Below, in pieces: positions 1 to 64,000 of a DNA stretch of 64,000 nucleotides; the first letter of the stretch is position 1, and each line of letters begins with the position of its first letter. The notes beneath the pieces are model-generated. The model was not told the origin of the DNA, searched no databases, and saw only the letters and a list, made by a program, of their open reading frames with translations. Where the stretch lies: positions 151,917 through 215,916 of the forward strand of contig NZ_JAHBZK010000007.1 in assembly GCF_019635465.1 (NCBI RefSeq), written 5' to 3'. Source of the DNA: Hydrogenophaga sp. Its GTDB lineage: Bacteria > Pseudomonadota > Gammaproteobacteria > Burkholderiales > Burkholderiaceae_C. The position numbers were made by a program, and so were the translations under genes.

Positions 1-157
1 GGCGTTCGTAGTAGTCGCAGCTGCTGAAGTCGAAGTGGTCGAACTTCAGATCAATGCCGAAGCGCGTGGCCACGGCTTCGAGCGCGCGCAGGCCTTCGGG
101 CATGACTTCGGTGCCGATGCCGTCGCCGGCGATGACCGCGATGCGGTGCTTGCTCAT
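1..157 (-). CDS. D-malate/tartrate dehydrogenase (isopropylmalate dehydrogenase family), 5' end only
   Basis: Only the first 52 codons are in the window; the gene runs off the left edge. The protein starts MSKHRIAVIAGDGIGTEV, with the glycine-rich IPGDGIG-type N-terminal motif of the beta-decarboxylating dehydrogenases (IPMDH/IDH fold), followed by a stretch (FDHFDFSSCDYY) that resembles the tartrate dehydrogenase/D-malate dehydrogenase branch (TtuC, DmlA) more than LeuB. These enzymes oxidise and decarboxylate D-malate or tartrate with NAD+ and a divalent metal. A GAGGAG ribosome site lies just before the ATG. It is divergent from a LysR gene 95 nt away, the same layout as dmlA/dmlR, which suggests substrate-induced control. 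The active site lies outside the window, so the exact substrate is open. Confidence 0.75.
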   Translation of the reverse strand, partial: MSKHRIAVIAGDGIGTEVMPEGLRALEAVATRFGIDLKFDHFDFSSCDYYER

Positions 158-252
158 GGGGTCTCCTCACATTGGGGCAACAGGAACGGGCACGACTGTA
201 GCGGTTTCATTCGCAATAATGCGTGCATTCATTCTTGAGCCAAACGCAACAA

Positions 253-1230
253 ATGGACCGCGCCGATCTTCAGATGGTGCTCACCGTCTCCCAACAAGGC
301 AGCCTCGCCATGGCGGCACAGACACTGGGCCTGACGCCATCGGCCATCACTCGCCGCCTGGCCACGCTCGAAGCGTCGCTGGGAGTGCGGCTGTTTCAGC
401 GCACCACGCGCAAGGTCACGCCCACGGCCGAAGGCGAATCGCTGGCGCTCCGCGCCGCCGAGCTGTTGCGCGGCTTTGAAGCCCTTGAAGACGAACTGCG
501 TGAGCGACAGGCCGAACCGGCAGGTCCGATCCGCCTGGCCGCCACCTTCGGCTTCGGTCGGCGCTGGTTGGGGCCTGCACTGGCCCGCTTTCAGCAACGA
601 CACCCGGCGGTGTCCATCGACCTGCAGCTCACCGAGCGTCTGCCCGATCTGTCGGCCGAAGGCTTCGACGGCGCGGTGTGGTTGTGGCAAGCACCCGACC
701 AGCGCGCCGGCGAATGGGTGTCGCGGCGCCTCGCGCCCAACCGCAGAGTGTTGGTTGCAGCACCCAGCTACCTGGCGGTGCACGCCGTGCCGCAAACGCC
801 CGACGACCTGGCCATGCACCACTGCCTGGTGGTTCGCGAGCACACCGACGCAGGACAGCACCGGCAGGACCATTGGGCCCTGCAGCGCGATGGCGATCCC
901 GGGCGACGCCGGGTTGCCGTCGCCGGGCCGCTGTCGAGCAATTCGGGTGAACTGGTGCGCGATTGGTGCCTGGCGGGTCAGGGCATCATGCTGCGCAGCC
1001 TGTGGGACATCGCACCGCAGTTGGCCAGCGGTGAGCTGGTGCGCGTGCTGCCCGCCTGGAGCCACCGCGACGCCGACATCCACTGGCTGGCGCCGTGGCG
1101 AGCACAGTCGCCCAAGCGCATTCGCCTGCTGGTGGCGGCGTTGGCCGCGGAATTCGAGGGCGAGCCCTGGCGGCCCGCTGCGCCAACTAGCGCGGGGCGC
1201 GCACGACCAGGCTCACGCCAAAAGCGGTGA
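253..1230 (+). CDS. LysR-family transcriptional regulator
   Basis: A 325-residue LysR-type regulator. The N-terminal winged helix-turn-helix spans about residues 1-60 (LQMVLTVSQQGSLAMAAQTL, then SAITRRLATLEASLGVRLFQR), followed by a linker helix and a type 2 periplasmic-binding-like effector domain to the end. The ATG at 253 is preferred because it places the HTH at the normal distance from the N terminus; a GTG at 223 would add ten residues. It is divergent from the dehydrogenase at 1-157 and probably controls it, as DmlR does dmlA (inference from layout). A short inverted repeat (AATGC-GT-GCATT, 218-229) lies in the shared promoter region. The last 14 codons overlap the end of the convergent EamA gene by 44 nt. 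Confidence 0.88.
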   Translation: MDRADLQMVLTVSQQGSLAMAAQTLGLTPSAITRRLATLEASLGVRLFQRTTRKVTPTAEGESLALRAAELLRGFEALEDELRERQAEPAGPIRLAATFGFGRRWLGPALARFQQRHPAVSIDLQLTERLPDLSAEGFDGAVWLWQAPDQRAGEWVSRRLAPNRRVLVAAPSYLAVHAVPQTPDDLAMHHCLVVREHTDAGQHRQDHWALQRDGDPGRRRVAVAGPLSSNSGELVRDWCLAGQGIMLRSLWDIAPQLASGELVRVLPAWSHRDADIHWLAPWRAQSPKRIRLLVAALAAEFEGEPWRPAAPTSAGRARPGSRQKR

Positions 1231-2086
1231 CCGCAATACCGGCCACGGTCAGCGGCGTGATGGGCTCGCGAAACAGCAGCCAGGCCAGCACCGCCGTGCA
1301 AGGCGGCACCAAGTACATCAGGCTGGCCACCGACGCGGCGGCACCACGCTGGATCAACAGGTACAGCAACGAACTGCCGCCCAGCGTGAGACCCAGCACC
1401 GACCAGGCCATGGCGCCCACGAACGAGCCGGTGAAGTCCATGGCTTCGTGCTCGAGCAGCGCCAGCGGCAAGGTGACCGCGAATGCCGCAATGAGCTGCA
1501 CCGTGTTGGCGGTGCGCACGTCGCAGGCCTGCACGAAACGCTTCTGGTACAGCGTGCCTGCGGTGATGGCAAACAGCGCGAACACCGCATAGCTCAGGTT
1601 CTCGGCGTTGGCGTGGTCGCCCGGCGAGCCTTCAACCAGCTTGCGCCACACCACCAGCACCAGGCCCGCAAAGCCCAGCAACAGGCCAAGCCATTGCCGC
1701 TTGGAGACGTGTTGCTGTGCACCACCCATCACCGTGAGCCAGATCGCGGTCAGCACTGGCTGCAGCCCGACGATCAACGCCGACAGGCCCGAGCCCATGC
1801 CCGCCTTGACGGCCGCCCAGACCCCACCCAGGTAGCCCGCATGCATGAGCACACCGACGACCGACAGGTGCCACCATTGCCGCCGATTGGCGGGCCACTT
1901 CACCCCTGCGATCAGGATCCAGGGCAAAAAGCACAGGATGGACAGCGCATAACGCGTTGCCAGAAACGACAACGGCGGTGAATGCGGCATGCCAAAGCGG
2001 GCCACGATGAAGCCCGTGCTCCAGATCAGCACGAACACCCAGGGCATGGCGCGCAGCCACGCGTTGTCATTGGCAGAAGCGGTCAC
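1187..2086 (-). CDS. EamA/DMT-family membrane exporter
   Basis: A 299-residue hydrophobic protein with about ten predicted membrane helices in two EamA repeats, the drug/metabolite transporter superfamily architecture. The first helix (WVFVLIWSTGFIVARFGMP) and the second-repeat region (LSYAVFALFAITAGTLYQKR) are typical of inner-membrane exporters of amino acids, purines or other metabolites. The substrate cannot be read from sequence. It follows pgsA by 30 nt on the same strand and could be co-transcribed with uvrC-pgsA, though the function looks unrelated. Its 3' end overlaps the convergent LysR gene by 44 nt. Confidence 0.85.
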   Translation of the reverse strand: MTASANDNAWLRAMPWVFVLIWSTGFIVARFGMPHSPPLSFLATRYALSILCFLPWILIAGVKWPANRRQWWHLSVVGVLMHAGYLGGVWAAVKAGMGSGLSALIVGLQPVLTAIWLTVMGGAQQHVSKRQWLGLLLGFAGLVLVVWRKLVEGSPGDHANAENLSYAVFALFAITAGTLYQKRFVQACDVRTANTVQLIAAFAVTLPLALLEHEAMDFTGSFVGAMAWSVLGLTLGGSSLLYLLIQRGAAASVASLMYLVPPCTAVLAWLLFREPITPLTVAGIAVTAFGVSLVVRAPR

Positions 2087-2116
2087 GTCAGAAGCGATGG
2101 AAGTGCGTGCGCCGCT

Positions 2117-2686
2117 TCAGCGGGCGCGGGCGCGGATTTCGGGCAGGGCCTTGCGCAGGTAGTACACCATCGACCACACGGTCAGGATGGCCGAGGCCCA
2201 CAACAACCATTCGCCCCACAGGTTTGTGTCAATCACACCGAACAAACGCCCGTCGTAGAGCAGGAACGGGATCGCCACCATCTGCACCGAGGTCTTGACC
2301 TTGCCGATCATGTGCACCGCCACGCTCTTGGTGGCGCCGATGATGGCCATCCATTCACGCAGCGACGAAATCGCGATCTCGCGACCGATGATGATCAGCG
2401 CCGCAAACACGTCGGCGCGGTCCATGTGCACCAGCACCAGCAAACTCGCGCAAACGAGAAACTTGTCGGCCACCGGGTCCAGAAAGGCACCGAAGGCCGA
2501 GGTCTGGTTGAGCTTGCGCGCCAGGTAGCCGTCGGCCCAGTCGGTGAGGGCGAAGACGATGAACATCGCCGTCGCCACCAGGTTCTGCTCTGCCGTGGTG
2601 AGCGCTTCCAGGTAGAACACCCCCACGATGAGCGGAATGGCCACGATGCGGGCCCAGGTCAGCAGGGTCGGGAGGTTGAAGAACAT
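2117..2686 (-). CDS. pgsA: CDP-diacylglycerol-glycerol-3-phosphate 3-phosphatidyltransferase
   Basis: A 189-residue integral membrane enzyme of phospholipid synthesis that transfers the phosphatidyl group of CDP-diacylglycerol to glycerol 3-phosphate, giving phosphatidylglycerol phosphate. The CDP-alcohol phosphotransferase signature D-x2-D-G-x2-A-R-x8-G-x3-D-x3-D is intact, with aspartates 49, 52, 70 and 74. Membrane helices flank it, and the N terminus (MFFNLPTLLTWARI) is typical of PgsA. Length matches the family (about 180-190). It lies 85 nt downstream of uvrC on the same strand, a pairing conserved widely in proteobacteria. No tRNA gene follows it here, unlike in several other proteobacteria. 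Confidence 0.94.
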   Translation of the reverse strand: MFFNLPTLLTWARIVAIPLIVGVFYLEALTTAEQNLVATAMFIVFALTDWADGYLARKLNQTSAFGAFLDPVADKFLVCASLLVLVHMDRADVFAALIIIGREIAISSLREWMAIIGATKSVAVHMIGKVKTSVQMVAIPFLLYDGRLFGVIDTNLWGEWLLWASAILTVWSMVYYLRKALPEIRARAR

Positions 2687-2771
2687 GGGGGCGGATTATG
2701 GGGGGTGACCCTGACACGGGTAACACAAGCCTGCGAGGCCGAGGCTCCGGTCGCGCTGTACCACCGATGGC

Positions 2772-4865
2772 TCAACGCAATCCGCGATAGATCGTCTCAG
2801 CGAGCTCCAGCGAGATGCCATCCACCGTCGCCAGGTCTTCCACGCTCGCGGCCGCCACGCCGCGCACGCCACCAAAGCGTTGCAGCAGGCGCGCCCGCTT
2901 CTTTGGGCCAACGCCGGGAATGTCTTCGAGCTGGCTGCCACCGGTGCGCACCTTGGCGCGCTGGGCGCGCATGCCGGTGATGGCGAAGCGGTGGGCTTCG
3001 TCGCGGATCTGGGCAACCAGCATGAGGGCCGCGGAGTCGTGGCCGAGGTAGACCTTGCTGCGGCCATCGGCAAACACGAGCTCTTCCAGGCCCACTTTGC
3101 GGCCCTCGCCTTTTTCCACACCGACGATGCTGCTCAGGTCAAGCCCGAGCTGCTGGAAGACTTCGCGCGCCACGCCGACCTGGCCCTTGCCGCCATCGAT
3201 GAGCACGATGTCGGGCATGCGGGGGCCGGTGGCGGGCATGTCCTTCTCCGGGGTCGCGGGCGCTGCGTCAACGCCTCCATCAGCGTCAGCGTCAGCGACG
3301 GTCCCGGGTTCGGCCGCAGGCACATCTATTGTCGGTGCCGCCACAGCCACCTCGGCTTCACCGGCCTCCACCTTGAGCGCTTCGGCTATGCGCCCGTAGC
3401 GGCGCGTAAGCACCTGACGCATGGCCGCGTAGTCGTCGCCGGGTGTGATGCCGTCGATCTTGTAGCGGCGGTACTGGCTGTTCTGGAGCTTGTGGTCTTC
3501 GAACACCACGCAGGAGGCCTGCGTCGATTCACCCGCGGTGTGTGAGATATCGAAGCACTCGATGCGCAGCGCCGCCAGATCGTCGTCGGGCAGTTGCAGC
3601 GCCTCGGCCAGCGCGCGGGTGCGGGCCTGCTGGCTGCCCTCTTCGGCCAGCAGGCGCGCCAGCGCGATACCGGCGTTCTTCTGCGCCATCTCCAGCCACA
3701 GGCGTCGGTGCTCGCGCGGGTTGTGCACGGCGTGCACCTTCTGGCCGGTCTGCTCGGTCAAGGCCTCGAGCAACGGCCGGCCCACGGCGTGGCTGGTGAT
3801 CAGCACCGAAGGCAGGGGCGCGCCCAGGTAGTGCTGCGCGATGAAGGCCTCCAGCACGCGCAGGGCGGTGCGTTCGCCGGGGTCGCCCTTCTCGGCGACT
3901 TCGCCATCGGCACCCTCGGACAGCAGTTCCTCAATGGCGCTGGCGTCGTCCACGTGCGTGGGGAAGTACGGCCGGTCGCCCAGGTGGCGTCCGCCGCGCA
4001 CCATGGCAAGGTTCACGCAGGCGCGCCCGCCCTGCACCTTGACGGCCAGGATGTCTGCGTCCTGGTCGTTGCCCATTTCCATGGTCTGCTGGTGCAGCAC
4101 GCGCGAGAGCGCGCTCATCTGGTTGCGGATCTCGGCGGCCTGCTCGAACTCCAGCTTCTCGGCGTGCGCCAGCATGCGCTGCTCCAGCGTGTGAAGCACC
4201 GACTGCGTCTCGCCGCGCAGAAAGCGCTCGGCGGTGGCCACGTCCTGCAGGTAGTCGCCCTGGTGGATCTGGTCCACGCAGGGACCGCTGCAGCGCTTGA
4301 TCTGGTACAGAAGGCACGGCCGCGTGCGGTTGGCGAATACGGTGTCTTCGCAGGTGCGCAGCCTGAACACCTTCTGCATCAGTTGGATGGTCTCCTTGAC
4401 CGCCCAGGCACTGGGATAAGGGCCGTAGTAGCTGTGGCGCTTGTCCACCGCGCCGCGGTAGTACGCCATGCGCGGAAACAGCGTGGACGCACTGGTGCTG
4501 CGGCCGGCCGACCTGGCGGCGTCGCGGGTGCCGGTGATCTTGAGGTAGGGGTAGCTCTTGTCGTCGCGGAACAGGATGTTGAACCGCGGGTTGAGCGTCT
4601 TGATGAGGTTGTTCTCGAGCAGCAGGGCCTCGGCCTCGCTGCGCACCACCGTGGTCTCCATGCGCACGATGCGGCTGACCATATGGCCAATGCGTGTGCC
4701 GTCGTGGTTCTTCTGGAAGTAACTCGACACGCGCTTCTTGAGGTTGCGCGCCTTGCCCACGTACAGCAGCTGGCCCTGGGCGTCGAAATATCGGTACACG
4801 CCGGGCAGCGCAGGCAGCGCCGCCACTTCGCTGAGCAGTTGTTCGGAATGCACGTCGTCGGCCAT
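2772..4865 (-). CDS. uvrC: Excinuclease ABC subunit C
   Basis: UvrC makes both incisions around a DNA lesion in nucleotide excision repair, working with UvrB. The 697-residue product has the N-terminal GIY-YIG nuclease (GVYRYF then [18 protein letters not shown], residues about 18-50), the UVR coil that binds UvrB ([16 protein letters not shown]), the RNase H-like endonuclease ([22 protein letters not shown], and [11 protein letters not shown]) and a C-terminal helix-hairpin-helix pair ([21 protein letters not shown]). I chose the ATG at 4865 because it puts the GIY-YIG domain near the N terminus; the frame stays open upstream without homologous content. It is about 85 residues longer than E. 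coli UvrC. Much of the excess is an Ala/Pro/Asp-rich insert (DNA about 3215-3395) inside the RNase H-like domain. The gene is divergent from earP, with 55 nt between starts. Confidence 0.95.
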
Positions 4866-4920
4866 GGGCGCGTATTGTGGCCTTGGCAAGGCGCCGATGG
4901 CCTCGGGCATCATCGCGGCC

Positions 4921-5955
4921 ATGGCGAAGCCTTCGCACCCGGTGTGGGATCTGTTCTGCCGCGTCATCGACAACTTCGGCGACGTGGGTGTGTGCTGGCG
5001 GCTGGCGGCCCAGCTGGGTGCGCGCGGCCACAGCGTGCGCTTGTGGATCGACGATCCCACCGCGCTGGCCTGGATGGCACCGCAAGGTGCGCCCGGCGTG
5101 CAGGTGCTGCGCTGGAGCGAGCCCTTCGACCCGCATGGGCTGACCCCGGGCGATGTCTGGATCGAGGGCTTTGGCTGCGAGCTGCCCGAGCCCTTCGTGG
5201 CCGCGCGCACCCGGGACCCGGTCTGGCTCAACCTCGAATACCTGAGCGCCGAGGCCTTCGTACGGCGTCAGCACGGCCTGCCCTCACCGGTGATGCACGG
5301 GCCCGGGCGCGGCCTGACCAAGTGGTTCTTCCACCCGGGCTTCACCGACGGCACCGGTGGCCTGCTGCGCGAGGACGACCTCGCCGCGCGACAGGCCGCG
5401 TTCGAGCGCGACCGCTGGCGCGCCGGTCATGGTCTCAAGCCCGACGAACGCCTGAGCGTGCTGTTCTGCTACGAGCCCGCTGCGCTGCCCGCGGTGATGG
5501 CCGAGGCGCCCACCCACTGGCTGGTGACGCCCGGCCGGGCGGCAGCAGCGAGTCATCACCTGCCCCTGGCGACCGGCGCCAGCCGCCAGACCCTGCCCTA
5601 CCTCGATCAGCCCGGCTTCGACGAGCTGCTGTGGGCCGCCGACCTGAACTTCGTGCGCGGCGAGGATTCGCTGGTGCGCGCGCTGTGGGCGGGACAGCCC
5701 TTCATCTGGCACATCTACCCCCAGCACGATGACGCGCACCACGCCAAACTCGACGCGTTTCTGGACTGGCTGGACGCGCCGGTCAGCCTGCGGACCCTGC
5801 ACCGGCAGTGGAACGGCATCGAGCCCGGCGCCGCCTGGCCCGGCTGGACGACGGTGGACAGCTGGCGCCCCGTGGTGCAGGCGGCCCGGGCCCGACTGCT
5901 GGCTCAGGCCGACCTGGCCACCCAGTTGGCGGGATTCGTCGCCACAAAGGGCTAA
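4921..5955 (+). CDS. earP: EF-P Arg32 rhamnosyltransferase
   Basis: EarP is a GT-B glycosyltransferase that moves rhamnose from dTDP-L-rhamnose to Arg32 of elongation factor P, activating it for rescue of ribosomes stalled at polyproline. The 344-residue product begins [21 protein letters not shown], carrying the two aspartates (17 and 21 here) that match Asp13/Asp17 of Pseudomonas EarP. It also has the sugar-nucleotide-binding motif NFVRGEDS (residues 243-250), with the conserved arginine and glutamate. The ATG at 4921 is preferred over an in-frame ATG at 4897 because the family starts close to the first motif. It lies 95 nt upstream of efp, its only known substrate, in the same orientation. 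Confidence 0.94.
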
Positions 5956-6050
5956 AATCGCGGGCTTTGCGACCACCGGCCGGGCGCCAGACCCAGGCCC
6001 CTACCCCGCGCATCGGTGCCCAGCGCCCGAGCGCCTCACCGGAACCCCCT

Positions 6051-6605
6051 ATGAAAATCGCCCAAGAAATCCGCGCCGGCAACGTGATCATGCACGGCAA
6101 GGACCCGATGATCGTCCTGCGCACCGAGTACGCCCGTGGTGGCCGTGGCGCCGCCACCGTCCGCATGAAGCTCAAGGGCCTGCTGGGCAACATCGGCACC
6201 GAAGTCGTGTTCAAGGCCGACGACAAGATGGACCAGATCATCCTGGACCACAAGGAGTGCACCTACTCCTACTTCGCCGACCCCATGTACGTGTTCATGG
6301 ACACCGACTACAACCAGTACGAAGTCGAAGCCGAGAACATGGGCGATGCGCTCAACTACCTTGAGGACGGCATGGCCGTCGAAGTGGTGTTCTACGAAGG
6401 CAAGGCCATCTCGGTTGAACTGCCCACCAGCGTCGAGCGCGAAATCACCTGGACCGAACCCGCCGTCAAGGGCGACACCTCGGGCAAGGTGCTCAAGCCG
6501 GCCAAGATCGCTACCGGTTTCGAAGTCCCCGTGCCGCTGTTCGTGAGCCAGGGTGATCGCATCGAGATCGACACCCGCACCGGCGAATACCGCAAACGCG
6601 TCTGA
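6051..6605 (+). CDS. efp: Elongation factor P
   Basis: EF-P binds between the P and E sites of stalled ribosomes and helps form peptide bonds in proline runs. The 184-residue protein has the three beta-barrel domains of the family. The loop that touches the P-site tRNA reads [11 protein letters not shown]; counting from the chosen ATG, the modified position is Arg32, not lysine, so it is of the rhamnosylated type, matching the adjacent earP. Domain III ends with the usual [17 protein letters not shown]-like tail. A TAAAAT hexamer at 5953-5958, overlapping the earP stop codon, could be a -10 box, but no convincing -35 accompanies it. A repeat and a terminator hairpin follow the gene. Confidence 0.97.
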
Positions 6606-6608
6606 TGA

Positions 6609-6684
6609 GCCCCCACGCTCCGCCGCTGCGCGGGTCGCTGCCCCCCGAGGGGGCGCGTTTCGGCCTGGGGCGGCCCGGCGCCGA
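6609..6684. repeat. Comamonadaceae-type intergenic GC-rich hairpin repeat (REP-like)
   Basis: Immediately after efp comes a non-coding GC-rich block containing CCACGCTCCGCCGCTGCGCG, then the hairpin GCCCCC-CGA-GGGGGC (6640-6654), then GTTTCGGCCTGGGGCGGCCC. I recall very similar blocks scattered between genes in Acidovorax- and Hydrogenophaga-like genomes; this is memory, not a search. I see only this one copy in the window. It may act as an mRNA-stabilising or terminating structure, or it may be a REP-type element. Confidence 0.5.
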
Positions 6685-6716
6685 AACAGGATTCTTCCTC
6701 TGACGTATTCGTACGC

Positions 6717-6738
6717 AAGGGCTCCACACGGAGCCCTT
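6717..6738 (+). terminator. Hairpin terminator after efp
   Basis: A perfect 9-bp stem with a 4-nt loop: AAGGGCTCC-ACAC-GGAGCCCTT. It is followed only by CTGCATT, so the T-run is weak. Position (about 110 nt after efp and 16 nt before the next gene) fits a terminator of the earP-efp transcript. Confidence 0.7.
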
Positions 6739-6753
6739 CTGCATTGAGCCCCC

Positions 6754-7632
6754 ATGGACCTGCTCAGCCGCATTGCCGACGTCATCATCCCGGTGTTCCT
6801 GATCGTGGCCATCGGCTACGGTTACGCGCGCCGCAAGGCGCCCGACCTCACCAGCTTCAACCGCATTGCGCTCGATGTACTGGCGCCGCTGCTGGTGTAT
6901 TCGGCCCTGGCCTCGCGCAGCTTCGTCATCGGCGACCACGTGCCGCTGCTGATCGGCGCCACTGTGCTCATACTCGGCAGCGGCTTAATGGCCTGGCCGC
7001 TGGCCCGGGCCTTTGGCGCGCAGCCGCGCACGCTGGTGCCGGTGGTCATGTTCAACAACTGCGGCAACATGGGTCTGCCGCTGGCGCTGCTGGCCTTCGG
7101 GCAGGAGAACTTCGGCGCGGCGGTGGCCTTGTTCTCGGTCAGCAACCTGCTGCATTTCTCGCTCGGGGCGCGCATCACCAGCAACGCGGCGCGCACGCGC
7201 GACCTGCTCACCAGCCCGCTGATGATCGGCACACTGCTCGGCTTTGCCAGCGCCTTCACCGAGGTGCGCCCGCCCGAGGTGGTGCTCTCGGGCCTGAAGC
7301 TGCTGGGCGATGCGCTGCTGCCCATGATGCTGTTCGCGCTCGGCGCGCGCCTGACCGCCCTCACCCGTGAGGGCATGGTGCTGGGCCTGCTGGGCGCGCT
7401 GGCGCGGCCCTTGATCGGCCTGGCCATCGGCATTCCGCTGGCCTGGGCGTTGGGCGTCGAGGGCGCAGCGCGCGCGCAGCTGCTGCTGTTTGCCGCCTTG
7501 CCCCCGGCCGTCATTCAGTACATGCTGGCCGATCGCTACCATCAGGAGCCCGAAAAGGTGGCCGCTTCCATCATGGTGGGCAATGCGCTGGCGGTGGTCT
7601 TTGTGCCACTGGCGCTGGCCATCGGGCTCTGA
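6754..7632 (+). CDS. AEC-family (auxin efflux carrier) permease
   Basis: A 292-residue membrane protein with about ten predicted helices, in the AEC family (PF03547-type; bacterial members carry malonate, malate or similar acids). The N terminus (MDLLSRIADVIIPVFLIVAIGYGYARR) and the central NNCGNMGLPLALLAFG segment, with the helix-breaking asparagine/glycine/proline pattern, are family hallmarks. The substrate is unknown. It stands between the efp terminator and the LOG gene (26-nt gap), which may be read on the same transcript. Confidence 0.85.
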   Translation: MDLLSRIADVIIPVFLIVAIGYGYARRKAPDLTSFNRIALDVLAPLLVYSALASRSFVIGDHVPLLIGATVLILGSGLMAWPLARAFGAQPRTLVPVVMFNNCGNMGLPLALLAFGQENFGAAVALFSVSNLLHFSLGARITSNAARTRDLLTSPLMIGTLLGFASAFTEVRPPEVVLSGLKLLGDALLPMMLFALGARLTALTREGMVLGLLGALARPLIGLAIGIPLAWALGVEGAARAQLLLFAALPPAVIQYMLADRYHQEPEKVAASIMVGNALAVVFVPLALAIGL

Positions 7633-7658
7633 ACACGAACAGAACGGGGGACATCTCC

Positions 7659-8531
7659 ATGCAAGCCAACCAAGACATCACCGAACGCCGCCTGGCCGAC
7701 GCCTGGGCCGAGCTGCAGGCCCATTCCGACAGCGGTCAGGCGCTGCACGCCGACGCCTACCGACTGGCCTTCGCCGACCCCGAATTCCTGCTGCGGCGCG
7801 AGACGCGCGGCATCCGCTTCCAGCTGGAAATGCTCAAGCCCGATCTGGCGCAGCAGCAGCTCGGCATCGAAAACACCATCGTCGTGTTCGGCAGCGCGCG
7901 CTTTCGCGAGCAGGGCGAGGCCGAAGCCATGCTGGCCGCCGCCGAGGAAGAAGGCGACGCGCGTGCCCTGCACAAGGCCCGCGCCATGGTGCGCAACGCG
8001 CACTACTACGACCGGGCCCGCGAGTTCGCACGCATCGTGGCGCGCTACAGCGCGCGCTGCGCCAAGCACGAACAGCTGTTCATCTGCACCGGCGGCGGGC
8101 CGGGCGTGATGGAAGCCGCCAACCGCGGCGCGCACGACGAAGGCGCACCCAATGTGGGGCTCAACATCGCGCTGCCGCACGAGCAGTCGGCCAATCCCTA
8201 CATCTCGCCCGAGCTGAGCTTCAAGTTCCACTACTTCGCGCTGCGCAAGATGCACTTCATGATGCGCGCGAAAGCTTTGCTCGCCTTCCCGGGTGGCTTC
8301 GGCACGCTCGACGAGCTGTTTGAGGTGATCACCCTGGTGCAGTGCAAGAAGGCCAAGCCGGTGCCGATCCTGCTGTATGGCAGCGACTACTGGAAGCGCC
8401 TGATCAACTTCGACCTGCTGGTCGAAGAAGGCACCATCTCACCCGAGGATCTGCAGTTGCTGCGCTACGTGGACGACCCGCAGACCGCCTGGGACGCCAT
8501 CGCGGCGTTCTACGACCTGCCCAAGGTCTGA
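7659..8531 (+). CDS. LOG-family (TIGR00730-type) nucleotide-binding/phosphoribohydrolase-like protein
   Basis: A 290-residue protein of the LOG (lonely guy)/lysine-decarboxylase-like superfamily with a Rossmann fold. The conserved GGGPGVMEAANRGAHD segment and the signature PGGFGTLDELFE are both present. Plant and some bacterial LOG proteins cleave cytokinin riboside monophosphates; the larger bacterial members, about 290 residues like this one, are mostly uncharacterised nucleotide hydrolases. The N-terminal 70 residues are an additional helical region usual for this longer subgroup. It converges on the efflux operon, with a hairpin between the two stop codons. Confidence 0.82.
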   Translation: MQANQDITERRLADAWAELQAHSDSGQALHADAYRLAFADPEFLLRRETRGIRFQLEMLKPDLAQQQLGIENTIVVFGSARFREQGEAEAMLAAAEEEGDARALHKARAMVRNAHYYDRAREFARIVARYSARCAKHEQLFICTGGGPGVMEAANRGAHDEGAPNVGLNIALPHEQSANPYISPELSFKFHYFALRKMHFMMRAKALLAFPGGFGTLDELFEVITLVQCKKAKPVPILLYGSDYWKRLINFDLLVEEGTISPEDLQLLRYVDDPQTAWDAIAAFYDLPKV

Positions 8532-8540
8532 GCTTGAATG

Positions 8541-8570
8541 CGGGCCCAGGCGCCACCGCGCCAGGGCCCG
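8541..8570. terminator. Bidirectional hairpin between convergent genes
   Basis: CGGGCCCAGGCGC-CACC-GCGCCAGGGCCCG forms a 13-bp stem with one mismatch and a 4-nt loop in the 45-nt gap between the LOG gene and the outer-membrane factor gene. There is no T-run on either side, so intrinsic termination would be imperfect. Confidence 0.5.
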
Positions 8571-8576
8571 ACCCCA

Positions 8577-9959
8577 TCACTGCGTCCAACCGCCGCCGAG
8601 TGCGGCGTACAGCGCCACGCGGTTCTGCTGCAGGGCCAGTCGGATCTGCGCCTGCGATTGCTGCGCCGTGAACAGCGAGCGCTGCGCATCGAGCACATCC
8701 AGGAAGCTCGCCACGCCATTGCGGTAGCGCAGCTCGGCCAGGCGCAGGCGGTCACTCTCGGCCGTCACCTGATCGTCCAGTGCCTTGAGCTGCTCGCCCA
8801 GGGTGGCGCGACCGGCCAGCGCATCGGCCACCTCGCGGAACGCGGTCTGGATGGCCTTTTCGTACTGCGCCACCGCAATGTCGCGCGACACCTTGGCCGA
8901 CTCGAGCCCGGCGCGGTTGCGCCCGGCATCGAAGATGGGCAACAAGGCCTGCGGGTTCAGCGTGAAGCCCCAGGAGCCGTCCTTGAACAGACCCGAGAGC
9001 TCGGTGCTGGCCGTGCCCACGCTCGCGGTGAGCGAGATGCGCGGGAAGAAGGCCGCACGCGCCGCGCCGATGTTGGCGTTGGCCGCGATCAAGGCCTGTT
9101 CGGCCTGGCGTATGTCGGCGCGCCGGGTAAGCAGGTCCGATGGCAGGCCGGCCGGCACGTCGGCCAGGACCGCGGCGTCGCCATCGGCCACCTGCACCAG
9201 ACTGGCTGGCACGCTGTCGCCCACCAGCAGCGTGAGCGCGTTCGCATCGAGCGCACGCGCGCGCTGCTGTTGCGCCAGCGAGGCCCGCGCGGTGGCCGCG
9301 AGCGATTCGGCCTGGCGCAGGTCGAGGGCGGAGGCCGCACCGTTGTCGAACCTCAGCCTGGTCAGTCGCAGCGAATCGTCGCGCGAGCGCTGGGTCTCGC
9401 GTGTGATGGCCAGCAAAGCCTCGTTGGTCTGCAAACTCAACCAGCTGCTGGCCACGGCCGAGATCAGGCTGGTCTGCGCCGCGTGGCGGGCCTGCTCGCT
9501 GGCGAGGTAGTCGGCCAACGCGGCTTCCTTGAGCGCGGCAAGACGGCCGAAGAAATCGATCTCCCAGGCGCTCACGGCCAGCCCCACGCTGTAGGTGCTG
9601 GTGATGCTGCCGCCGTTGGTGCCCTGCCGGTTGCCGATGGCGGCGGCGTTGACCGTGGGGTACTGGTTGGCGCGCGCGATCTGGTACTGCGCACGCACCC
9701 GTTCGATGTTGAGCGTGGCCACGCGCAGGTCGCGGTTGTTGGCCAGCGCGCGTTCGATCAGCTCGCGCAATTGCGGGTTGCGCACGAAGTCCTGCCAGGC
9801 GGTGTCGGCCGCGCTGCGCTGGTTGGGCGTGTCGGCCGCCAGCGGGAAGGTCTGCGGCACCGGCGCCGCCGGCCGCTCGTAGGTGGGAATCATCGAGCAG
9901 CCGGCCAGCACCAGGGCAGCGGCCAGCGTGCTCAGACGCAAACGGACATCACGACTCAT
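8577..9959 (-). CDS. Outer-membrane efflux channel lipoprotein (OprM/NodT family)
   Basis: A 460-residue TolC-like outer-membrane factor that forms the exit duct of the RND pump encoded just upstream. It starts with a lipoprotein signal: hydrophobic stretch then LAGC, with the lipidated cysteine at residue 21. Two OEP repeats with long coiled-coil helices follow. The ATG at 9959 is chosen because it gives a normal signal peptide; an upstream in-frame ATG at 9980 adds seven residues. The gene overlaps the end of the pump gene by 11 nt, so translation is probably coupled. Confidence 0.92.
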   Translation of the reverse strand: MSRDVRLRLSTLAAALVLAGCSMIPTYERPAAPVPQTFPLAADTPNQRSAADTAWQDFVRNPQLRELIERALANNRDLRVATLNIERVRAQYQIARANQYPTVNAAAIGNRQGTNGGSITSTYSVGLAVSAWEIDFFGRLAALKEAALADYLASEQARHAAQTSLISAVASSWLSLQTNEALLAITRETQRSRDDSLRLTRLRFDNGAASALDLRQAESLAATARASLAQQQRARALDANALTLLVGDSVPASLVQVADGDAAVLADVPAGLPSDLLTRRADIRQAEQALIAANANIGAARAAFFPRISLTASVGTASTELSGLFKDGSWGFTLNPQALLPIFDAGRNRAGLESAKVSRDIAVAQYEKAIQTAFREVADALAGRATLGEQLKALDDQVTAESDRLRLAELRYRNGVASFLDVLDAQRSLFTAQQSQAQIRLALQQNRVALYAALGGGWTQ

Positions 9960-12900
9960 CGCTGTAGGCTCCATGCGCACGCGCGCTTTCGAGGTCGCGC
10001 TGGTGCTGGCGCTCGCTGCCCTTGAACAGGCGCCGCACCACCGCGAAGAACAAGGGCACGAAGATCACCGCCAGCATGGTGCCGGTGATCATGCCGCCAA
10101 TCACGCCGGTGCCGATGGCCCGCTGGCTGGCCGAGCCGGCGCCAGAGGCAATGAACAGCGGCACCACGCCCAGGGTGAAGGCCATCGAGGTCATGATGAT
10201 CGGACGGAAGCGCAGACGTGCGGCCGCCAGTGCGGACTCGAACACGCTCTTGCCCTGTGCCTGTACATCCTTGGCGAACTCGATGATCAGGATGGCGTTC
10301 TTGGCCGACAGGCCGATGATGGTGATCAGGCCGACCTGGAAGTACACGTCGTTCTGGTAGTTGCGCAGCCAGGTGGCCAGCAGCACGCCGAGCACACCCA
10401 GCGGCACCACCAGGATCACCGACAGCGGAATGGTCCAGCTTTCGTACAGGGCTGCCAGGCAGAGGAACACCGCCAGGATGGCAAAGCCATACAGCACCAG
10501 CGCCTGCGAACCCGCGAGTTTTTCCTCGCGCGAGGTGCCCGTCCACTCGTAGCCAAAGCCTTGCGGCAGCTGCGCTGCGAGGCGTTCCATCTCGACCAGC
10601 GCGTCACCCGTGCTGTAGCCCGGCGCGGCGCTGCCGCTGATGCGCATGGCGGGGTAGCCGTTGTAGCGCACCGCCTGCATCGGCCCCTTGACCCACTGGG
10701 TGGAGGCGAAGGCCGACAGCGGCACCGCCTTGCCCTGCGTGTTGACAACGTTCAGGCGCAGCAGGTCGTCGGGTTGCATGCGCGCGGGTGCATCGGCCTG
10801 CACGATCACGCGCTGCAGACGCCCGCTGCTGGGGAAGTCGTTCACATAGCTCGAACCCAGCGCCGTGCCGATGGCGGCGCTGATGGCGTCGAAGGGCACG
10901 CCCAGGGCCTGGGCTTTGTCGCGATCGATGGACAGCTGCACCTGTGGCGCATCTTCCAGGCCGTCGGGCCGAACCTGCGTCAGCACCGGGCTTTGCGACG
11001 CCAGTTGCAGCAACTGCCCACGTGCGGCCAGCAAGGCGTCGCGGCCCAGACCGGCACGGTCCTGCAAACGGAAGCTGAAACCCGACGAGGTGCCGAGCTC
11101 CGGAATCGGTGGCGGACTCAGCGGAAAGATGAACGCGTCGCGAATGCCCGAGAGCGCACCGAACGCGCGGCCGGCCAGGGCCTGCGCCGAGTTGCCGGGC
11201 GCGCTGCGTTCGTCCCAGTCCTTGAGCGTGACGAAGGCAATGCCGGCGTTCTGGCCCTGACCCGAGAAGCTGAAACCCATCACCGCCACCATGCTCTGCA
11301 CTTCAGGTTGCTTGAGCATGAAGGCTTCGACCTGTTCCATCACCGCGCGGGTGCGCTCCTGCGTGGCACCCGGGGGCAACTGCACGTTGACCAGCAGGTT
11401 GCCCTGGTCTTCCTGCGGCAGGAACGAAGTTGGCAGACTGCGGTACACCCAGGCTGCGGCCGCGCCGATGGCCAGGTAGACGATGAGCATGCGCCCGGCG
11501 CGCGGCAGCAAGGCACCCACGACGCCGGTATAGCCGTTCGTGAGACGCCCGAAGCCGCGGTTGAACCAGCCGAAGAAGCCTTTCTTCTCGACGTGATGCC
11601 CCTTCTGGACGGGCTTGAGCAGGGTCGCGCACAGTGCCGGCGTGAGCGACAGGGCCATGAAGGCGGAGAACGCGATCGACACACCCATCACGGCGGCGAA
11701 CTGGCGGTAGATGTTGCCAATGGAGCCGGCGAAGAAGGCCAGCGGCACGAACACCGCGATCAACACCACCGTCACGCCGATGATGGCGCCCGAGATCTGG
11801 CCCATGGCCTTGCGCGTGGCCTGCAAGGGCGGCAGGCCTTCCTCGCTCATGATGCGCTCGACGTTCTCGACCACCACGATGGCGTCGTCCACCACGATGC
11901 CGATCACCAGCACCATGCCGAACATGGTGAGCACGTTGATCGAGAAACCCATGGCCAGAAGCGTGGCGAAGGTGCCCAGCAGCGCCACCGGCACCACGAT
12001 GGTGGGAATCACGGTGTAGCGGAAGTTCTGCAGGAACAGGAACATCACCAGGAACACCAGCGCCACCGCCTCGACCAGCGTCTCGGCCACTTGCGAGATC
12101 GAGATCCGCACAAAACGCGAGCTGTCGTAGGGGATCACCCACTTCATGCCCTGCGGGAAGAAGCGCTCCAGCTCGGTGAGCTTGGCGCGCACCGCGTCGG
12201 CCGTGGCCAGGGCATTGCCACTGGGCGAGAGCTGCACGCCAATGCCGGTCGAGGGCTTGCCGTTCAGACGGGCCGACGTCGCGTAGGCCTGCGCGCCGAG
12301 CTCGATGCGCGCCACGTCCTTGAGGCGCACGGTGGCGCCACTGGCCTCGGCCCGCAGCACGATGTTGCCGAAGGCCTCCACCGAGCTGAGCTGGCCCTGC
12401 ACCACCACCGTGGCCGAGATGCCCTGCCCGGCCACGTTGGGCAGCGCGCCGATTTCGCCGGCCGAGACCTGTGCGTTCTGCGCGCGGATGGCCGCCGTCA
12501 CGTCGGCCGCGCTCAGGTTCAGCCCCAGCAGCTTGGCCGGGTCGATCCAGATGCGCATGGCGCGCTCGGTGCCGAACAGCTGCGCCTGCCCCACGCCGGG
12601 CACGCGCTGGATCTCGGGCAGCACGCTGCGGGTGGCGTAGTCGCCCAGGGCCACCGGGTCCCACTTGGGGTCGTCGCTGGTGAGGATGGTGAACAGCAGG
12701 AAGTTGCTGCGCGACTTGTCCACGCGCACACCCTGCTGCGTCACCGCCGAGGGCAGGCGCGGAGATGCGCGCGAGAGGCGGTTCTGCACGTCGACCTGTG
12801 CCAGGTCGGGGTTGGTGCCGGGCTGAAAGCTCAGCGTGATCGATCCGGTGCCGTTGGCCTGCGCCGTCGACTCCATGTAGATGAGGCCGGGCGAGCCGTT

Positions 12901-13107
12901 CATCTCCTGCTCGATGATGGACAGCACCGATTCTTCGAGCGTCTTGGCCGAAGCGCCGGGGTACGTGGCGCTGACCACGATCGACGGCGGCGCCACCGGC
13001 GGGTACTGCGAGATCGGCAACTGGGTGATCGACACCGCGCCGAGCACCATGATGAAGAGTGCGATCACCCACGCAAAGATGGGGCGATCAATGAAGAACT
13101 TGGCCAT
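9949..13107 (-). CDS. RND multidrug efflux pump, inner-membrane subunit (HAE1 family)
   Basis: A 1052-residue AcrB/MexB-type proton-driven drug pump, full length for the family. It starts MAKFFIDRPIFAWVIAL and has twelve membrane helices and two large periplasmic loops. The proton-relay aspartate pair lies in GIVVDDAIVVVENVE (about residues 406-409), and the relay lysine equivalent (E. coli Lys940) is in ILIIEFAKD. It captures hydrophobic and amphiphilic compounds from the periplasm or membrane and passes them to the outer-membrane factor. It is the middle gene of the operon adaptor-pump-channel (42 nt after the adaptor, 11-nt overlap with the channel). Confidence 0.96.
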   Translation of the reverse strand: MAKFFIDRPIFAWVIALFIMVLGAVSITQLPISQYPPVAPPSIVVSATYPGASAKTLEESVLSIIEQEMNGSPGLIYMESTAQANGTGSITLSFQPGTNPDLAQVDVQNRLSRASPRLPSAVTQQGVRVDKSRSNFLLFTILTSDDPKWDPVALGDYATRSVLPEIQRVPGVGQAQLFGTERAMRIWIDPAKLLGLNLSAADVTAAIRAQNAQVSAGEIGALPNVAGQGISATVVVQGQLSSVEAFGNIVLRAEASGATVRLKDVARIELGAQAYATSARLNGKPSTGIGVQLSPSGNALATADAVRAKLTELERFFPQGMKWVIPYDSSRFVRISISQVAETLVEAVALVFLVMFLFLQNFRYTVIPTIVVPVALLGTFATLLAMGFSINVLTMFGMVLVIGIVVDDAIVVVENVERIMSEEGLPPLQATRKAMGQISGAIIGVTVVLIAVFVPLAFFAGSIGNIYRQFAAVMGVSIAFSAFMALSLTPALCATLLKPVQKGHHVEKKGFFGWFNRGFGRLTNGYTGVVGALLPRAGRMLIVYLAIGAAAAWVYRSLPTSFLPQEDQGNLLVNVQLPPGATQERTRAVMEQVEAFMLKQPEVQSMVAVMGFSFSGQGQNAGIAFVTLKDWDERSAPGNSAQALAGRAFGALSGIRDAFIFPLSPPPIPELGTSSGFSFRLQDRAGLGRDALLAARGQLLQLASQSPVLTQVRPDGLEDAPQVQLSIDRDKAQALGVPFDAISAAIGTALGSSYVNDFPSSGRLQRVIVQADAPARMQPDDLLRLNVVNTQGKAVPLSAFASTQWVKGPMQAVRYNGYPAMRISGSAAPGYSTGDALVEMERLAAQLPQGFGYEWTGTSREEKLAGSQALVLYGFAILAVFLCLAALYESWTIPLSVILVVPLGVLGVLLATWLRNYQNDVYFQVGLITIIGLSAKNAILIIEFAKDVQAQGKSVFESALAAARLRFRPIIMTSMAFTLGVVPLFIASGAGSASQRAIGTGVIGGMITGTMLAVIFVPLFFAVVRRLFKGSERQHQRDLESARAHGAYSDES

Positions 13108-13149
13108 GCGTCGGCGTTCCTAGATTCGGCGGATGGGAATGAACGGGCC

Positions 13150-14346
13150 TCAGCTCGACGTGCTGGGCGCAGCGGCCTCGCCCGGCTTCTTCCAGGGCAC
13201 AGGCTTGACCGTGGCCCCGGGGCGCAGCTTCTGGAAGCCATCAACCATGACCTGCTCGCCCGGCTTGAGGCCATCGACCACCACCCACTGGCCGTCCTGC
13301 TCGCCACCCAGCGTGACGTTGCGCGACGCCACCTTGCCTTCGCCGTCCACCACCATCACGGTGTCGGCCTGGGCCGATCGCGTGACCGCCTGCTGCGGCA
13401 GCAACACCGCGTTGCTGGCCGTGGCCTGCTCCAGACGCACGCGCACATACAGCCCGGGCAGCAGCACGCCGTCGGGGTTGGGCACTTCGGCGCGCAGCGT
13501 GACCTGGCCGGTGGTGCTGTCCACCGTCAGGTCGGAGAACAGCAAGCGGCCTTCACGCTTGTAGACGGAGCCGTCCTCCATCACCACGCGCACCTTGGCA
13601 ACCTCGCTGCCCGCGCCCTTGAGGCTGCCGGCCTCGAAGGCACGACGCAGGCGGTAGACCTCGCTGGCCGACTGCGTGAAGTTCACGTACATGGGGTTGA
13701 TCTGCTGAATGACCGCCAGCTGTGTGGCCTCGCCCTGACCCACCAGCGCGCCCTCGGTGACCAGCGAACGGCCAATGCGACCGTCGATGGGTGCCGTGAC
13801 GTTGGCGTAACCCAGGTTGATGTCGGCGGTGCGCACGGCGGCACGCCCGGCCGCCACATCGGCTTCGGCCTGTTTCTGTGCCGCCACCGCGTTGGCGTAC
13901 TCCTGGGCGCTGATGGCGTTCTCCTTCACCAGCGGCGCATAGCGCTCGGCCAGTGCGGTGGCCTGCGTCAGGTTCGCCTCGGCGCGGGCCAGCGTGGCGC
14001 GCGCGCTCTGCAAGGCGGCCGCGTAGGGAGCCGAATCGATCTGGAACAGGCGCTGCCCCGCCTTCACCTCGCTGCCTTCGCGGAACAGGCGGCGCTGCAG
14101 GATGCCCGCAGCCCGGGCACGCACCTCGGCCACGCGCGAGGCTTCGAGTCGACCCGGCAGTTCGTTGACCAGACCGACGTCGCCCGGGTGAATGGTGACC
14201 ACCCCCACCTCGGCCGGCGGCGGTGCGCCGCCACCGGCCTGGGCCGGCGCCTCGGTCTTGCCGCAAGCGGTCAATACGGCGGCCAGGGTCAGGGCCGCAA
14301 CGGAAATGACCGCGCCACGCCGCGGCAGATCGGACGAAAGATGCAT
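13150..14346 (-). CDS. RND efflux periplasmic adaptor lipoprotein (membrane fusion protein)
   Basis: A 398-residue AcrA/MexA-type adaptor. The signal peptide ends LTAC with the lipidated cysteine at residue 28. It is followed by a beta-barrel strand, the lipoyl half-motifs around a coiled-coil hairpin, and the C-terminal membrane-proximal domain (LKPGEQVMVDGFQKL). The ATG at 14346 is chosen because it starts the signal peptide; the frame is open further upstream through the operator, which is not credible coding. First gene of the efflux operon; its promoter must lie at the 18-bp palindrome 47 nt upstream, next to the divergent repressor. Confidence 0.94.
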   Translation of the reverse strand: MHLSSDLPRRGAVISVAALTLAAVLTACGKTEAPAQAGGGAPPPAEVGVVTIHPGDVGLVNELPGRLEASRVAEVRARAAGILQRRLFREGSEVKAGQRLFQIDSAPYAAALQSARATLARAEANLTQATALAERYAPLVKENAISAQEYANAVAAQKQAEADVAAGRAAVRTADINLGYANVTAPIDGRIGRSLVTEGALVGQGEATQLAVIQQINPMYVNFTQSASEVYRLRRAFEAGSLKGAGSEVAKVRVVMEDGSVYKREGRLLFSDLTVDSTTGQVTLRAEVPNPDGVLLPGLYVRVRLEQATASNAVLLPQQAVTRSAQADTVMVVDGEGKVASRNVTLGGEQDGQWVVVDGLKPGEQVMVDGFQKLRPGATVKPVPWKKPGEAAAPSTSS

Positions 14347-14392
14347 GGGGAAAGGCCTCGGGAGAGAAGAGGAATTCGGAAAGCGAGCGAGT

Positions 14393-14410
14393 ATACATAC
14401 GCGTATGTAT
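14393..14410. promoter_or_regulatory. Operator palindrome for the TetR-type efflux repressor
   Basis: ATACATACGCGTATGTAT is a perfect 18-bp palindrome centred in the 110-nt gap between the adaptor and the TetR gene, almost equidistant (about 46 nt) from both start codons. Its half-sites (ATACATAC/GTATGTAT) closely match the AcrR/TtgR-type operators of RND pumps. The likely role is repression of both divergent promoters. Confidence 0.8.
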
Positions 14411-14456
14411 GTATAGTCCGCAGCCGGAAATAGCCCGCCCTGTTGAAAGCCCATTC

Positions 14457-15158
14457 ATGGTCCGCCGCACGAAAACCGAAGCTCTGGAGACAAGAAACCG
14501 CCTGCTCGACGCTGCCGAGCGGCTGTTTCAGGCCAAGGGTGTCTCCAGCACCACGCTGGCCGACATCGCCACGGCGGCCGGCGCCACACGCGGCGCGGTG
14601 TACCACCACTTTCACGACAAGGCCGATCTGTTCAACGCCATGATGGAGCGCGTGACCATGCCGCTGGAGGCCTCCCTGGCCGATGTGGGCTGCGGCGCGC
14701 CAGACACCGAGGACCCACTGCAGGCCATCCGCGATGCCATGTTGCATGCGCTGCGCCAGACCGCCAACGACGAACGCACCCGCCGCGTGTTCGAGGTGGC
14801 CACGCACAAGGTGGAGTACGTGGACGAGATGCAGGCCGTGCGCGATCGCCACCTGCGGGTGCGCAACGAATGCATGGCCATGACGCGCGTCGCCCTGCAG
14901 GAAGCCGTGCGACGACAGGGCGTGACGCTGCCGGTGCCGCTGGCCACCGCGGCACTGGGTCTGCACGTGATGGTCGACGGCTTGATCCAGAACTGGCTGC
15001 TGGACCCGCAGGCATTCGATCTGGTGCGCCACGGCCGCCAGACCATGGACACCTACCTCAGCGGGCTGGGGCTCAGTCTGTCGCCCGCTCGGGCACGACG
15101 TCCTTCGGCAGCGGTGCGCGCGAAACCAGCCGCAGGTGCAGCGCGGCCTGCGCCATGA
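14457..15158 (+). CDS. TetR-family repressor of the RND efflux operon (AcrR/TtgR type)
   Basis: A 233-residue regulator. The N-terminal HTH (TLADIATAAGATRGAVYHHFHDKADLF, about residues 30-58) is almost canonical for AcrR/TtgR/SmeT repressors, and the ligand-binding C-terminal domain has the matching architecture. I start at the ATG at 14457 (MVRRTKTEA), the usual AcrR beginning. Ligand binding by the C-terminal domain should release the operator at 14393-14410 and induce the pump and the repressor. The last 28 codons, rich in Ala/Arg/Pro, run antisense into the end of mrpG (86-nt tail overlap) and extend the protein beyond the usual 205-215 residues. Confidence 0.93.
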   Translation: MVRRTKTEALETRNRLLDAAERLFQAKGVSSTTLADIATAAGATRGAVYHHFHDKADLFNAMMERVTMPLEASLADVGCGAPDTEDPLQAIRDAMLHALRQTANDERTRRVFEVATHKVEYVDEMQAVRDRHLRVRNECMAMTRVALQEAVRRQGVTLPVPLATAALGLHVMVDGLIQNWLLDPQAFDLVRHGRQTMDTYLSGLGLSLSPARARRPSAAVRAKPAAGAARPAP

Positions 15159-15414
15159 GGTTGGCCGACACCGGCGCCGTGACGAAGACGAACAACGTGA
15201 TCAGCAACTCGGGCACGCCCCAGCGCCCCTGAGCCGTGGCCACCAGCATCGACGCCAGCAGCACGCCGCCCACCCCCAGCGTGGACGCCTTGGTGGGCGC
15301 ATGCAGGCGCATGTAGAAGTCGGGCAGGCGCCACAGGCCGATGGCGCCCACCAGGATGAAGAAAGCGGCCACCACGATCAGGGCGGCGGCCAGCCATTCG
15401 ATGACGGGATGCAT
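15073..15414 (-). CDS. mrpG: Mrp-type cation/proton antiporter subunit G
   Basis: A 113-residue protein with three membrane helices, ending the Mrp (Mnh/Pha/Sha) antiporter operon. The family signature is visible in GAIGLWRLPDFYMRLHAPTKASTLGVGG. I start at the ATG at 15414 rather than an open upstream extension because the family begins near this hydrophobic helix; that leaves 13 nt from the F stop. Subunit G is essential for assembly of the complex, although its own role is unclear. The 3' end overlaps the convergent TetR gene by 86 nt. Confidence 0.9.
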   Translation of the reverse strand: MHPVIEWLAAALIVVAAFFILVGAIGLWRLPDFYMRLHAPTKASTLGVGGVLLASMLVATAQGRWGVPELLITLFVFVTAPVSANLMAQAALHLRLVSRAPLPKDVVPERATD

Positions 15415-15427
15415 CAGGCGTTCTCCT

Positions 15428-15703
15428 TCACTCGACGACGTCGCCACGCGTGACGTAGCGCGCCAGCGCCACGGTGGACGCAAAACCCAGCATGGCCACG
15501 ATGAGCGCGGCCTCGAACAGCAGCGGCGTGGACCAGCGCATGCCCAGCATGACCACCAGCGCCACCGCGTTGAGGTACAGGGTGTCGATGGCCAGAATGC
15601 GGTCGGTCAGTTCGGGCCCGCGCAGCAGGCGCCAGCCGCACAGCACCATGGCCAGCGCCACGGCACCGGCGCCGATGTTCAGTGCGATGTCGAGCACGCT
15701 CAT
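15428..15703 (-). CDS. mrpF: Mrp-type cation/proton antiporter subunit F
   Basis: A 91-residue, three-helix membrane protein matching MnhF/PhaF, with the conserved region GPELTDRILAIDTLYLNAVA. The DR and D positions in this helix are typical and lie near the ion path in Mrp structures. The start overlaps the end of subunit E by 4 nt (ATGA), which implies translational coupling. Confidence 0.92.
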   Translation of the reverse strand: MSVLDIALNIGAGAVALAMVLCGWRLLRGPELTDRILAIDTLYLNAVALVVMLGMRWSTPLLFEAALIVAMLGFASTVALARYVTRGDVVE

Positions 15704-16236
15704 GCCTGGCCCTCCTCGCCCACGCGGAAGATGGTCAGCAGCGGCGCTTCATAGCGCGCCTTCATGTCGTCGATGGTGGCCTGGTGGTCGCTGCAGTCGA
15801 GCGCGTGCACCCAGATCACGCCGCGCGCTTCGTCAATGGTGGCCGACACCGTGCCCGGCGTGGTCGTGATGATGCTGGCGAAGATGGCGTTGACCCGTTC
15901 GTGCGAACTGGCCAGGGGCACCGGCAGCCAGGCCGGTTGCGGCTTGTCCATCGAACCCAGCACGATGCGCGCGACGATGAGGTTGGACTTGACGATGTCG
16001 TAGATCACCACGATCAGCAGGCGACCCACGGTGGGCCAGTGCAGGCCGCGGCTGGCCGGCGCCAGAAAGCGGTGCAGCAGGCGCGGCACGATGAGCGCCA
16101 GCAGGGCGGCCGACAGCAGATGCACCGGCTCGACGCTGCGCGACAGCGCCAGCCAGCTGCCGGCCAGCAAGGCCGACAGCACGGGGTGATCGAACCAGCC
16201 GGGGCGGCGGGGGGCGGTGTCGGTGGACATCGTCAT
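15700..16236 (-). CDS. mrpE: Mrp-type cation/proton antiporter subunit E
   Basis: A 178-residue membrane protein of the MnhE family, with two or three N-terminal helices and a soluble C-terminal region containing the typical TTTPGTVSATIDEARGVIWVHALD segment. It is adjacent to F and D, each with a 4-nt overlap. A second in-frame ATG two codons in is an alternative start. Confidence 0.9.
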   Translation of the reverse strand: MTMSTDTAPRRPGWFDHPVLSALLAGSWLALSRSVEPVHLLSAALLALIVPRLLHRFLAPASRGLHWPTVGRLLIVVIYDIVKSNLIVARIVLGSMDKPQPAWLPVPLASSHERVNAIFASIITTTPGTVSATIDEARGVIWVHALDCSDHQATIDDMKARYEAPLLTIFRVGEEGQA

Positions 16237-17876
16237 GGCTGCTCCTTGGTGGGGGTCTGGGGCCTGGGTCGGCGACCGTCGTAGGGACGCGTTGTGGGCT
16301 GGCCCTCGGCGTCGGGGCCGAGCACGGCGCGGGCATAGGCCCCCGGATCGCCCAGTTGCGCGGCGGCAGCGTCGGTGTAGCGCTTGATCGGCGAAGCAAA
16401 GACCGCCATGGCCACGCCCAGCGCCAGAAAAATCCAGGCCGAGGCCACCATGCGCCAGCTCGAGCCCGAAGCACCGGGCTGGTCGGCCTCGGGCGCGATG
16501 TGCCAGAACACCACCACGCCGGCGCGCGCCAGACCCAGGATCGTGAAGAAGCCCACGGTGAGCACGATGGTCCAGACCCAGGCCTGCGCCGCCATGCCCG
16601 AGGCGCTGTCCAGAATCATCAGCTTGCCGAGGAAGCCCGGCATGGGTGGGAGGCCAGCGGCCGATGCAGCGCCGAACAGCATCATCACGCCCAGCAGCAC
16701 CGGCTCGCGCAGCGCCGCGGCCGGTTGCAGCCGGTCGCAGGCTTCGCCACGTTGCGCGGCCATGAGCTCGACCAGCAGGAACAAACCCGCCATCACGATG
16801 GTGCTGTGCAGCGTGTAATACAGCGCCGCCGACAAGGTGTCGGGGCTGAACAGCCCCACGCCGGCGAGGATGGTCCCCACCGACGACACGGTGAGGTAGG
16901 CCACCATGCGACCCATGGTGTGCGCGGCCAGGGCCCCCATCACGCCCAGCACACTGGTGGTCAGTGCCGCGGGCAACAACCAGGGCTGAGCCACCAGCGC
17001 GGCCTCACCGGCCTCGACGCCGAAGATGCCCCAGTGCACGCGGATGATGCTGTAGGCGCCGACCTTGGTCATGATGGCGAACAGCGCCGCCACCGGCGCG
17101 CTGGCCGCCGCGTAGGTGCCAGGCAGCCAGAAGTACAGCGGCACCAGCGCGGCCTTGAGGCCGAACACCACCAGCAACAGCAAAGCCGCTGCGCGAGCGA
17201 TCGGCACCGCGTCGGCATGGAGGTGCGTCAGCCTCAGGGCCACGTCGGCCATGTTGAGCGTGCCGGTGGCCGAGTACAGCATGGCCAGGCCAATGAGAAA
17301 CAGCCCCGACGCCGTCAGGTTGAGCACCACGTAGTGCACGCCCATGCGGAAGCGCTCGCGGCCCTGGCCATGCACCAGCAGCACATACGAGGCGATCAGC
17401 AGCACCTCGAAGAACACGAACAGGTTGAACAGGTCGCCAGTGAGGAAGGCGCCGCACAGGCCCATGAGCTGGAACTGGAAGATGGCATGGAAGTGTCGGC
17501 CGCGGCTGTCCCAGCCGCAGCTGGCGTACCAGATCACCGGCAGCGCCACCAGTTGCGTCAGCAGCACCATCAGCGCAGACAGCTGATCGACCACCAGAGC
17601 AATGCCATAGGGTGCGGGCCATTCGCCCAGGCGATAGACCAGGATCTCGCCACCCGCGGCCTGGCGTACCAGGCCGATCGCCATCACCAGGCCCAGCGCC
17701 ACCGAGCCCAGCGACAGCCGACGCCGCCAGCGCAATCGGGCATCGTCGTGCGCACCACCCAGGCCCGCCATGCCACCGCGGTCGCCAATCAGCAGCAAGG
17801 CCACCGCGGTGAAGATCGGCAGCAGCACCGACAGCACCGGCGCGTGCTGATGCCAGAAGTCCAACAGGGCCGTCAT
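16233..17876 (-). CDS. mrpD: Mrp-type cation/proton antiporter subunit D
   Basis: A 547-residue, roughly fourteen-helix protein related to the NuoM/NuoN proton-pumping subunits of complex I. The proton antiporter domain includes the conserved lysine and glutamate segments (MVLLTQLVALPVIWYAS, VFGLKAALVPLYFWLPGTYAAA). In the complex it and subunit A are the pump-like modules that exchange Na+ or K+ for protons. It overlaps C and E by 4 nt on either side. Confidence 0.93.
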   Translation of the reverse strand: MTALLDFWHQHAPVLSVLLPIFTAVALLLIGDRGGMAGLGGAHDDARLRWRRRLSLGSVALGLVMAIGLVRQAAGGEILVYRLGEWPAPYGIALVVDQLSALMVLLTQLVALPVIWYASCGWDSRGRHFHAIFQFQLMGLCGAFLTGDLFNLFVFFEVLLIASYVLLVHGQGRERFRMGVHYVVLNLTASGLFLIGLAMLYSATGTLNMADVALRLTHLHADAVPIARAAALLLLVVFGLKAALVPLYFWLPGTYAAASAPVAALFAIMTKVGAYSIIRVHWGIFGVEAGEAALVAQPWLLPAALTTSVLGVMGALAAHTMGRMVAYLTVSSVGTILAGVGLFSPDTLSAALYYTLHSTIVMAGLFLLVELMAAQRGEACDRLQPAAALREPVLLGVMMLFGAASAAGLPPMPGFLGKLMILDSASGMAAQAWVWTIVLTVGFFTILGLARAGVVVFWHIAPEADQPGASGSSWRMVASAWIFLALGVAMAVFASPIKRYTDAAAAQLGDPGAYARAVLGPDAEGQPTTRPYDGRRPRPQTPTKEQP

Positions 17877-18211
17877 GCGCGGGGCTCCTCACCGTCGATG
17901 TGATCGGTGCCGGACTCGTGCCGGCTGCGCAGCGCCAGCTCGATGATGAAGCCGGTGGTGGCAAAGCCGATCACGATGGCCGTCAGCACCAGGGCCTGCG
18001 GCAGCGGGTCGGCAATGGCGCCCTCGCCCACCAGCACCGGGTTGGCGTTGGTCCACAGGCGACCCATGACGAAGATGAACACGTTGACGGCATAGCCGAA
18101 CAGCGACAGGCCCAGCACCACCGGGAAGGTGCGGCCCCGAAGCATCAGGTACACGCCGGTGGCGGTGACGATGCCGATGCCGCTGGCCAACAGGAATTCC
18201 ATGCTGATCAT
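17873..18211 (-). CDS. mrpC: Mrp-type cation/proton antiporter subunit C
   Basis: A 112-residue, three-helix protein homologous to NuoK, matching MnhC/PhaC. It includes LMLRGRTFPVVLGLSLFGYAVNVFIF and the proline-rich loop DPLPQALVLTAIVIGFA that is almost invariant in this subunit. Sandwiched with 4-nt overlaps between the fused A/B gene and D. An ATG three codons downstream is an alternative start. Confidence 0.93.
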   Translation of the reverse strand: MISMEFLLASGIGIVTATGVYLMLRGRTFPVVLGLSLFGYAVNVFIFVMGRLWTNANPVLVGEGAIADPLPQALVLTAIVIGFATTGFIIELALRSRHESGTDHIDGEEPRA

Positions 18212-21033
18212 GCGTTGCTCCGGGACGCGGCGGCCGGGGCCTCGCGCGAGACGGTGCCCAGCACCGAGATGGTCAACAGCGTTGCCCCCACCACCGTGAG
18301 GTAGACGCCCAGGTCGAACGCCGCGGCCGAAGCGAAGGGCAGGTCACCCAATACCGGCACATGCGGATGGCCGTGCGCACTGGTGAGGAAGGGGCGCCCC
18401 ATCACGAAGGCGCCCACGCCGGTGAGCCCGGCGATGCCCAGCCCGGTGCCGATCCAGCGCACGAAGCGGCGGCCACCGTCGGCGCGCAACAGCAGCTCGG
18501 CGCGCGACTGGCCCATGGCCATGTACTGCAACACCAGTGCCACCGCGGTGATCAGCCCGGCAATGAAGCCACCACCCGGCAGGTTGTGACCGCGCATGAA
18601 GATGTAGACGGTAAACACCAGTGCCACCGGCAGCACGACGGACGCGGCCACGCGCAGCAGCAGCGGCTGGCGCGCAAAGGTCCAGTCGCGACCCTCGGTG
18701 TCGGCCGTGCCGCGCCGCGTGCGCATGCCGTCCATGAGGGCCAGCACACCCAGCGCCGCAATGCCCAGCACCGTAATCTCGCCAAAGGTGTCGTAGCCGC
18801 GGAAGTCCACCAGGATCACGTTGACGACGTTGCTGCCTCCGCCCTTGGGCAGGGACTGCTCCAGGAAGTACCAGGCGATGGAGTCGTGGCCGCGCGTGAG
18901 CAGCCACCACGCCACCACCGCAATGCCGGCACCGGCGCCCAGCGCAATCAGCGCGTGCAGACCGCGGCGCAGCGCCGGCGATTCGCGCGGCGAGCGCTGC
19001 GGCAGCAAGGCCAGGCCCATGAGCAGCAACACCGTCGACACCACCTCGACCGACAACTGCGTGAGCGCGAGGTCGGGCGCCGACAGGCCGACGAAGGTGA
19101 GCGACACGATGAGGCCAACCACACCCACCAGCACCACGGTGCGGAACCGGTCGTGGTGGCCCAGCACGATGGCCACGCACGTGGCCACCAGCAGCGCCCA
19201 CACCACCATGGCCAGCGGCGTGGCGGCCAGCGGTGCCCGCTCGCCCGCGCCCAGGCCGCTGCCCACCAGTGGCGCGGCACCCAGCACCAGCGCCGCCACC
19301 ACGAAGCTGGCCACATAGCGCTGCAGCGAGCCGTTCTCCAGCCGCTGGGTGAGTCGACCGGCGAGGCCGAACAGGCCGTTGACCAGCGCCTCGAAAAACT
19401 GGCGGCCATTGGCCGCGCCGAACCAGCGCTCGCTCTCGATGCCGTGCAGGCGACGCCGCCCCATCAAGGCGCGGTACAACAGGCCACCCACCACCAGCGC
19501 CACCACACTCATCAGCAGCGGCAGGTTGAAGCCATGCCACAGCGCCAGGTGGTAGTCGGGCAAGGCCTTGCCAGTCAGCGCCGTGGCGGCCACATGCACC
19601 AGCGGGCCGAAGGTCAGCGCCGGCAGCAAGCCGACGACCAGGCACACGATCACCAACAGGATCGATGGCGCCTTCATGCCCAGCGGGGGCTCGTGCGGGT
19701 GCGGGTTGGGCACGTCGCCGATGGGCCCATTGAAGAAGGTGTCGTGCACATAGCGCAACGAATACGCCACGCTGAAGATGCCGCCCAGCGTGACCAGCAC
19801 CGGCACCACCAGGTGCCACACGCCCGCCGTGGCGTTGACCGCCTCGGTGAAGAACATCTCTTTGGACAGGAAGCCGTTGGTGAGCGGCACGCCCGCCATG
19901 GATGCCGCCGCCACCATGGCCAGCGTGGCCGTCCAGGGCATGAGCGAGAACAGGCCACCGAGCTGACGCATGTCGCGCGAATGGGTCTCGTGGTCGACGA
20001 TCCCTGCGATCATGAACAGCGAGGCCTTGAAGCTGGCGTGGTTGAGCACGTGGAACACCGCCGCCACCGCAGCCAGGGGCGAGCCCAGGCCGATCAGGCA
20101 GGTGATGAGGCCGAGGTGACTCACCGTCGAATACGCCAGCAGGCCCTTGAGGTCGTGCTTGAAGAGCGCGATGAAGGCCGCGAACACCATGGTGACCAGG
20201 CCGGCCGTGGTGACGATGGTCTCGAACAGGCCGGTGCCGGCCAGCACCGGGTACAGGCGCATCAGCAGGAACACGCCCGCCTTGACCATGGTGGCCGAGT
20301 GCAGGTAGGCCGACACCGGCGTGGGCGCGGCCATGGCGTCGGGCAACCAGAAGTGGAACGGGAACTGCGCGCTCTTGGTGAAGCAGCCCAGCAGGATCAG
20401 CAGCAGCGCCGGCACGAAGCGCGCATCGGCCTGAATGGTGGGCACCATGGCCAGCATGGCGCTGATGTCGTAGCTGCCAGCGATCTGGCCCAGCAACACC
20501 ACGCCACCGAGCATGGCCAGGCCGCCGCCACCGGTGACCGCCAGCGCCTGCCGTGCACCGGCGCGCGCGTCGGGCCGGTGGCTCCAGAAGCCCACCAACA
20601 GAAACGACGACAGGCTGGTGAGCTCCCAGAACACCACCAGCAGCAGCAGGTTGTCCGACAGCACCACACCGAGCATGGCGGCCATGAACAGCATCATCTC
20701 GCTGTAGAACTTGGCCACCGAATCCTTGGCGCTGAGGTACCAGTGCGCGTAGGTGACGATGAGCAGGCCGATCACCAGGATCAGGCCCGCGAACATCAGC
20801 GACAGGCCGTCGAGCCGGAAGGTGAGGTTCAGCCCGAGTTCGGGCACCCAGTCCCAGCGGTTGAACACGGTTTCGCCGCGCATCACGGCGGGCGCGTTCA
20901 CCAGCAGCGAGGCCAGACTGGCCAGCGTCACGCCGAACGCGACCAGCGCGGTGAGTGGGCGGGACAAGCGCCCCAACCAGGCGGTGGTCAGGGTCCCCAG
21001 CAGCAGAGGCAGTAGAACGGTGATCAGCAGCAC
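18208..21033 (-). CDS. mrpA: Mrp-type cation/proton antiporter, fused subunits A and B
   Basis: A 941-residue protein joining MrpA (NuoL-like antiporter module, about residues 1-620, with FWELTSLSSFLLVGFWSH and PTPVSAYLHSATMVKAGVFLLMR), the DUF4040-type middle region, and a C-terminal MrpB domain (about residues 800-940, including FTVYIFMRGHNLPGGGFIAGL). The A-B fusion marks a group 2 Mrp operon such as the rhizobial pha system. The start is a GTG preceded by an AGAGAG ribosome site. First gene of the six-gene operon. Mrp antiporters export Na+ or K+ and confer tolerance to alkali, salt or cholate; the cation is not predictable here. The symbol pha used for this family has nothing to do with polyhydroxyalkanoate. 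Confidence 0.94.
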   Translation of the reverse strand: MLLITVLLPLLLGTLTTAWLGRLSRPLTALVAFGVTLASLASLLVNAPAVMRGETVFNRWDWVPELGLNLTFRLDGLSLMFAGLILVIGLLIVTYAHWYLSAKDSVAKFYSEMMLFMAAMLGVVLSDNLLLLVVFWELTSLSSFLLVGFWSHRPDARAGARQALAVTGGGGLAMLGGVVLLGQIAGSYDISAMLAMVPTIQADARFVPALLLILLGCFTKSAQFPFHFWLPDAMAAPTPVSAYLHSATMVKAGVFLLMRLYPVLAGTGLFETIVTTAGLVTMVFAAFIALFKHDLKGLLAYSTVSHLGLITCLIGLGSPLAAVAAVFHVLNHASFKASLFMIAGIVDHETHSRDMRQLGGLFSLMPWTATLAMVAAASMAGVPLTNGFLSKEMFFTEAVNATAGVWHLVVPVLVTLGGIFSVAYSLRYVHDTFFNGPIGDVPNPHPHEPPLGMKAPSILLVIVCLVVGLLPALTFGPLVHVAATALTGKALPDYHLALWHGFNLPLLMSVVALVVGGLLYRALMGRRRLHGIESERWFGAANGRQFFEALVNGLFGLAGRLTQRLENGSLQRYVASFVVAALVLGAAPLVGSGLGAGERAPLAATPLAMVVWALLVATCVAIVLGHHDRFRTVVLVGVVGLIVSLTFVGLSAPDLALTQLSVEVVSTVLLLMGLALLPQRSPRESPALRRGLHALIALGAGAGIAVVAWWLLTRGHDSIAWYFLEQSLPKGGGSNVVNVILVDFRGYDTFGEITVLGIAALGVLALMDGMRTRRGTADTEGRDWTFARQPLLLRVAASVVLPVALVFTVYIFMRGHNLPGGGFIAGLITAVALVLQYMAMGQSRAELLLRADGGRRFVRWIGTGLGIAGLTGVGAFVMGRPFLTSAHGHPHVPVLGDLPFASAAAFDLGVYLTVVGATLLTISVLGTVSREAPAAASRSNA

Positions 21034-21111
21034 GGTGTCTCTCTCAGGTCAACCCGCGATGCTAAACGGTCACGTAAGCGTCACCGACAAAGCCCCTCAA
21101 TTCGGCCCCTG

Positions 21112-22323
21112 TCACTCCTGTCGCGTGTCGATGCGGCTGTCCAGCTGGCTGTCAAGGCGCTCCGGCGGCGGTGGCTCGGGGCGCAGCCGCCAGGCCAGCG
21201 GCGAGGCCGAGCCCACCGCCGCGCCGACCACCCAGAACACCACGCCCGGTCCCACCAGCGCGCCGGCCGATCCGAACAACAAGGGCATCACCACACTGGA
21301 GCCATTGATCGCCATGGAGCGCAGGCCCAACGCCTCGCCGTGGCGGTGCGGCGGTGTCATCTGGTGCAGGGTACTCATGATCATAGGCTGCACCGAGCCC
21401 AGCGCCAGGCCCAGCAGCACCGACAGCACGGCCATGGTGGCCGCCGTGTGCGCGAACGGATAGGCACCGAAGAGCACGGTGGTGATGAGCATGGCGCTGG
21501 CCACCACCTGCGATTCGCGCAGGCGTGCCGCCACCCAGGGCATCAGCACACGGATGGTCGTGGCCGCCAGCGCGAAGCCACCCAGGATGGCGCCGATGGC
21601 GGTGGCCGACAGACCGCGCTCATGGCCCAGCACGGGCACGAGAAAGGTGTGCACATCCCAGCACGATGACAGCAACCAGTTGATCACCATCAGTCGGCGA
21701 AAAGCCGGGTGGCGCAACAGGTCCCAGGACGAACGTTGCCGACGGCGTGCGGACGGCACCACAGGCTCGTGCTCGCGCACGCCGCGCACCCACAGGTGCG
21801 CCAGCCAGGGCAACAGCCCCAGCATCAGGAAGGCCCAGCGAAAGCCCGCGAAGTCGATCACCAGCCCGGCCAGCAAAGGCCCGAGAAAGTTGGAGATCGA
21901 CGGGCCGATGGCCATCCAGCTGAACACCTGCTTGAGCGTGGTGGCGTCGTGCGCGAGCCGGCCCACGTGGCGTTGCACCGTGATCTGCGCGAGGTTGCTG
22001 GCCGCACCGCAGGCCACGGCCGACAGGCACAGCACCGCGAAATGCGGCCACGCGGCCGAGGCCAGCGCGCCCACACTGGCCACCACCACCGCCAGTTGAA
22101 TGGGTTGGCGCAGGCCACGGCGATCGGCCAGGCGACCCGCGGGCAAGGCCAGAAAGATGGCCGCCAGCGCGAACAGCGCGAGCAGGATGCCCACGGTGCC
22201 GGCGCTGTGGCCGGCACGCAGCGCCATCAGCGGTGCGGCCATGCGCAGGCCCGTCATGCAGGCATGAACGCTGATCTGGGAGGCAATCAGCCGCGCCAGA
22301 TCAGAACGTATGGCGGGGTTCAC
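21112..22323 (-). CDS. Major facilitator superfamily transporter
   Basis: A 403-residue protein with twelve predicted helices. The MFS motif between helices 2 and 3 is visible (PAGRLADRRGLRQPIQ), and a second half repeat begins after a charged loop near residue 205 (EHEPVVPSARRRQR). It resembles uncharacterised MFS exporters. The start overlaps the rmuC stop by 4 nt, so it is co-transcribed with rmuC and the 2-hydroxyacid dehydrogenase. The substrate is unknown. Confidence 0.87.
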   Translation of the reverse strand: MNPAIRSDLARLIASQISVHACMTGLRMAAPLMALRAGHSAGTVGILLALFALAAIFLALPAGRLADRRGLRQPIQLAVVVASVGALASAAWPHFAVLCLSAVACGAASNLAQITVQRHVGRLAHDATTLKQVFSWMAIGPSISNFLGPLLAGLVIDFAGFRWAFLMLGLLPWLAHLWVRGVREHEPVVPSARRRQRSSWDLLRHPAFRRLMVINWLLSSCWDVHTFLVPVLGHERGLSATAIGAILGGFALAATTIRVLMPWVAARLRESQVVASAMLITTVLFGAYPFAHTAATMAVLSVLLGLALGSVQPMIMSTLHQMTPPHRHGEALGLRSMAINGSSVVMPLLFGSAGALVGPGVVFWVVGAAVGSASPLAWRLRPEPPPPERLDSQLDSRIDTRQE

Positions 22324-23780
22324 GGGGCCTCGCGTTCGGGCGGATCGTTGTCGAGCGGCAGCAGGCTGGCTGCTCGGTCCTGTGGCAAAGCCTCGACGGT
22401 CTTGAGCGCGCGGCCCATGGCGCGGCTGCGCACCTCGGCGGCCTCCAGCGTGTTGAGCACGGTCTGGGTCTGACCCTTGACCTTGGCCAGCACGTCGCCG
22501 AACTTGGCGAACTCGGTCTTGACCGCCCCCAGCACCTGCCAGACCTCGCTGCTGCGCTTCTCCAGCGCCAACGTGCGAAAGCCCATCTGCAGCGAATTGA
22601 GCATGGCCATCAGCGTGGTCGGCCCGGCCAGCGTGACGCGGTGCTCGCGCTGCAGCAGCTCCATGAGGCCCGGGCGGCGCAGCACCTCGGCGTACAGGCC
22701 TTCGGTGGGCAGGAACAGGATGGCGAAGTCGGTGGTGTGCGGCGGCTCGAGGTACTTCTCGGCCATGGACTTCGCCTCCAGGCGGATGCGTTGCTCCAGC
22801 GCCTTGCCCGCGGCCTCGGCACCGTCAACGTCGGCGCGTTGCTGAGCGTCGAGCAGGCGTTCGTAGTCTTCGTTCGGGAACTTGGCGTCGATCGGCAGCC
22901 AGCAAGGCGCGCCGTCGTCGCCACGGCCCGGCAGCTTGATGGCGAAGTCGACCACGTTGCGGCTGCCCGGGCGCGTGGCCACCTGGGTGGCGTACTGGTC
23001 GGGCGCGAACACCTGCTCCAGCAAGGCCGCGAGTTGCGCCTCGCCGAACATGCCGCGCGTCTTGACGTTGGTGAGCAGGTGCTTGAGGTCACCCACACCC
23101 TGCGCCAGGGTCTGCATCTCGCCCAGGCCCTTGTGCACCTGCTCCAGCCGGTCGGCCACCTGCTTGAAGCTCTCGCCCAGTCGCGCCTGCAACGTGCTCT
23201 GCAGTTTCTCGTCGACCACGGCGCGCATCTCGTCGAGCTTGGCGGCGTTGCCCTGTTGCAGCTGGGTGAGCTGCGCGTCCAGCGTGGTGCGGATCTCGGC
23301 CAGCCGGCGCGCGTTGGCCTCGCTCATGTCCTGCAACTGGCGCGTGAGGGCGTCGCCCAGCGCACCGCGCAGTTGCACCAACTGCTGCGCAAACCCGTCG
23401 AGCTGCGCGTTCTGGGTGCGCGTGGTCTCGGCCGATTGCGCGGTGATCGACTCCTGAAAGCGGCTCAGGCTTTGTTGTTGCTCCACGCGCGCGGCACGCG
23501 CGGCCTCCGCGGCCTGGTGGGCGGACGCCTCGCGAAAGCTGGTGATGGACTGCAGCAGCTCCTGGCGGGTGGCGCGCGCGGCGTCGCCCATTTCGCGGCG
23601 CAGTTCGGCCTCCACATGTTCAACGCGCTGCGCGGTCTGTTGCAACTGATTGAGCACCGCCTGCCGGTGGGCGAGTTCGTCCGCGTCGGGCCCGGGGCGG
23701 CGGCGCAGCAGCAACAGCTGCAGCAGCACGCCGATGCCCACCAGCACCAGCAGCAGGACGATCACCCACGAAGCCATCAT
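22320..23780 (-). CDS. rmuC: DNA recombination protein RmuC
   Basis: A 486-residue RmuC homologue. It has an N-terminal membrane anchor (about residues 4-25), a long alanine- and glutamine-rich coiled coil (about 30-230) and the C-terminal PD-(D/E)XK-like RmuC nuclease domain (about 230-450), containing RGMFGEAQLAALLEQVF, the IDAKFPNEDYERLL segment and FLPTEGLYAEVLRRPGL. RmuC limits recombination at short inverted repeats in E. coli. It overlaps both neighbours by 4 nt. Confidence 0.93.
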   Translation of the reverse strand: MMASWVIVLLLVLVGIGVLLQLLLLRRRPGPDADELAHRQAVLNQLQQTAQRVEHVEAELRREMGDAARATRQELLQSITSFREASAHQAAEAARAARVEQQQSLSRFQESITAQSAETTRTQNAQLDGFAQQLVQLRGALGDALTRQLQDMSEANARRLAEIRTTLDAQLTQLQQGNAAKLDEMRAVVDEKLQSTLQARLGESFKQVADRLEQVHKGLGEMQTLAQGVGDLKHLLTNVKTRGMFGEAQLAALLEQVFAPDQYATQVATRPGSRNVVDFAIKLPGRGDDGAPCWLPIDAKFPNEDYERLLDAQQRADVDGAEAAGKALEQRIRLEAKSMAEKYLEPPHTTDFAILFLPTEGLYAEVLRRPGLMELLQREHRVTLAGPTTLMAMLNSLQMGFRTLALEKRSSEVWQVLGAVKTEFAKFGDVLAKVKGQTQTVLNTLEAAEVRSRAMGRALKTVEALPQDRAASLLPLDNDPPEREAP

Positions 23781-24772
23781 GCGCGCGCGCCCTTGCCAAG
23801 GATGTCGGCGTTGATCGGCGTGCGCGGCTGGCCCGTGGTGAGGTAGGCGATCACGTTGTCGGCGGCCAGCATGGCCATGGCCCGGCGCGTGCCGATGGTG
23901 GCGCTGGCGATGTGCGGCGTGAGCACGACGTTGGGCACGGTGAGCAGATCGGGATGCACCTTGGGCTCGCCTTCGAACACATCCAGACCCGCGGCCGCGA
24001 TGCGGCCCTGCTTGAGTGCCTGTGCCAGCGCCGCGTCATCGACGATGCCACCGCGAGCGATGTTGACCAGCGTGGCGGTGGGCTTCATCTGCGCAATCTC
24101 GGCGGCGCCGATGGCGTGGTGGCTCTCGGCGCTGTAGGGCAGCACCAGGATCAGGTGGTCCGCCTCGCGCAGCAGGGTCGCCTTGTCCACGTAGCTGGCC
24201 TTGCATTCGGACTCGGTGGCGGCGTCCAGGCGCGAGCGGTTGTGATAGATCACCTTCATGCCGAAGCCGTGCGCGCCGCGGCGCGCAATGGCCTGACCGA
24301 TACGGCCCATGCCCAGAATGCCCAGCGTGCTGCCGTGCACCTCGGCGCCGGCAAACATGTCGAGCGCCCAGCGGTTCCAGCGGCCTTCGCGCAGAAAGAT
24401 CTCGCTCTCGGTCATGCGGCGCGCGGTCGCCATCACCAGCGCAAAGCCGAAGTCGGCCGTGGTTTCGGTGAGCACATCGGGGGTGTTGGTGGCCAGCACA
24501 CCGGCCGAGCTCAGCGCCGGCACGTCGAAGTTGTTGTAGCCCACCGCGATGTTGGCCACGATGCGCAGGCCCGGGCATGCCGCTGCCACGGCGCCGTCGA
24601 TGCGGTCGCTGCCGGTGGTGAGCGCCCCCACCTTGCCCTGCAGGCGCTCGACCAGCTGCGCCGGCGACAACACTTCGTCGGCATCGTTGTGGTCGACCTC
24701 GAAGTGCTGACGCAGGTGCTCGACCACGTCGGGGAACACCTTGCGCGTGATCAGGATGGCGGGCTTGCCCAT
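23777..24772 (-). CDS. D-2-hydroxyacid dehydrogenase (glyoxylate/hydroxypyruvate reductase type)
   Basis: A 331-residue D-isomer-specific 2-hydroxyacid dehydrogenase. The NAD(P)-binding fold (LGILGMGRIGQAIARRG) is followed by the catalytic arginine region (LVNIARGGIVDD), a glutamate, and the catalytic histidine in LTPHIASATIGTRRAM. Together with the PAILITRKVFPDVVEHL-like start, this fits the GhrB/glyoxylate reductase branch; hydroxypyruvate or 2-ketogluconate are alternative substrates. It leads a three-gene overlapping unit with rmuC and the MFS gene. Confidence 0.88.
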   Translation of the reverse strand: MGKPAILITRKVFPDVVEHLRQHFEVDHNDADEVLSPAQLVERLQGKVGALTTGSDRIDGAVAAACPGLRIVANIAVGYNNFDVPALSSAGVLATNTPDVLTETTADFGFALVMATARRMTESEIFLREGRWNRWALDMFAGAEVHGSTLGILGMGRIGQAIARRGAHGFGMKVIYHNRSRLDAATESECKASYVDKATLLREADHLILVLPYSAESHHAIGAAEIAQMKPTATLVNIARGGIVDDAALAQALKQGRIAAAGLDVFEGEPKVHPDLLTVPNVVLTPHIASATIGTRRAMAMLAADNVIAYLTTGQPRTPINADILGKGARA

Positions 24773-24803
24773 GGAATGTCTCCTTGTTGTGTGGGTGTGT
24801 GAA

Positions 24804-26219
24804 TCAGCGGAACCACAGCCAGGTGATCAGTGCGAACAGCGGCACCAGGATGGCGAACGACCAGGCCATGTAGCCGAAGAAGCTGGGCATTCTGACGCCG
24901 CGGTCCTCGGCAATCGCCTTGACCATCAGATTGGGCGCGTTGCCGATGTAGGTGTTGGCGCCCATGAACACCGCGCCCAGCGAAATCGCCACCAGCGTGG
25001 GCGCCAGCGTCGTCATCAGCGTCTGCGGGTCGCCGCCGGCGCTGTTGAAAAACACCAGGTAGGTGGGCGCGTTGTCGAGGAAGGAGCTGAGTGCCCCCGT
25101 GGCCCAGAAGTACATGGCGTTGTGGGGCGTGCCATCGGGCAGCGTCACGGCGCGCACCACGGCCGCAAACGGGCCGTCCACCCCGGCGCGCAGCATGGCG
25201 ATCACCGGCACGATGGTCAGGAAGATGGCAGCGAACAGCTTGGCCACCTCCTGCATCGGGCCCCAGCCAAACTGGTTGCCCTCGTGAGCGCTGTCGGGCG
25301 TGATACGCAGCGACAGCAGCGCCACACCGATGAGACCGATGTCGCGCACCAGACCTTCCAGCGCGATGTCGGTGCCCGCCACGTGCCAGGCCACGCCCGG
25401 GTGCCACAGGCCGCTGAGCAGCACCAATCCCACCACCACCGCCAGCAGGGCCAGGTTGGCGGCGCCGTCCAGGCCGAAGGCCGGCGAGGTGTCGGGAGTC
25501 GGATCAACCGGGCGAATCTCTTCGCGGCGGTGGTAGTACCACCAGTCGATCACATAGAACAGCGCCAGCAACACGCCGACCAGAAACAGCGTCTGCGGCC
25601 AGACGTGCTGGATGGTCCAGAAAAAGTCCACGCCCTTGAGAAAACCCAGGAACAACGGCGGATCGCCCAGCGGCGTGAGTGCGCCGCCCGCGTTGGACAC
25701 GATGAAGATGAAAAACACCACCACGTGCACCTGATGGCGGCGGTTGTCGTTGGCACGAATGAGCGGGCGGATCAACAGCATGGAAGCGCCCGTGGTGCCC
25801 ATGAAGCTGGCCAGCAGCGCACCGATGCCCAGGATGGCCGTGTTCAGGCCGGGGCTGCCGTGCAGGTTGCCCCGCACGTGAATGCCACCGGCCACGGTGA
25901 ACAGCGCAGTCAGCAAGATGATGAACGGGATGTACTCGGCCACCGCCGCGTGCATCACCGCGGCACCGGCTGCGCCCGGGCCGAACACGACCGCAAAAGG
26001 CACCAGAAAGGCCAGCGCCCATGCCGCGGCAACCTTGCCGAAATGGTGGTGCCAGAACATCGGCGCCACCAGCGGCACGACGGCGATCGAGAGCAGCACA
26101 CCGGCAAAGGGCACGCCCCACCAGACCGCCAGCGCACGTCCGTCGACTTCGGCCGCCGAGGCCAGCACAGGCGCGAGCAACGCCCACAGGGTCAAGGCCC
26201 TGAGCACGCAACGCTTCAT
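24804..26219 (-). CDS. Sodium:proton antiporter-like ion transporter (NhaD/CitMHS superfamily)
   Basis: A 471-residue inner-membrane protein of the ion transporter superfamily, most like the sodium:proton antiporters grouped with NhaD. The first helix (ALTLWALLAPVLASAAE) could be a cleaved signal, and about eleven further helices follow. The conserved SNAGGALTPLGDPPLFLGF loop and GTTGASMLLIRPLIRAN fit this group. The ATG at 26219 is chosen because it gives this leader; the frame continues upstream into the FKBP gene. It is 13 nt downstream of the FKBP gene. Transport of an anion such as citrate cannot be excluded. Confidence 0.72.
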   Translation of the reverse strand: MKRCVLRALTLWALLAPVLASAAEVDGRALAVWWGVPFAGVLLSIAVVPLVAPMFWHHHFGKVAAAWALAFLVPFAVVFGPGAAGAAVMHAAVAEYIPFIILLTALFTVAGGIHVRGNLHGSPGLNTAILGIGALLASFMGTTGASMLLIRPLIRANDNRRHQVHVVVFFIFIVSNAGGALTPLGDPPLFLGFLKGVDFFWTIQHVWPQTLFLVGVLLALFYVIDWWYYHRREEIRPVDPTPDTSPAFGLDGAANLALLAVVVGLVLLSGLWHPGVAWHVAGTDIALEGLVRDIGLIGVALLSLRITPDSAHEGNQFGWGPMQEVAKLFAAIFLTIVPVIAMLRAGVDGPFAAVVRAVTLPDGTPHNAMYFWATGALSSFLDNAPTYLVFFNSAGGDPQTLMTTLAPTLVAISLGAVFMGANTYIGNAPNLMVKAIAEDRGVRMPSFFGYMAWSFAILVPLFALITWLWFR

Positions 26220-26232
26220 GGTGAACCCCGCG

Positions 26233-26580
26233 TCAGACGGCCAGCAGATCGACTTCGAACAGCAAGGTGGCGTTGGGCGGAATGACACCACCGGCGCCGC
26301 GCGCACCGTAGCCCAGCTCGGGCGGAATCACCAGGCGGCGCGTGCCGCCCACCTTCATACCCTGCACGCCTTCGTCCCAGCCACGGATGACGTGGCCCAT
26401 GCCCAGCGGAAACTCGAACGGCTGGCCACGGTCCTTGCTGGAGTCGAACTTGGCGCCGGCCGCGCCGTTGGTGTAGAGCCAGCCGGTGTAGTGCACCTGC
26501 ACCGGGCGCCCGGCACGGGCTTCATCGCCCTGCCCGACCACGGTGTCTTCGTATTGCAGGCCGCTGGGGGTGGTGTTCAT
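26233..26580 (-). CDS. FKBP-type peptidyl-prolyl cis-trans isomerase
   Basis: A 115-residue single-domain FKBP without signal peptide, probably cytoplasmic. The active-site pattern is complete: VQVHYTGWLY, KFDSSKDRGQPFEF, GHVIRGWDEGVQGMKVGG and IPPNATLLFEVDLL. Such proteins speed cis-trans isomerisation of X-Pro bonds and may chaperone folding. It lies 29 nt downstream of the nitroreductase gene and upstream of the antiporter gene. Confidence 0.95.
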   Translation of the reverse strand: MNTTPSGLQYEDTVVGQGDEARAGRPVQVHYTGWLYTNGAAGAKFDSSKDRGQPFEFPLGMGHVIRGWDEGVQGMKVGGTRRLVIPPELGYGARGAGGVIPPNATLLFEVDLLAV

Positions 26581-26609
26581 GGTCTTCTCCTCGGGAAAAA
26601 CAGGGTGGC

Positions 26610-27326
26610 TCAACCGAGCCAGTGGGTAAACGCGGCCACGGGCTCGCGCGGGGTGATGAAGTCGTTGACCGGGGCGTTCGGGTCCGCATAGCCCAGGGCC
26701 ATGCCGCAGACCAGCATTTCGCCTTCGCCCGCACCGATGTGCGGGAGGATGATTTTGGCGAAGCCGTTCCAGGCCGCCTGCGGGCAGGTGTGCAGGCCGT
26801 GGCCGCGCGCGGCCACCATGATGTTTTGCAGGAACATGCCGTAGTCGACCAGCGAGCCGCGGCCCATCACGCGGTCCAGCGTGAACATCAGCCCCACCGG
26901 GGCGTCGAACAGCTGGAAGTTGCGCTGGTGCTGGGCGTGCATCTTGTCCTTCTCGCCCTTGGCGATGCCCAGCAGGCCGTAGAGGCCCCACCCGTTTTCG
27001 CGGCGGCGGTCGATGTACGGGCTGACCCATTTCTCGGGGTAATAGTCGTATTCCTCGCGGTACTCGGCCGCCAGCGCCGGGTTGGCGTACATGGCGTCGT
27101 GCGCCGCGCAGACCTTGGCCACCAGCTCGTCGCGGGCCGCGTTCTGCAACACGTACACCTTCCAGGGTTGCGTGTTGGTGCCCGATGGCGCACGCCGCGC
27201 CACGTCGAGCAGGTGCTCGATGGTCTCGCGCGGGACTTGCTTGGGCAGAAAGGCGCGCACCGACATGCGCGAAGTGATAGCCGCATCGACGCTGGCGGGG
27301 TCGATCACGGGGGCGGCGAGGGTCAT
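26610..27326 (-). CDS. Nitroreductase family FMN oxidoreductase
   Basis: A 238-residue nitroreductase. The FMN-binding N-terminal motif ([18 protein letters not shown], then [16 protein letters not shown]) and the C-terminal [12 protein letters not shown] region are typical. These flavoenzymes reduce nitro groups, quinones or other acceptors with NAD(P)H; the physiological substrate here is unknown. It starts at ATG 27326, overlapping the thioesterase stop by 4 nt. Confidence 0.9.
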
Positions 27327-27772
27327 CGCAAGGTCTCCAGAACGTTTTTGAGGGCGTCGGGCAGCGGCACCGGGCGGCGCGTTTCGCGATCGACGTAGAC
27401 GTGCACGAAATGCCCGTGTGCGGCTGTGGTGTCGGCGCCGTCGGCAAACAGGCCCACTTCGTAGCGCACGCTGGATTTGCCCAGGTGTGCGACCCGCAGG
27501 CCTGCCAGCACGGTCTGCGGAAAGGCCAGCGGCGCAAAGTAGTGGCACTGCGTCTCGACCACCAGGCCGATCACGCCGCCGGCATGGATGTCGAGCGCGC
27601 CCGCCTCGATGAGGTGGGCATTGACCGCCGTGTCGAACCAGCTGTAGTAAACGACGTTGTTGACGTGGCCGTAGACGTCGTTGTCGGACCAGCGGGTGGT
27701 GATGGAGCGAAAGGCGCGGTAGTCGCTGCGCGGGCGAGGGGTCGGGCGTTCGGCCGGTGCGTTCGCGGTCAT
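27323..27772 (-). CDS. Acyl-CoA thioesterase (4-hydroxybenzoyl-CoA thioesterase-like hotdog)
   Basis: A 149-residue single hotdog-fold protein of the 4HBT/YbgC type. The catalytic aspartate lies in [23 protein letters not shown], the family signature. It hydrolyses a CoA or possibly ACP thioester; chain length cannot be predicted. It overlaps the HDAC-like gene upstream and the nitroreductase gene downstream by 4 nt each, which suggests a single transcript. Confidence 0.9.
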
Positions 27773-28767
27773 GGGCGGGCATTTTGCCAGTGCGCTCCGT
27801 GCACCGATGTCGCCAACGGCGCGTGGGCCTGCGTTCGCTGCGACCAGCGCTGCGCGTAGGAAAGGGCCACACGATAGGTGTTGACCTGCACCTGCACGGT
27901 GGCTTCCATGTCGCGACCGTAGCCACCGCCCATGGCCATCACCAGCGGCAGCGAGCGCTGCCAGGCCCAGTCCATCACCCGCCGGTCGCGCGCCTCCAGG
28001 CCGTCAAAGCTGAGCTTGAGGCGCCCCAGCCGGTCGCCCTCGTGCGGATCGGCGCCGGCCAGGTACATCACCAGGCCCGGCTCGAAGCGCCGATCGAGCT
28101 CATCCAGGGCCAGGTCGAGCGCGTGCAGGTAGTCGTGGTCGCCCGTGCCATCGGGCAATTCGACGTCGAGGTCGCTGGGCTCCTTGCGGAAGGGAAAGTT
28201 CTTGGCGCCGTGCAGCGACAGCGTGAACACCGACGCGTCGTTGGCAAAGATGCGCGCGGTGCCGTTGCCCTGGTGCACATCCAGGTCGACGATCACCACG
28301 CGCAGCGGCGCCCGGCTGCCATGGCGCCGCAGGTACTCGGCCTGCATCAGGCGCGCGGCCACCGCAAAGTCGTTGAAGACGCAGAAGCCACCGCCCTTGT
28401 CGGCGTAGGCATGGTGGGTACCACCCGCCAGATTGGCGGCCACCCCGCCGCCCTGCGCCATCACCCGGCGCGCCGCCAGCACCGAGGCGCCCACCGAGCG
28501 GCGCGCGCGCTCGGCCATGGCCGGGCTCCAGGGAAAACCGATCTCGCGCTGCATGGTGGGCGCCAGCGTGCCAGTGGCCACCGCCTGGATGTACGACGGC
28601 GTGTGGACCAAGGCCAGTTCGCCATCCGTGGCCGGCAAGGCTTCGCTCAGGTTCACCTCTGGCAGGTCCAGCGCCAGCCGCTCCCGCAAACGACCGTACT
28701 TGGACATGGGGAAGCGGTGCCCTGTGGGCAAGGGCAGCACGAAATGGTCGGCGTAGTAGGCGTGCAC
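27769..28767 (-). CDS. Histone deacetylase-like amidohydrolase
   Basis: A 332-residue protein of the arginase/deacetylase fold (HDAC, acetoin utilisation AcuC, acetylpolyamine amidohydrolase). Zinc ligands and catalytic histidines are all visible: [43 protein letters not shown] and MGGGYG. In bacteria such proteins deacetylate acetylpolyamines or acetyl-lysine, for example on acetyl-CoA synthetase; which of these applies is not known. Length is normal for the single-domain bacterial type. Confidence 0.9.
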
Positions 28768-28854
28768 GGCTCGGGGAAACGGGGCGTCGGGCGCATTGTG
28801 GCGAGGGCGTGCCTTCCGAGCGCGGCCCCCGGGTTTTAGAAACGCCTCCCTAGA

Positions 28855-28870
28855 ATGTTGCGCCGCAGCA
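28855..28870. promoter_or_regulatory. Putative PhaR-type operator, upstream copy
   Basis: ATGTTGCGCCGCAGCA: an imperfect inverted repeat (TGTTGCG-C-CGCAGCA, one mismatch) just upstream of the -35 box of the phasin promoter. A nearly identical copy (14 of 16 bases) lies at 28914-28929 around the transcription start. Two sites flanking the phaP promoter is the layout I recall for PhaR repression in Ralstonia. Confidence 0.6.
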
Positions 28871-28878
28871 AAAAGTGC

Positions 28879-28906
28879 TTGCGCTCCCCTGTCCCCTCCC
28901 TATAAT
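28879..28906 (+). promoter_or_regulatory. Sigma-70 promoter of the phasin gene
   Basis: TTGCGC (28879-28884), 16-nt spacer, perfect TATAAT (28901-28906). Transcription would start near 28913, giving a leader of about 110 nt before the phasin ATG. Flanked by the two putative PhaR sites. Confidence 0.78.
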
Positions 28907-28913
28907 TCGACCC

Positions 28914-28929
28914 ATGTTGCAGCGCAGCA
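28914..28929. promoter_or_regulatory. Putative PhaR-type operator, downstream copy
   Basis: ATGTTGCAGCGCAGCA, matching the site at 28855-28870 at 14 of 16 positions, begins at the predicted transcription start. A protein bound here would block promoter clearance. Spacing between copies is 59 bp. Confidence 0.6.
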
Positions 28930-29022
28930 TAAACGGACGAAACAAGAGCCTGAACCCAGTGCCTGCGTCCACGCCGCAACCGAGTGCCTTGCTTTTTTTC
29001 ATCCACCCTTAGGAGTACTGAC

Positions 29023-29565
29023 ATGCTGACCGTTGAACAAGTGATCGCCGCCCAGAAAACCCAGATCGACACCCTCTTTGGCCTGACGCAAAAGGCTTTC
29101 GAAGGCGTGGAGAAGCTGGTCGAACTGAACATCCAGGCCACCAAGGCCGCCCTGTCGGAGTCCGCCAACAACACCCAGGCCCTGCTGAGCGTCAAAGACG
29201 CCCAGGAACTGCTGAACCTGCAAGCCAGCATGATGCAGCCCCTGGCCGAGAAGTCGGTGGCCTACAGCCGCCACCTGTACGACATCGCTTCGGGCACCGG
29301 CGCCGAATTCAGCAAAGCCGCTGAAGCCACCGCCACCGACGCCCAGAAGAAATTCATGGCCGTCGTCGACAACGCCGCCAAGAACGCCCCCGCCGGCTCC
29401 GAGAGCGCCGTCGCCGTCATGAAGAGCGCTGTCTCGGCTGCCAACAACGCCATCGAATCGGTGCAGAAGGCTGTCAAGCAAGCCACCGAAATGGCCGAAG
29501 CCAACTTCAACACCGTGACGGCCACCGCCGTCAACGCCACCAAGACCGCTGCCAAGAAGCGCTGA
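29023..29565 (+). CDS. phaP: Phasin (polyhydroxyalkanoate granule-associated protein)
   Basis: A 180-residue phasin that coats polyhydroxyalkanoate granules and controls their size. It is almost all amphipathic helix, low in aromatics and rich in Ala, Lys, Glu and Asn, starting [20 protein letters not shown] and containing [22 protein letters not shown], typical of Burkholderiales phasins. The tail ends in an Ala/Lys stretch ([13 protein letters not shown]). A strong ribosome site (AGGAG) precedes the ATG at 29023. No PHA synthase or depolymerase gene is nearby, so this is a stand-alone phasin. Probably derepressed when granules titrate PhaR. Confidence 0.93.
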
Positions 29566-29865
29566 ATTGCACACTTTTGGAGCCGTTGATCGCAGGACTT
29601 GACATTTCGTCGCCCGGCCACAATTGCTCCATGGTCGCAAGCCTTAGTCTCTGACCCAAGGTTTGCTGTCCACCCGGTTTTTTTGGTTGTCTCCTCGGGT
29701 CCTTTTCGAAATTCCGTTTCATCGGACCCTTATCAGCCCTCACCACACGGTGAGGGCTTTTTTTTGCCTGGTTCGACGCCCACTCCCCCGGGGTTTGAGT
29801 GCAATCGCGACGCCTAGAATGGCCGGCTGCGCAACCCACACAGATTCCAAACGGGCGAGGACTTC
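29566..29865 (+). other. Phasin 3' region: possible small RNA plus terminator and next promoter
   Basis: This 300-nt gap has no credible protein gene. It holds a perfect TTGACA (29599-29604) with only a poor -10 downstream, about 110 nt of T- and C-rich sequence including TCTCCTC (anti-ribosome-site-like), a strong intrinsic terminator (29736-29765), and a TAGAAT hexamer (29815-29820), 45 nt before the halogenase-like gene, which may be its -10 box. Either the phasin mRNA has a long 3' UTR or a short independent RNA of about 130 nt is made. Confidence 0.35.
29736..29765 (+). terminator. Strong intrinsic terminator
   Basis: GCCCTCACC-ACAC-GGTGAGGGC: perfect 9-bp stem, 4-nt loop, followed by eight T residues. 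The best terminator in the window; it separates the phasin transcript (or the putative small RNA) from the polyene cluster. Confidence 0.92.
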
Positions 29866-31206
29866 GTGCAACCAGACCATTCACCTGCCCAGATGCCTGC
29901 CCAAGATTGCGACGTCTTCGTGATCGGGGGCGGCCCCGCCGGCTCGACCGTATCGGCACTGCTGGCCAGCCAGGGCCACCGCGTGGTGCTGGTCGACAAG
30001 GACCACCATCCGCGTTTTCACATCGGTGAATCCCTGCTGCCGGCCAACCTGCCCTTGCTCGACCGCATGGGCGTGGGCGAGGCGGTGCGTGCCATCGGCA
30101 TGCCCAAGCCCGGCGCCGAGTTCGTTTCCCCGCAGCACAGCCACACGCAGACCTACTACTTCGCCGACGCCTGGGACAAGACCATGCCCGGCGCCTACCA
30201 GGTCCGCCGGGCCGATTTCGACCACATCCTGCTCAACAACGCGCGCACCCGCGGTGTCGAGGTGTTTGAAGGCACGCGCGCGGTCGACGTGCAGTGGGAT
30301 GCGCCCGGCCGCAAGGTCGCTTCGGTCACCACGCGCGACGACAACGGGGCCAGCGCCACCTGGCGCCCCCGCTTCCTGATCGATGCCTCGGGGCGCGACA
30401 CCTTTCTGGCGGGCCGCCTCAAGATCAAGACCAAGAACCCGGACCACAACAGCGCGGCGGTCTATGCGCACTTTCAGAACGCGCAGCGCCTACCGGGTCA
30501 GGACGCCGGCAACATCTCGGTCTTCTGGTTCGAGCACGGCTGGTTCTGGTTCATTCCGCTGCACGACGGCGCCACCAGCGTGGGCATGGTGACCTGGCCG
30601 TACCACATGAAATCGCGTGGCGAACGCAGCCTCAGCGACTTCCTGCTCGACAACATCCGCCAGTGCCCGGCGCTGGCGCAACGCCTCGCACAAGCCACGC
30701 TGTGCACCGAGGCCGAAGCGGCGGGCAATTACTCGTACAGCGCCACGCAGTGTCACGGCGACAACTTCCTGCTGCTGGGCGACGCCTATGCCTTCATCGA
30801 CCCGGTGTTCTCGTCGGGCGTGTGGCTGGCCATGAGCGGCGGTGAGGTCGGCGCCGAGGTGGTGCACGCCTGCCTCAGCTCGCCCGAGCGCGCCAAAACC
30901 GAACTGGCCCGCTTCGATCGCCACATGCGCCTGGGTCCGCGCGCCTTCTCCTGGTTCATCTACCGCATGACCAACCCAACCATGCGCGGCTTCTTCATGC
31001 AGCCCCACAACCCCTTGCGCATGAAGGAGGCCTTGCTTTCGGTGCTGGCGGGCGACCTGTTCGGGCGCACACCGATCTGGCCATCGCTGTGGGCATTCAA
31101 GGCGCTGTACTTCTCGGTCAACCTGGTGCACCCCCGGCGCGCGTGGCGGGCCTGGCGTCAGCGGCGCGGCAACGTGCAGGCCGCACCTGCACAGACCGGC
31201 GCATGA
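29866..31206 (+). CDS. FAD-dependent halogenase-like oxidoreductase of the aryl-polyene cluster
   Basis: A 446-residue flavoprotein of the flavin-dependent halogenase family. The FAD site VFVIGGGPAGSTVS (residues 18-30) is followed by FHIGESLLPANLPLLDRMG, then GMPKPGAEF with Lys81 at the place of the catalytic lysine, and the halogenase hallmark WxWxIP (WFWFIP, residues 226-231). Both hallmarks being intact makes real halogenation possible. Xanthomonadins, the related pigments of Xanthomonas, are brominated. GTG start with a GAGG site 5 nt upstream. First gene of the plus-strand unit; its stop overlaps the chorismatase start by 4 nt. An alternative role is a geranylgeranyl-reductase-like oxidoreductase. 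Confidence 0.8.
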   Translation: MQPDHSPAQMPAQDCDVFVIGGGPAGSTVSALLASQGHRVVLVDKDHHPRFHIGESLLPANLPLLDRMGVGEAVRAIGMPKPGAEFVSPQHSHTQTYYFADAWDKTMPGAYQVRRADFDHILLNNARTRGVEVFEGTRAVDVQWDAPGRKVASVTTRDDNGASATWRPRFLIDASGRDTFLAGRLKIKTKNPDHNSAAVYAHFQNAQRLPGQDAGNISVFWFEHGWFWFIPLHDGATSVGMVTWPYHMKSRGERSLSDFLLDNIRQCPALAQRLAQATLCTEAEAAGNYSYSATQCHGDNFLLLGDAYAFIDPVFSSGVWLAMSGGEVGAEVVHACLSSPERAKTELARFDRHMRLGPRAFSWFIYRMTNPTMRGFFMQPHNPLRMKEALLSVLAGDLFGRTPIWPSLWAFKALYFSVNLVHPRRAWRAWRQRRGNVQAAPAQTGA

Positions 31207-32189
31207 ACCGCCTGCAGCGCCTGCACCCCTGCCCCACCCGGCCATCGTCCATTGAGCAGGTCCTGGGCGGATCGGCGATCGCCGACGCCCAAGGCGCCCC
31301 CGACTGGCCCGAACAAACACTGCACATGACCGGCTTCGATGCGCCCTGGCGCGAGGCCTGGGGCGTGGCCGGCGACATCGACGCCGGGCAGCACGGGGAC
31401 GTGCTGTGGCGCGCCAACCAAGAGGTGATGTTCGCGCTGGTTGAGCTGGAAGAGCCCTCCGGATCAACGGCCAAAGGTGCGGGTGAGGCCCTGCGGGCAC
31501 TCACCGAGCGGGCCTATGGCCAGCTGTTCGACCTGATGGCCACACAGGGCACGCCGCACCTGTGGCGGGTCTGGAACTACCTGCCCGACATCAACGCAGA
31601 GGCCGACGGCCTGGAGCGCTACCGCTGGTTCAATCTCGGGCGCCACCAGGCCTACGACGCGCGTGGCACAGCGGTGGCGCAGCATGCGCCCGCGGCCAGT
31701 GCGCTGGGGTCGGCCGGCGGCCCCTTGTCGATCGCCTGCCTGGCGGGGCGTCATCCGCCTCGCGCCATCGAAAACCCGCGTCAGGTCAGTGCCTACCACT
31801 ACCCCGACCAATACGGCCCGAGACCACCGGTGTTTGCCCGCGCCGTGCTGGCGGGCGATATGGGCCAGCCGACCCTGTTCGTTTCGGGCACGGCCAGCAT
31901 CGTGGGCCACGAGACGGTGCACGCAGGGGACGTGCTGGCCCAATGCGCAGAGACCGCGCGCAACCTGAACGCCGTGTTCGCCGAAGCCAGCCACGCCGGT
32001 GGCGGCCACCACTACCTCGCCCATCAAGCAGAGCACCGCGTCTACGTTCGCCACAGCAACGACGTCGCGGCCGTGCGCGCGTTCCTGACAGATGCCCTGC
32101 AAGGCGCGCCGCTGGCGCTGGTGCAGGCCGACGTGTGCCGCCAGGACCTGCTCGTGGAAGTCGAATCGGTGGCCAACCCGGCACGCTGA
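31203..32189 (+). CDS. Chorismatase, FkbO/Hyg5 family (XanB2-like), starter-unit supply
   Basis: A 328-residue chorismatase. These enzymes cleave chorismate to pyruvate plus either a dihydroxycyclohexadiene acid or 3-/4-hydroxybenzoate; the Xanthomonas member XanB2 makes the hydroxybenzoate that primes xanthomonadin and ubiquinone. The family segment SGTASIVGHETVHAGD (about residues 229-244), the N-terminal VEQVLGG-like start and the WRVWNYLPDINAE motif are present. Start at ATG 31203 overlaps the halogenase stop (ATGA). The exact product isomer cannot be decided by eye. Confidence 0.87.
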   Translation: MNRLQRLHPCPTRPSSIEQVLGGSAIADAQGAPDWPEQTLHMTGFDAPWREAWGVAGDIDAGQHGDVLWRANQEVMFALVELEEPSGSTAKGAGEALRALTERAYGQLFDLMATQGTPHLWRVWNYLPDINAEADGLERYRWFNLGRHQAYDARGTAVAQHAPAASALGSAGGPLSIACLAGRHPPRAIENPRQVSAYHYPDQYGPRPPVFARAVLAGDMGQPTLFVSGTASIVGHETVHAGDVLAQCAETARNLNAVFAEASHAGGGHHYLAHQAEHRVYVRHSNDVAAVRAFLTDALQGAPLALVQADVCRQDLLVEVESVANPAR

Positions 32190-32192
32190 CCC

Positions 32193-33014
32193 ATGCGCAC
32201 CGAAGCAACCGTCCCCCGCATGCCCTGGTGGCAAGCCACACGCGAGACCGTGGCCATGGTGGTGGGGCTGGGCACGCTGGCGCTGCTGTGCCTGAGCTGG
32301 TTCCCCGCGGCCGCCGTGCTGCACCTGCTGCTGCCCCGGCGCACCGGCCAGTGGCTGGGCCGGCGCGTCGCCTGCCACGGCTTCCGCTTTTACCTGCGGG
32401 TGCTTGAGCTGGCCTGCGGCTGCCGCTTCGACCTGGCGGCTCTTGACGGCTTGGGCCGAGAGGGCGCCATGATCGTCGCCGCCAACCACCCCAGCCTGCT
32501 TGACGCGGTGCTGCTGGTTTCCCGTCTACCCAACGCCGTCTGCATCATGAAAGCGGCCTTGCTTGACAACCCCATGTTCGGCGCGGGCGCCCGGCTGGCG
32601 CGCTACATCCGCAACGACAACCTGGTCAACCTGATCTCGCGCAGCCGCGCTGCGCTGCGCGAAGGCACGCAGATCATCGTGTTCCCCGAAGGCAGCCGCA
32701 CCGAACAATTCCCTATCGATCGTGTCCTGCCCTCGATTGGCCTGGTGGCCCAGCGCGCGCAGGTGCCCGTTCAGGTGGTGCTGCTCGATTTCTCGTCGCC
32801 CTACCTCGGCAAGGGCTGGCCCATCTGGCGCCGCCCCTCGCTGCCGCTGGTGGTCACCGCGCGGCTGGGCCAGCGCTTTGACGCGCCGCAGGATGTGCCG
32901 ACCTTCACCGACGCATTGCAGCGCCACTTTGACGACGCGCTGAGCCCCGAGTCCGCCGATGCCGCCACCGATACGGCCCGACCATGCACGCCTCCACGAC
33001 CCATCTCGTCCTGA
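32193..33014 (+). CDS. PlsC-type (lysophospholipid) acyltransferase of the polyene cluster
   Basis: A 273-residue 1-acylglycerol-3-phosphate acyltransferase-fold protein. One membrane helix at residues 15-45 is followed by the acyltransferase motif H-x4-D (His99, Asp104 in NHPSLLD), and by FPEGSRTE (about residue 165). In polyene clusters such enzymes are thought to attach the polyene acyl chain to a lipid or glycerol head. It begins 3 nt after the chorismatase and overlaps the glycosyltransferase gene by 31 nt. Confidence 0.85.
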   Translation: MRTEATVPRMPWWQATRETVAMVVGLGTLALLCLSWFPAAAVLHLLLPRRTGQWLGRRVACHGFRFYLRVLELACGCRFDLAALDGLGREGAMIVAANHPSLLDAVLLVSRLPNAVCIMKAALLDNPMFGAGARLARYIRNDNLVNLISRSRAALREGTQIIVFPEGSRTEQFPIDRVLPSIGLVAQRAQVPVQVVLLDFSSPYLGKGWPIWRRPSLPLVVTARLGQRFDAPQDVPTFTDALQRHFDDALSPESADAATDTARPCTPPRPISS

Positions 33015-33739
33015 TTCCAAGCTACAACCCGGGCGATCTGTTGCTCGGCACCGTGCGGGCAGCGCGTGCCCAATGGGCGCCGGTGTGGGTGGTGGTGGAC
33101 GGCAGCACCGATGCTTCCACCGCGCAGGTGCAGGCACTGGCCGCGCAGGACGACGGGCTTCGGGTCATCGTGCTGCCCGTCAATCAGGGCAAGGGCGCGG
33201 CGGTGCTGGCCGGCATCAAGGCCGCAGCGGCCGCGGGCTTCACACACGCCCTCACCATGGACGCCGACGGTCAGCACCCCGCCGAACTCATCCCCAACTT
33301 CATGGCCACATCCACCGCCGACCCCGCGGCCATGGTGCTGGGCAAGCCGGTCTTTGGCGCCGACGCCCCCGCGCTGCGCGTGCAAGGCCGGCGGGTGTCC
33401 AACGCCTGGGCCAACCTCGAAACTCTCGGCATGGGCGTGGGCGATTCGCTGTACGGCTTTCGGGTCTACCCGATCGCTGCGCTGCGCCGCGTGATGGCGT
33501 CCACGCGCTTCATGCGCCGCTTCGACTTCGACCCCGAGGCGGTGGTGCGCCTGTGCTGGGCCGGTGTTCGACCCATCAATGTGGACGCACCGGTGCGCTA
33601 CCTGGGCGCCGACGAAGGCGGCGTGTCGCACTTCAAATACCTGCGCGACAACACCCTGCTCACCTGGATGCACACGCGCCTGTTCATCGGCTTCGTGCTG
33701 CGCCTGCCCATGCTGCTGTGGCGCAAGTGGCGCGGCTGA
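32984..33739 (+). CDS. Family 2 glycosyltransferase of the polyene cluster
   Basis: A 251-residue GT2 enzyme (GT-A fold). It starts near VLIPSYNPGDLLLGTV and has the metal-binding D-x-D (Asp93-Ala-Asp95 in MDADGQHP) and a C-terminal amphipathic region ending in a basic, hydrophobic stretch likely to touch the membrane. Related glycosyltransferases occur in aryl-polyene clusters, where they may add a sugar to the lipid head group (inference). The stop lies 12 nt from the stop of the convergent minus-strand unit, with no terminator visible between them. Confidence 0.87.
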   Translation: MHASTTHLVLIPSYNPGDLLLGTVRAARAQWAPVWVVVDGSTDASTAQVQALAAQDDGLRVIVLPVNQGKGAAVLAGIKAAAAAGFTHALTMDADGQHPAELIPNFMATSTADPAAMVLGKPVFGADAPALRVQGRRVSNAWANLETLGMGVGDSLYGFRVYPIAALRRVMASTRFMRRFDFDPEAVVRLCWAGVRPINVDAPVRYLGADEGGVSHFKYLRDNTLLTWMHTRLFIGFVLRLPMLLWRKWRG

Positions 33740-33750
33740 GGCCTTTGGTC

Positions 33751-34470
33751 TCAGCCCATGCCGCCGTTGATGCCGATCACCTGCCCGCTGATGTAGCCGG
33801 CCTCTTCCCCGACCAGAAACGACACCAGCGCCGCCACCTCGTCGGCCCGACCGGCGCGCTGCATCGGCACCATCTGGCGAATGGTCGCGGCATCAAACGC
33901 ACCGTCGGCCATGCCGGTATCGACGATGCCCGGTGCCACCGCGTTGACCGTGATGCCGCGCGAGGCCACTTCCAGCGAGAGTGAACGCCCCGCCGCGTGC
34001 AGGGCCGCCTTGGCCGCGGCGTAGTTGGTCTGGCCGCGGTTGCCCAGCACCGCCGACACCGAGGTGATGTTGACGATGCGGCCCCAGCGGGTACGGATCA
34101 TCGGCAGCAACAACGGCTGGGTGACGTTGAAGAAGCCATTGAGCGAGACATCGACCACCCGGTCCCATTGCTCGCCCCGCATGCCGGCCAGCACTGCGTC
34201 GTCGTGCACGCCCGCGTTGTTGACCAGCACCTGGATCGGTGCCTCGTCGATCAGCGCGGCCAGCGCAGTGGCCGTGGCTTCGCGGTCGCACACATCGAAC
34301 TGCACGGCGCGCGCGGAACCACCCGCCTCACGCAGTTGCTGCGCCAGGGCTTCGGCCCGTGCCAGCCCTTGGTTGGCGTGCACCAGCACTTCCAGCCCAT
34401 CGCGCGCGAGGCGCTGCGCGATGGCCGAGCCCAGGCCGCCACTGGCGCCAGTGACGAGCGCGCGTTTCAT
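33751..34470 (-). CDS. 3-oxoacyl-ACP reductase (FabG-like) of the polyene cluster
   Basis: A 239-residue short-chain dehydrogenase/reductase. The NADPH site is ALVTGASGGLGSAIAQRLA; catalytic serine in NITSVSAVLG and the Tyr-x3-Lys pair in YAAAKAALHAAG. In aryl-polyene synthesis it reduces the 3-oxo group after each condensation. Last gene of the 16-gene minus-strand unit; overlaps the preceding dehydratase by 4 nt. Confidence 0.93.
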   Translation of the reverse strand: MKRALVTGASGGLGSAIAQRLARDGLEVLVHANQGLARAEALAQQLREAGGSARAVQFDVCDREATATALAALIDEAPIQVLVNNAGVHDDAVLAGMRGEQWDRVVDVSLNGFFNVTQPLLLPMIRTRWGRIVNITSVSAVLGNRGQTNYAAAKAALHAAGRSLSLEVASRGITVNAVAPGIVDTGMADGAFDAATIRQMVPMQRAGRADEVAALVSFLVGEEAGYISGQVIGINGGMG

Positions 34471-34940
34471 GCGTCACCTCCACTCGCGCCCGCGTTCGCA
34501 CCCACATCGAGCACCACGGCAGCGCGGCCCTCGGCCAGGCAACCGCGCGCCGAGGCGACACGAAAGCCGTACATCACGTTCGCCCCCACCGCCGACAGGC
34601 GCTGTGCGGTGATCTGCAAGGGCGAGTCCTCGGCCAGCAGTTCGCTGTGGTGCAACTGCACCGCGCGCACGCTGGCGAGGTAGCCGGCGGCGGGTGCGGG
34701 GCTGTCGCCGGCGGTGAGTGCGCCATGCACCGCCATGGCCTGCGCGGCGTACTCGATGGCGTGCGCGCTCGACAACACCCCGTCGCGTCGCAAGGGGTGC
34801 TCGGTGCCAGGGGCGATGTGCGCACTGCAGGTGATGGCGTCGTCGGACCACTGCTGCACCGCATCGAGCAGGCACATGCTGCCCTGGTGCGGAATGCGCT
34901 GCGCGATCCACGCGCGGTCAAGGGGGGTGTCTGGGCTCAT
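34467..34940 (-). CDS. Hotdog-fold 3-hydroxyacyl-ACP dehydratase (ApeP-like)
   Basis: A 157-residue hotdog protein with IPHQGSMCLLDAV near the N terminus, the signature of the APE-cluster dehydratase subunit, and SSAHAIEYAAQAMAVHGAL in the central helix. In E. coli-type clusters the corresponding protein works with a second hotdog dehydratase; the 120-residue protein at 42949-43311 may be that partner. Dehydration after each reduction gives the conjugated double bonds. Confidence 0.85.
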   Translation of the reverse strand: MSPDTPLDRAWIAQRIPHQGSMCLLDAVQQWSDDAITCSAHIAPGTEHPLRRDGVLSSAHAIEYAAQAMAVHGALTAGDSPAPAAGYLASVRAVQLHHSELLAEDSPLQITAQRLSAVGANVMYGFRVASARGCLAEGRAAVVLDVGANAGASGGDA

Positions 34941-34979
34941 GGGCGTTCGGCGAAGGCTCTGCGAAGGCGATGCGAAGGT

Positions 34980-35771
34980 TCAGCGCGGCGTGAAGCGCAG
35001 CTCGAGGTGCAAGGGCGCCAGGTGGTCGATGACCGCGCGCGTTGTCTGCCCCTTTGCAATGGCCTGCAACAGCGGTAAGGCCCGCAACGATGGGAAGGCC
35101 TGGCGCAGGCCATCGAGTCCGCCATCTGCCATGGTGGTGGGTGGCTCGCGCGTGGGTGTGCCCTGCAACTGGCCCAGGCTGGTTTCGCGGGCCTGGGTGC
35201 CCAGCCACAGCGCCACACCGGCCACGTCGGGCACCGGGCGGCAGGTGTGCAAAGGCTCGGGGTATTCGCTGTCGTAGACCACCAGCAGAATCTGATCGAG
35301 CCCATCGGCCAGCTGGCCGACGGCGTCGAGCCAGCCGGCGCCGAAGCTGGCGTCGTAGGCGCACAGCACCTGGCTGGGCGCCATGGAACGCGAGGCGATG
35401 CCCCAGTAGCCGGCCGCGGCGTTGTGGACCGAGTTGTGAAAACGCGTGGGCGAGACGGCGCGGTCGCTGCCCGCGAGTTGCTCGCACAGCGCGTGGCAGT
35501 TGTGCCCGTCGGCACCGGAGGAGCTGAACACCGTGGCCACCGGCGCGGGGTCCTGCTCACCCAGTGCCTGCCAGCCCAGGGCCAGCGCAACGCGCACCAC
35601 CCGACTGGCGCGTCGGCGCTCGGCCGCGGGCAAACGCTCGGCCACCGGCAACACCGTGGGCGCCGAAGTCCAGGCCTGCTCGCCGCGCAAGGTGCGCGCG
35701 GTCTGGCCCCAGTCCGGCAGACCCGGTGCAATCAAGGACACGCCATGCAACCACACCGACGGCGCACTCAT
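34980..35771 (-). CDS. Ketosynthase-like chain-length-factor-type protein
   Basis: A 263-residue protein matching the N-terminal half of beta-ketoacyl synthases (PF13723-type). It carries the thiolase-fold core segments FSSSGADGHNCHALCEQLA, FHNSVHNAAAGYWGIA and LCAYDASFGAGWLDA, but at the position of the active cysteine it has serine/alanine residues. It is probably a non-catalytic partner of the ketosynthase encoded upstream (overlap 4 nt), like chain length factors in type II polyketide and aryl-polyene systems. I start at ATG 35771 because this overlaps the ketosynthase stop. Confidence 0.82.
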   Translation of the reverse strand: MSAPSVWLHGVSLIAPGLPDWGQTARTLRGEQAWTSAPTVLPVAERLPAAERRRASRVVRVALALGWQALGEQDPAPVATVFSSSGADGHNCHALCEQLAGSDRAVSPTRFHNSVHNAAAGYWGIASRSMAPSQVLCAYDASFGAGWLDAVGQLADGLDQILLVVYDSEYPEPLHTCRPVPDVAGVALWLGTQARETSLGQLQGTPTREPPTTMADGGLDGLRQAFPSLRALPLLQAIAKGQTTRAVIDHLAPLHLELRFTPR

Positions 35772-36958
35772 GCGGACCTCCCGAACACCAGGCTGCAATT
35801 GCTGCCACCAAAACCGAAGGAATTGCTCAACGCCAATTGCAGCCCCGGTGCCGCCGATCCGCCCAGGCGGTAGTCCACCTGAATGGCCGGATCGGGCGTC
35901 AGGGTGCCCGGGCTGCCCGGCAGCCAGCCATCGCGCAGGGCCAGCGCGCAGACCACAGCTTCCAGCGCGCCCGCGGCCCCCAGCGTGTGGCCGGTGGCGC
36001 CCTTGGTCGACGAGGCGGGCACACGCTGTGCAAACAGCTCTGCCACCGCCAGACCTTCGGCGGCGTCGTTGGCGGGTGTGGCGGTTCCGTGCAGGTTGAT
36101 GTAGCCGATGTCATCGGCCGACACGCCCGCGCTGCGCAGCGCCGCCTGCATGGCCTGCAAGGCACCCAGGCCTTGCGGGTGCGGCGCCGACATGTGGTGC
36201 GCGTCGCTGGATTCGCCTGCGCCCCGCAGCACGATGTCGCCGGCCTGCGCGGGCCCACGCTCCAGCAAAGCGAAGGCCGCCGCCTCACCAATGGAAATGC
36301 CGTCGCGCTGCGCGTCGCCCGGGCGGCAGGGCTGCGCCGACGTGAGCTGCAGCGAGGCGAAGCCGTACAGCGTGGTCAGACACAACGAGTCCACCCCGCC
36401 CACCACGGCCGCATCGATGGCGCCGGCGCGGATCTGCCGGGCCGCAGCGGCAAAGGCCTTGGCGCTGGACGAGCAGGCGCTCGACAAAGCCATGGCCATG
36501 CCTTCGATACCGAAGCAGGCTCGCACAAAGGCGGCCACCGAGTAGGTGTTGTGCGTGCCTGCGTAATTGAAATCGTCCGGCAGCGCGCCGGTGGCCGGGT
36601 CGCGCCGCCGGTAGGCCAGTTCGGTCTGCAGAATGCCCGAAGTGCTGGTGCCCATGAAGACCCCCACCCGATCGGCACCGTGACGCGCCACTGCCTCGCG
36701 CACCCGCTCGGCGAAGCCGTCCTGTTGCAGGCCCAGCCAGGTCAGGCGGTTGTTGCGGCAATCGAACTCGCGCCACGCATCGGGCAAAGCGACATCGTCC
36801 ACACCCGCCACCTCGCCAACCCAGGTCGACAGGTCGACGGTTTCGAACCGACACGGCTGCAGGCCGCTGCGGCCTTCGCGCAATGCCAGTGCGTGCGCGT
36901 CGATGCCTGCCCCCAGGCAGGAGGTGGCGGTGTAAGCGGTGAGGGGCAAGGGATTCAT
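35768..36958 (-). CDS. Beta-ketoacyl-ACP synthase (ApeO-like) of the polyene cluster
   Basis: A 396-residue type II ketosynthase. The catalytic triad is intact: Cys162 (SSACSSSAK), His289 (INLHGTATPAND) and His323 (KGATGHTLGAAG, with Lys318). It condenses malonyl-ACP with the growing aryl-polyene chain, probably as a heterodimer with the chain-length-factor-like protein downstream. It starts 35 nt after the methyltransferase stop. Confidence 0.93.
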   Translation of the reverse strand: MNPLPLTAYTATSCLGAGIDAHALALREGRSGLQPCRFETVDLSTWVGEVAGVDDVALPDAWREFDCRNNRLTWLGLQQDGFAERVREAVARHGADRVGVFMGTSTSGILQTELAYRRRDPATGALPDDFNYAGTHNTYSVAAFVRACFGIEGMAMALSSACSSSAKAFAAAARQIRAGAIDAAVVGGVDSLCLTTLYGFASLQLTSAQPCRPGDAQRDGISIGEAAAFALLERGPAQAGDIVLRGAGESSDAHHMSAPHPQGLGALQAMQAALRSAGVSADDIGYINLHGTATPANDAAEGLAVAELFAQRVPASSTKGATGHTLGAAGALEAVVCALALRDGWLPGSPGTLTPDPAIQVDYRLGGSAAPGLQLALSNSFGFGGSNCSLVFGRSA

Positions 36959-36993
36959 CGGGTCGGATCGAAGCAGGATGATGGCGGGCGTTG

Positions 36994-37713
36994 TCAGCGC
37001 ACCCGGCAGTGAAGCATGACATTGGCAAAGGGCTTGCGCCCATTCATGTCGCGGTGCTCGACGGCAAAGCCCAGATGCTCAAGCTCGCCGCGCCAATCGG
37101 CAAGGCCGCGACAGTACAGCCGGGGCAAGCGGTGCCCGCGCGCATACGTGACCGCGCGATCAACACCATTGCAGACATGAAACCGCCAGCCGGCGTCGGC
37201 GTCGCCAATGCGGGTGAGAAACACGCCACCGCGCGGCAAGGCGTCGCGGATGCGCCCCAGCAGCGCGCGTTGGCGCGCAGGGTCGACATAGTGCAGGGCA
37301 TCCAGAATGGTGATGGCGTCGGGCCGACCCAGGGCCACCTCGGTCATGTCGCCCTGTTCGATGCAGACCACCGGATGGTCTGTGCCAAAGGCGCGCCGTG
37401 CGCGCTCGACGTCGCGCGCCATGAGTTCAATGCCCTGCAACTGCGTATGCCGCTCAGGTTGCGGCCACTCGGCGGGCCATTGGCCCGCGTCGGCCAGTTC
37501 GCGAGCGCTGAGCAGCCAGGCGAACAGGCTGCCCTGGCCACTGCCCAGGTCGAGCACGCGGCCCGCGTCGCCCAGCAAACCGGTGCGGACGATTTCGTGA
37601 AAGAGGGTGTCGTGCCCCAGTTTGCCGCGCGCGTAGTGGTATGCGAATTGCCCGGCGTGTGCGAAGCGCCCACTGGCGTGGTCCACAAGCTGCTGAATGG
37701 CCGCGCTGTTCAT
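36994..37713 (-). CDS. SAM-dependent methyltransferase of the polyene cluster
   Basis: A 239-residue class I methyltransferase. Motif I is RVLDLGSGQGSLFAWLL and the acidic loop is IELMARDVERARRAFG, with a post-motif DAITILDALHYVDP. It could methylate the hydroxyl of the aryl head group, as in the O-methylated heads of known aryl polyenes. I start at ATG 37713, which overlaps the deacetylase stop (ATGA); MPA-MNS at 37722 is an alternative. Confidence 0.85.
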   Translation of the reverse strand: MNSAAIQQLVDHASGRFAHAGQFAYHYARGKLGHDTLFHEIVRTGLLGDAGRVLDLGSGQGSLFAWLLSARELADAGQWPAEWPQPERHTQLQGIELMARDVERARRAFGTDHPVVCIEQGDMTEVALGRPDAITILDALHYVDPARQRALLGRIRDALPRGGVFLTRIGDADAGWRFHVCNGVDRAVTYARGHRLPRLYCRGLADWRGELEHLGFAVEHRDMNGRKPFANVMLHCRVR

Positions 37714-38510
37714 GGCAGGCATTGCGCAAGGGTGACCGTGCGAAGCCCCAGCCGATGCGCGTCGGCCATCAGCAAGGGCAGCACGGCGTTCAGCACCGGC
37801 GTGCCCTGCGCGGTCTGGCGGGCATGGCCGTCGTGCAACAACAGGATGTCGCCACCTTGCAGCCCGCGCGTCAGACGACGGTGCACGGTGGCGGCGTCGC
37901 CGGTTCGGGTGTCGAAGCCGCGCCGCGTCCAGCTGGCCAGGGTCAGCCCCAGCTCGTGCAGCACCGGGTCCAGCCAGGGATTGCGCAGGCCGGCGGTGGG
38001 ACGGAAAAAGCGCGGCGCCTGCCCAGTGATGTCGCTGAGCATGTGTTGCGCGGCAAGGATGTCGTCGCGCATGCGCGACGGGCCGAACACCGAGAACGCG
38101 TGCGAGTGGCTGAAGCCGTGGTTTTCCACCCGGTGGCCGCGGCGCACGATGTCGCGGCACAGCGCCGCGTGGGTCTGGGCGCGATGGCCGATACAGAAGA
38201 ACGTGGCGCGCGCACCCAGCGCGTCGAGCACATCGAGCACCTGCGGCGTGACGGCCGGGTCGGGGCCGTCGTCGATGGTGAGGGCGATGGCCTGATGCGT
38301 GGCCTCGCCCGCGGGCAAGCGGGCCCAGTTGACGCCCAGCCATTGCGAGCGCGGCCAAAGACCGCCGCCCACCAGCGCGGCGTGATTGGCCACCACCGCC
38401 GACGCAGCCCAGGGCCACCACGCCGGTTGCCACAGCGCGGCGCCCGCGGCCACGCCGTGCAACAGCAGTGAGGCCGGCAAGGCCGGTGCCGGACGCCAGC
38501 GCGCGCTCAC
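37710..38510 (-). CDS. Polysaccharide deacetylase (NodB-homology) family protein
   Basis: A 266-residue carbohydrate-esterase-4-like protein. The catalytic metal motifs are present: ALTIDDGPDP (both aspartates) and ENHGFSHSH (His-x3-His), then FFRPTAGL and SWTRRGFDT. One or two hydrophobic segments at the N terminus suggest membrane attachment. GTG start at 38510 overlapping the hydrolase stop (GTGA). The role in polyene synthesis is unclear: it may remove an acetyl group from the sugar or lipid carrier. It is not one of the core functions I know as required. Confidence 0.82.
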   Translation of the reverse strand: MSARWRPAPALPASLLLHGVAAGAALWQPAWWPWAASAVVANHAALVGGGLWPRSQWLGVNWARLPAGEATHQAIALTIDDGPDPAVTPQVLDVLDALGARATFFCIGHRAQTHAALCRDIVRRGHRVENHGFSHSHAFSVFGPSRMRDDILAAQHMLSDITGQAPRFFRPTAGLRNPWLDPVLHELGLTLASWTRRGFDTRTGDAATVHRRLTRGLQGGDILLLHDGHARQTAQGTPVLNAVLPLLMADAHRLGLRTVTLAQCLP

Positions 38511-39160
38511 GGCGCCACCTCGCTGCCGCCCGCACGCGCGTGGGCGACGAAGGCCTGCCAAAGACCCTGCCAGCACGCCCAGTCGTGGTCGCCATCGAGG
38601 GTGTGCACCGATGAACGCGGCAGGCGCGAGGCCATGCGCGCCATGCCATCGACAAAGCGGTCGCGCACGCCATAGCCCATCCACACCGGCAGATCGGGCG
38701 GAGGTTGTTGCCACCAGGCCCAGGTCTCCAGCACCGGGTCGTCGGGCACAGCGGGTGGGGTCCAGGTGTCCAGGCCGCCGGCCAGCTCGATGCGTCGCCA
38801 CACGCTGCGCTCGCCCGGGTAGGGCGAGAGCAGGCACAAGCCATCCACGGCCTCGGGCCAGCGCCGCGCGCACAGCACCGACTGCCAGCCGCCCAGCGAG
38901 ATGCCGGCCAGCCAGACCCGCGTGCCTTGCGCGCGCACTGGTCGCAGATGCTGATCCACCAGGGCCTGCAACTGGTCCACACCGTCCAGTCGTTGCGCCT
39001 GCAGATCCACCGCCACCAGATCAAGGTCCAGGCCCGCGGCCTGTGCCTGGCGATCGAAGCCCTGGTCCACGACGTCCTGCGCGCGCATGGCCGCACCGGG
39101 CAGCCACACCAGCCGCCAGGGTGCGCGGCCCGTGAAACCCTGCCCCGGCACGGCGTTCAT
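38507..39160 (-). CDS. Alpha/beta hydrolase of the polyene cluster
   Basis: A 217-residue serine hydrolase-fold protein. The nucleophile elbow is GISLGGW and a distal acidic/His region reads TLDGDHDWACWQG. It may be a thioesterase or esterase releasing or editing the polyene product; no typical acyl-ACP thioesterase sequence is visible elsewhere in the cluster. ATG 39160 overlaps the MMPL stop by 4 nt. Confidence 0.78.
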   Translation of the reverse strand: MNAVPGQGFTGRAPWRLVWLPGAAMRAQDVVDQGFDRQAQAAGLDLDLVAVDLQAQRLDGVDQLQALVDQHLRPVRAQGTRVWLAGISLGGWQSVLCARRWPEAVDGLCLLSPYPGERSVWRRIELAGGLDTWTPPAVPDDPVLETWAWWQQPPPDLPVWMGYGVRDRFVDGMARMASRLPRSSVHTLDGDHDWACWQGLWQAFVAHARAGGSEVAP

Positions 39161-41487
39161 GCCGCCCGCTCCCGCGGCGCGAGCGCCGCCGCAAACACCA
39201 GGGCCAGCAAGGCGCCGGGCGCCACGGTGGCCCCCACCGCCTGCAGCACCGGCACCGCCGACATGGCCAGCGCGCCAAAGCCGATCACCGTGGTGCCGCA
39301 GGCCACCAGCACCGACAGCAGCGAGGTGGCGTCCGCCGCCGGGTCGCTGCACCAGCGCTCCAGAAACAGGGCGTAGTTGGAGCCCACCGCCACGATGAGC
39401 AGCATGCCCACCAAGTGCAGCAGGTGCAGGCGCGCACCGCCCAGATGAAGGCCGGCCATCACCACCGCCACCGTCGCCACCAGCGGCAGCAGCACGGCCG
39501 CCAGCCGCCTCGCGGAGCGCAAGGTGAGCGAGAGCAGCGCCACGATGGCCACCATGCCCAGCAAGGACAACACGATGGCCTGGCGCAGGTAGTCGGCGTA
39601 CATGTGCTCGAACTCGGCCTTGAGGTCGACAAACAAGGCGCCGCTGCCTTGCAGGGCGCGCTCCAGCTCGTGCGCCGGCAGATCGGAGCCGCCCTGCCCG
39701 GCCACCGGCCGCAGGGGCAGCAGGGCCGTCCACCCCGAGGGGTGCGACTGCAACAGCGAGTCGACCGCCAGGGCCAGCGCGGTGCCGTCCAGATCGGCGC
39801 GGCGCAGCGGTGGCGCCGTGCGCGCCTGGGCCACCTCCGCGACGAAAGGCGCAAGGCGCGCGGGTGAGATGGGCTGACCGGCCAGGGCGTCGTCGAGTCG
39901 GCCCTTCAGCACCTGCGACTCGGGCAGGCTGGCCTGGCGCTGCGACTGCAAGGCCTCGCTCGGCAGAAAGCGGGCGGGCGAATCGAAGCCGCCGATGCGT
40001 CCCTGCTCAACCAGGGGCGCGAGGCGCTCGCCGGCCAGCTCGGCGCCTTGCAGAGCCAGCTCGCGGCTGGCCGCACGCACCACCACGATGTAGCGCGCAT
40101 CGGGTGCGCCCAGGTCACTGCGCAATTGCGTGTCGCGCTGCGCATCGGCTTCGGTGATGCTGGAGAGCACCGACAAATTGGGCTCCCACAGGGCCTGCCG
40201 GTGCATGGCGAGATAGGTCAGCGCGATCGCACCCAGCAGCAGCACCGGCCAGCGCAGCGCACGCGCGCGGCGCACCAGACCGACAAAACCTGGGGGCAGA
40301 CCGGGCGTACGCACCTGCACCTGACCCGCCATCGCGGGCAGCACGAAGCGCGTCACCAGCGAGGCCGTGACCACGCCGCTCAAGGCATACAGGCCCAGTT
40401 GCGCCAGCCCCGGAAAACCGGCAAACAGCAGTGCACCGAAGCCCAGCACCGAGGTGGCCACGCCCAGGCGGATCGTGGGCCAGAAGCGGCTGTGCCATTC
40501 GCGCAGATCCCCGCGGCCGGCCTGCACGAAGTAATAGATGCCGTAGTCGACCGCCTCACCAATGAGCGCCGCACCGAAACCGGCGGTGATGGCGAACACC
40601 GACCCGTGCACCAGCGAGACCACCACCAAGCCGGCCAGCGCGCCGCTGAGCACCGGCACCAGCGTGAGCAGCAGCGGCCAGGGGCGGCGGTAGACCAGCC
40701 ACAGCAGCAGACTGATGCCGGCCGCACTCATGAGCGTGAGGCGCGCCACGTCGGCCTTCACCGCAGCGCGCGTCTGCACCGCAAACACCCCCGGGCCGGC
40801 CACCTGCAGGCTCAGCGCGGGCGTGGCCTGAGATTCCTCGGCGAACAGCTGCTGCACCCGCTCAACGGCCTGCGCCTGGCCGTCGGTGTCGGCGCCCAGC
40901 GCACGGGTCTGCAACAGCAGCAGCGCGCGCTGGCCATCGCGCGAAGACCACACGCCCTCGGCCATGGCCGGCTGACCCTGGGATTGCAGGCCGCTCAGCA
41001 ACTCGATGACTTCGCCCGTGGGATCGCGCAGAAAGTGCGGCTTGAGCAGCAGACCGGCCGGCGAAGACACGATGTCGATGGTGTTGAGCACCGCCGAGCG
41101 CAGGCCGTCGACGCTGAAGCGATCGGCAGTCACTGCCGGGCTCAACTGGTAACGGTGGCGCATCAGCACCGACAGCTCGCCATCGAGCGCGCCCAGCTCG
41201 CCGTTCTGTACCGACACAAACGCCGGGTCGGCGGCGAGCCGGTCGCGCAGGGCGTGCGAAGCCTGCGCACGGCTTCGCGCGTCGCCGCCTTCAATCGCCA
41301 CCATCAGCAACCGCGACACCACGCCTTCGCGCAGCTGATCGACCAACACCTCCTGCTCGGGCGTGGGCTCGGACGGCAGAAAGAACGACAGATCGGTGGT
41401 GAAGCGACTGTGCGACACCCACCAGACCGCCAGCAGCATGGCTGCCAGCCAGGTCGCCGCCAGCACCAACCGCGCACGCACCTTCAT
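39157..41487 (-). CDS. MMPL/RND-type exporter of the polyene cluster
   Basis: A 776-residue membrane transporter of the MMPL family with about twelve helices in two halves and two periplasmic loops, the same family as the xanthomonadin exporter. The RND-like regions ITAGFGAALIGEAVDYGIYYFVQ (first half) and LLIVAVGSNYALFLERW (second half) are clear. It probably moves the aryl-polyene lipid across the inner membrane with LolA as periplasmic carrier. I start at ATG 41487 because an open upstream stretch lies inside the lolA-like gene; this also gives a 4-nt overlap. Confidence 0.9.
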   Translation of the reverse strand: MKVRARLVLAATWLAAMLLAVWWVSHSRFTTDLSFFLPSEPTPEQEVLVDQLREGVVSRLLMVAIEGGDARSRAQASHALRDRLAADPAFVSVQNGELGALDGELSVLMRHRYQLSPAVTADRFSVDGLRSAVLNTIDIVSSPAGLLLKPHFLRDPTGEVIELLSGLQSQGQPAMAEGVWSSRDGQRALLLLQTRALGADTDGQAQAVERVQQLFAEESQATPALSLQVAGPGVFAVQTRAAVKADVARLTLMSAAGISLLLWLVYRRPWPLLLTLVPVLSGALAGLVVVSLVHGSVFAITAGFGAALIGEAVDYGIYYFVQAGRGDLREWHSRFWPTIRLGVATSVLGFGALLFAGFPGLAQLGLYALSGVVTASLVTRFVLPAMAGQVQVRTPGLPPGFVGLVRRARALRWPVLLLGAIALTYLAMHRQALWEPNLSVLSSITEADAQRDTQLRSDLGAPDARYIVVVRAASRELALQGAELAGERLAPLVEQGRIGGFDSPARFLPSEALQSQRQASLPESQVLKGRLDDALAGQPISPARLAPFVAEVAQARTAPPLRRADLDGTALALAVDSLLQSHPSGWTALLPLRPVAGQGGSDLPAHELERALQGSGALFVDLKAEFEHMYADYLRQAIVLSLLGMVAIVALLSLTLRSARRLAAVLLPLVATVAVVMAGLHLGGARLHLLHLVGMLLIVAVGSNYALFLERWCSDPAADATSLLSVLVACGTTVIGFGALAMSAVPVLQAVGATVAPGALLALVFAAALAPRERAA

Positions 41488-42053
41488 CGGGTCACCATCG
41501 GCTCGAGTTGCAGCTCGGTACGATCGCCGTCGGCCTGGGCGTATTCGATGTGGCGCACATTGATGTCGTCGCCGTTGAGCGTGATGCGGGTGACGATGGC
41601 CCGCATGGCGGGCTCGATGGGCTCCAGCACCAGCGTCCATCGGCGCAGGCTGCCCTGCAGTTGAAGTTTGTAGTGGCGCTCCAGCCCGGCGCGATCGCCG
41701 CGCAAGGTGCTGCGGATGCTGGCCACGAAGGCCTGCACTTCGGGGCGCTGCGCGATCTGCACGCTCATACGGGTGCGCTCGCGCTCGATGGTGATGGTGT
41801 CCTTGTAGAGCAGCACCCGCTCAGCACGGGGGCGCAGGGTGCGACGCTCCAGCCAGTCCGGCGGGTTGTAGATCATCTCGCCGGTCGATCGCAGCGGGGC
41901 ATCGAGCATGGCCAGGTGACGCAGTTCGACAAAGCGCACTGTCCCGCCCGCGTTGGTCGCCAGGCGGGCCATGAGTTGATCGAGCAGGTCCTGCGCCTGC
42001 GCCAGCGGCGCCATCAGCAGCAAGACCAAAGACAGCAGCAGACGAAACCTCAT
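41484..42053 (-). CDS. LolA-like periplasmic lipid carrier of the polyene cluster
   Basis: A 189-residue secreted protein with a signal peptide ending AQA-Q around residue 20 and a LolA fold (TVRFVELRHLAMLDAPLRSTGEMIYNPPDWLERRT). LolA-like proteins occur in aryl-polyene clusters, where they are thought to take the lipid-linked product to the outer membrane, in parallel to lipoprotein transport by LolA. Overlaps neighbours by 4 nt on both sides. Confidence 0.86.
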   Translation of the reverse strand: MRFRLLLSLVLLLMAPLAQAQDLLDQLMARLATNAGGTVRFVELRHLAMLDAPLRSTGEMIYNPPDWLERRTLRPRAERVLLYKDTITIERERTRMSVQIAQRPEVQAFVASIRSTLRGDRAGLERHYKLQLQGSLRRWTLVLEPIEPAMRAIVTRITLNGDDINVRHIEYAQADGDRTELQLEPMVTR

Positions 42054-42952
42054 GCGCGCCAGAAGTCGAAAAAGTTGAACCAGTTCATCGGCGCCTGCCG
42101 GCAGCAGGCCTGCAATGCTTGCACATAGGCCTGCCGGATACCGTCGATGGCCTTGTCGCGTTCGAGGCGAGGCACCGCCGCAAAGTTGCCCAGGGGCCGA
42201 AACACCAGGCGGTAGCGGTTGCCCCCCATGTACAGCCCGGCCATGAAGAACACCGGGCGTTTGAACACCGCCGCCAGCCGCCAGGGTGCCGTCGGAAACG
42301 GCGCGGGCGCCCCCAGAAAGTCGTGCGTGGCGCGCGCGTCGTTGTGCAGCGAGCGATCGGCCAGCAGACCGAGCAGGTGCCCCTGCTCAAGCCGGGCGGC
42401 GGCCTCGATCATCGAGTCGGGTCGGCCCAGTGGCACCACCTCCTGCTGCAGGGCCGGGTTGATGACCTGCAGCGCGGCGTTGACCTTGCGCGCGTTGTCC
42501 TCGTACATGAGCATGGACACCGAAATGCCCGGGTGGCGCCGGCCCACACAGCGCAAGGCCTCGAAGCTACCCAGGTGCGCCCCCATGAGCAGCACGCCAC
42601 GCCCGTCGGCCATCGCGTCCAGCAAGGCCTCGCTGCCTTCGATTTCGATGTCGAACAGGTCGAAGCGGTCCTTGAGCAGGTAGACGCGATCGTGCACCGT
42701 GGTGGCAAATGCGAGCAGGTGCCGGTACAGGTCGCGCCAGCGCACAGGCCCGCCCAAGACGCGCGACAGGTACTCGCGGCTGGCGCGCCGGGCAGACGCA
42801 CCGAAGAGCAGAAAGTACAGCGTGATGCCGTGCAGCACGCAGCGGCTGAGCCGGCGACCCAGGATCAGCGAGATCAGCACCATCAGGCGCATGACCAGCT
42901 GGTGGCCGCGTTCGGGTTGCGCGCGCCAGGCGGGCGCCTTGGGGGCCGTCAT
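42050..42952 (-). CDS. LpxL/HtrB-like acyltransferase of the polyene cluster
   Basis: A 300-residue lysophospholipid acyltransferase of the LpxL/LpxM fold. One N-terminal helix is followed by the catalytic H-x4-E motif in MGAHLGSFEALR and by LGLLADRSLHND. Within polyene clusters this type is thought to transfer the polyene chain to an acceptor in the inner leaflet of the inner membrane. It overlaps the dehydratase gene and the lolA-like gene by 4 nt. Confidence 0.88.
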   Translation of the reverse strand: MTAPKAPAWRAQPERGHQLVMRLMVLISLILGRRLSRCVLHGITLYFLLFGASARRASREYLSRVLGGPVRWRDLYRHLLAFATTVHDRVYLLKDRFDLFDIEIEGSEALLDAMADGRGVLLMGAHLGSFEALRCVGRRHPGISVSMLMYEDNARKVNAALQVINPALQQEVVPLGRPDSMIEAAARLEQGHLLGLLADRSLHNDARATHDFLGAPAPFPTAPWRLAAVFKRPVFFMAGLYMGGNRYRLVFRPLGNFAAVPRLERDKAIDGIRQAYVQALQACCRQAPMNWFNFFDFWRA

Positions 42953-43311
42953 GCCGCGCCGGCCCGCAACTGGCCGCTGGCCACCTGTTCGCCGTCGCGC
43001 CGGAATTCGAAGTTCAGCGTGCCGGTGGCGGTGGGTGTGAGCCGCAGCAGCAGTCGGTCGCCGGGTCTGACCACCTGCAGGAACTTGGCCTGCGGAACGA
43101 GCCAGACCCCATCGGCCGCCGAAGTCTGGAAGCTGCGCGCGGCCTCAAGCGCGAGGTCAAGCAGCACGACACCGGGCAGCACCGGGTGCCCGGGAAAGTG
43201 CCCCGCGAAGGCCGGGTGGTCCAGCGGCACCTGCCACGCACGCTCAAGCGGCTCCGGCACCTGGGGCAACGCCGATGGGGTCACCGGGGCCGAGGACTCA
43301 GGCGGACTCAC
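42949..43311 (-). CDS. Hotdog 3-hydroxyacyl-ACP dehydratase (FabZ/ApeI-like)
   Basis: A 120-residue hotdog protein with the FabZ/FabA-like motif FAGHFPGHPVLPGVVLLDLA, where histidine and the downstream acidic residue form the active site. I start at GTG 43311: the sequence GAGGTGCTCG gives a ribosome site 6 nt before it, and the gene then overlaps the ligase end by 14 nt. A GTG at 43284 is an alternative. It probably pairs with the ApeP-like dehydratase at 34467-34940. Confidence 0.85.
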   Translation of the reverse strand: MSPPESSAPVTPSALPQVPEPLERAWQVPLDHPAFAGHFPGHPVLPGVVLLDLALEAARSFQTSAADGVWLVPQAKFLQVVRPGDRLLLRLTPTATGTLNFEFRRDGEQVASGQLRAGAA

Positions 43312-44707
43312 CGAGCACCTCGCGGCGGTAGAGGGTCTGCAACGCATCGCGCGTGAGCTTGCCCGTGGCATTGCGCGGCAAGGCCGGCAGCAGCACCAGC
43401 GGACGCGGCAGAAAGATGGCGTCCACGCGTGCACGCAAGGCCTGCAGCAGCGCCTGGCTGCCAAGGCCCGGCGCCACCGCAAATGCGACGAGGCGGGTGA
43501 GCCCCGCGGCCTGCTCGCTGGCAGCGGCCTCGTCGGGCAGAAAGAAGGCCGCGTCGGTCACGCCCTCGATGCCGGCCAATTGCTGGTTGAGGTAAGCGAG
43601 AGAGGTGCGCTTGCCGGCCAGATTGATCAGGTCCGCATGGCGCCCGTGCAGCAGAAAGCGTCCGTCGGGCAAGGTCTCGATGAAATCGGCCAGCGGCACG
43701 CGCCCTTCGACGTGCCCGCCTTCGGCGTGCGTCACATCGCCATCGGCCTGCAGCGTCACGTCGCGCATCGGCGTCCAGGCCGCGCCCAGCACGGTGCGCC
43801 GGCTGGCCAGCGCCGACGACTCGGTGGAGCCATAGATTTCGTGCACCTCAGCACCGGTGGCCGCCTCCAGCTGGCGGGCCAGGCCCTCGGCCAGCGGCGC
43901 GGTGGCCGACAGCACACGCTCCACACGCCCCCCGCTCACACCCGCGGCCAGCCAGTTGGCCAGGTGAAACGGGGTGCTGACCAGCATGCGCGGTGCAGGC
44001 ACCCTGGCCAGCGCGTCATCGATGTCGCTGGGGTAGAACGGCTTGCCGCTCCAGAACGCGCAGCCACCGTGCAAGGCCAGCAGAAAGGTGGATTCGAAGC
44101 CGTAGCTGTGTTGCACCGGCACCGTGCCGACCAGGACATGGGGTTGCCGGTCCAGCCCCAGCGCTGCTGCCTCGGCACGCCCGTTGCGCACCAGCCGACC
44201 CCAGTGCTTGCGGTGCGGCTGCGGCCGCCCGGTCGAGCCGGAGGTGAACAGGATCGCCGCCAGCCGGGTGTGTTCGATGGCGGGAATGTCGTACACCGCG
44301 TCGGGTCGACCCTCACCGGGACCGACCGCCAGCCGCGGCAAGCCGCCCGTGTCGACATCGTCGCGCTCCACCAGACACACCGCGCCCGGGTGATCCTCAG
44401 CCACTTGCAGCAGGCTGTGCGCCAGCTGGGACGAAGGTTGCAGGCTCACACGCTGGCGCAGCAGACCGGCCGCAAAACCCACGGCAAAGCGGTAGCGGTC
44501 TTCACACAGGTTGATCAGATCGCCTTGCGGCGGCAGCCGCCCGGCCAACGCCTGGGCGTCGGCGATGTACTGGCGCACGGTCACGGCGGCACCGGGCGTC
44601 CAGGCCAGCACGTCGTCCAGCCCCAGACCGGTGACCAGCGGCGTCGATACGTCCATGGGATCAGCAGGCAATGGGACGACGCCCTGTGCGCGTGCAGCGG
44701 CCGTCAT
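43298..44707 (-). CDS. AMP-dependent acyl/aryl ligase of the polyene cluster (XanA2-like)
   Basis: A 469-residue adenylate-forming enzyme. The phosphate-binding A3 motif is LFTSGSTGRPQPHRKH, followed by EIYGSTESSALASR and a C-terminal LPRNATGKLTRDALQTL with the catalytic lysine. In xanthomonadin synthesis the corresponding ligase activates 4-hydroxybenzoate and loads it on an ACP. It is the likely acceptor for the product of the chorismatase at 31203-32189. It is shorter than typical acyl-CoA synthetases but complete for both domains. Confidence 0.9.
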   Translation of the reverse strand: MTAAARAQGVVPLPADPMDVSTPLVTGLGLDDVLAWTPGAAVTVRQYIADAQALAGRLPPQGDLINLCEDRYRFAVGFAAGLLRQRVSLQPSSQLAHSLLQVAEDHPGAVCLVERDDVDTGGLPRLAVGPGEGRPDAVYDIPAIEHTRLAAILFTSGSTGRPQPHRKHWGRLVRNGRAEAAALGLDRQPHVLVGTVPVQHSYGFESTFLLALHGGCAFWSGKPFYPSDIDDALARVPAPRMLVSTPFHLANWLAAGVSGGRVERVLSATAPLAEGLARQLEAATGAEVHEIYGSTESSALASRRTVLGAAWTPMRDVTLQADGDVTHAEGGHVEGRVPLADFIETLPDGRFLLHGRHADLINLAGKRTSLAYLNQQLAGIEGVTDAAFFLPDEAAASEQAAGLTRLVAFAVAPGLGSQALLQALRARVDAIFLPRPLVLLPALPRNATGKLTRDALQTLYRREVLGESA

Positions 44708-45366
44708 GTCGGCTCCCGCGTGGCGCGCCGCCGGGCGAGGTCTTGGCGGTAGGACTGCACCACCATCTTCAGCGTCGGCCGCTCATGAGGTGGCAACACC
44801 ACACGGCGCCACAGTGCGTCGAGCACGAACATGAGGCCCACCAGAGGGCCCGTCAGCATGTTGCCGTACACCGACCAGACCTCGCGCGGCGCCCACAGGA
44901 AGAGCCCGGTGGACACCGCCGCGTTGATCACGAAATACAGCGTCCAGGCCAGCGTGGCCTGGCGGGTGTAGCGCAGCTTCGCCGGCGAAAGGTACTGCCC
45001 CATTGAATGGCGGGCGAAGCGCGTGATCAACGGGTCGCCGTCACCCCGCAAGGAGGCTCCAAACCAGGCCGCCAGCGCGAGGTGAACGCCCAGGTGCGGC
45101 AGGTAGTGCAGCAACGCGATCTGGGTGCGCAGCACCGGCCACAGCGCCCACAACAGAGCCAGGCAGAGCAGCCACAGCACCACCCGCCAGACCGGTGCAC
45201 AAGTGCGCGCAATCACGATGCCGAAGGCCAGCAACACGGGGGCGATGGCCACGGCTGCGTTCAGGTCGGCAGGCCCTTTGCCGATCGACCCCAGGTGCGA
45301 CGCCAACATCCAGGCCAGCAGCAACAGGCCGACCAGGGCGGTTCGCAGCCAGCCAAGGGCATTCAT
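44704..45366 (-). CDS. COG4648-type membrane protein of the polyene cluster
   Basis: A 220-residue integral membrane protein with about six helices and a charged C-terminal tail. No catalytic motif is visible. Its position between ACP and ligase, and segments such as GQYLSPAKLRYTRQATLAWTLYFVINA, match the conserved membrane protein found at this place in aryl-polyene clusters. Function not known. It overlaps both neighbours by 4 nt. Confidence 0.78.
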   Translation of the reverse strand: MNALGWLRTALVGLLLLAWMLASHLGSIGKGPADLNAAVAIAPVLLAFGIVIARTCAPVWRVVLWLLCLALLWALWPVLRTQIALLHYLPHLGVHLALAAWFGASLRGDGDPLITRFARHSMGQYLSPAKLRYTRQATLAWTLYFVINAAVSTGLFLWAPREVWSVYGNMLTGPLVGLMFVLDALWRRVVLPPHERPTLKMVVQSYRQDLARRRATREPT

Positions 45367-45650
45367 GTGGTGCGGTGTTGCACGACGTGCGCGGCCAGGG
45401 ACCGCGCGCTCGCGAATATCTTCAGGTTGTCGTCGTTGTCCGAGCGCATCTGAAAGCCGTAGCGCTTGGAAATGACGAGAGCGATCTCGAGCATGTCGAT
45501 CGAGTCCAGGCCCAGGCCTTCGCCGTACAGCGGCGCGTCCGGGTCGACCTCGGCGGCGCTCACCTCCAGGTTGAGGGCTTCGATGATCAGCGCGATGAGT
45601 TCGGGCAGCAGCTGTTCGACGGCGGTGGGATCGACGGTCTCGGACGACAT
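45363..45650 (-). CDS. Acyl carrier protein (second ACP of the polyene cluster)
   Basis: A 95-residue acyl carrier protein. The phosphopantetheine serine is Ser50 in LGLDSIDMLEIAL, the canonical DS(L/I)-x-(L/M)-x-E context. Acidic helices I and II flank it. With the smaller ACP at 46938-47177 it may give one ACP for the aryl starter and one for malonyl extension; which does which cannot be told from sequence. Confidence 0.9.
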   Translation of the reverse strand: MSSETVDPTAVEQLLPELIALIIEALNLEVSAAEVDPDAPLYGEGLGLDSIDMLEIALVISKRYGFQMRSDNDDNLKIFASARSLAAHVVQHRTT

Positions 45651-45675
45651 GGTTTCCTCGTGGGACGCTTGGGCG

Positions 45676-46935
45676 TCAGGCGGGAGTGGCGGCAAACGCC
45701 AGCACGGCGTTGCTGCCCCCGAAGGCAAATGAATTGGACAAGGCCACACGCAGCCCATTCACGCGCCGACCTTCGAGCACATGGTCGACGCCTTCGCAGG
45801 CGGGGTCCAGCCGACCGGACAGGTGGGCGGTGGGTGGTATGGCTTGCTCGCGCAGCGCCATCACGGTGGCGACGGCTTCGATGGCGCCGGCGGCACCCAG
45901 CAGGTGACCGTGCATGGATTTGGTGGAACTGACCGGTAAGCCGGGCGCGCGAGCGCCGAACACATCGACGATGGACTGCACCTCGATCGGGTCACCCTCG
46001 GGTGTGGCCGTGCCATGCGCGTTGATGTAGCCCACCGCATCGGCGGTGATGCCCGCGTCGTCGAGCACGCCGCGCATGGCGCGCGCCTGACCTGAACGAT
46101 CAGGCCGCACCAGGTGGCTGTGGTCGCAGTTGGTGGCGTAGCCGATCAACTCGGCGTGGATGCGCGCACCGCGCGCCACCGCGTGGTCCCAGTCTTCGAG
46201 TACCAGCGCTGCCCCACCCTCGCCCAGCACAAGGCCGGTGCGGTCGGCAGCGAACGGCCGGCAGGCCTGCGCAGAGGTGTGTTCATCGCCTTGCGCCATG
46301 ACCCGCATGGCCTCCCAGGCGCGCACCACGCTGACCGATTGGCAGACATCCGAGCCACCGGTGACCATGACCGTGGCCTCGCCAGAGCGCACGCGCCGGT
46401 AAGCCTCGCCGATGGCGATCGACGCCGAGGCACAAGCGGCTGTGTGGCTGCTGCTGACGCCGCCCAGGCCGAGCTGGATGGACGCGTGCGCGTTGACCGC
46501 GTTGCTCATGCCCATGACCACCGACAAGGGCGAGACACGCTCGCGGCCCTTGAGCCAGAGATCGCGGGCGCCGCGCTCATGCGCGGCCAGGCCGCCCAGT
46601 GCCGTGCCCCAGGAGCAGCCCCAGCCAGAACGGTCGCTGTCATCGTCCTTGGCAGAGCGCGGCAGGGCGGCGTCCTGCCAGGCATTGAAGACCGCCGTCA
46701 TGCCAAGGTGGGCAAAGCGCTCCATCATGGACGCGAGTGGTTTGCCGAGCACGCGGTCGGGCTCGAACCCCTGACACAGCACGAACGGCGTCTTCAGCGG
46801 ACGCGGCTCGTCTTGCGTGACCATCCAGCGCACGGCCGATTCACCAGCGCACAGGCGTTCAAAGAAATCGGAGAGATCGGCCCCGTAGGGGCTCACGAGG
46901 CCCAGACCCGTGATGGCGACCCGACGCCGCGTCAT
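45676..46935 (-). CDS. Beta-ketoacyl-ACP synthase, KAS II-like, of the polyene cluster
   Basis: A 419-residue ketosynthase of the FabF type. The triad is intact: Cys168 (TAACASASIAIGEA), His307 (INAHGTATPEGDPIE) and His344 (KSMHGHLLGAAG, with Lys339). It is the second complete ketosynthase in the unit and may perform either the first condensation with the aryl starter or general extension. It begins 2 nt after the small ACP stop. Confidence 0.92.
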   Translation of the reverse strand: MTRRRVAITGLGLVSPYGADLSDFFERLCAGESAVRWMVTQDEPRPLKTPFVLCQGFEPDRVLGKPLASMMERFAHLGMTAVFNAWQDAALPRSAKDDDSDRSGWGCSWGTALGGLAAHERGARDLWLKGRERVSPLSVVMGMSNAVNAHASIQLGLGGVSSSHTAACASASIAIGEAYRRVRSGEATVMVTGGSDVCQSVSVVRAWEAMRVMAQGDEHTSAQACRPFAADRTGLVLGEGGAALVLEDWDHAVARGARIHAELIGYATNCDHSHLVRPDRSGQARAMRGVLDDAGITADAVGYINAHGTATPEGDPIEVQSIVDVFGARAPGLPVSSTKSMHGHLLGAAGAIEAVATVMALREQAIPPTAHLSGRLDPACEGVDHVLEGRRVNGLRVALSNSFAFGGSNAVLAFAATPA

Positions 46936-46937
46936 CC

Positions 46938-47177
46938 TTACCCCGTCTTGGTCGACGACAGTGCCTCGATGATGGCCACCATGTCGGCCACGGTGCTCGG
47001 CGGCGTCTGGTCGGAGGCGATCTCGATGCCCAGGCGGTCTTCGGCCTCGAACATCAGCTCGGCCAGCATGAGCGAGTCCACGCCAAGGTCGGCCAGCACG
47101 GCGTCGGGCTTCACATCGGCCTCGGCCACACCAAGGCGATCAACCAGGAACTGGCGGATCAGTTCGAGCGCATTCAT
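46938..47177 (-). CDS. Acyl carrier protein (first ACP of the polyene cluster)
   Basis: A 79-residue ACP with phosphopantetheine serine 35 in LGVDSLMLAELMFE. It is the first gene of the minus-strand unit. I start at ATG 47177 because the sequence MNALELIRQFLVDRLGV is the usual helix I of such ACPs; an in-frame ATG at 47204 would add nine residues. Its small size and position match the APE-cluster ACPs. Confidence 0.88.
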   Translation of the reverse strand: MNALELIRQFLVDRLGVAEADVKPDAVLADLGVDSLMLAELMFEAEDRLGIEIASDQTPPSTVADMVAIIEALSSTKTG

Positions 47178-47326
47178 GTCGTTCCCTCCCGCCGGCGCTG
47201 CCACCGGGCGGTCATCGGTCTTTGGAGTAATGAATCAGGCCGGTACACGGGCGGGATCGGTGATGGCCCTGGTGGTCAGGGGCAAACCACTCGGGCATGC
47301 CCTGAGCAATCCTGAAGAAGCGGCGG

Positions 47327-47332
47327 ATTATA
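47327..47332 (-). promoter_or_regulatory. Probable -10 box of the minus-strand polyene operon
   Basis: Perfect TATAAT on the minus strand, 150 nt upstream of the first ACP gene. No good -35 hexamer lies 16-18 nt upstream (GCATGA/GGCATG at best), so the promoter may need an activator or the box may be fortuitous. Confidence 0.45.
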
Positions 47333-47446
47333 GCGACGCGCCCCTGTTTCATGCCCCCGCACCATGGGCCCGTCACAGGCCTGACCACAGGGCTCGGCTA
47401 CAGTACGCCGCGATCGTCTGACGTCCCTTTCGCGGCCCCACACCCG

Positions 47447-48103
47447 ATGCACGACCCCACCACGGGCTGGTCCCGCCAACTCGCCCAGCGCTTTGCGACC
47501 CTGTGGTACCTCAAGGCCGTGGGCACGGCGGCCTTCATGGTGCTGTTCTTCCAGGCCTACTTCTGGGTGTTGAAGCACCCCGGCGGCACGCCGACCGTGG
47601 TGCCGGCGCTCGCGCTCGATCACTGGATCCCCGTCACCCCTGTGGCGCTGTACGCCTACGGTTGGCTGTGGGTCTTCGTCTCACTGCCACCAGCCTTCAT
47701 TGGCGACTTTCGCTCGCTGCTGCGCTACGGCGCCTGGGTGGCCCTGATGTGCGCCCTCAGTCTGGGCATCTTCTGGCTGTGGCCCACCCAGACCCCGCAC
47801 TTCGACGTCGACTGGTCGGCCCACCCCCAACTGGCCTTCCTCAAAGGCATTGACGCCGCGGGCAATGCCTGCCCGTCACTGCACGTCGCGGCCGCCGTGC
47901 ACGCCACGTTCTGGCTGCTGGGCCAGATGCGCACCGTGGGCGCGCCGGTATGGACGCGCTGGGCCATCGTTGCCCAATGCCTGGCCATCGTCTGGTCGAC
48001 GCTGGCGATCCGCCAGCATGTGGCGATCGACGCGGTGTGTGGGGCAGCGGTCGGCCTGCTGTTCGCCTGGCTGTCGATGCGCCACCGGGATCACCGGTTC
48101 TAG
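47447..48103 (+). CDS. PAP2-family membrane phosphatase
   Basis: A 218-residue membrane protein with about five helices and the PAP2 phosphatase motifs: PSLHVAAAVHATF and the C-terminal STLAIRQHVAIDAVCG. Such enzymes remove phosphate from phosphatidate, undecaprenyl diphosphate or related lipids. Start at ATG 47447 (MHDPTTGWSRQLAQRF). It is divergent from the polyene operon and shares its promoter region, so it might serve lipid recycling for that pathway, but this is only position-based. Confidence 0.83.
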   Translation: MHDPTTGWSRQLAQRFATLWYLKAVGTAAFMVLFFQAYFWVLKHPGGTPTVVPALALDHWIPVTPVALYAYGWLWVFVSLPPAFIGDFRSLLRYGAWVALMCALSLGIFWLWPTQTPHFDVDWSAHPQLAFLKGIDAAGNACPSLHVAAAVHATFWLLGQMRTVGAPVWTRWAIVAQCLAIVWSTLAIRQHVAIDAVCGAAVGLLFAWLSMRHRDHRF

Positions 48104-48125
48104 GCGTCGGCTTCGGCTACCCCAT

Positions 48126-49055
48126 TCACAGCGGCTGCCGTTTTTCCACCAGCACGCGCATGAGTGCCGGCAGCGCCGCGCGCATGGCTTGCCGCCCCGC
48201 CTCGATGGCGCGCTGACGCACCGAAAAGTCGGCGCCACCCATGCCGTTGAGTGCCGGACGCACCACCACATCGGCCCCCACCAGTTCGTGGCGGTTGATG
48301 TTCTGGCCCATGATCGCGAAGGTCTGCAGCAGCACCTCCAGGCTGCCCGAGGCGGTGTTGCCCTCCGGCGCGCTGGAGATGTCCACCGCCACCACCACCT
48401 CGGCGCCCATGTCCCGCGCCTGACGCACCGGCACCGGCGCCACCAGACCGCCATCGACGTACTCCGTGCCTGCGATGGACACCGGCGAGAACACGCCCGG
48501 CACCGAGCTCGACGCCCGCACCGCCATGCCGGTGTCCCCGCGCCTGAACAGCACGCCGCGGCCGCTGTGCAGGTCGGTGGCGAGGATGCCCAGCGGCAGT
48601 GCCATGTCTTCGATCAACCGGTTGTCGACCGAGCGGCGCACATAGCGCTGCAGCGCCTCGCCGCGCAGCAGACCGCGCCCCAGGATGGGCAGCGACCAGT
48701 CCGCGATTTCGGCCTCCTGCATCTGCAGGGCCTTGCGCTCGAGTTCGGTGCCGGTCATGCCGCTGGCATACAGCGCAGCCACCAGGCTGCCCGCCGAGGT
48801 GCCCGCCACCATGTCCGGCCGCACACCCGCGCGTTCAAGCTCCTGGATGACGCCGATGTGAGCAAAGCCGCGCGCGGCCCCGCCACCCAGTGCGAGCCCC
48901 ACGCGCGGTGCGCGGGTCAGCACCACGGGCGGCTCAGGCTGGGCGGGCGCCACCACCTCGGGTGGCGCCGGCGGCGTGCTCACGCTGGCGCAACCCGCCA
49001 GCACCAGGGCGGCGAAAAGCCCCGCCCAACGACCCAGACACTTATTAAGAACCAT
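48126..49055 (-). CDS. Patatin-like phospholipase lipoprotein
   Basis: A 309-residue patatin-family serine hydrolase. A lipoprotein signal (LAGCA, cysteine around residue 22) is followed by a proline-rich linker and the catalytic core: oxyanion GGGAARGFAHIGV, nucleophile GTSAGSLVA, and the DGGL aspartate motif of the Ser-Asp dyad. Resembles the RssA/YlbK group but carries a lipid anchor. The ATG at 49055 overlaps a Fur-like box (49044-49062), so iron may repress it together with the divergent ferric binding protein. Confidence 0.88.
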   Translation of the reverse strand: MVLNKCLGRWAGLFAALVLAGCASVSTPPAPPEVVAPAQPEPPVVLTRAPRVGLALGGGAARGFAHIGVIQELERAGVRPDMVAGTSAGSLVAALYASGMTGTELERKALQMQEAEIADWSLPILGRGLLRGEALQRYVRRSVDNRLIEDMALPLGILATDLHSGRGVLFRRGDTGMAVRASSSVPGVFSPVSIAGTEYVDGGLVAPVPVRQARDMGAEVVVAVDISSAPEGNTASGSLEVLLQTFAIMGQNINRHELVGADVVVRPALNGMGGADFSVRQRAIEAGRQAMRAALPALMRVLVEKRQPL

Positions 49056-49062
49056 TCTCGTT
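49044..49062. promoter_or_regulatory. Fur-box-like site
   Basis: On the minus strand this reads AACGAGAATGGTTCTTAAT, 15 of 19 matches to the Fur-box form AATGAGAATGATTCTCATT. It lies 94 nt upstream of the ferric-binding gene and covers the start codon of the divergent patatin gene. Confidence 0.6.
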
Positions 49063-49156
49063 TCTGTTAGCATGCACCGAGATTGGAACCCGGCAAACCG
49101 CACATTGTTCCAAAGCCGTTCACCTGATCGCCGATTTCGATTCGAGAGACCTCCCC

Positions 49157-50212
49157 ATGACCACCAACCGCCGCTTCACCCTGAGTCTGCTTGCCGCTGC
49201 CGCCCTGAGCGCCGGCTGGACCGCTGCCCACGCCGAAGACAAGGTGCTCAACCTGTACTCGGCCCGCCATTACCAGACCGACGAGGCTCTCTACAGCGAC
49301 TTCACCAAGGCCACCGGCATCAAAATCAACCGCGTGGACGCCGACGACGCCGGCATCGTGGCGCGCCTGCGCGCCGAGGGCGCAGCCTCCCCGGCCGACG
49401 TGATCCTGCTGGTCGACGCCGCGCGCCTGGCGGTGGCCGAATCGCAGGGCCTGTTCCTGCCCATCAAGTCGGCCAAGCTCGACGCCACCATTCCCGCCAA
49501 CCTGCGCAGCGCCGCCACGCCCGATGGCGTGGCCTGGACCGGCTTTTCCACCCGCGCCCGCGTGATCGTCTACGACCCGACCCGCGTCAAGGCCGCCGAC
49601 GTCGCCACCTACGAGCAGCTGGCCGACCCCAAGCTCAAGGGCATGCTGTGCACCCGCTCGGGCTCGCACCCCTACAACCTGTCGCTGTTTGCCACCGTGG
49701 TCGAACGCCTGGGCGACCAGAAGGGTGAAGCCTGGCTCAAGGGCCTGGTCGACAACATGGCGCGCGACCCCAAAGGCGGCGACACCGACCAGATCAAGGG
49801 CGTGGCCAGCGGCGAATGCGGCGTGGCGCTGACCAACAGCTACTACTTCGCGCGCATGCTCAAGTCCAACAAGCCCGAGGACCGCGCCGTGACCGAGCGC
49901 GTGCGCGTGGTGTTCCCCAACCAGGGCACCAGTGGCACGCACGTCAACATCTCGGGTGCGGCCGTGGCCCGCCACGCCAAGCACCCCGAAGCCGCCATGG
50001 CCTTCATGGAATACCTCGCCAGCCCCTCGGCACAGGAGTACTTCGCCAACGGCAACAACGAGTTCCCGGCCGCCAAGGGCGTGAAGATCGCCAACGCAGC
50101 CCTCAAGGCCATGGGCGGCGACGACTTCAAGGCCGAGACCGTGCCGCTGGCCTCGGTGGCCAGGAACCTCACCAAGGTGCAGCAGATGCTGGACCGCGCC
50201 GGCTACAAGTGA
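49157..50212 (+). CDS. Ferric iron ABC transporter, periplasmic binding protein (FbpA/FutA type)
   Basis: A 351-residue periplasmic substrate-binding protein. Signal peptide ending AHA-EDK at about residue 26, mature start VLNLYSARHYQTDEALYSDF, and the ferric-ligand tyrosine pair in LTNSYYFARML. It is of the type that binds free Fe3+ for uptake by an FbpBC-like ABC transporter. No permease or ATPase gene is next to it. Strong hairpin terminator right after the gene. Fur-box-like site upstream supports iron repression. Confidence 0.93.
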   Translation: MTTNRRFTLSLLAAAALSAGWTAAHAEDKVLNLYSARHYQTDEALYSDFTKATGIKINRVDADDAGIVARLRAEGAASPADVILLVDAARLAVAESQGLFLPIKSAKLDATIPANLRSAATPDGVAWTGFSTRARVIVYDPTRVKAADVATYEQLADPKLKGMLCTRSGSHPYNLSLFATVVERLGDQKGEAWLKGLVDNMARDPKGGDTDQIKGVASGECGVALTNSYYFARMLKSNKPEDRAVTERVRVVFPNQGTSGTHVNISGAAVARHAKHPEAAMAFMEYLASPSAQEYFANGNNEFPAAKGVKIANAALKAMGGDDFKAETVPLASVARNLTKVQQMLDRAGYK

Positions 50213-50222
50213 CCCGCACACA

Positions 50223-50260
50223 CCATGAAAAAGGCCCGCCGATGCGGGCCTTTTTCATGG
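50223..50260. terminator. Bidirectional intrinsic terminator
   Basis: A perfect 17-bp inverted repeat with a 4-nt loop (CCATGAAAAAGGCCCGC, CGAT, GCGGGCCTTTTTCATGG). The T-run of five on either strand serves both the iron-binding gene and the convergent PPK2 gene. Confidence 0.92.
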
Positions 50261-50269
50261 GTAGCGGGC

Positions 50270-51178
50270 TCAGTACGTCGGCGGAACGTAGATTTCGCCG
50301 GGCACCTGGTGGCGGCGGTAGCCCTCGTGGCGAATGCGCTCCGGCAGCGTGATGCCTGCGCGCTCCACCTCGTGGTACGGAATGAGTGACAGCAGGTGGT
50401 GGATGCAGTTCAGGCGCGCCTTCTTCTTGTCGTCGGCCGGCACCACCCACCAGGGTGACTCCGGCACGTTGGTGCGCGCCAGCATTTCTTCCTTGGCCTT
50501 GGTGTAGAGCTCCCAGCGCCGGCGGCTCTCCAGGTCCATGGGACTGAGCTTCCACTGCTTGAGCGGGTCGTGGATGCGACCGAGAAAGCGCGCCTCCTGC
50601 TCTTCGTCCGAGATCGAGAACCAGTACTTCACCAGCTGGATGCCCGAGCGCACCAGCATCTTCTCGAACTCGGGCACGGTGCGGAAGAACTCCTCCACCT
50701 GGTCGGCGTTGCAAAAACCCATGACCTTTTCGACGCCGGCGCGGTTGTACCAACTGCGGTCGAACAGCACGATCTCGCCACCGGCGGGCAGCTGCGTCAC
50801 ATAGCGCTGGAAGTACCACTGCGTGCGCTCGCGGTCGTTGGGCGCGGGCAGCGCCACCACGCGGCACACCCGAGGGTTCAGGCGTTGCGTGATGCGCTTG
50901 ATCACCCCGCCCTTGCCGGCCGCGTCGCGGCCTTCGAACAGCACCACCACCTTGTGTCCGGTGTGCACCACCCAGTCCTGCAGCTTCACCAGCTCGGCCT
51001 GCAGCCGGAACAGCTCGCGGAAATACACCCGACGCGCCTCGCGCCGCTCGGCCGCAATCGCCGGATCGGCCTCTTCATCGAGGTCGCGGTCCTCGATCTC
51101 CATCTCCAGCTCTTCGTCGTAGCCGTCCATCAGGTCTTCGCTGACGCGGCGCATGAAATCGTCGGTTTGAGGGGACAT
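50270..51178 (-). CDS. ppk2: Polyphosphate kinase 2
   Basis: A 302-residue PPK2-family enzyme. Walker A is VVLFEGRDAAGKGGVIKR; Walker B/lid region is IVLFDRSWYNRAGVEKVMGF; further conserved segments are KYWFSISDEEQEARF and HDPLKQWKLSPMDLESR. It moves phosphate between polyphosphate and nucleoside diphosphates/GDP. An acidic N-terminal stretch (residues 15-40) precedes the core. Start at ATG 51178 (MSPQTDDFMRRV). A Pho box 56 nt upstream on the same strand suggests PhoB activation under phosphate limitation. Confidence 0.95.
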   Translation of the reverse strand: MSPQTDDFMRRVSEDLMDGYDEELEMEIEDRDLDEEADPAIAAERREARRVYFRELFRLQAELVKLQDWVVHTGHKVVVLFEGRDAAGKGGVIKRITQRLNPRVCRVVALPAPNDRERTQWYFQRYVTQLPAGGEIVLFDRSWYNRAGVEKVMGFCNADQVEEFFRTVPEFEKMLVRSGIQLVKYWFSISDEEQEARFLGRIHDPLKQWKLSPMDLESRRRWELYTKAKEEMLARTNVPESPWWVVPADDKKKARLNCIHHLLSLIPYHEVERAGITLPERIRHEGYRRHQVPGEIYVPPTY

Positions 51179-51233
51179 GGTGGGCCGGGCGGAGCAGCGC
51201 TGAGGGATCGGACGGGCAGTGTGGCGCCATGAC

Positions 51234-51251
51234 GTGACGGTTTGGTGACAG
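51234..51251 (-). promoter_or_regulatory. Pho box upstream of ppk2
   Basis: CTGTCAC-CAAA-CCGTCAC on the minus strand: two direct 7-mers 4 nt apart, each 6 of 7 to the CTGTCA(T/C) unit of the PhoB box. It lies 56 nt from the ppk2 ATG, a normal distance. Confidence 0.72.
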
Positions 51252-51321
51252 TCATGTGAACCCTCAGCACCCATGGCAAGCGCACCAGGGCGCCTGCCGG
51301 GTTGGAACCACAACCCGCCCT

Positions 51322-51339
51322 TTGTCACCAAGCCGTAAC
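51322..51339 (+). promoter_or_regulatory. Weak Pho-box-like site upstream of the orphan gene
   Basis: TTGTCAC-CAAG-CCGTAAC, two 7-mers 4 nt apart with 5 of 7 matches each, in the orientation of the orphan gene and 44 nt from its ATG. Degenerate, so only suggestive. Confidence 0.4.
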
Positions 51340-51382
51340 CTGCCAACGAGCCGGCATCAGCGCCCTATCAGCAATCCAAGAC

Positions 51383-52063
51383 ATGACCATCCCTTCGTTC
51401 AATCCCGCGCGGAACGCATCAGCCGCCGTCCTTCGCGCTCACCAGGCACCCGTCACCGAGCAGGTTCGGCCGGATCCCGGGTCGACCAAGGTCTTGCATG
51501 CCAAGGGCGCTGCGGGCACCCCATCCAAGGCCAGCTTCCCTGAGCTGAATCACAGTGCGCTCTGGCAGCCTGCACGGCGCAAGCCAGTCGACACCAGCCA
51601 AGCCAGCGCTGGCGCCGCGCGACTGATCGAAAAGTCCGGCCACCCAAAAGCCAAAGAGGCCGCCCGCGTGCTGTTCAACCCCACGTCGGGTCAGGAAGCG
51701 CTGCGGCAATGCGTACAGGACCTGGCCTGGGCCGCCGAGCACCCGCCCCTGCCCGCTGAGCGTGACGTCACACCGGAAGACATCCGGTTTGTGGGCGAGA
51801 GGCCCAGCAGTCGTCCGCTGACGGCTGCCGACATCCGGTTCGATGGCGATGCATCGCAATACCCTGTTCGCGCACGACAGTCCGAGCCGCCAACTGCGGA
51901 TGCGCCAGAAGTGCAATCAACGCATATCGACATTGACGACATCCTTGCCGGTCGCGCAGAGGTCCAGCCGGCAGTCGCGCGCGAGCCCAATCCCGCAACA
52001 CCCCAGGCCCCCCAGCCAATGACGGACATTGACGACATCCTTGGTGGCGACGATCGACACTAG
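51383..52063 (+). CDS. Unrecognised protein with repeated acidic motifs
   Basis: A 226-residue protein I do not recognise. No signal peptide, membrane helix or catalytic motif is visible. The N-terminal third is Ser/Ala/Pro-rich and probably disordered; residues 75-120 (AARLIEKSGHPKAKEAARVL and onward) look helical. The C-terminal half carries two copies of D-I-R-F (133-136, 150-153) and two of D-I-D-D-I-L (183-188, 215-220). The latter come from an identical 19-bp DNA repeat (51929-51947 and 52025-52043), 96 bp apart. Its base use is less GC-biased than that of neighbours. Divergent from ppk2, and with a weak Pho-box-like site; function unknown. Confidence 0.65.
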   Translation: MTIPSFNPARNASAAVLRAHQAPVTEQVRPDPGSTKVLHAKGAAGTPSKASFPELNHSALWQPARRKPVDTSQASAGAARLIEKSGHPKAKEAARVLFNPTSGQEALRQCVQDLAWAAEHPPLPAERDVTPEDIRFVGERPSSRPLTAADIRFDGDASQYPVRARQSEPPTADAPEVQSTHIDIDDILAGRAEVQPAVAREPNPATPQAPQPMTDIDDILGGDDRH

Positions 52064-52104
52064 GCTTCGGGGCGTCGTTCCCTCGCTCTCCAACCGACGC
52101 ATAA

Positions 52105-52126
52105 TTGACGTTTACGTCAACGTCAA
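52105..52126. promoter_or_regulatory. Palindromic operator upstream of the SDR gene
   Basis: TTGACGTT-TACGTC-AACGTCAA: 8-bp perfect arms around an ACGT core, 30 nt upstream of the dehydrogenase ATG. It resembles operators I associate with LiuR/PsrA-type regulators of branched-chain and fatty acid breakdown; the exact regulator is not encoded in the window. Confidence 0.65.
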
Positions 52127-52156
52127 ACGCCGGTTGCGGCACAACGAGGAGCACAC

Positions 52157-52915
52157 ATGGACATCGCAGGCAAGGTATTCATCGTCACCGGCGGCGCGTC
52201 GGGGCTGGGCGAAGGCACGGCGCGCATGCTGGCCGCCAACGGCGGCAAGGTCGTCATCGCCGACATGCAGGTCGACAAGGGTGAGGCGGTGGCCAAGGAC
52301 ATCGGTGGCGCCTTCGTCAAATGCGACGTGAGCAACGAGGCCGACGGCCAGGCCGTCGTGGCTAAGGCCGTGTCGATGGGCAAGCTCATGGGCCTGGTCA
52401 ACTGCGCGGGCATTGCTCCGGCCGAGAAGACCGTGGGCAAGAACGGCGCGCACTCGCTGGCCGTCTACACCAAGACCATCATGGTCAACCTGGTCGGCAG
52501 CTTCAACATGATCCGCCTGGCCGCCGAGGCCATGTGCAAGAACGAGCCGGAGTCCACCGGCGAGCGCGGCGTGCTCATCAGCACCGCCAGCGTGGCCGCC
52601 TACGACGGCCAGATCGGGCAGGCCGCCTACAGCGCGTCCAAGGGCGGTGTAGTCGGCATGACGCTGCCCATTGCGCGCGACCTGGCGCGCAACGGCATCC
52701 GCAACATGACCATTGCCCCCGGCATCTTCGGCACGCCCATGCTGTTCGGCATGCCGCAGGAAGTGCAGGACGCCCTGGCCGCCGGCGTGCCCTTCCCCAG
52801 CCGCCTCGGTACGCCACAGGACTACGCCAAACTGGCGAAGCACATCATCGAAAACGACATGCTCAACGGCGAGGTGATCCGCCTCGACGGCGCGATCCGC
52901 CTCGCACCGAAGTGA
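52157..52915 (+). CDS. Short-chain dehydrogenase (3-hydroxyacyl-CoA dehydrogenase type II-like)
   Basis: A 252-residue classical SDR. NAD-binding [15 protein letters not shown], catalytic serine in [13 protein letters not shown] and Tyr-x3-Lys in YSASKGG. Overall pattern ([34 protein letters not shown]) matches the bacterial homologues of 17-beta-HSD10, which oxidise 3-hydroxyacyl-CoA or 2-methyl-3-hydroxybutyryl-CoA in isoleucine and fatty acid degradation. The palindrome upstream agrees with catabolic control. Confidence 0.88.
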
Positions 52916-52931
52916 TCGGGCCAGCCCTCGC

Positions 52932-54851
52932 TCAGTGGTAGGCCGTACGCGCCTGGGGCAGGTCGATCAGTCCCTGCACGACCTTCTCCAGCGCGTCGTG
53001 GCGCAGGCTGCGCATGCCCAGTGCCACGGCGGTGTCGAAAATCACCGACGGCCGTGCACGGTCTTGGATCAAAGTGCGGATCTCGCGCCCGTTCTGAAGA
53101 ATTTCGTAGACCCCGATGCGCCCGCGGTGTCCCTTGTCCTTGCACTGGCTGCACCCCACCGCGTGGCCGATGCGGATGTCGGTTGGCGAGTCGACGCCGG
53201 CCGCTTCGAGCAGGCGCTGCCCCGCTTCGTCGCGGGTGAGAGACGAGCCCTCCCGGTATTCATCGACCAGCGCATCCCAATCCGACGACGTGATCGCGCG
53301 CCGCCGGGCGCAGGCCGGGCACAGGCAGCGCACCAGGCGCTGGGCCACGATGCCCAGCAGCGAATCGGCAAAGTTCATCGGGTCCATGCCCAGATCGAGC
53401 AGTCGCACGACGCTCTCTGACGCGCTGTTGGTGTGCAGCGTCGACAGGACCAGGTGTCCCGTCAGAGAGGCTTCGATCGCGATCTTCGCGGTCTCGGTGT
53501 CGCGGATCTCGCCGATCATGATGATGTCGGGATCGGCGCGCAGGAAGCTGCGCATGGCGCTGGCAAAGGTCAGCCCGATCTTGTCGTTCATCTGCACCTG
53601 ACGCAGACCAGCCTGGGTGATTTCAATCGGGTCCTCGGCCGTCCAGATCTTTCGCTCCGGTGTATTGACCTCCGCCAGCATCGAATGCAGCGTGGTGGTC
53701 TTGCCCGAACCTGTGGGTCCAGCCGCCAGCACCATGCCGAAGCTGCGGCGCGACAGCGCTTCGATCGCCGCCCGATCGCGCGCCTGAAGACCCAGGCGCG
53801 ACAAGGGCAACGGGTGGCTGGAAGCCAGCAGCCGCAGCACCACATCTTCCAGCCCATCGTGCGTGGGCAACACCGCCACGCGCAGTTCAAGCGGCGCGCC
53901 ACCGTGGGTCGAGAAATCGATCTTGCCGTCTTGCGGGCGTCGCCTCTCGGCAATGTCCAGCCGGGCCATGATCTTGATGCGCGACACCAATGGCGCGCGC
54001 AGACTGGCGGGCAGCGACAGGTAGGGCTCGAGATCACCGTCGTGGCGCATGCGAACCAGCGTCAGCCGCTCGCCCACGTTGGTCTCGATGTGGATATCGG
54101 ACGCCCCCGTGCGCTGAGCGTCGGCAATCATGCGATTGACGAGTTGCACCATGCCAACGGTATCGCTGCCGGCCGCATCGCTCTGTGTCTCAGGGCCAGC
54201 ACCCACCTCGTCCACGGCCAGAGCCACCAGTTGGTCGAGCGCCAGCTGATCGACCGCACCCGGGTGCACGGTCGTTGCCGACGCCGGTGCCGGGCGGCGC
54301 AAGGTCGGTGCTGCGGTGGCACCTCCAACCGTCATGGGTGCTCGCTGCCCCAGCTGTCTGCGCTGAATGGCTTCGCGATCGGCCCAGACCATCCACACCG
54401 CGTGGCCTGTGGCCTGCTGCAACTGCTGATGCAGCGTCTCGTCGGTGGGTCGCCAGGAAGCCGCCACGAACTGCCCCTGCAAATGACCCAATGGCAACAC
54501 CTCGAAGCCCCGCGCCTGAGATGCGGGCAGCAAGTCAGACACGCCCGCCTCGGTCTCGAACGCATCCGCATCGATGTCGGGCAGTCCCGCCACCCGAGCC
54601 AGCGCGCGCTGCCACTCTTCGTCGGTGATCAGAAACCGCTCGACCAGTTCGTGTGAGCGCGAGCGCAGCAGGTCAGGGTTCTCGCGCCGCAAGGCATCCA
54701 CCTGCTGCGCGTCAAGACAACCATCAAGCACCAGCGCATCGCCCAGCGCAACCACGGCACGATGGCGGGCCTGGTCGGCTGCTTCGGCGAGCTCGATCAT
54801 GTCGCGAGCGAGAGGACCAACGGTGATCGACTGGATGGATTCGGTGCGCAA
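52932..54851 (-). CDS. GspE/PilB-type secretion/pilus ATPase (orphan)
   Basis: A 639-residue type II/IV secretion ATPase. The N-terminal region (about 60-170) resembles a GspE N1/MshEN-type domain, then residues 240-520 hold the hexameric ATPase: Walker A GPTGSGKTT (378-386), the Asp box and Walker B DIIMIGEIRDTETA (442-455), and the His box. Two Cys pairs (CLCPAC near 510, CSQCKDKGHRG near 575) form the zinc site. No other pilus or type II secretion genes are within the window, so its partner system lies elsewhere or it acts alone. Convergent with the SDR gene (16-nt gap). Confidence 0.9.
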   Translation of the reverse strand: MRTESIQSITVGPLARDMIELAEAADQARHRAVVALGDALVLDGCLDAQQVDALRRENPDLLRSRSHELVERFLITDEEWQRALARVAGLPDIDADAFETEAGVSDLLPASQARGFEVLPLGHLQGQFVAASWRPTDETLHQQLQQATGHAVWMVWADREAIQRRQLGQRAPMTVGGATAAPTLRRPAPASATTVHPGAVDQLALDQLVALAVDEVGAGPETQSDAAGSDTVGMVQLVNRMIADAQRTGASDIHIETNVGERLTLVRMRHDGDLEPYLSLPASLRAPLVSRIKIMARLDIAERRRPQDGKIDFSTHGGAPLELRVAVLPTHDGLEDVVLRLLASSHPLPLSRLGLQARDRAAIEALSRRSFGMVLAAGPTGSGKTTTLHSMLAEVNTPERKIWTAEDPIEITQAGLRQVQMNDKIGLTFASAMRSFLRADPDIIMIGEIRDTETAKIAIEASLTGHLVLSTLHTNSASESVVRLLDLGMDPMNFADSLLGIVAQRLVRCLCPACARRRAITSSDWDALVDEYREGSSLTRDEAGQRLLEAAGVDSPTDIRIGHAVGCSQCKDKGHRGRIGVYEILQNGREIRTLIQDRARPSVIFDTAVALGMRSLRHDALEKVVQGLIDLPQARTAYH

Positions 54852-55016
54852 GGTGGCGTCTCCTTAGCGTGCCCCATTGACCCGAGAGCCGATCCCGCGG
54901 GCCGTGGCAGCACAGTGACCACGATAGATATCGGCACCGGTGCTCGATTGATGCACCGCAAGGTGACGGATGGCACCGCCAACGCAAACGTCCTCCACGT
55001 GCGTAAAGTCACGTCC

Positions 55017-56873
55017 ATGTTCCGTCCGGTCCACACGTTCGCCTGCCTCTGGCGCCAAACACGATGCCTGTCCCCTTGGCTGGCACTGTGCCTGGCGTTT
55101 GCACTCACGGCCTGCTCAACCATTTCGACCAAACCGCCCGCGGCGGCCGCCACACCAACGCCACCCGAAGCCGCATCGGGTTTCACCGCCAAACCCGGCT
55201 GGTCGTTCGAGCGGCAGGCGGTGGCGGCAGCCAACCCACTCGCTGCTGACGCCGGCCTGCAGGTGCTGCGCGCCGGCGGCAGCGCTGTCGATGCCGCCAT
55301 CGCCGTGCAGATGGTGCTCACACTGGTCGAGCCGCAGTCCAGCGGCATCGGCGGCGGCGCCTTTCTGCTGCACTGGGACGGCCGCCGCGTGCAGGCCTAC
55401 GACGGCAGGGAGACCGCACCCGCCGCCGCCACCGAACGCCTGTTCTTTGACGGCAACGGCAACCTGATGCCGTTTGGCCGCGCGGTGGCCAGCGGCCGAT
55501 CGGTGGGTGTGCCCGGCACGGTGCCCATGCTGGCCCTGGCCCACCAACAGCATGGGCGCCTGCCCTGGGCGCGCCTGTTTGAGCCGGCCATTGCGCTTGC
55601 CGAACAGGGCTTTGCGGTCAGCCCACGCCTGAACGCCTTGCTGTCGGCCGAGACCGCATTGCCCAGGGACCCGGTGGCGCGCGCGTACTTCTTTCAGCCC
55701 GACGCCCGCCCCTGGCCGGTCGGCCATGTGTTGCGCAACCCTGAGCTTGCCGCCGTGCTGCGCCAGATCGCCGAGCGCGGACCGGCGGCCTTGAGTGAAG
55801 GCCCGATCGCCCAGGCCATCGTCGACAAAGTGCGCCAGCACCCTGACCTTCCCGGCACCTTGAGCCTGGCCGACCTGCGCGACTACCAGGCCCGCGAACG
55901 CCCCGCGTTGTGCCACCCGCTGAGGGCAGGTGCGCGTTGGTGGCGGGTGTGCGGCATGCCACCACCCAGTTCGGGCGCCATCGCCATCGGGCAGATCCTG
56001 GGACTGTTATCGCGCACGCCGCAAGCCATGGCCTCCTTGCGCAATGGCATTCCGGGCGCCGACTGGCTGCACGCCTGGACCGAGGCCTCACGGCTGGCCT
56101 TTGCCGACCGCGCCCTCTACGTCGCCGACCCCGACTTCGTGCCCGCTCCTGGCGGCGACTGGCAGAGCCTGCTGACCAGCGACTACCTCAACGCGCGCGC
56201 GGCGCTGATCGGCCCCACGCGCCTGCCGCAGGCCCTGCCCGGCCGCCCTGCGGGCACGCCCGTGGCCATGGCACCCATGCCCGACCAACCCGAGTCGGGC
56301 ACCAGCCACATCAGCATCGTGGACGGTCAGGGTCATGTCCTGTCCATGACCACCACCATCGAGGCCGCCTTCGGCGCTCGCCTGATGGTCACCACCGACC
56401 CGACGCGCCCCGGCGGCTTCCTGCTCAACAACGAGCTCACCGACTTCAGCTTTGCGCCATCCGACGAGGCTGGCCGCCCGATTGCCAACCGGGTGCAGCC
56501 GGGCAAGCGACCGCGCTCCTCCATGTCGCCCACCCTGGTGTTCGACGCCAACACGGGGGCGCCAGTGATGAGCGCCGGCAGCCCGGGCGGCGCCATGATC
56601 ATCCACTTCACCGCCAAGGCCCTCTGGGGCAGCCTGCACTGGGGTTTGCACCCGCAGGCCGCGCTGGACCTGCCCAACTTCGGCAGCCTGGGCGGGCCGC
56701 TTCTGCTTGAGCGTGACCGCTTTGCGCCCGCCACCGTGCAGGCGCTCGAGTCGCTCGGCCACCAGGTGCAGCAGGTCGATCTCACCAGCGGCGCTCAGGC
56801 GCTGGTGCGACGCAGCGACCGCTGGCTGGGCGGGGCCGATCCGCGCCGCGAAGGTGTGGTCAGCGGCGACTGA
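55017..56873 (+). CDS. ggt: Gamma-glutamyltransferase lipoprotein
   Basis: A 618-residue gamma-glutamyltranspeptidase that cleaves glutathione and transfers the glutamyl group. The signal peptide ends LTAC (cysteine around residue 36), which suggests a lipoprotein rather than the freely periplasmic E. coli form. The autoprocessing threonine is in SGTSHISIVDGQG, giving large and small subunits; the C-terminal MSAGSPGGAMIIHFTAKALWG region is typical. ATG 55017 is used; the frame is open further upstream without the family pattern. Confidence 0.9.
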   Translation: MFRPVHTFACLWRQTRCLSPWLALCLAFALTACSTISTKPPAAAATPTPPEAASGFTAKPGWSFERQAVAAANPLAADAGLQVLRAGGSAVDAAIAVQMVLTLVEPQSSGIGGGAFLLHWDGRRVQAYDGRETAPAAATERLFFDGNGNLMPFGRAVASGRSVGVPGTVPMLALAHQQHGRLPWARLFEPAIALAEQGFAVSPRLNALLSAETALPRDPVARAYFFQPDARPWPVGHVLRNPELAAVLRQIAERGPAALSEGPIAQAIVDKVRQHPDLPGTLSLADLRDYQARERPALCHPLRAGARWWRVCGMPPPSSGAIAIGQILGLLSRTPQAMASLRNGIPGADWLHAWTEASRLAFADRALYVADPDFVPAPGGDWQSLLTSDYLNARAALIGPTRLPQALPGRPAGTPVAMAPMPDQPESGTSHISIVDGQGHVLSMTTTIEAAFGARLMVTTDPTRPGGFLLNNELTDFSFAPSDEAGRPIANRVQPGKRPRSSMSPTLVFDANTGAPVMSAGSPGGAMIIHFTAKALWGSLHWGLHPQAALDLPNFGSLGGPLLLERDRFAPATVQALESLGHQVQQVDLTSGAQALVRRSDRWLGGADPRREGVVSGD

Positions 56874-56911
56874 AGACGGGCTTGCGACCGGGTAAGCTCC
56901 CTGCCCTTCCC

Positions 56912-58804
56912 ATGGCCATCCCGCAAAGCTTCATTCAGGACCTGCTCAGCCGCGTCGACGTGGTCGACGTGGTGGGTCGCTACGTGCAGCTCAAGAAGGG
57001 CGGCGCCAACTTCATGGGCTTGTGCCCCTTCCACGGCGAGAAGTCGCCCTCGTTCAGCGTCAGCCCGGCCAAGCAGTTCTATCACTGCTTCGGTTGCGGA
57101 GCCAACGGTAACGCCATCGGCTTCCTGATGGAACACACCGGCATGGGCTTCATCGAGGCCGTGAAGGAGCTGGCGTCGCAGGTCGGCATGCAGGTGCCCG
57201 ACGACGGCGAATCGCCACAAGAGCGAGAACGCGCTGCGCAAATGCGCCAGCAGCAGGCCACGCTCAATGAGGTGCTGGAGAAAGCGGCCGCCGCCTACCA
57301 GAAGGAGCTCAAGGGCTCACCGCGCGCGATCGACTACCTCAAGCGCCGCGGCCTGTCCGGGCAGATCGCCAAGGCCTTCGGCATGGGCTACGCGCCCGAA
57401 GGCTGGCGCCACCTGGCCAATGTGTTCCCCGACTACGCCTCGCCACTGCTCACCGAGTCGGGCCTGGTGATCGAGCACGCCGACGAACAAGGGCACGACG
57501 GACAGGCCAAACGCTACGACCGCTTCCGCGACCGGATCATGTTCCCGATCCGCAATGTCAAGGGCGAGTGCATCGGCTTTGGCGGCCGCGTGCTCGACAA
57601 GGGCGAGCCCAAGTACCTCAACTCGCCCGAGACCCCGGTGTTCAGCAAGGGACGCGAGCTCTACGGCCTGTTCGAGGCGCGCACCGCCATCCGCCAGCAC
57701 GGCTACGCCCTGGTCACCGAGGGCTACATGGACGTGGTGGCGCTGGCCCAGTTGGGCTTTGCCAACGCCGTGGCTACGCTGGGCACCGCCTGCACGCCTG
57801 ATCACGTGCACAAGCTGTTTCGCTTCACCGAAGCGGTGGTGTTCAGTTTCGACGGCGACAGCGCCGGGCGGCGTGCCGCGCGCAAGGCACTCGACGCCGC
57901 CCTGCCACTGGCCACCGACACGCGCAGCGTGAAGTTCCTGTTCCTGCCGCCCGAGCACGACCCCGACAGCTACATCCGCGAACACGGCGCCGAGGCCTTC
58001 GCGCGCTTCGTGCGCCAGGCGGTCCCGCTGAGCGAATTTCTGGTGGAAGCGGCCGCCGACGGCTGCGACCTGGCCACCATGGAGGGCCGCTCGCGCATGG
58101 TCACCAACGCGGCGCCGCTGTGGAAGGCGCTGCCCGAGGGCGCGCTCAAGCGACAGCTCATGGGCGTGCTGGCCGAGAAGGCCCAGCTCGACCCCCAGGA
58201 CCTGCCCGAGCTGTGGGGCCTGTCGGCCAACGAGCGAACGCCCACGGCCCGCGGTGGCAAAGGCGGCAAGGGCGGCCGTGGCGCCGAGTCGCGCTACAAG
58301 CAGCGCGCCTATGGCGCCGGCGCACGGCACGCCATCAAACCCAAGTCGATCGCCATGGCCGAGCACATTGCCCTGGCGGCGCTGCGCAACTCCTCGGCCT
58401 GGGACCAGCTGACCAACGACGACCACCACGTGCTGTGCGAGCTGCAGTCACCCCACGGTGACCTGTTCTCGTGGATCGACGTGCGCTTCAACGAACACGG
58501 CGCCGAACCCTGGGCCGTGCTGCAACTGGGCGTCGAAGGACAGCCGTTTGCCGACCTGGCCACCCGCCTGATCGGCCTGGACCACCTGCAGCCCACGGGC
58601 CAGACCTACGAGATCGAGGAGATCGGCGAGGACGATTTGCGCCGGCTGGTGACCGCCATTCACCTGGACGCCATTGCCGATGAGATCGTCAAGACCAGCC
58701 AGTTGCCGGCCTCCGACCCCCAGCGCATGGAGCGTCTGTACGAGCTCAGCCGCCGGCAGAAAGCCCTGATGCAGGCCCAATTGCCCCGGGCGCAGACCTC
58801 GTGA
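56912..58804 (+). CDS. dnaG: DNA primase
   Basis: A 630-residue primase that makes RNA primers at the replication fork. The N-terminal CHC2 zinc finger is intact (Cys38, His41, Cys59, Cys62). The catalytic TOPRIM domain includes ALVTEGYMDVVAL and FSFDGDSAGRRAARKA. A glycine/lysine-rich linker (about residues 450-470) joins the C-terminal DnaB-binding domain. ATG 56912 gives the standard MAIPQSFIQDLLSRVD start. Followed by rpoD, the usual macromolecular synthesis order, but rpsU is absent here. Confidence 0.96.
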   Translation: MAIPQSFIQDLLSRVDVVDVVGRYVQLKKGGANFMGLCPFHGEKSPSFSVSPAKQFYHCFGCGANGNAIGFLMEHTGMGFIEAVKELASQVGMQVPDDGESPQERERAAQMRQQQATLNEVLEKAAAAYQKELKGSPRAIDYLKRRGLSGQIAKAFGMGYAPEGWRHLANVFPDYASPLLTESGLVIEHADEQGHDGQAKRYDRFRDRIMFPIRNVKGECIGFGGRVLDKGEPKYLNSPETPVFSKGRELYGLFEARTAIRQHGYALVTEGYMDVVALAQLGFANAVATLGTACTPDHVHKLFRFTEAVVFSFDGDSAGRRAARKALDAALPLATDTRSVKFLFLPPEHDPDSYIREHGAEAFARFVRQAVPLSEFLVEAAADGCDLATMEGRSRMVTNAAPLWKALPEGALKRQLMGVLAEKAQLDPQDLPELWGLSANERTPTARGGKGGKGGRGAESRYKQRAYGAGARHAIKPKSIAMAEHIALAALRNSSAWDQLTNDDHHVLCELQSPHGDLFSWIDVRFNEHGAEPWAVLQLGVEGQPFADLATRLIGLDHLQPTGQTYEIEEIGEDDLRRLVTAIHLDAIADEIVKTSQLPASDPQRMERLYELSRRQKALMQAQLPRAQTS

Positions 58805-58830
58805 CCAAACCGTGACCGCGCCGGTATAAT
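58802..58830 (+). promoter_or_regulatory. Sigma-70 promoter upstream of rpoD
   Basis: A perfect TATAAT (58825-58830) with a modest -35 (TGACCA, 58802-58807) 17 nt upstream, overlapping the dnaG stop. It would give rpoD its own transcript with a 5' leader of about 290 nt. Confidence 0.65.
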
Positions 58831-59127
58831 CCACGCCTTGCACCGCAAGCGCGACAGCAGCACCTCCGGCACCGGCCCGGCCCTCATGCAAGGGCTACAT
58901 GGATCACCCTCCTGGCCACCCCGCCTGTCTCCCCCGTGAGAAGGCGCGCGGAAACCCGCAAGGACTGCACACCAAATGTTCGCCCCCACAGCTTGCAGGC
59001 TCACCCGCACCGGCGCGTGGTGGGCTTGAGTGCCCTTCAAATCCACCGGTTCGGCACCATCTGATGGGGCCTTCTGGCGGCTGACGAGTTTCTGCCGGTC
59101 CGTTCGACGATTTTTTTTGAGGTATCC
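58805..59127 (+). other. Long leader region between dnaG and rpoD
   Basis: 323 nt without a credible gene. It contains the promoter at 58802-58830, a leader with no clear intrinsic terminator, and a T8 run directly before the rpoD ribosome site (GAGGT). No riboswitch class is recognisable. Confidence 0.5.
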
Positions 59128-61518
<2,391 letters not shown>

Positions 61519-61556
61519 TCACGGGCGCTGATCGACAGGCGCGTCGCCAGACCAAA

Positions 61557-61583
61557 GGGGAGCCAGTGGCTCCCCTCTTTTTT
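61557..61583 (+). terminator. Intrinsic terminator of rpoD
   Basis: GGGGAGCC-AGT-GGCTCCCC, perfect 8-bp stem and 3-nt loop, followed by TCTTTTTTT. About 40 nt after the rpoD stop. Confidence 0.92.
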
Positions 61584-61606
61584 GCTGCGGCGTGAAGCAG
61601 CCCCTC

Positions 61607-62023
61607 TCAGAGGTCTCGCCGCCGCGCCACCAGTTCGGCGTATCCGGTGGCCGGGTCGGGTTCGCGCGAAAACGCCCAATCGGGCAGCCAGGCGATCAAC
61701 ACCTCAGCCGCGGTGCGCACCACGCACCCCGGCAGCACATGCCCACCCCACACCCGGCCTTGCGCATCCGACAGGCTCATGTGCAGGTGCGTGTAGTCGG
61801 CGCCCACCGAGCCACTGAGCGAGAGGATCTCGCTCGGCCCGGGCACCACCGTCGCGCGATCGGCAGCGGCCAGCCGCAGCTGCGCATCGATCAGGCTGCC
61901 GATGCCCGCCACCACAAACGCCGCCTGCTGGCCTTTTGCGCGAACAGCGGCTTGCAGGGCATCGCGCAGGTCTTCGCCCGGCATCAGACGCAGGGGCGTG
62001 GAAGAAGTTGAAGGGACACTCAT
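61607..62023 (-). CDS. PCC/DUF296-domain protein
   Basis: A 138-residue protein with the PCC (plants and prokaryotes conserved, DUF296) fold, seen as PGEDLRDALQAAVRAKGQQAA, then AGIGSLIDAQLRLA and THLHMSLSDAQGRVWGGHVLPGC. The histidine-rich segment is the characteristic metal/ligand site. Bacterial members are mostly unassigned. Start ATG 62023; an ATG at 62032 is possible. It converges on rpoD across the terminator. Confidence 0.85.
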   Translation of the reverse strand: MSVPSTSSTPLRLMPGEDLRDALQAAVRAKGQQAAFVVAGIGSLIDAQLRLAAADRATVVPGPSEILSLSGSVGADYTHLHMSLSDAQGRVWGGHVLPGCVVRTAAEVLIAWLPDWAFSREPDPATGYAELVARRRDL

Positions 62024-62059
62024 GCCCAGCATGATGCCCCACGGGTCGTTCCAGCGCGA

Positions 62060-63061
62060 TCACTCCGGCTCGATGCCCGCCGCCTTGATCACGCGCCCCC
62101 ACTTGGCGGTTTCGGCGGCCTGGAACCTGGCCAGCTCGTCGGGCGTGGTGGGGAACACCTCGCCACCGCTGGTGGCGAAGAACTGCTGCACCGGCGCGCC
62201 CTTGAGGGCGTCGACGATCAGCGCGTTGAGACGGGCCACCACCGGCGCAGGCGTGCCGGCCGGGGCATAGGCGGCAAACCAGTAGCCCATGTCGTAGCCC
62301 TTCACACCCGAGGCGTCGATCGTGGGCACCTCGGGCAGCACCGCCATGCGGCGTTGCGAGGTGACGCCCAGAGCGCGCAGCTTGCCAGCGGAGATCTGCG
62401 GCACGCCGGTGGAGGCGTCGGTGAACATCAGGGTGATCTGGCCCCCCAGCAAGTCGGTGATGGCCATCGGGTTGCTGCGGTAGGGCACGTGCAGCAGTTG
62501 CACGCCCGCCATCTGCTGAAACAACTCGCCCGCCACGCGACTGGACGAGCTGCCGCTGCCAAACGACAGCTTGCCCGGCGCCTGGCGCGCGGCATCAAGC
62601 ACATCGGCCACGCTCTTGAAGGGCGCATCGGCACGCACCACCAGGATCTGCCCGCCCTTGCCCAGGCCGGACAGCGGCACAAAGTCTTTCACCGGGTCGT
62701 AGCTGAGCTTTTTGTAGAGATGCTCGTTGGCCGCGTGGGTGGTGTTGGTGGTGATGAGCACCGTGTACCCATCGGCCGCGGCCTTGGCCACCTGTTGCGC
62801 AGCAATCTGGCCGCTGGCGCCGGCCTTGTTGTCGACCACCACCGGTTGGCCGCCTTTGGCCGCCACGCCAAGGCCGATGGCGCGCGCCAGGCTGTCGGTG
62901 GCGCTGCCAGCGGCAAAGGGCACGACGAAGGTGATCGGCTTGTCGGGGAAGCTGCCCGATTGCGCGAAGGCGGTTGACGCGGCAAATGGTGCGGCGGCCG
63001 TGCAGACAATCAGTGCCAGCGCAGTCCGCCGGGCAAACAGAAATGGGGTGAGGCGGGTCAT
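62060..63061 (-). CDS. Bug-family (tripartite tricarboxylate transporter) substrate-binding protein
   Basis: A 333-residue periplasmic protein. Signal peptide to about residue 34 (ASTAFA-QSG), then PDKPITFVVPFAAGSATDSLAR, the characteristic Bug-family pocket sequence. Family members bind carboxylates or nicotinate; the ligand here is unknown. No membrane TctA/TctB subunits are adjacent, usual for the highly expanded Bug family of beta-proteobacteria. It follows the AtuA-type pair by 31 nt and may be co-expressed. Confidence 0.92.
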   Translation of the reverse strand: MTRLTPFLFARRTALALIVCTAAAPFAASTAFAQSGSFPDKPITFVVPFAAGSATDSLARAIGLGVAAKGGQPVVVDNKAGASGQIAAQQVAKAAADGYTVLITTNTTHAANEHLYKKLSYDPVKDFVPLSGLGKGGQILVVRADAPFKSVADVLDAARQAPGKLSFGSGSSSSRVAGELFQQMAGVQLLHVPYRSNPMAITDLLGGQITLMFTDASTGVPQISAGKLRALGVTSQRRMAVLPEVPTIDASGVKGYDMGYWFAAYAPAGTPAPVVARLNALIVDALKGAPVQQFFATSGGEVFPTTPDELARFQAAETAKWGRVIKAAGIEPE

Positions 63062-63092
63062 GTGTGTCTCCTGTGGTTCTGGGGAAAGGTCG

Positions 63093-63458
63093 TCACACGG
63101 CAGTGCCGCGCAACTGCGAAATCAAACTGGTCGGCACCTGCAAGGGCATGGCAAGCAGGTGAAAGGACAGCGCCTTGCCATGGCTGTCGAGATTGAGCGA
63201 GTCGTTGACACCGCCATCAAGCACCTCGTCGAGCACGAAGTTCATCGCCTGCAGGCGTGGCAGCACGTAACGCTGCACACCGCTGGGCTGGCGGTGCGCA
63301 AAGAGCTCGCGCACCTTCTGCGCCGTGATCTGCGCTTCGATCAACGCGAACAGCTCGGGGCTCCACGCGATCAGCGAGATGTTGGATCGATTGCCTTTGT
63401 CGCCAGTGCGCCCGTGGGCGGCCCGCCACAGCGGCACGGTGATCAGGGGTTCTGTCAT
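63093..63458 (-). CDS. AtuA-associated small protein (C-terminal domain of DUF1446 type)
   Basis: A 121-residue protein matching the small AtuA-associated domain, with AHGRTGDKGNRSNISLIAWSPELF and a C-terminal HLLAMPLQVP. In many organisms this domain is fused to, or encoded next to, the large AtuA domain of acyclic terpene utilisation. The ATG at 63458 overlaps the upstream AtuA stop by 4 nt, so the two make one functional unit. Confidence 0.85.
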   Translation of the reverse strand: MTEPLITVPLWRAAHGRTGDKGNRSNISLIAWSPELFALIEAQITAQKVRELFAHRQPSGVQRYVLPRLQAMNFVLDEVLDGGVNDSLNLDSHGKALSFHLLAMPLQVPTSLISQLRGTAV

Positions 63459-64000
63459 GCGTCGGCCTTTACCATCACGTGGCGTGTGGGCACCTGCTCA
63501 CGCGAGACCAGGGCCGACAAAGTGCCCAGCGTCGGCCGCAGGCTGGTGCGAATGCCGCCGCCACCAGCCGGGCCGCAGGTATAGAGCGCCGTCACCTCGC
63601 GCAGCAAACGCTCGGCCTGCGACTTGTCGGCGTGGCGCATGGCAAGACGCAAGCGCACATCTTCGGCCCGCGCTGCCGTGAGGCCGGCCAGCCAGCGCCC
63701 CTGGTCGTCGCCCCAGACGCTGGCCACGCCGATAAGGTCGGCCCGCAGCGGCACCGTCGCACCGAGGCGCTCTCGCACGATGTCGGCGGCAAGCCGTGCG
63801 CGGGCAGTCGCACGCGCGCCCGCGTAGGACACCTCGCCTTCGGCCAGCCAGCCGCTGGCGTGGCACACATTGACCTTGAGCGTTGCCGGTCTCGGGTGGC
63901 CACGCACCCCGCTCACGCGCACGCGATCGGCGCTCAGCGTTTCGACGTCGACCTCGCCGATGTCGGCAACCACATCCGGCGTGAGGTACGCGCGCGGATC
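63455..64000 (-). CDS. AtuA-like (DUF1446) protein, 3' part only
   Basis: The gene continues past the right edge of the window; the last 181 residues are present. The sequence DPRAYLTPDVVADIGEVDVE and later VRVSGVRGHPRPATLKVNVC match AtuA-type acyclic terpene utilisation proteins. The substrate of the system, which in Pseudomonas is citronellol-type terpenes, cannot be fixed here; propionate- or terpene-like acids are options. Paired with the small protein downstream and probably with the Bug-family binding protein. Confidence 0.83.
   Translation of the reverse strand, partial: DPRAYLTPDVVADIGEVDVETLSADRVRVSGVRGHPRPATLKVNVCHASGWLAEGEVSYAGARATARARLAADIVRERLGATVPLRADLIGVASVWGDDQGRWLAGLTAARAEDVRLRLAMRHADKSQAERLLREVTALYTCGPAGGGGIRTSLRPTLGTLSALVSREQVPTRHVMVKADA

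What the first reader, a model, noticed from the sequence alone, without database searches (positions are those of the whole stretch)
29866..47177. Twenty-gene aryl-polyene (xanthomonadin-like) cluster with its own chorismatase and halogenase-like enzyme
Seen: chorismatase, AMP-ligase, two ACPs, two full ketosynthases, a ketosynthase-like partner, two dehydratases, ketoreductase, methyltransferase, two acyltransferases, LolA-like carrier and MMPL exporter in two convergent units. Known: this combination marks aryl-polyene and xanthomonadin clusters, and XanB2-type chorismatase supplies the hydroxybenzoate starter. Inferred: the organism makes a yellow, possibly halogenated aryl-polyene lipid in its outer membrane. 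The layout with the chorismatase and halogenase as a plus-strand unit opposing a 16-gene minus-strand unit may be a distinct family variant.
Basis: partly seen in the sequence, partly recalled or inferred. Interest (0 to 1): 0.8.

Follow-up and report, generated by a model that had tools for sequence, protein, structure and literature searches.

The report
Yellow aryl-polyene pigment gene cluster, Hydrogenophaga
These neighbouring genes very probably let a Hydrogenophaga bacterium make a yellow membrane pigment of the same class as the pigments of Xanthomonas and Azoarcus; it is a good new example of a known kind of gene cluster rather than a new kind.

Summary
In detail: 20 tightly packed genes lie at 29866-47177, four plus-strand genes converging on sixteen minus-strand genes. 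The genome is a Hydrogenophaga. Eighteen genes correspond, by annotation and order, to arcA,B,D,E,H-K,M-V of Azoarcus BH72, loci needed there for the xanthomonadin-type pigment arcuflavin (PMC3949708); the other two are a FabF-like ketosynthase and an ACP. The main ketosynthase and its partner match APE-type structures rather than FabF. The layout is not private: four other Hydrogenophaga loci show all 20 genes in the same order. The halogenase keeps its motifs in 38 relatives, but Azoarcus has the gene and a halogen-free pigment, so halogenation is open.

The parts
29866..31206 (+). flavin-dependent halogenase (arcA-like)
   Evidence: Pfam PF04820 6.7e-32; best solved matches labelled halogenase, ChlB4, PltA, CmlS; GGGPAG 21, K81, WFWFIP 226, FIDPVFSSG 310
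31203..32189 (+). chorismatase (arcB/XanB2-like), likely 3-hydroxybenzoate starter supply
   Evidence: PF21168 4.1e-36; TIGR04444 243 bits, below its 325 cut-off; G229, C312, E319 align with G240, C327, E334 of 5ag3
32193..33014 (+). PlsC-type acyltransferase (arcD-like)
   Evidence: PF01553 6.1e-13; 32% to E. coli ApeD
32984..33739 (+). family-2 glycosyltransferase (arcE-like)
   Evidence: PF00535 4.9e-22; 41% to E. coli ApeJ
33751..34470 (-). beta-ketoacyl-ACP reductase (arcH-like)
   Evidence: NF004200 353.6 bits, cut-off 273; 43% to ApeQ
34467..34940 (-). hot-dog dehydratase (arcI/ApeP-like)
   Evidence: weak solved match 6qsr_B, E 0.00098; 38% over 58 aa to ApeP
34980..35771 (-). chain-length-factor-like ketosynthase partner (arcJ/ApeC-like)
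   Evidence: PF13723 1.6e-29; solved matches 7f28_A and 6qsp_B; KS active-site patterns not found
35768..36958 (-). elongating ketosynthase (arcK/ApeO-like)
   Evidence: best solved matches 7f28_B (263 bits) and 6qsp_A (251 bits), next 170 bits; tree; ACSSS, HGT and KGATGH residues
36994..37713 (-). SAM methyltransferase (arcM-like)
   Evidence: PF13489/PF13649 (scanned from 37671)
37710..38510 (-). polysaccharide deacetylase family protein (arcN-like)
   Evidence: PF01522 1.6e-29
38507..39160 (-). alpha/beta-hydrolase (arcO position)
   Evidence: PF00756 7.7e-06
39157..41487 (-). MMPL-family exporter (arcP-like)
   Evidence: PF03176 1.1e-08; 24% to ApeM
41484..42053 (-). LolA-like carrier (arcQ-like)
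   Evidence: PF19574 3.1e-25
42050..42952 (-). LpxL-type acyltransferase (arcR-like)
   Evidence: PF03279 1.9e-11; 29% to ApeJ, which the GT2 also matches
42949..43311 (-). FabZ/ApeI-like dehydratase (arcS-like)
   Evidence: PF07977; PF22818 below its cut-off; 36% to ApeI
43298..44707 (-). AMP-dependent starter-activating ligase (arcT-like)
   Evidence: PF00501 4.6e-16; 24% to ApeH
44704..45366 (-). membrane protein (arcU/ApeG-like)
   Evidence: no Pfam hit; 30% over 110 aa to ApeG
45363..45650 (-). acyl carrier protein 1 (arcV-like)
   Evidence: PF00550 5.5e-08; LDSI; 37% to ApeE
45676..46935 (-). second, FabF-like ketosynthase (no counterpart in the arc table)
   Evidence: TIGR03150 388.9 bits, below the 493.75 cut-off; FabF structures best; FabF/ApeR side of the tree
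46938..47177 (-). acyl carrier protein 2 (no counterpart in the arc table)
   Evidence: PF00550 1.5e-11; DSL
47351..48103 (+).
   Evidence: PF14378/PF01569; homologue within or beside the polyene cluster in 11 of 80 named loci and in 6 Hydrogenophaga loci

Best explanation
This is a chromosomal aryl-polyene pigment cluster of the xanthomonadin/arcuflavin type in a Hydrogenophaga. Proposed route (inferred from homology): the chorismatase turns chorismate into 3-hydroxybenzoate (and some 4-hydroxybenzoate); the AMP ligase activates it and loads it on an ACP; the ApeO/ApeC-like ketosynthase pair, the ketoreductase and the two dehydratases build a conjugated polyene by repeated malonyl extension; the methyltransferase methylates the ring hydroxyl and the flavin enzyme may halogenate the carrier-bound ring or chain; acyltransferases, glycosyltransferase, deacetylase and the PAP2 phosphatase put the polyene on a lipid or glycolipid head group; MMPL and LolA proteins move it to the outer membrane. 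Gene identity, order and class are shown here. The ligase and chorismatase reactions are shown in print for the Azoarcus homologues. Pigment production and halogenation in this organism are inferred. A dialkylresorcinol ester (arcuflavin itself) is not expected, because no DarB was found.
For: Gene content. Correspondence with arc genes, two of which (arcK, arcT) were shown by disruption to be needed for the pigment in Azoarcus BH72 (PMC3949708: passages, sections). KS/CLF pair matched to APE-type structures and the KS tree. 14 of 20 proteins have an E. coli CFT073 APE counterpart at E<=1e-5, ACP2 at 0.002. Order conserved in Hydrogenophaga. Chorismatase is in 21 of 22 genus genomes with the ligase and in 0 of 14 without it, although 9 of those 21 carry it away from the other cluster genes.
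Against: No pigment data for this organism. The chorismatase scores below the TIGR04444 cut-off (243 vs 325), and its A167 differs from the Gly typical of the Hyg5 subfamily. The second KS is FabF-like. The methyltransferase is missing from three Hydrogenophaga loci (L031, L208, L209). Arcuflavin lacks halogen although Azoarcus has arcA. No sigma-70-like promoter was found in the region. The genome is 88% complete, so absences (DarB, CrtI, UbiC) are provisional.
Confidence: 0.88

Rival explanations
1. The cluster makes an aryl polyene, but the flavin enzyme does not halogenate it: it is a hydroxylase-like or inactive relative, as the halogen-free arcuflavin suggests.
For: Arcuflavin formula C41H52O4 despite arcA; non-halogenating flavoproteins also score well (for example QhpG 169 bits; 3nix); in H. 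palleronii only a stretch matching the last 47 residues is left at this place (L210).
Against: Lys81, WxWxIP and FxDPxFSSG are kept in all 39 long alignments (38 relatives and the window gene; 5 of the 44 loci given were dropped for lack of an alignment over 330 residues); most of the nearest solved relatives are labelled halogenases; in Xanthomonas a halogenase gene goes with brominated pigments, in Lysobacter neither is found (PMC3691225, passages).
Confidence: 0.45
2. The chorismatase is mainly a ubiquinone-precursor enzyme (4-hydroxybenzoate) that happens to sit here.
For: No UbiC in this genome and UbiA present; UbiC (4 of 36) and chorismatase (21 of 36) never co-occur in the genus; bacteria are said to use UbiC or XanB2 (PMC8854274, passages); in 9 of 21 genomes the gene stands apart from the cluster.
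Against: It tracks the pigment ligase almost perfectly (21 of 22 vs 0 of 14). 11 of 36 genus genomes have neither UbiC nor chorismatase, yet all 11 have a UbiA match of at least 177 bits, so another 4-hydroxybenzoate source exists or was missed. One of the 11 (G002) has the ligase and a halogenase cut by contig ends, so its chorismatase may lie in an assembly gap.
Confidence: 0.3
3. A fatty-acid or unrelated type II polyketide cluster.
For: The second KS and the ketoreductase look like FabF and FabG.
Against: APE-type KS/CLF pair, chorismatase, ligase, LolA and MMPL together.
Confidence: 0.03

Closest known systems
arc (arcuflavin) loci of Azoarcus sp. BH72 (PMC3949708)
   Same: Halogenase, chorismatase, acyltransferase, glycosyltransferase, KR, DH, CLF-like, KS, methyltransferase, deacetylase, arcO, exporter, LolA, acyltransferase, DH, ligase, arcU, ACP, in the same order within each block (Table 1).
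   Different: Two unlinked loci in BH72, one here; none of the 20 genes here is annotated like arcC, F, G, L, W, X, and no DarB is in the genome; extra KS2/ACP2 and PAP2 here. Compared by the published annotation table only; strands were not given there and the BH72 proteins were not aligned.
Xanthomonadin cluster of Xanthomonas
   Same: XanB2, ligase, KS with CLF-like partner, halogenase gene (papers seen in passages).
   Different: Gene order was not compared here; no Xanthomonas sequence was fetched.
Aryl-polyene cluster of Escherichia coli CFT073
   Same: KS, CLF, KR, two DH, ligase, membrane protein, ACPs, acyltransferase, LolA, MMPL counterparts.
   Different: No E. coli match (E<=0.1) for our halogenase, chorismatase, methyltransferase or hydrolase; E. 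coli ApeJ matches both our separate GT2 and our LpxL-type acyltransferase; its thioesterase and DUF3261 genes are the best hit of none of our 20.
Lysobacter enzymogenes yellow-pigment cluster (PMC3691225)
   Same: KS with CLF-like partner, XanB2 homologue (ORF5), two DH, KR (passages).
   Different: No halogenase gene there (passages).

Membership tests
xanthomonadin/arcuflavin-type aryl-polyene cluster | ApeO-type ketosynthase beside a truncated CLF-like partner | tested here: met
xanthomonadin/arcuflavin-type aryl-polyene cluster | AMP ligase, ACP, KR and two hot-dog dehydratases | tested here: met
xanthomonadin/arcuflavin-type aryl-polyene cluster | LolA-like carrier, MMPL exporter and acyltransferases | tested here: met
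xanthomonadin/arcuflavin-type aryl-polyene cluster | XanB2-type chorismatase making 3-hydroxybenzoate | tested here: inconclusive
   fold family and residues G229, C312, E319 present, but model score below cut-off and product not testable
xanthomonadin/arcuflavin-type aryl-polyene cluster | yellow aryl-polyene product | not testable with these tools
   needs extraction, UV-visible spectrum and MS
arcuflavin (polyene-dialkylresorcinol ester) | DarB in the genome | tested here: not met
   best match 44.8 bits, at the genome's FabH; cut-off 550; genome 88% complete
flavin-dependent halogenase | GxGxxG, catalytic Lys, WxWxIP | tested here: met
   (meaning of the motifs recalled)
flavin-dependent halogenase | halogenating activity | not testable with these tools
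   needs enzyme assay or MS
Escherichia coli-type APE cluster | ApeJ fusion, thioesterase and DUF3261 gene | tested here: not met
   GT2 and acyltransferase are separate genes; thioesterase and DUF3261 are best hit of none of the 20 (Ape letter names recalled)
distinct layout variant | convergent arrangement unique to this locus | tested here: not met
   GT2/KR convergent junction within 2.5 kb in 28 of 80 named loci, Hydrogenophaga included; all 20 genes in this order in 4 of 18 same-genus stretches

The most novel reading that the evidence does not exclude
The yellow colour used to define the genus Hydrogenophaga is, in the species that carry this cluster and lack CrtI (14 of 36 genomes, H. 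palleronii among them), an aryl polyene (possibly halogenated) and not a carotenoid; and in these species one chorismatase supplies both the pigment starter and the ubiquinone ring, tying pigment to respiration.
Probability: 0.3. Interest if true: 0.5.

Novelty: new member of a known kind. Interest (0 to 1): 0.3.

Why it matters
It gives a gene-level, testable explanation for the yellow colour on which the genus Hydrogenophaga was defined, supplies a natural set of genomes with and without the halogenase, chorismatase, DarB and CrtI in which pigment chemistry can be compared, and adds a PAP2 phosphatase to the parts list of xanthomonadin-type clusters, which hints at a phosphorylated lipid intermediate. 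As a cluster class it is already known.

Tried and rejected
Dialkylresorcinol ester (arcuflavin proper): rejected for this genome because no DarB is found. Other chorismate lyases: PF01947 finds none in the genus, and a profile search with alignment A1 adds no chorismatase in the genus. A lyase hidden next to ubiA: the one neighbour scanned in each of two relatives lacking both enzymes was a ferritin-like protein (G010) and a LysR regulator (G001), and in the own genome a LysR regulator; two more stretches fetched for this (L206, L207) were not scanned. Link of stand-alone chorismatases to ubiquinone genes: of 8 neighbouring frames scanned in two loci, those with a Pfam hit were a cation-efflux protein, PhoH, an amylase-like protein and TctC. 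Co-exclusion of CrtI and the cluster: not seen (CrtI in 8 of 22 cluster-bearing and 9 of 14 cluster-lacking genus genomes). Papers: searches (aryl polyene + chorismatase; Hydrogenophaga + aryl polyene) gave none; one search listed a paper on Hydrogenophaga sp. SL48, whose antiSMASH table has an Arylpolyene region and which names Xanthomonadin I among clusters its regions resemble (passages). In the listing no title or abstract start was about the pigment's chemistry. No structure prediction or fold search was run.
Full report
OBSERVATION. ORF listing, start-site inspection and Pfam scans confirm 20 genes at 29866-47177: four on the plus strand (halogenase, chorismatase, acyltransferase, glycosyltransferase) and sixteen on the minus strand (KR, DH, CLF-like, KS, methyltransferase, deacetylase, alpha/beta-hydrolase, MMPL, LolA, acyltransferase, DH, ligase, membrane protein, ACP, KS2, ACP2). 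Of the 19 junctions 13 overlap, 11 of them by 4 bases, and 11 bases separate the two converging units. A terminator-like hairpin lies at 29735-29758, between the upstream phasin gene and the halogenase; 10 terminator-like sites were found in the region against 7.7 expected. No sigma-70-like promoter was found (0 against 0.9 expected).

ORGANISM. The chorismatase finds relatives in a genus whose contigs agree in length with named Hydrogenophaga records (732668 bases, strain IBVHS1; 125294 bases, H. palleronii NBRC 102513). PMC5632844 (passages) lists BCTJ01 as H. palleronii NBRC 102513 and describes the genus as yellow-pigmented. The window's assembly has 29 contigs and 88.25% completeness.

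CLASS. The ketosynthase at 35768-36958 has 7f28_B and 6qsp_A as best solved matches (263 and 251 bits; the next, FabF-type, has 170), and the partner at 34980-35771 matches the other chains of the same two entries; that these are APE KS/CLF complexes is recalled. In a tree of 29 rows the window KS groups with E. coli ApeO and other cluster KSs (100/100), apart from the genome's own FabF; the second KS falls with FabF and ApeR (the program flagged long branches, ApeO, ApeR and FabF among them). BLASTP against the E. coli CFT073 APE cluster gives counterparts at E<=1e-5 for 14 of 20 proteins and, at 0.002, for ACP2; the deacetylase has only a weak match (0.005), and halogenase, chorismatase, methyltransferase and hydrolase have none at E<=0.1. 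E. coli ApeJ matches both our separate glycosyltransferase (41%) and our LpxL-type acyltransferase (29%).

COMPARISON WITH THE ARC LOCI. Table 1 of PMC3949708 (section read) lists arcA halogenase, arcB chorismatase, arcD acyltransferase, arcE glycosyltransferase and arcH-K (KR, DH, KS N-terminal domain, KS) in one locus and arcM-V (methyltransferase, deacetylase, arcO, exporter, LolA, acyltransferase, DH, ligase, arcU, ACP) in another. The window carries these 18 in the same order in one locus, plus KS2 and ACP2. This comparison is by annotation; the BH72 proteins were not aligned. In BH72, disruption of arcK and arcT abolished the pigment, ArcB made 3-HBA, and ArcT adenylated 3-HBA (passages).

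LAYOUT. One search fetched stretches around 20 of the relatives' chorismatases, 18 of the same genus. In one search, 10 of these 18 show the halogenase-chorismatase-acyltransferase-glycosyltransferase arm (L026, L027, L028, L029, L031, L032, L033, L038, L040, L042; in L040 the halogenase match is only the remnant described below), and 8 show the chorismatase without it (L030, L034-L037, L039, L041, L045). Four (L026, L027, L028, L038) show all 20 genes in the window's order; the others are cut by the end of the stretch or differ: L031 lacks the methyltransferase, KS2 and ACP2, L032 is interrupted after the ketoreductase, and L042 is rearranged. Adding the window and two small contigs known from the named set by their lengths (L083 with halogenase, L085 without), 12 of 21 chorismatase-bearing genus genomes have the gene beside the halogenase or its remnant and 9 do not. 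Among 80 named loci (7 of them Hydrogenophaga), the GT2/KR convergent junction within 2.5 kb was seen in 28; many loci are too short to tell. Dechloromonas hankyongensis (L090) has the arm and the KR-DH-CLF-KS block; Azoarcus sp. Aa7 (L102) has them without the halogenase. So the layout is shared, not private.

A 21ST GENE. The PAP2-superfamily gene at 47351-48103 has homologues inside or beside polyene clusters in 11 of 80 named loci: between KS and deacetylase (L110, L113, L118, L122), beside the KS (L096), between GT2 and KS2 (Variovorax L114, L132, L143), between ACP and chorismatase (Vogesella L080, Pseudogulbenkiania L112), and between GT2 and KR (L094). In Hydrogenophaga it lies at the same end of the cluster in L026, L027, L031, L038, L208 and L209; the rearranged L042 does not show it, and the other stretches (such as L028, L033, L211, L029, L032, L040) do not reach that end or leave too little beyond it. 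As an internal control, the other flanking genes tested (HDAC-like, phasin, patatin, solute-binding protein) were found, if at all, only in Hydrogenophaga loci (L026, L027, L077). No PAP2 gene is in the BH72 table.

HALOGENASE. Most of the best solved matches are labelled halogenases. K81, aligned with K76 of 3e1t (CndH, recalled), WFWFIP and FIDPVFSSG are present, and the Lys and the fixed motif positions are kept in all 39 long alignments (38 relatives and the window gene; of 44 loci given, L102, L104, L124, L195 and L196 gave no alignment over 330 residues and were dropped). Within the genus a homologue at E<=1e-30 occurs in 21 of 22 ligase-bearing genomes and 1 of 14 others. In H. palleronii (G003) that homologue lies on another contig (48% identity); beside its chorismatase only a stretch matching the last 47 residues is found. 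Against the halogenation inference: arcuflavin is C41H52O4 (section read). Xanthomonas, with a halogenase gene, makes brominated pigments, and Lysobacter, without one, does not (PMC3691225, passages).

CHORISMATASE AND UBIQUINONE. By counting along the alignment, G229, C312 and E319 fall on G240, C327 and E334 of 5ag3 (Hyg5, recalled); [quoted passage not shown] With that offset the third position is A167 here, not Gly; it is Ala in 78 of 80 named loci, G229 is kept in 80 of 80 and C312 in 79 of 80, the last not aligned there. In 36 genus genomes (own included): chorismatase 21, UbiC (PF04345) 4, both 0, neither 11; the profile search and PF01947 did not change this. A UbiA match of at least 177 bits is found in 35 of 36 (own 297 bits), not all over the 275-bit cut-off. 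The exclusivity fits a shared role in ubiquinone, but the 11 genomes with neither weaken that step (one of them, G002, may have an assembly gap there), and relatedness of the genomes was not corrected for.

CAROTENOIDS. CrtI-family matches of 229 bits or more occur in 17 of 36 genus genomes; the best in this genome is 36 bits and in G003 (H. palleronii) 57 bits over 67 positions. The cluster ligase is in 22 of 36; 14 have the ligase without CrtI, 8 have both, 9 CrtI alone, 5 neither. That the genus pigment is recorded as carotenoid is recalled from the taxonomic literature and was seen in no call. Hydrogenophaga sp. SL48 was already reported by antiSMASH to carry an arylpolyene region, with Xanthomonadin I among the known clusters its regions resemble (PMC12993520, passages), so a cluster of this class in the genus is not new.

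VERDICT. A real, well-preserved xanthomonadin/arcuflavin-type aryl-polyene cluster; a new member of a known kind. The interest lies in the pigment identity of the genus, the halogenase question and the PAP2 gene.

Noticed in passing
G000 contig C11 6659-71169 (own genome, outside the window): Eight ketosynthase matches in very long open frames (about 1500-4200 codons), suggesting a large modular type I polyketide cluster in the same genome.
   Followed up: no
36 Hydrogenophaga genomes: Eleven have neither UbiC nor a chorismatase, while all eleven have a UbiA match of at least 177 bits: the source of 4-hydroxybenzoate for ubiquinone is unexplained there.
   Followed up: partly
G005 and G007 (L208, L209): DarB-like genes (464-468 bits, under the 550 cut-off) lie about 10 kb from the ligase, between the ketoreductase and the halogenase, so these two may make arcuflavin-like esters.
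   Followed up: partly
L210, L192 (H. palleronii, G003): Beside the chorismatase only a stretch matching the last 47 residues of the halogenase is left, while a 48% homologue sits on another contig.
   Followed up: partly
L197, L198, L199 (G011, G029, G028): A second halogenase homologue (47-49% identity) with the same motifs lies on another contig or far from the cluster.
   Followed up: no
L042 (G004): A rearranged cluster with the ACP2/KS2 pair next to the glycosyltransferase and only distant KS/CLF matches (50% and 33%) in the stretch fetched.
   Followed up: no
window 45676-47177: The extra KS2/ACP2 pair is FabF-like, is missing from one Hydrogenophaga locus (L031), and a related pair recurs near the glycosyltransferase in Variovorax; its task is unknown.
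   Followed up: partly
window 16233-21033: Mrp-type sodium/proton antiporter subunits.
   Followed up: no
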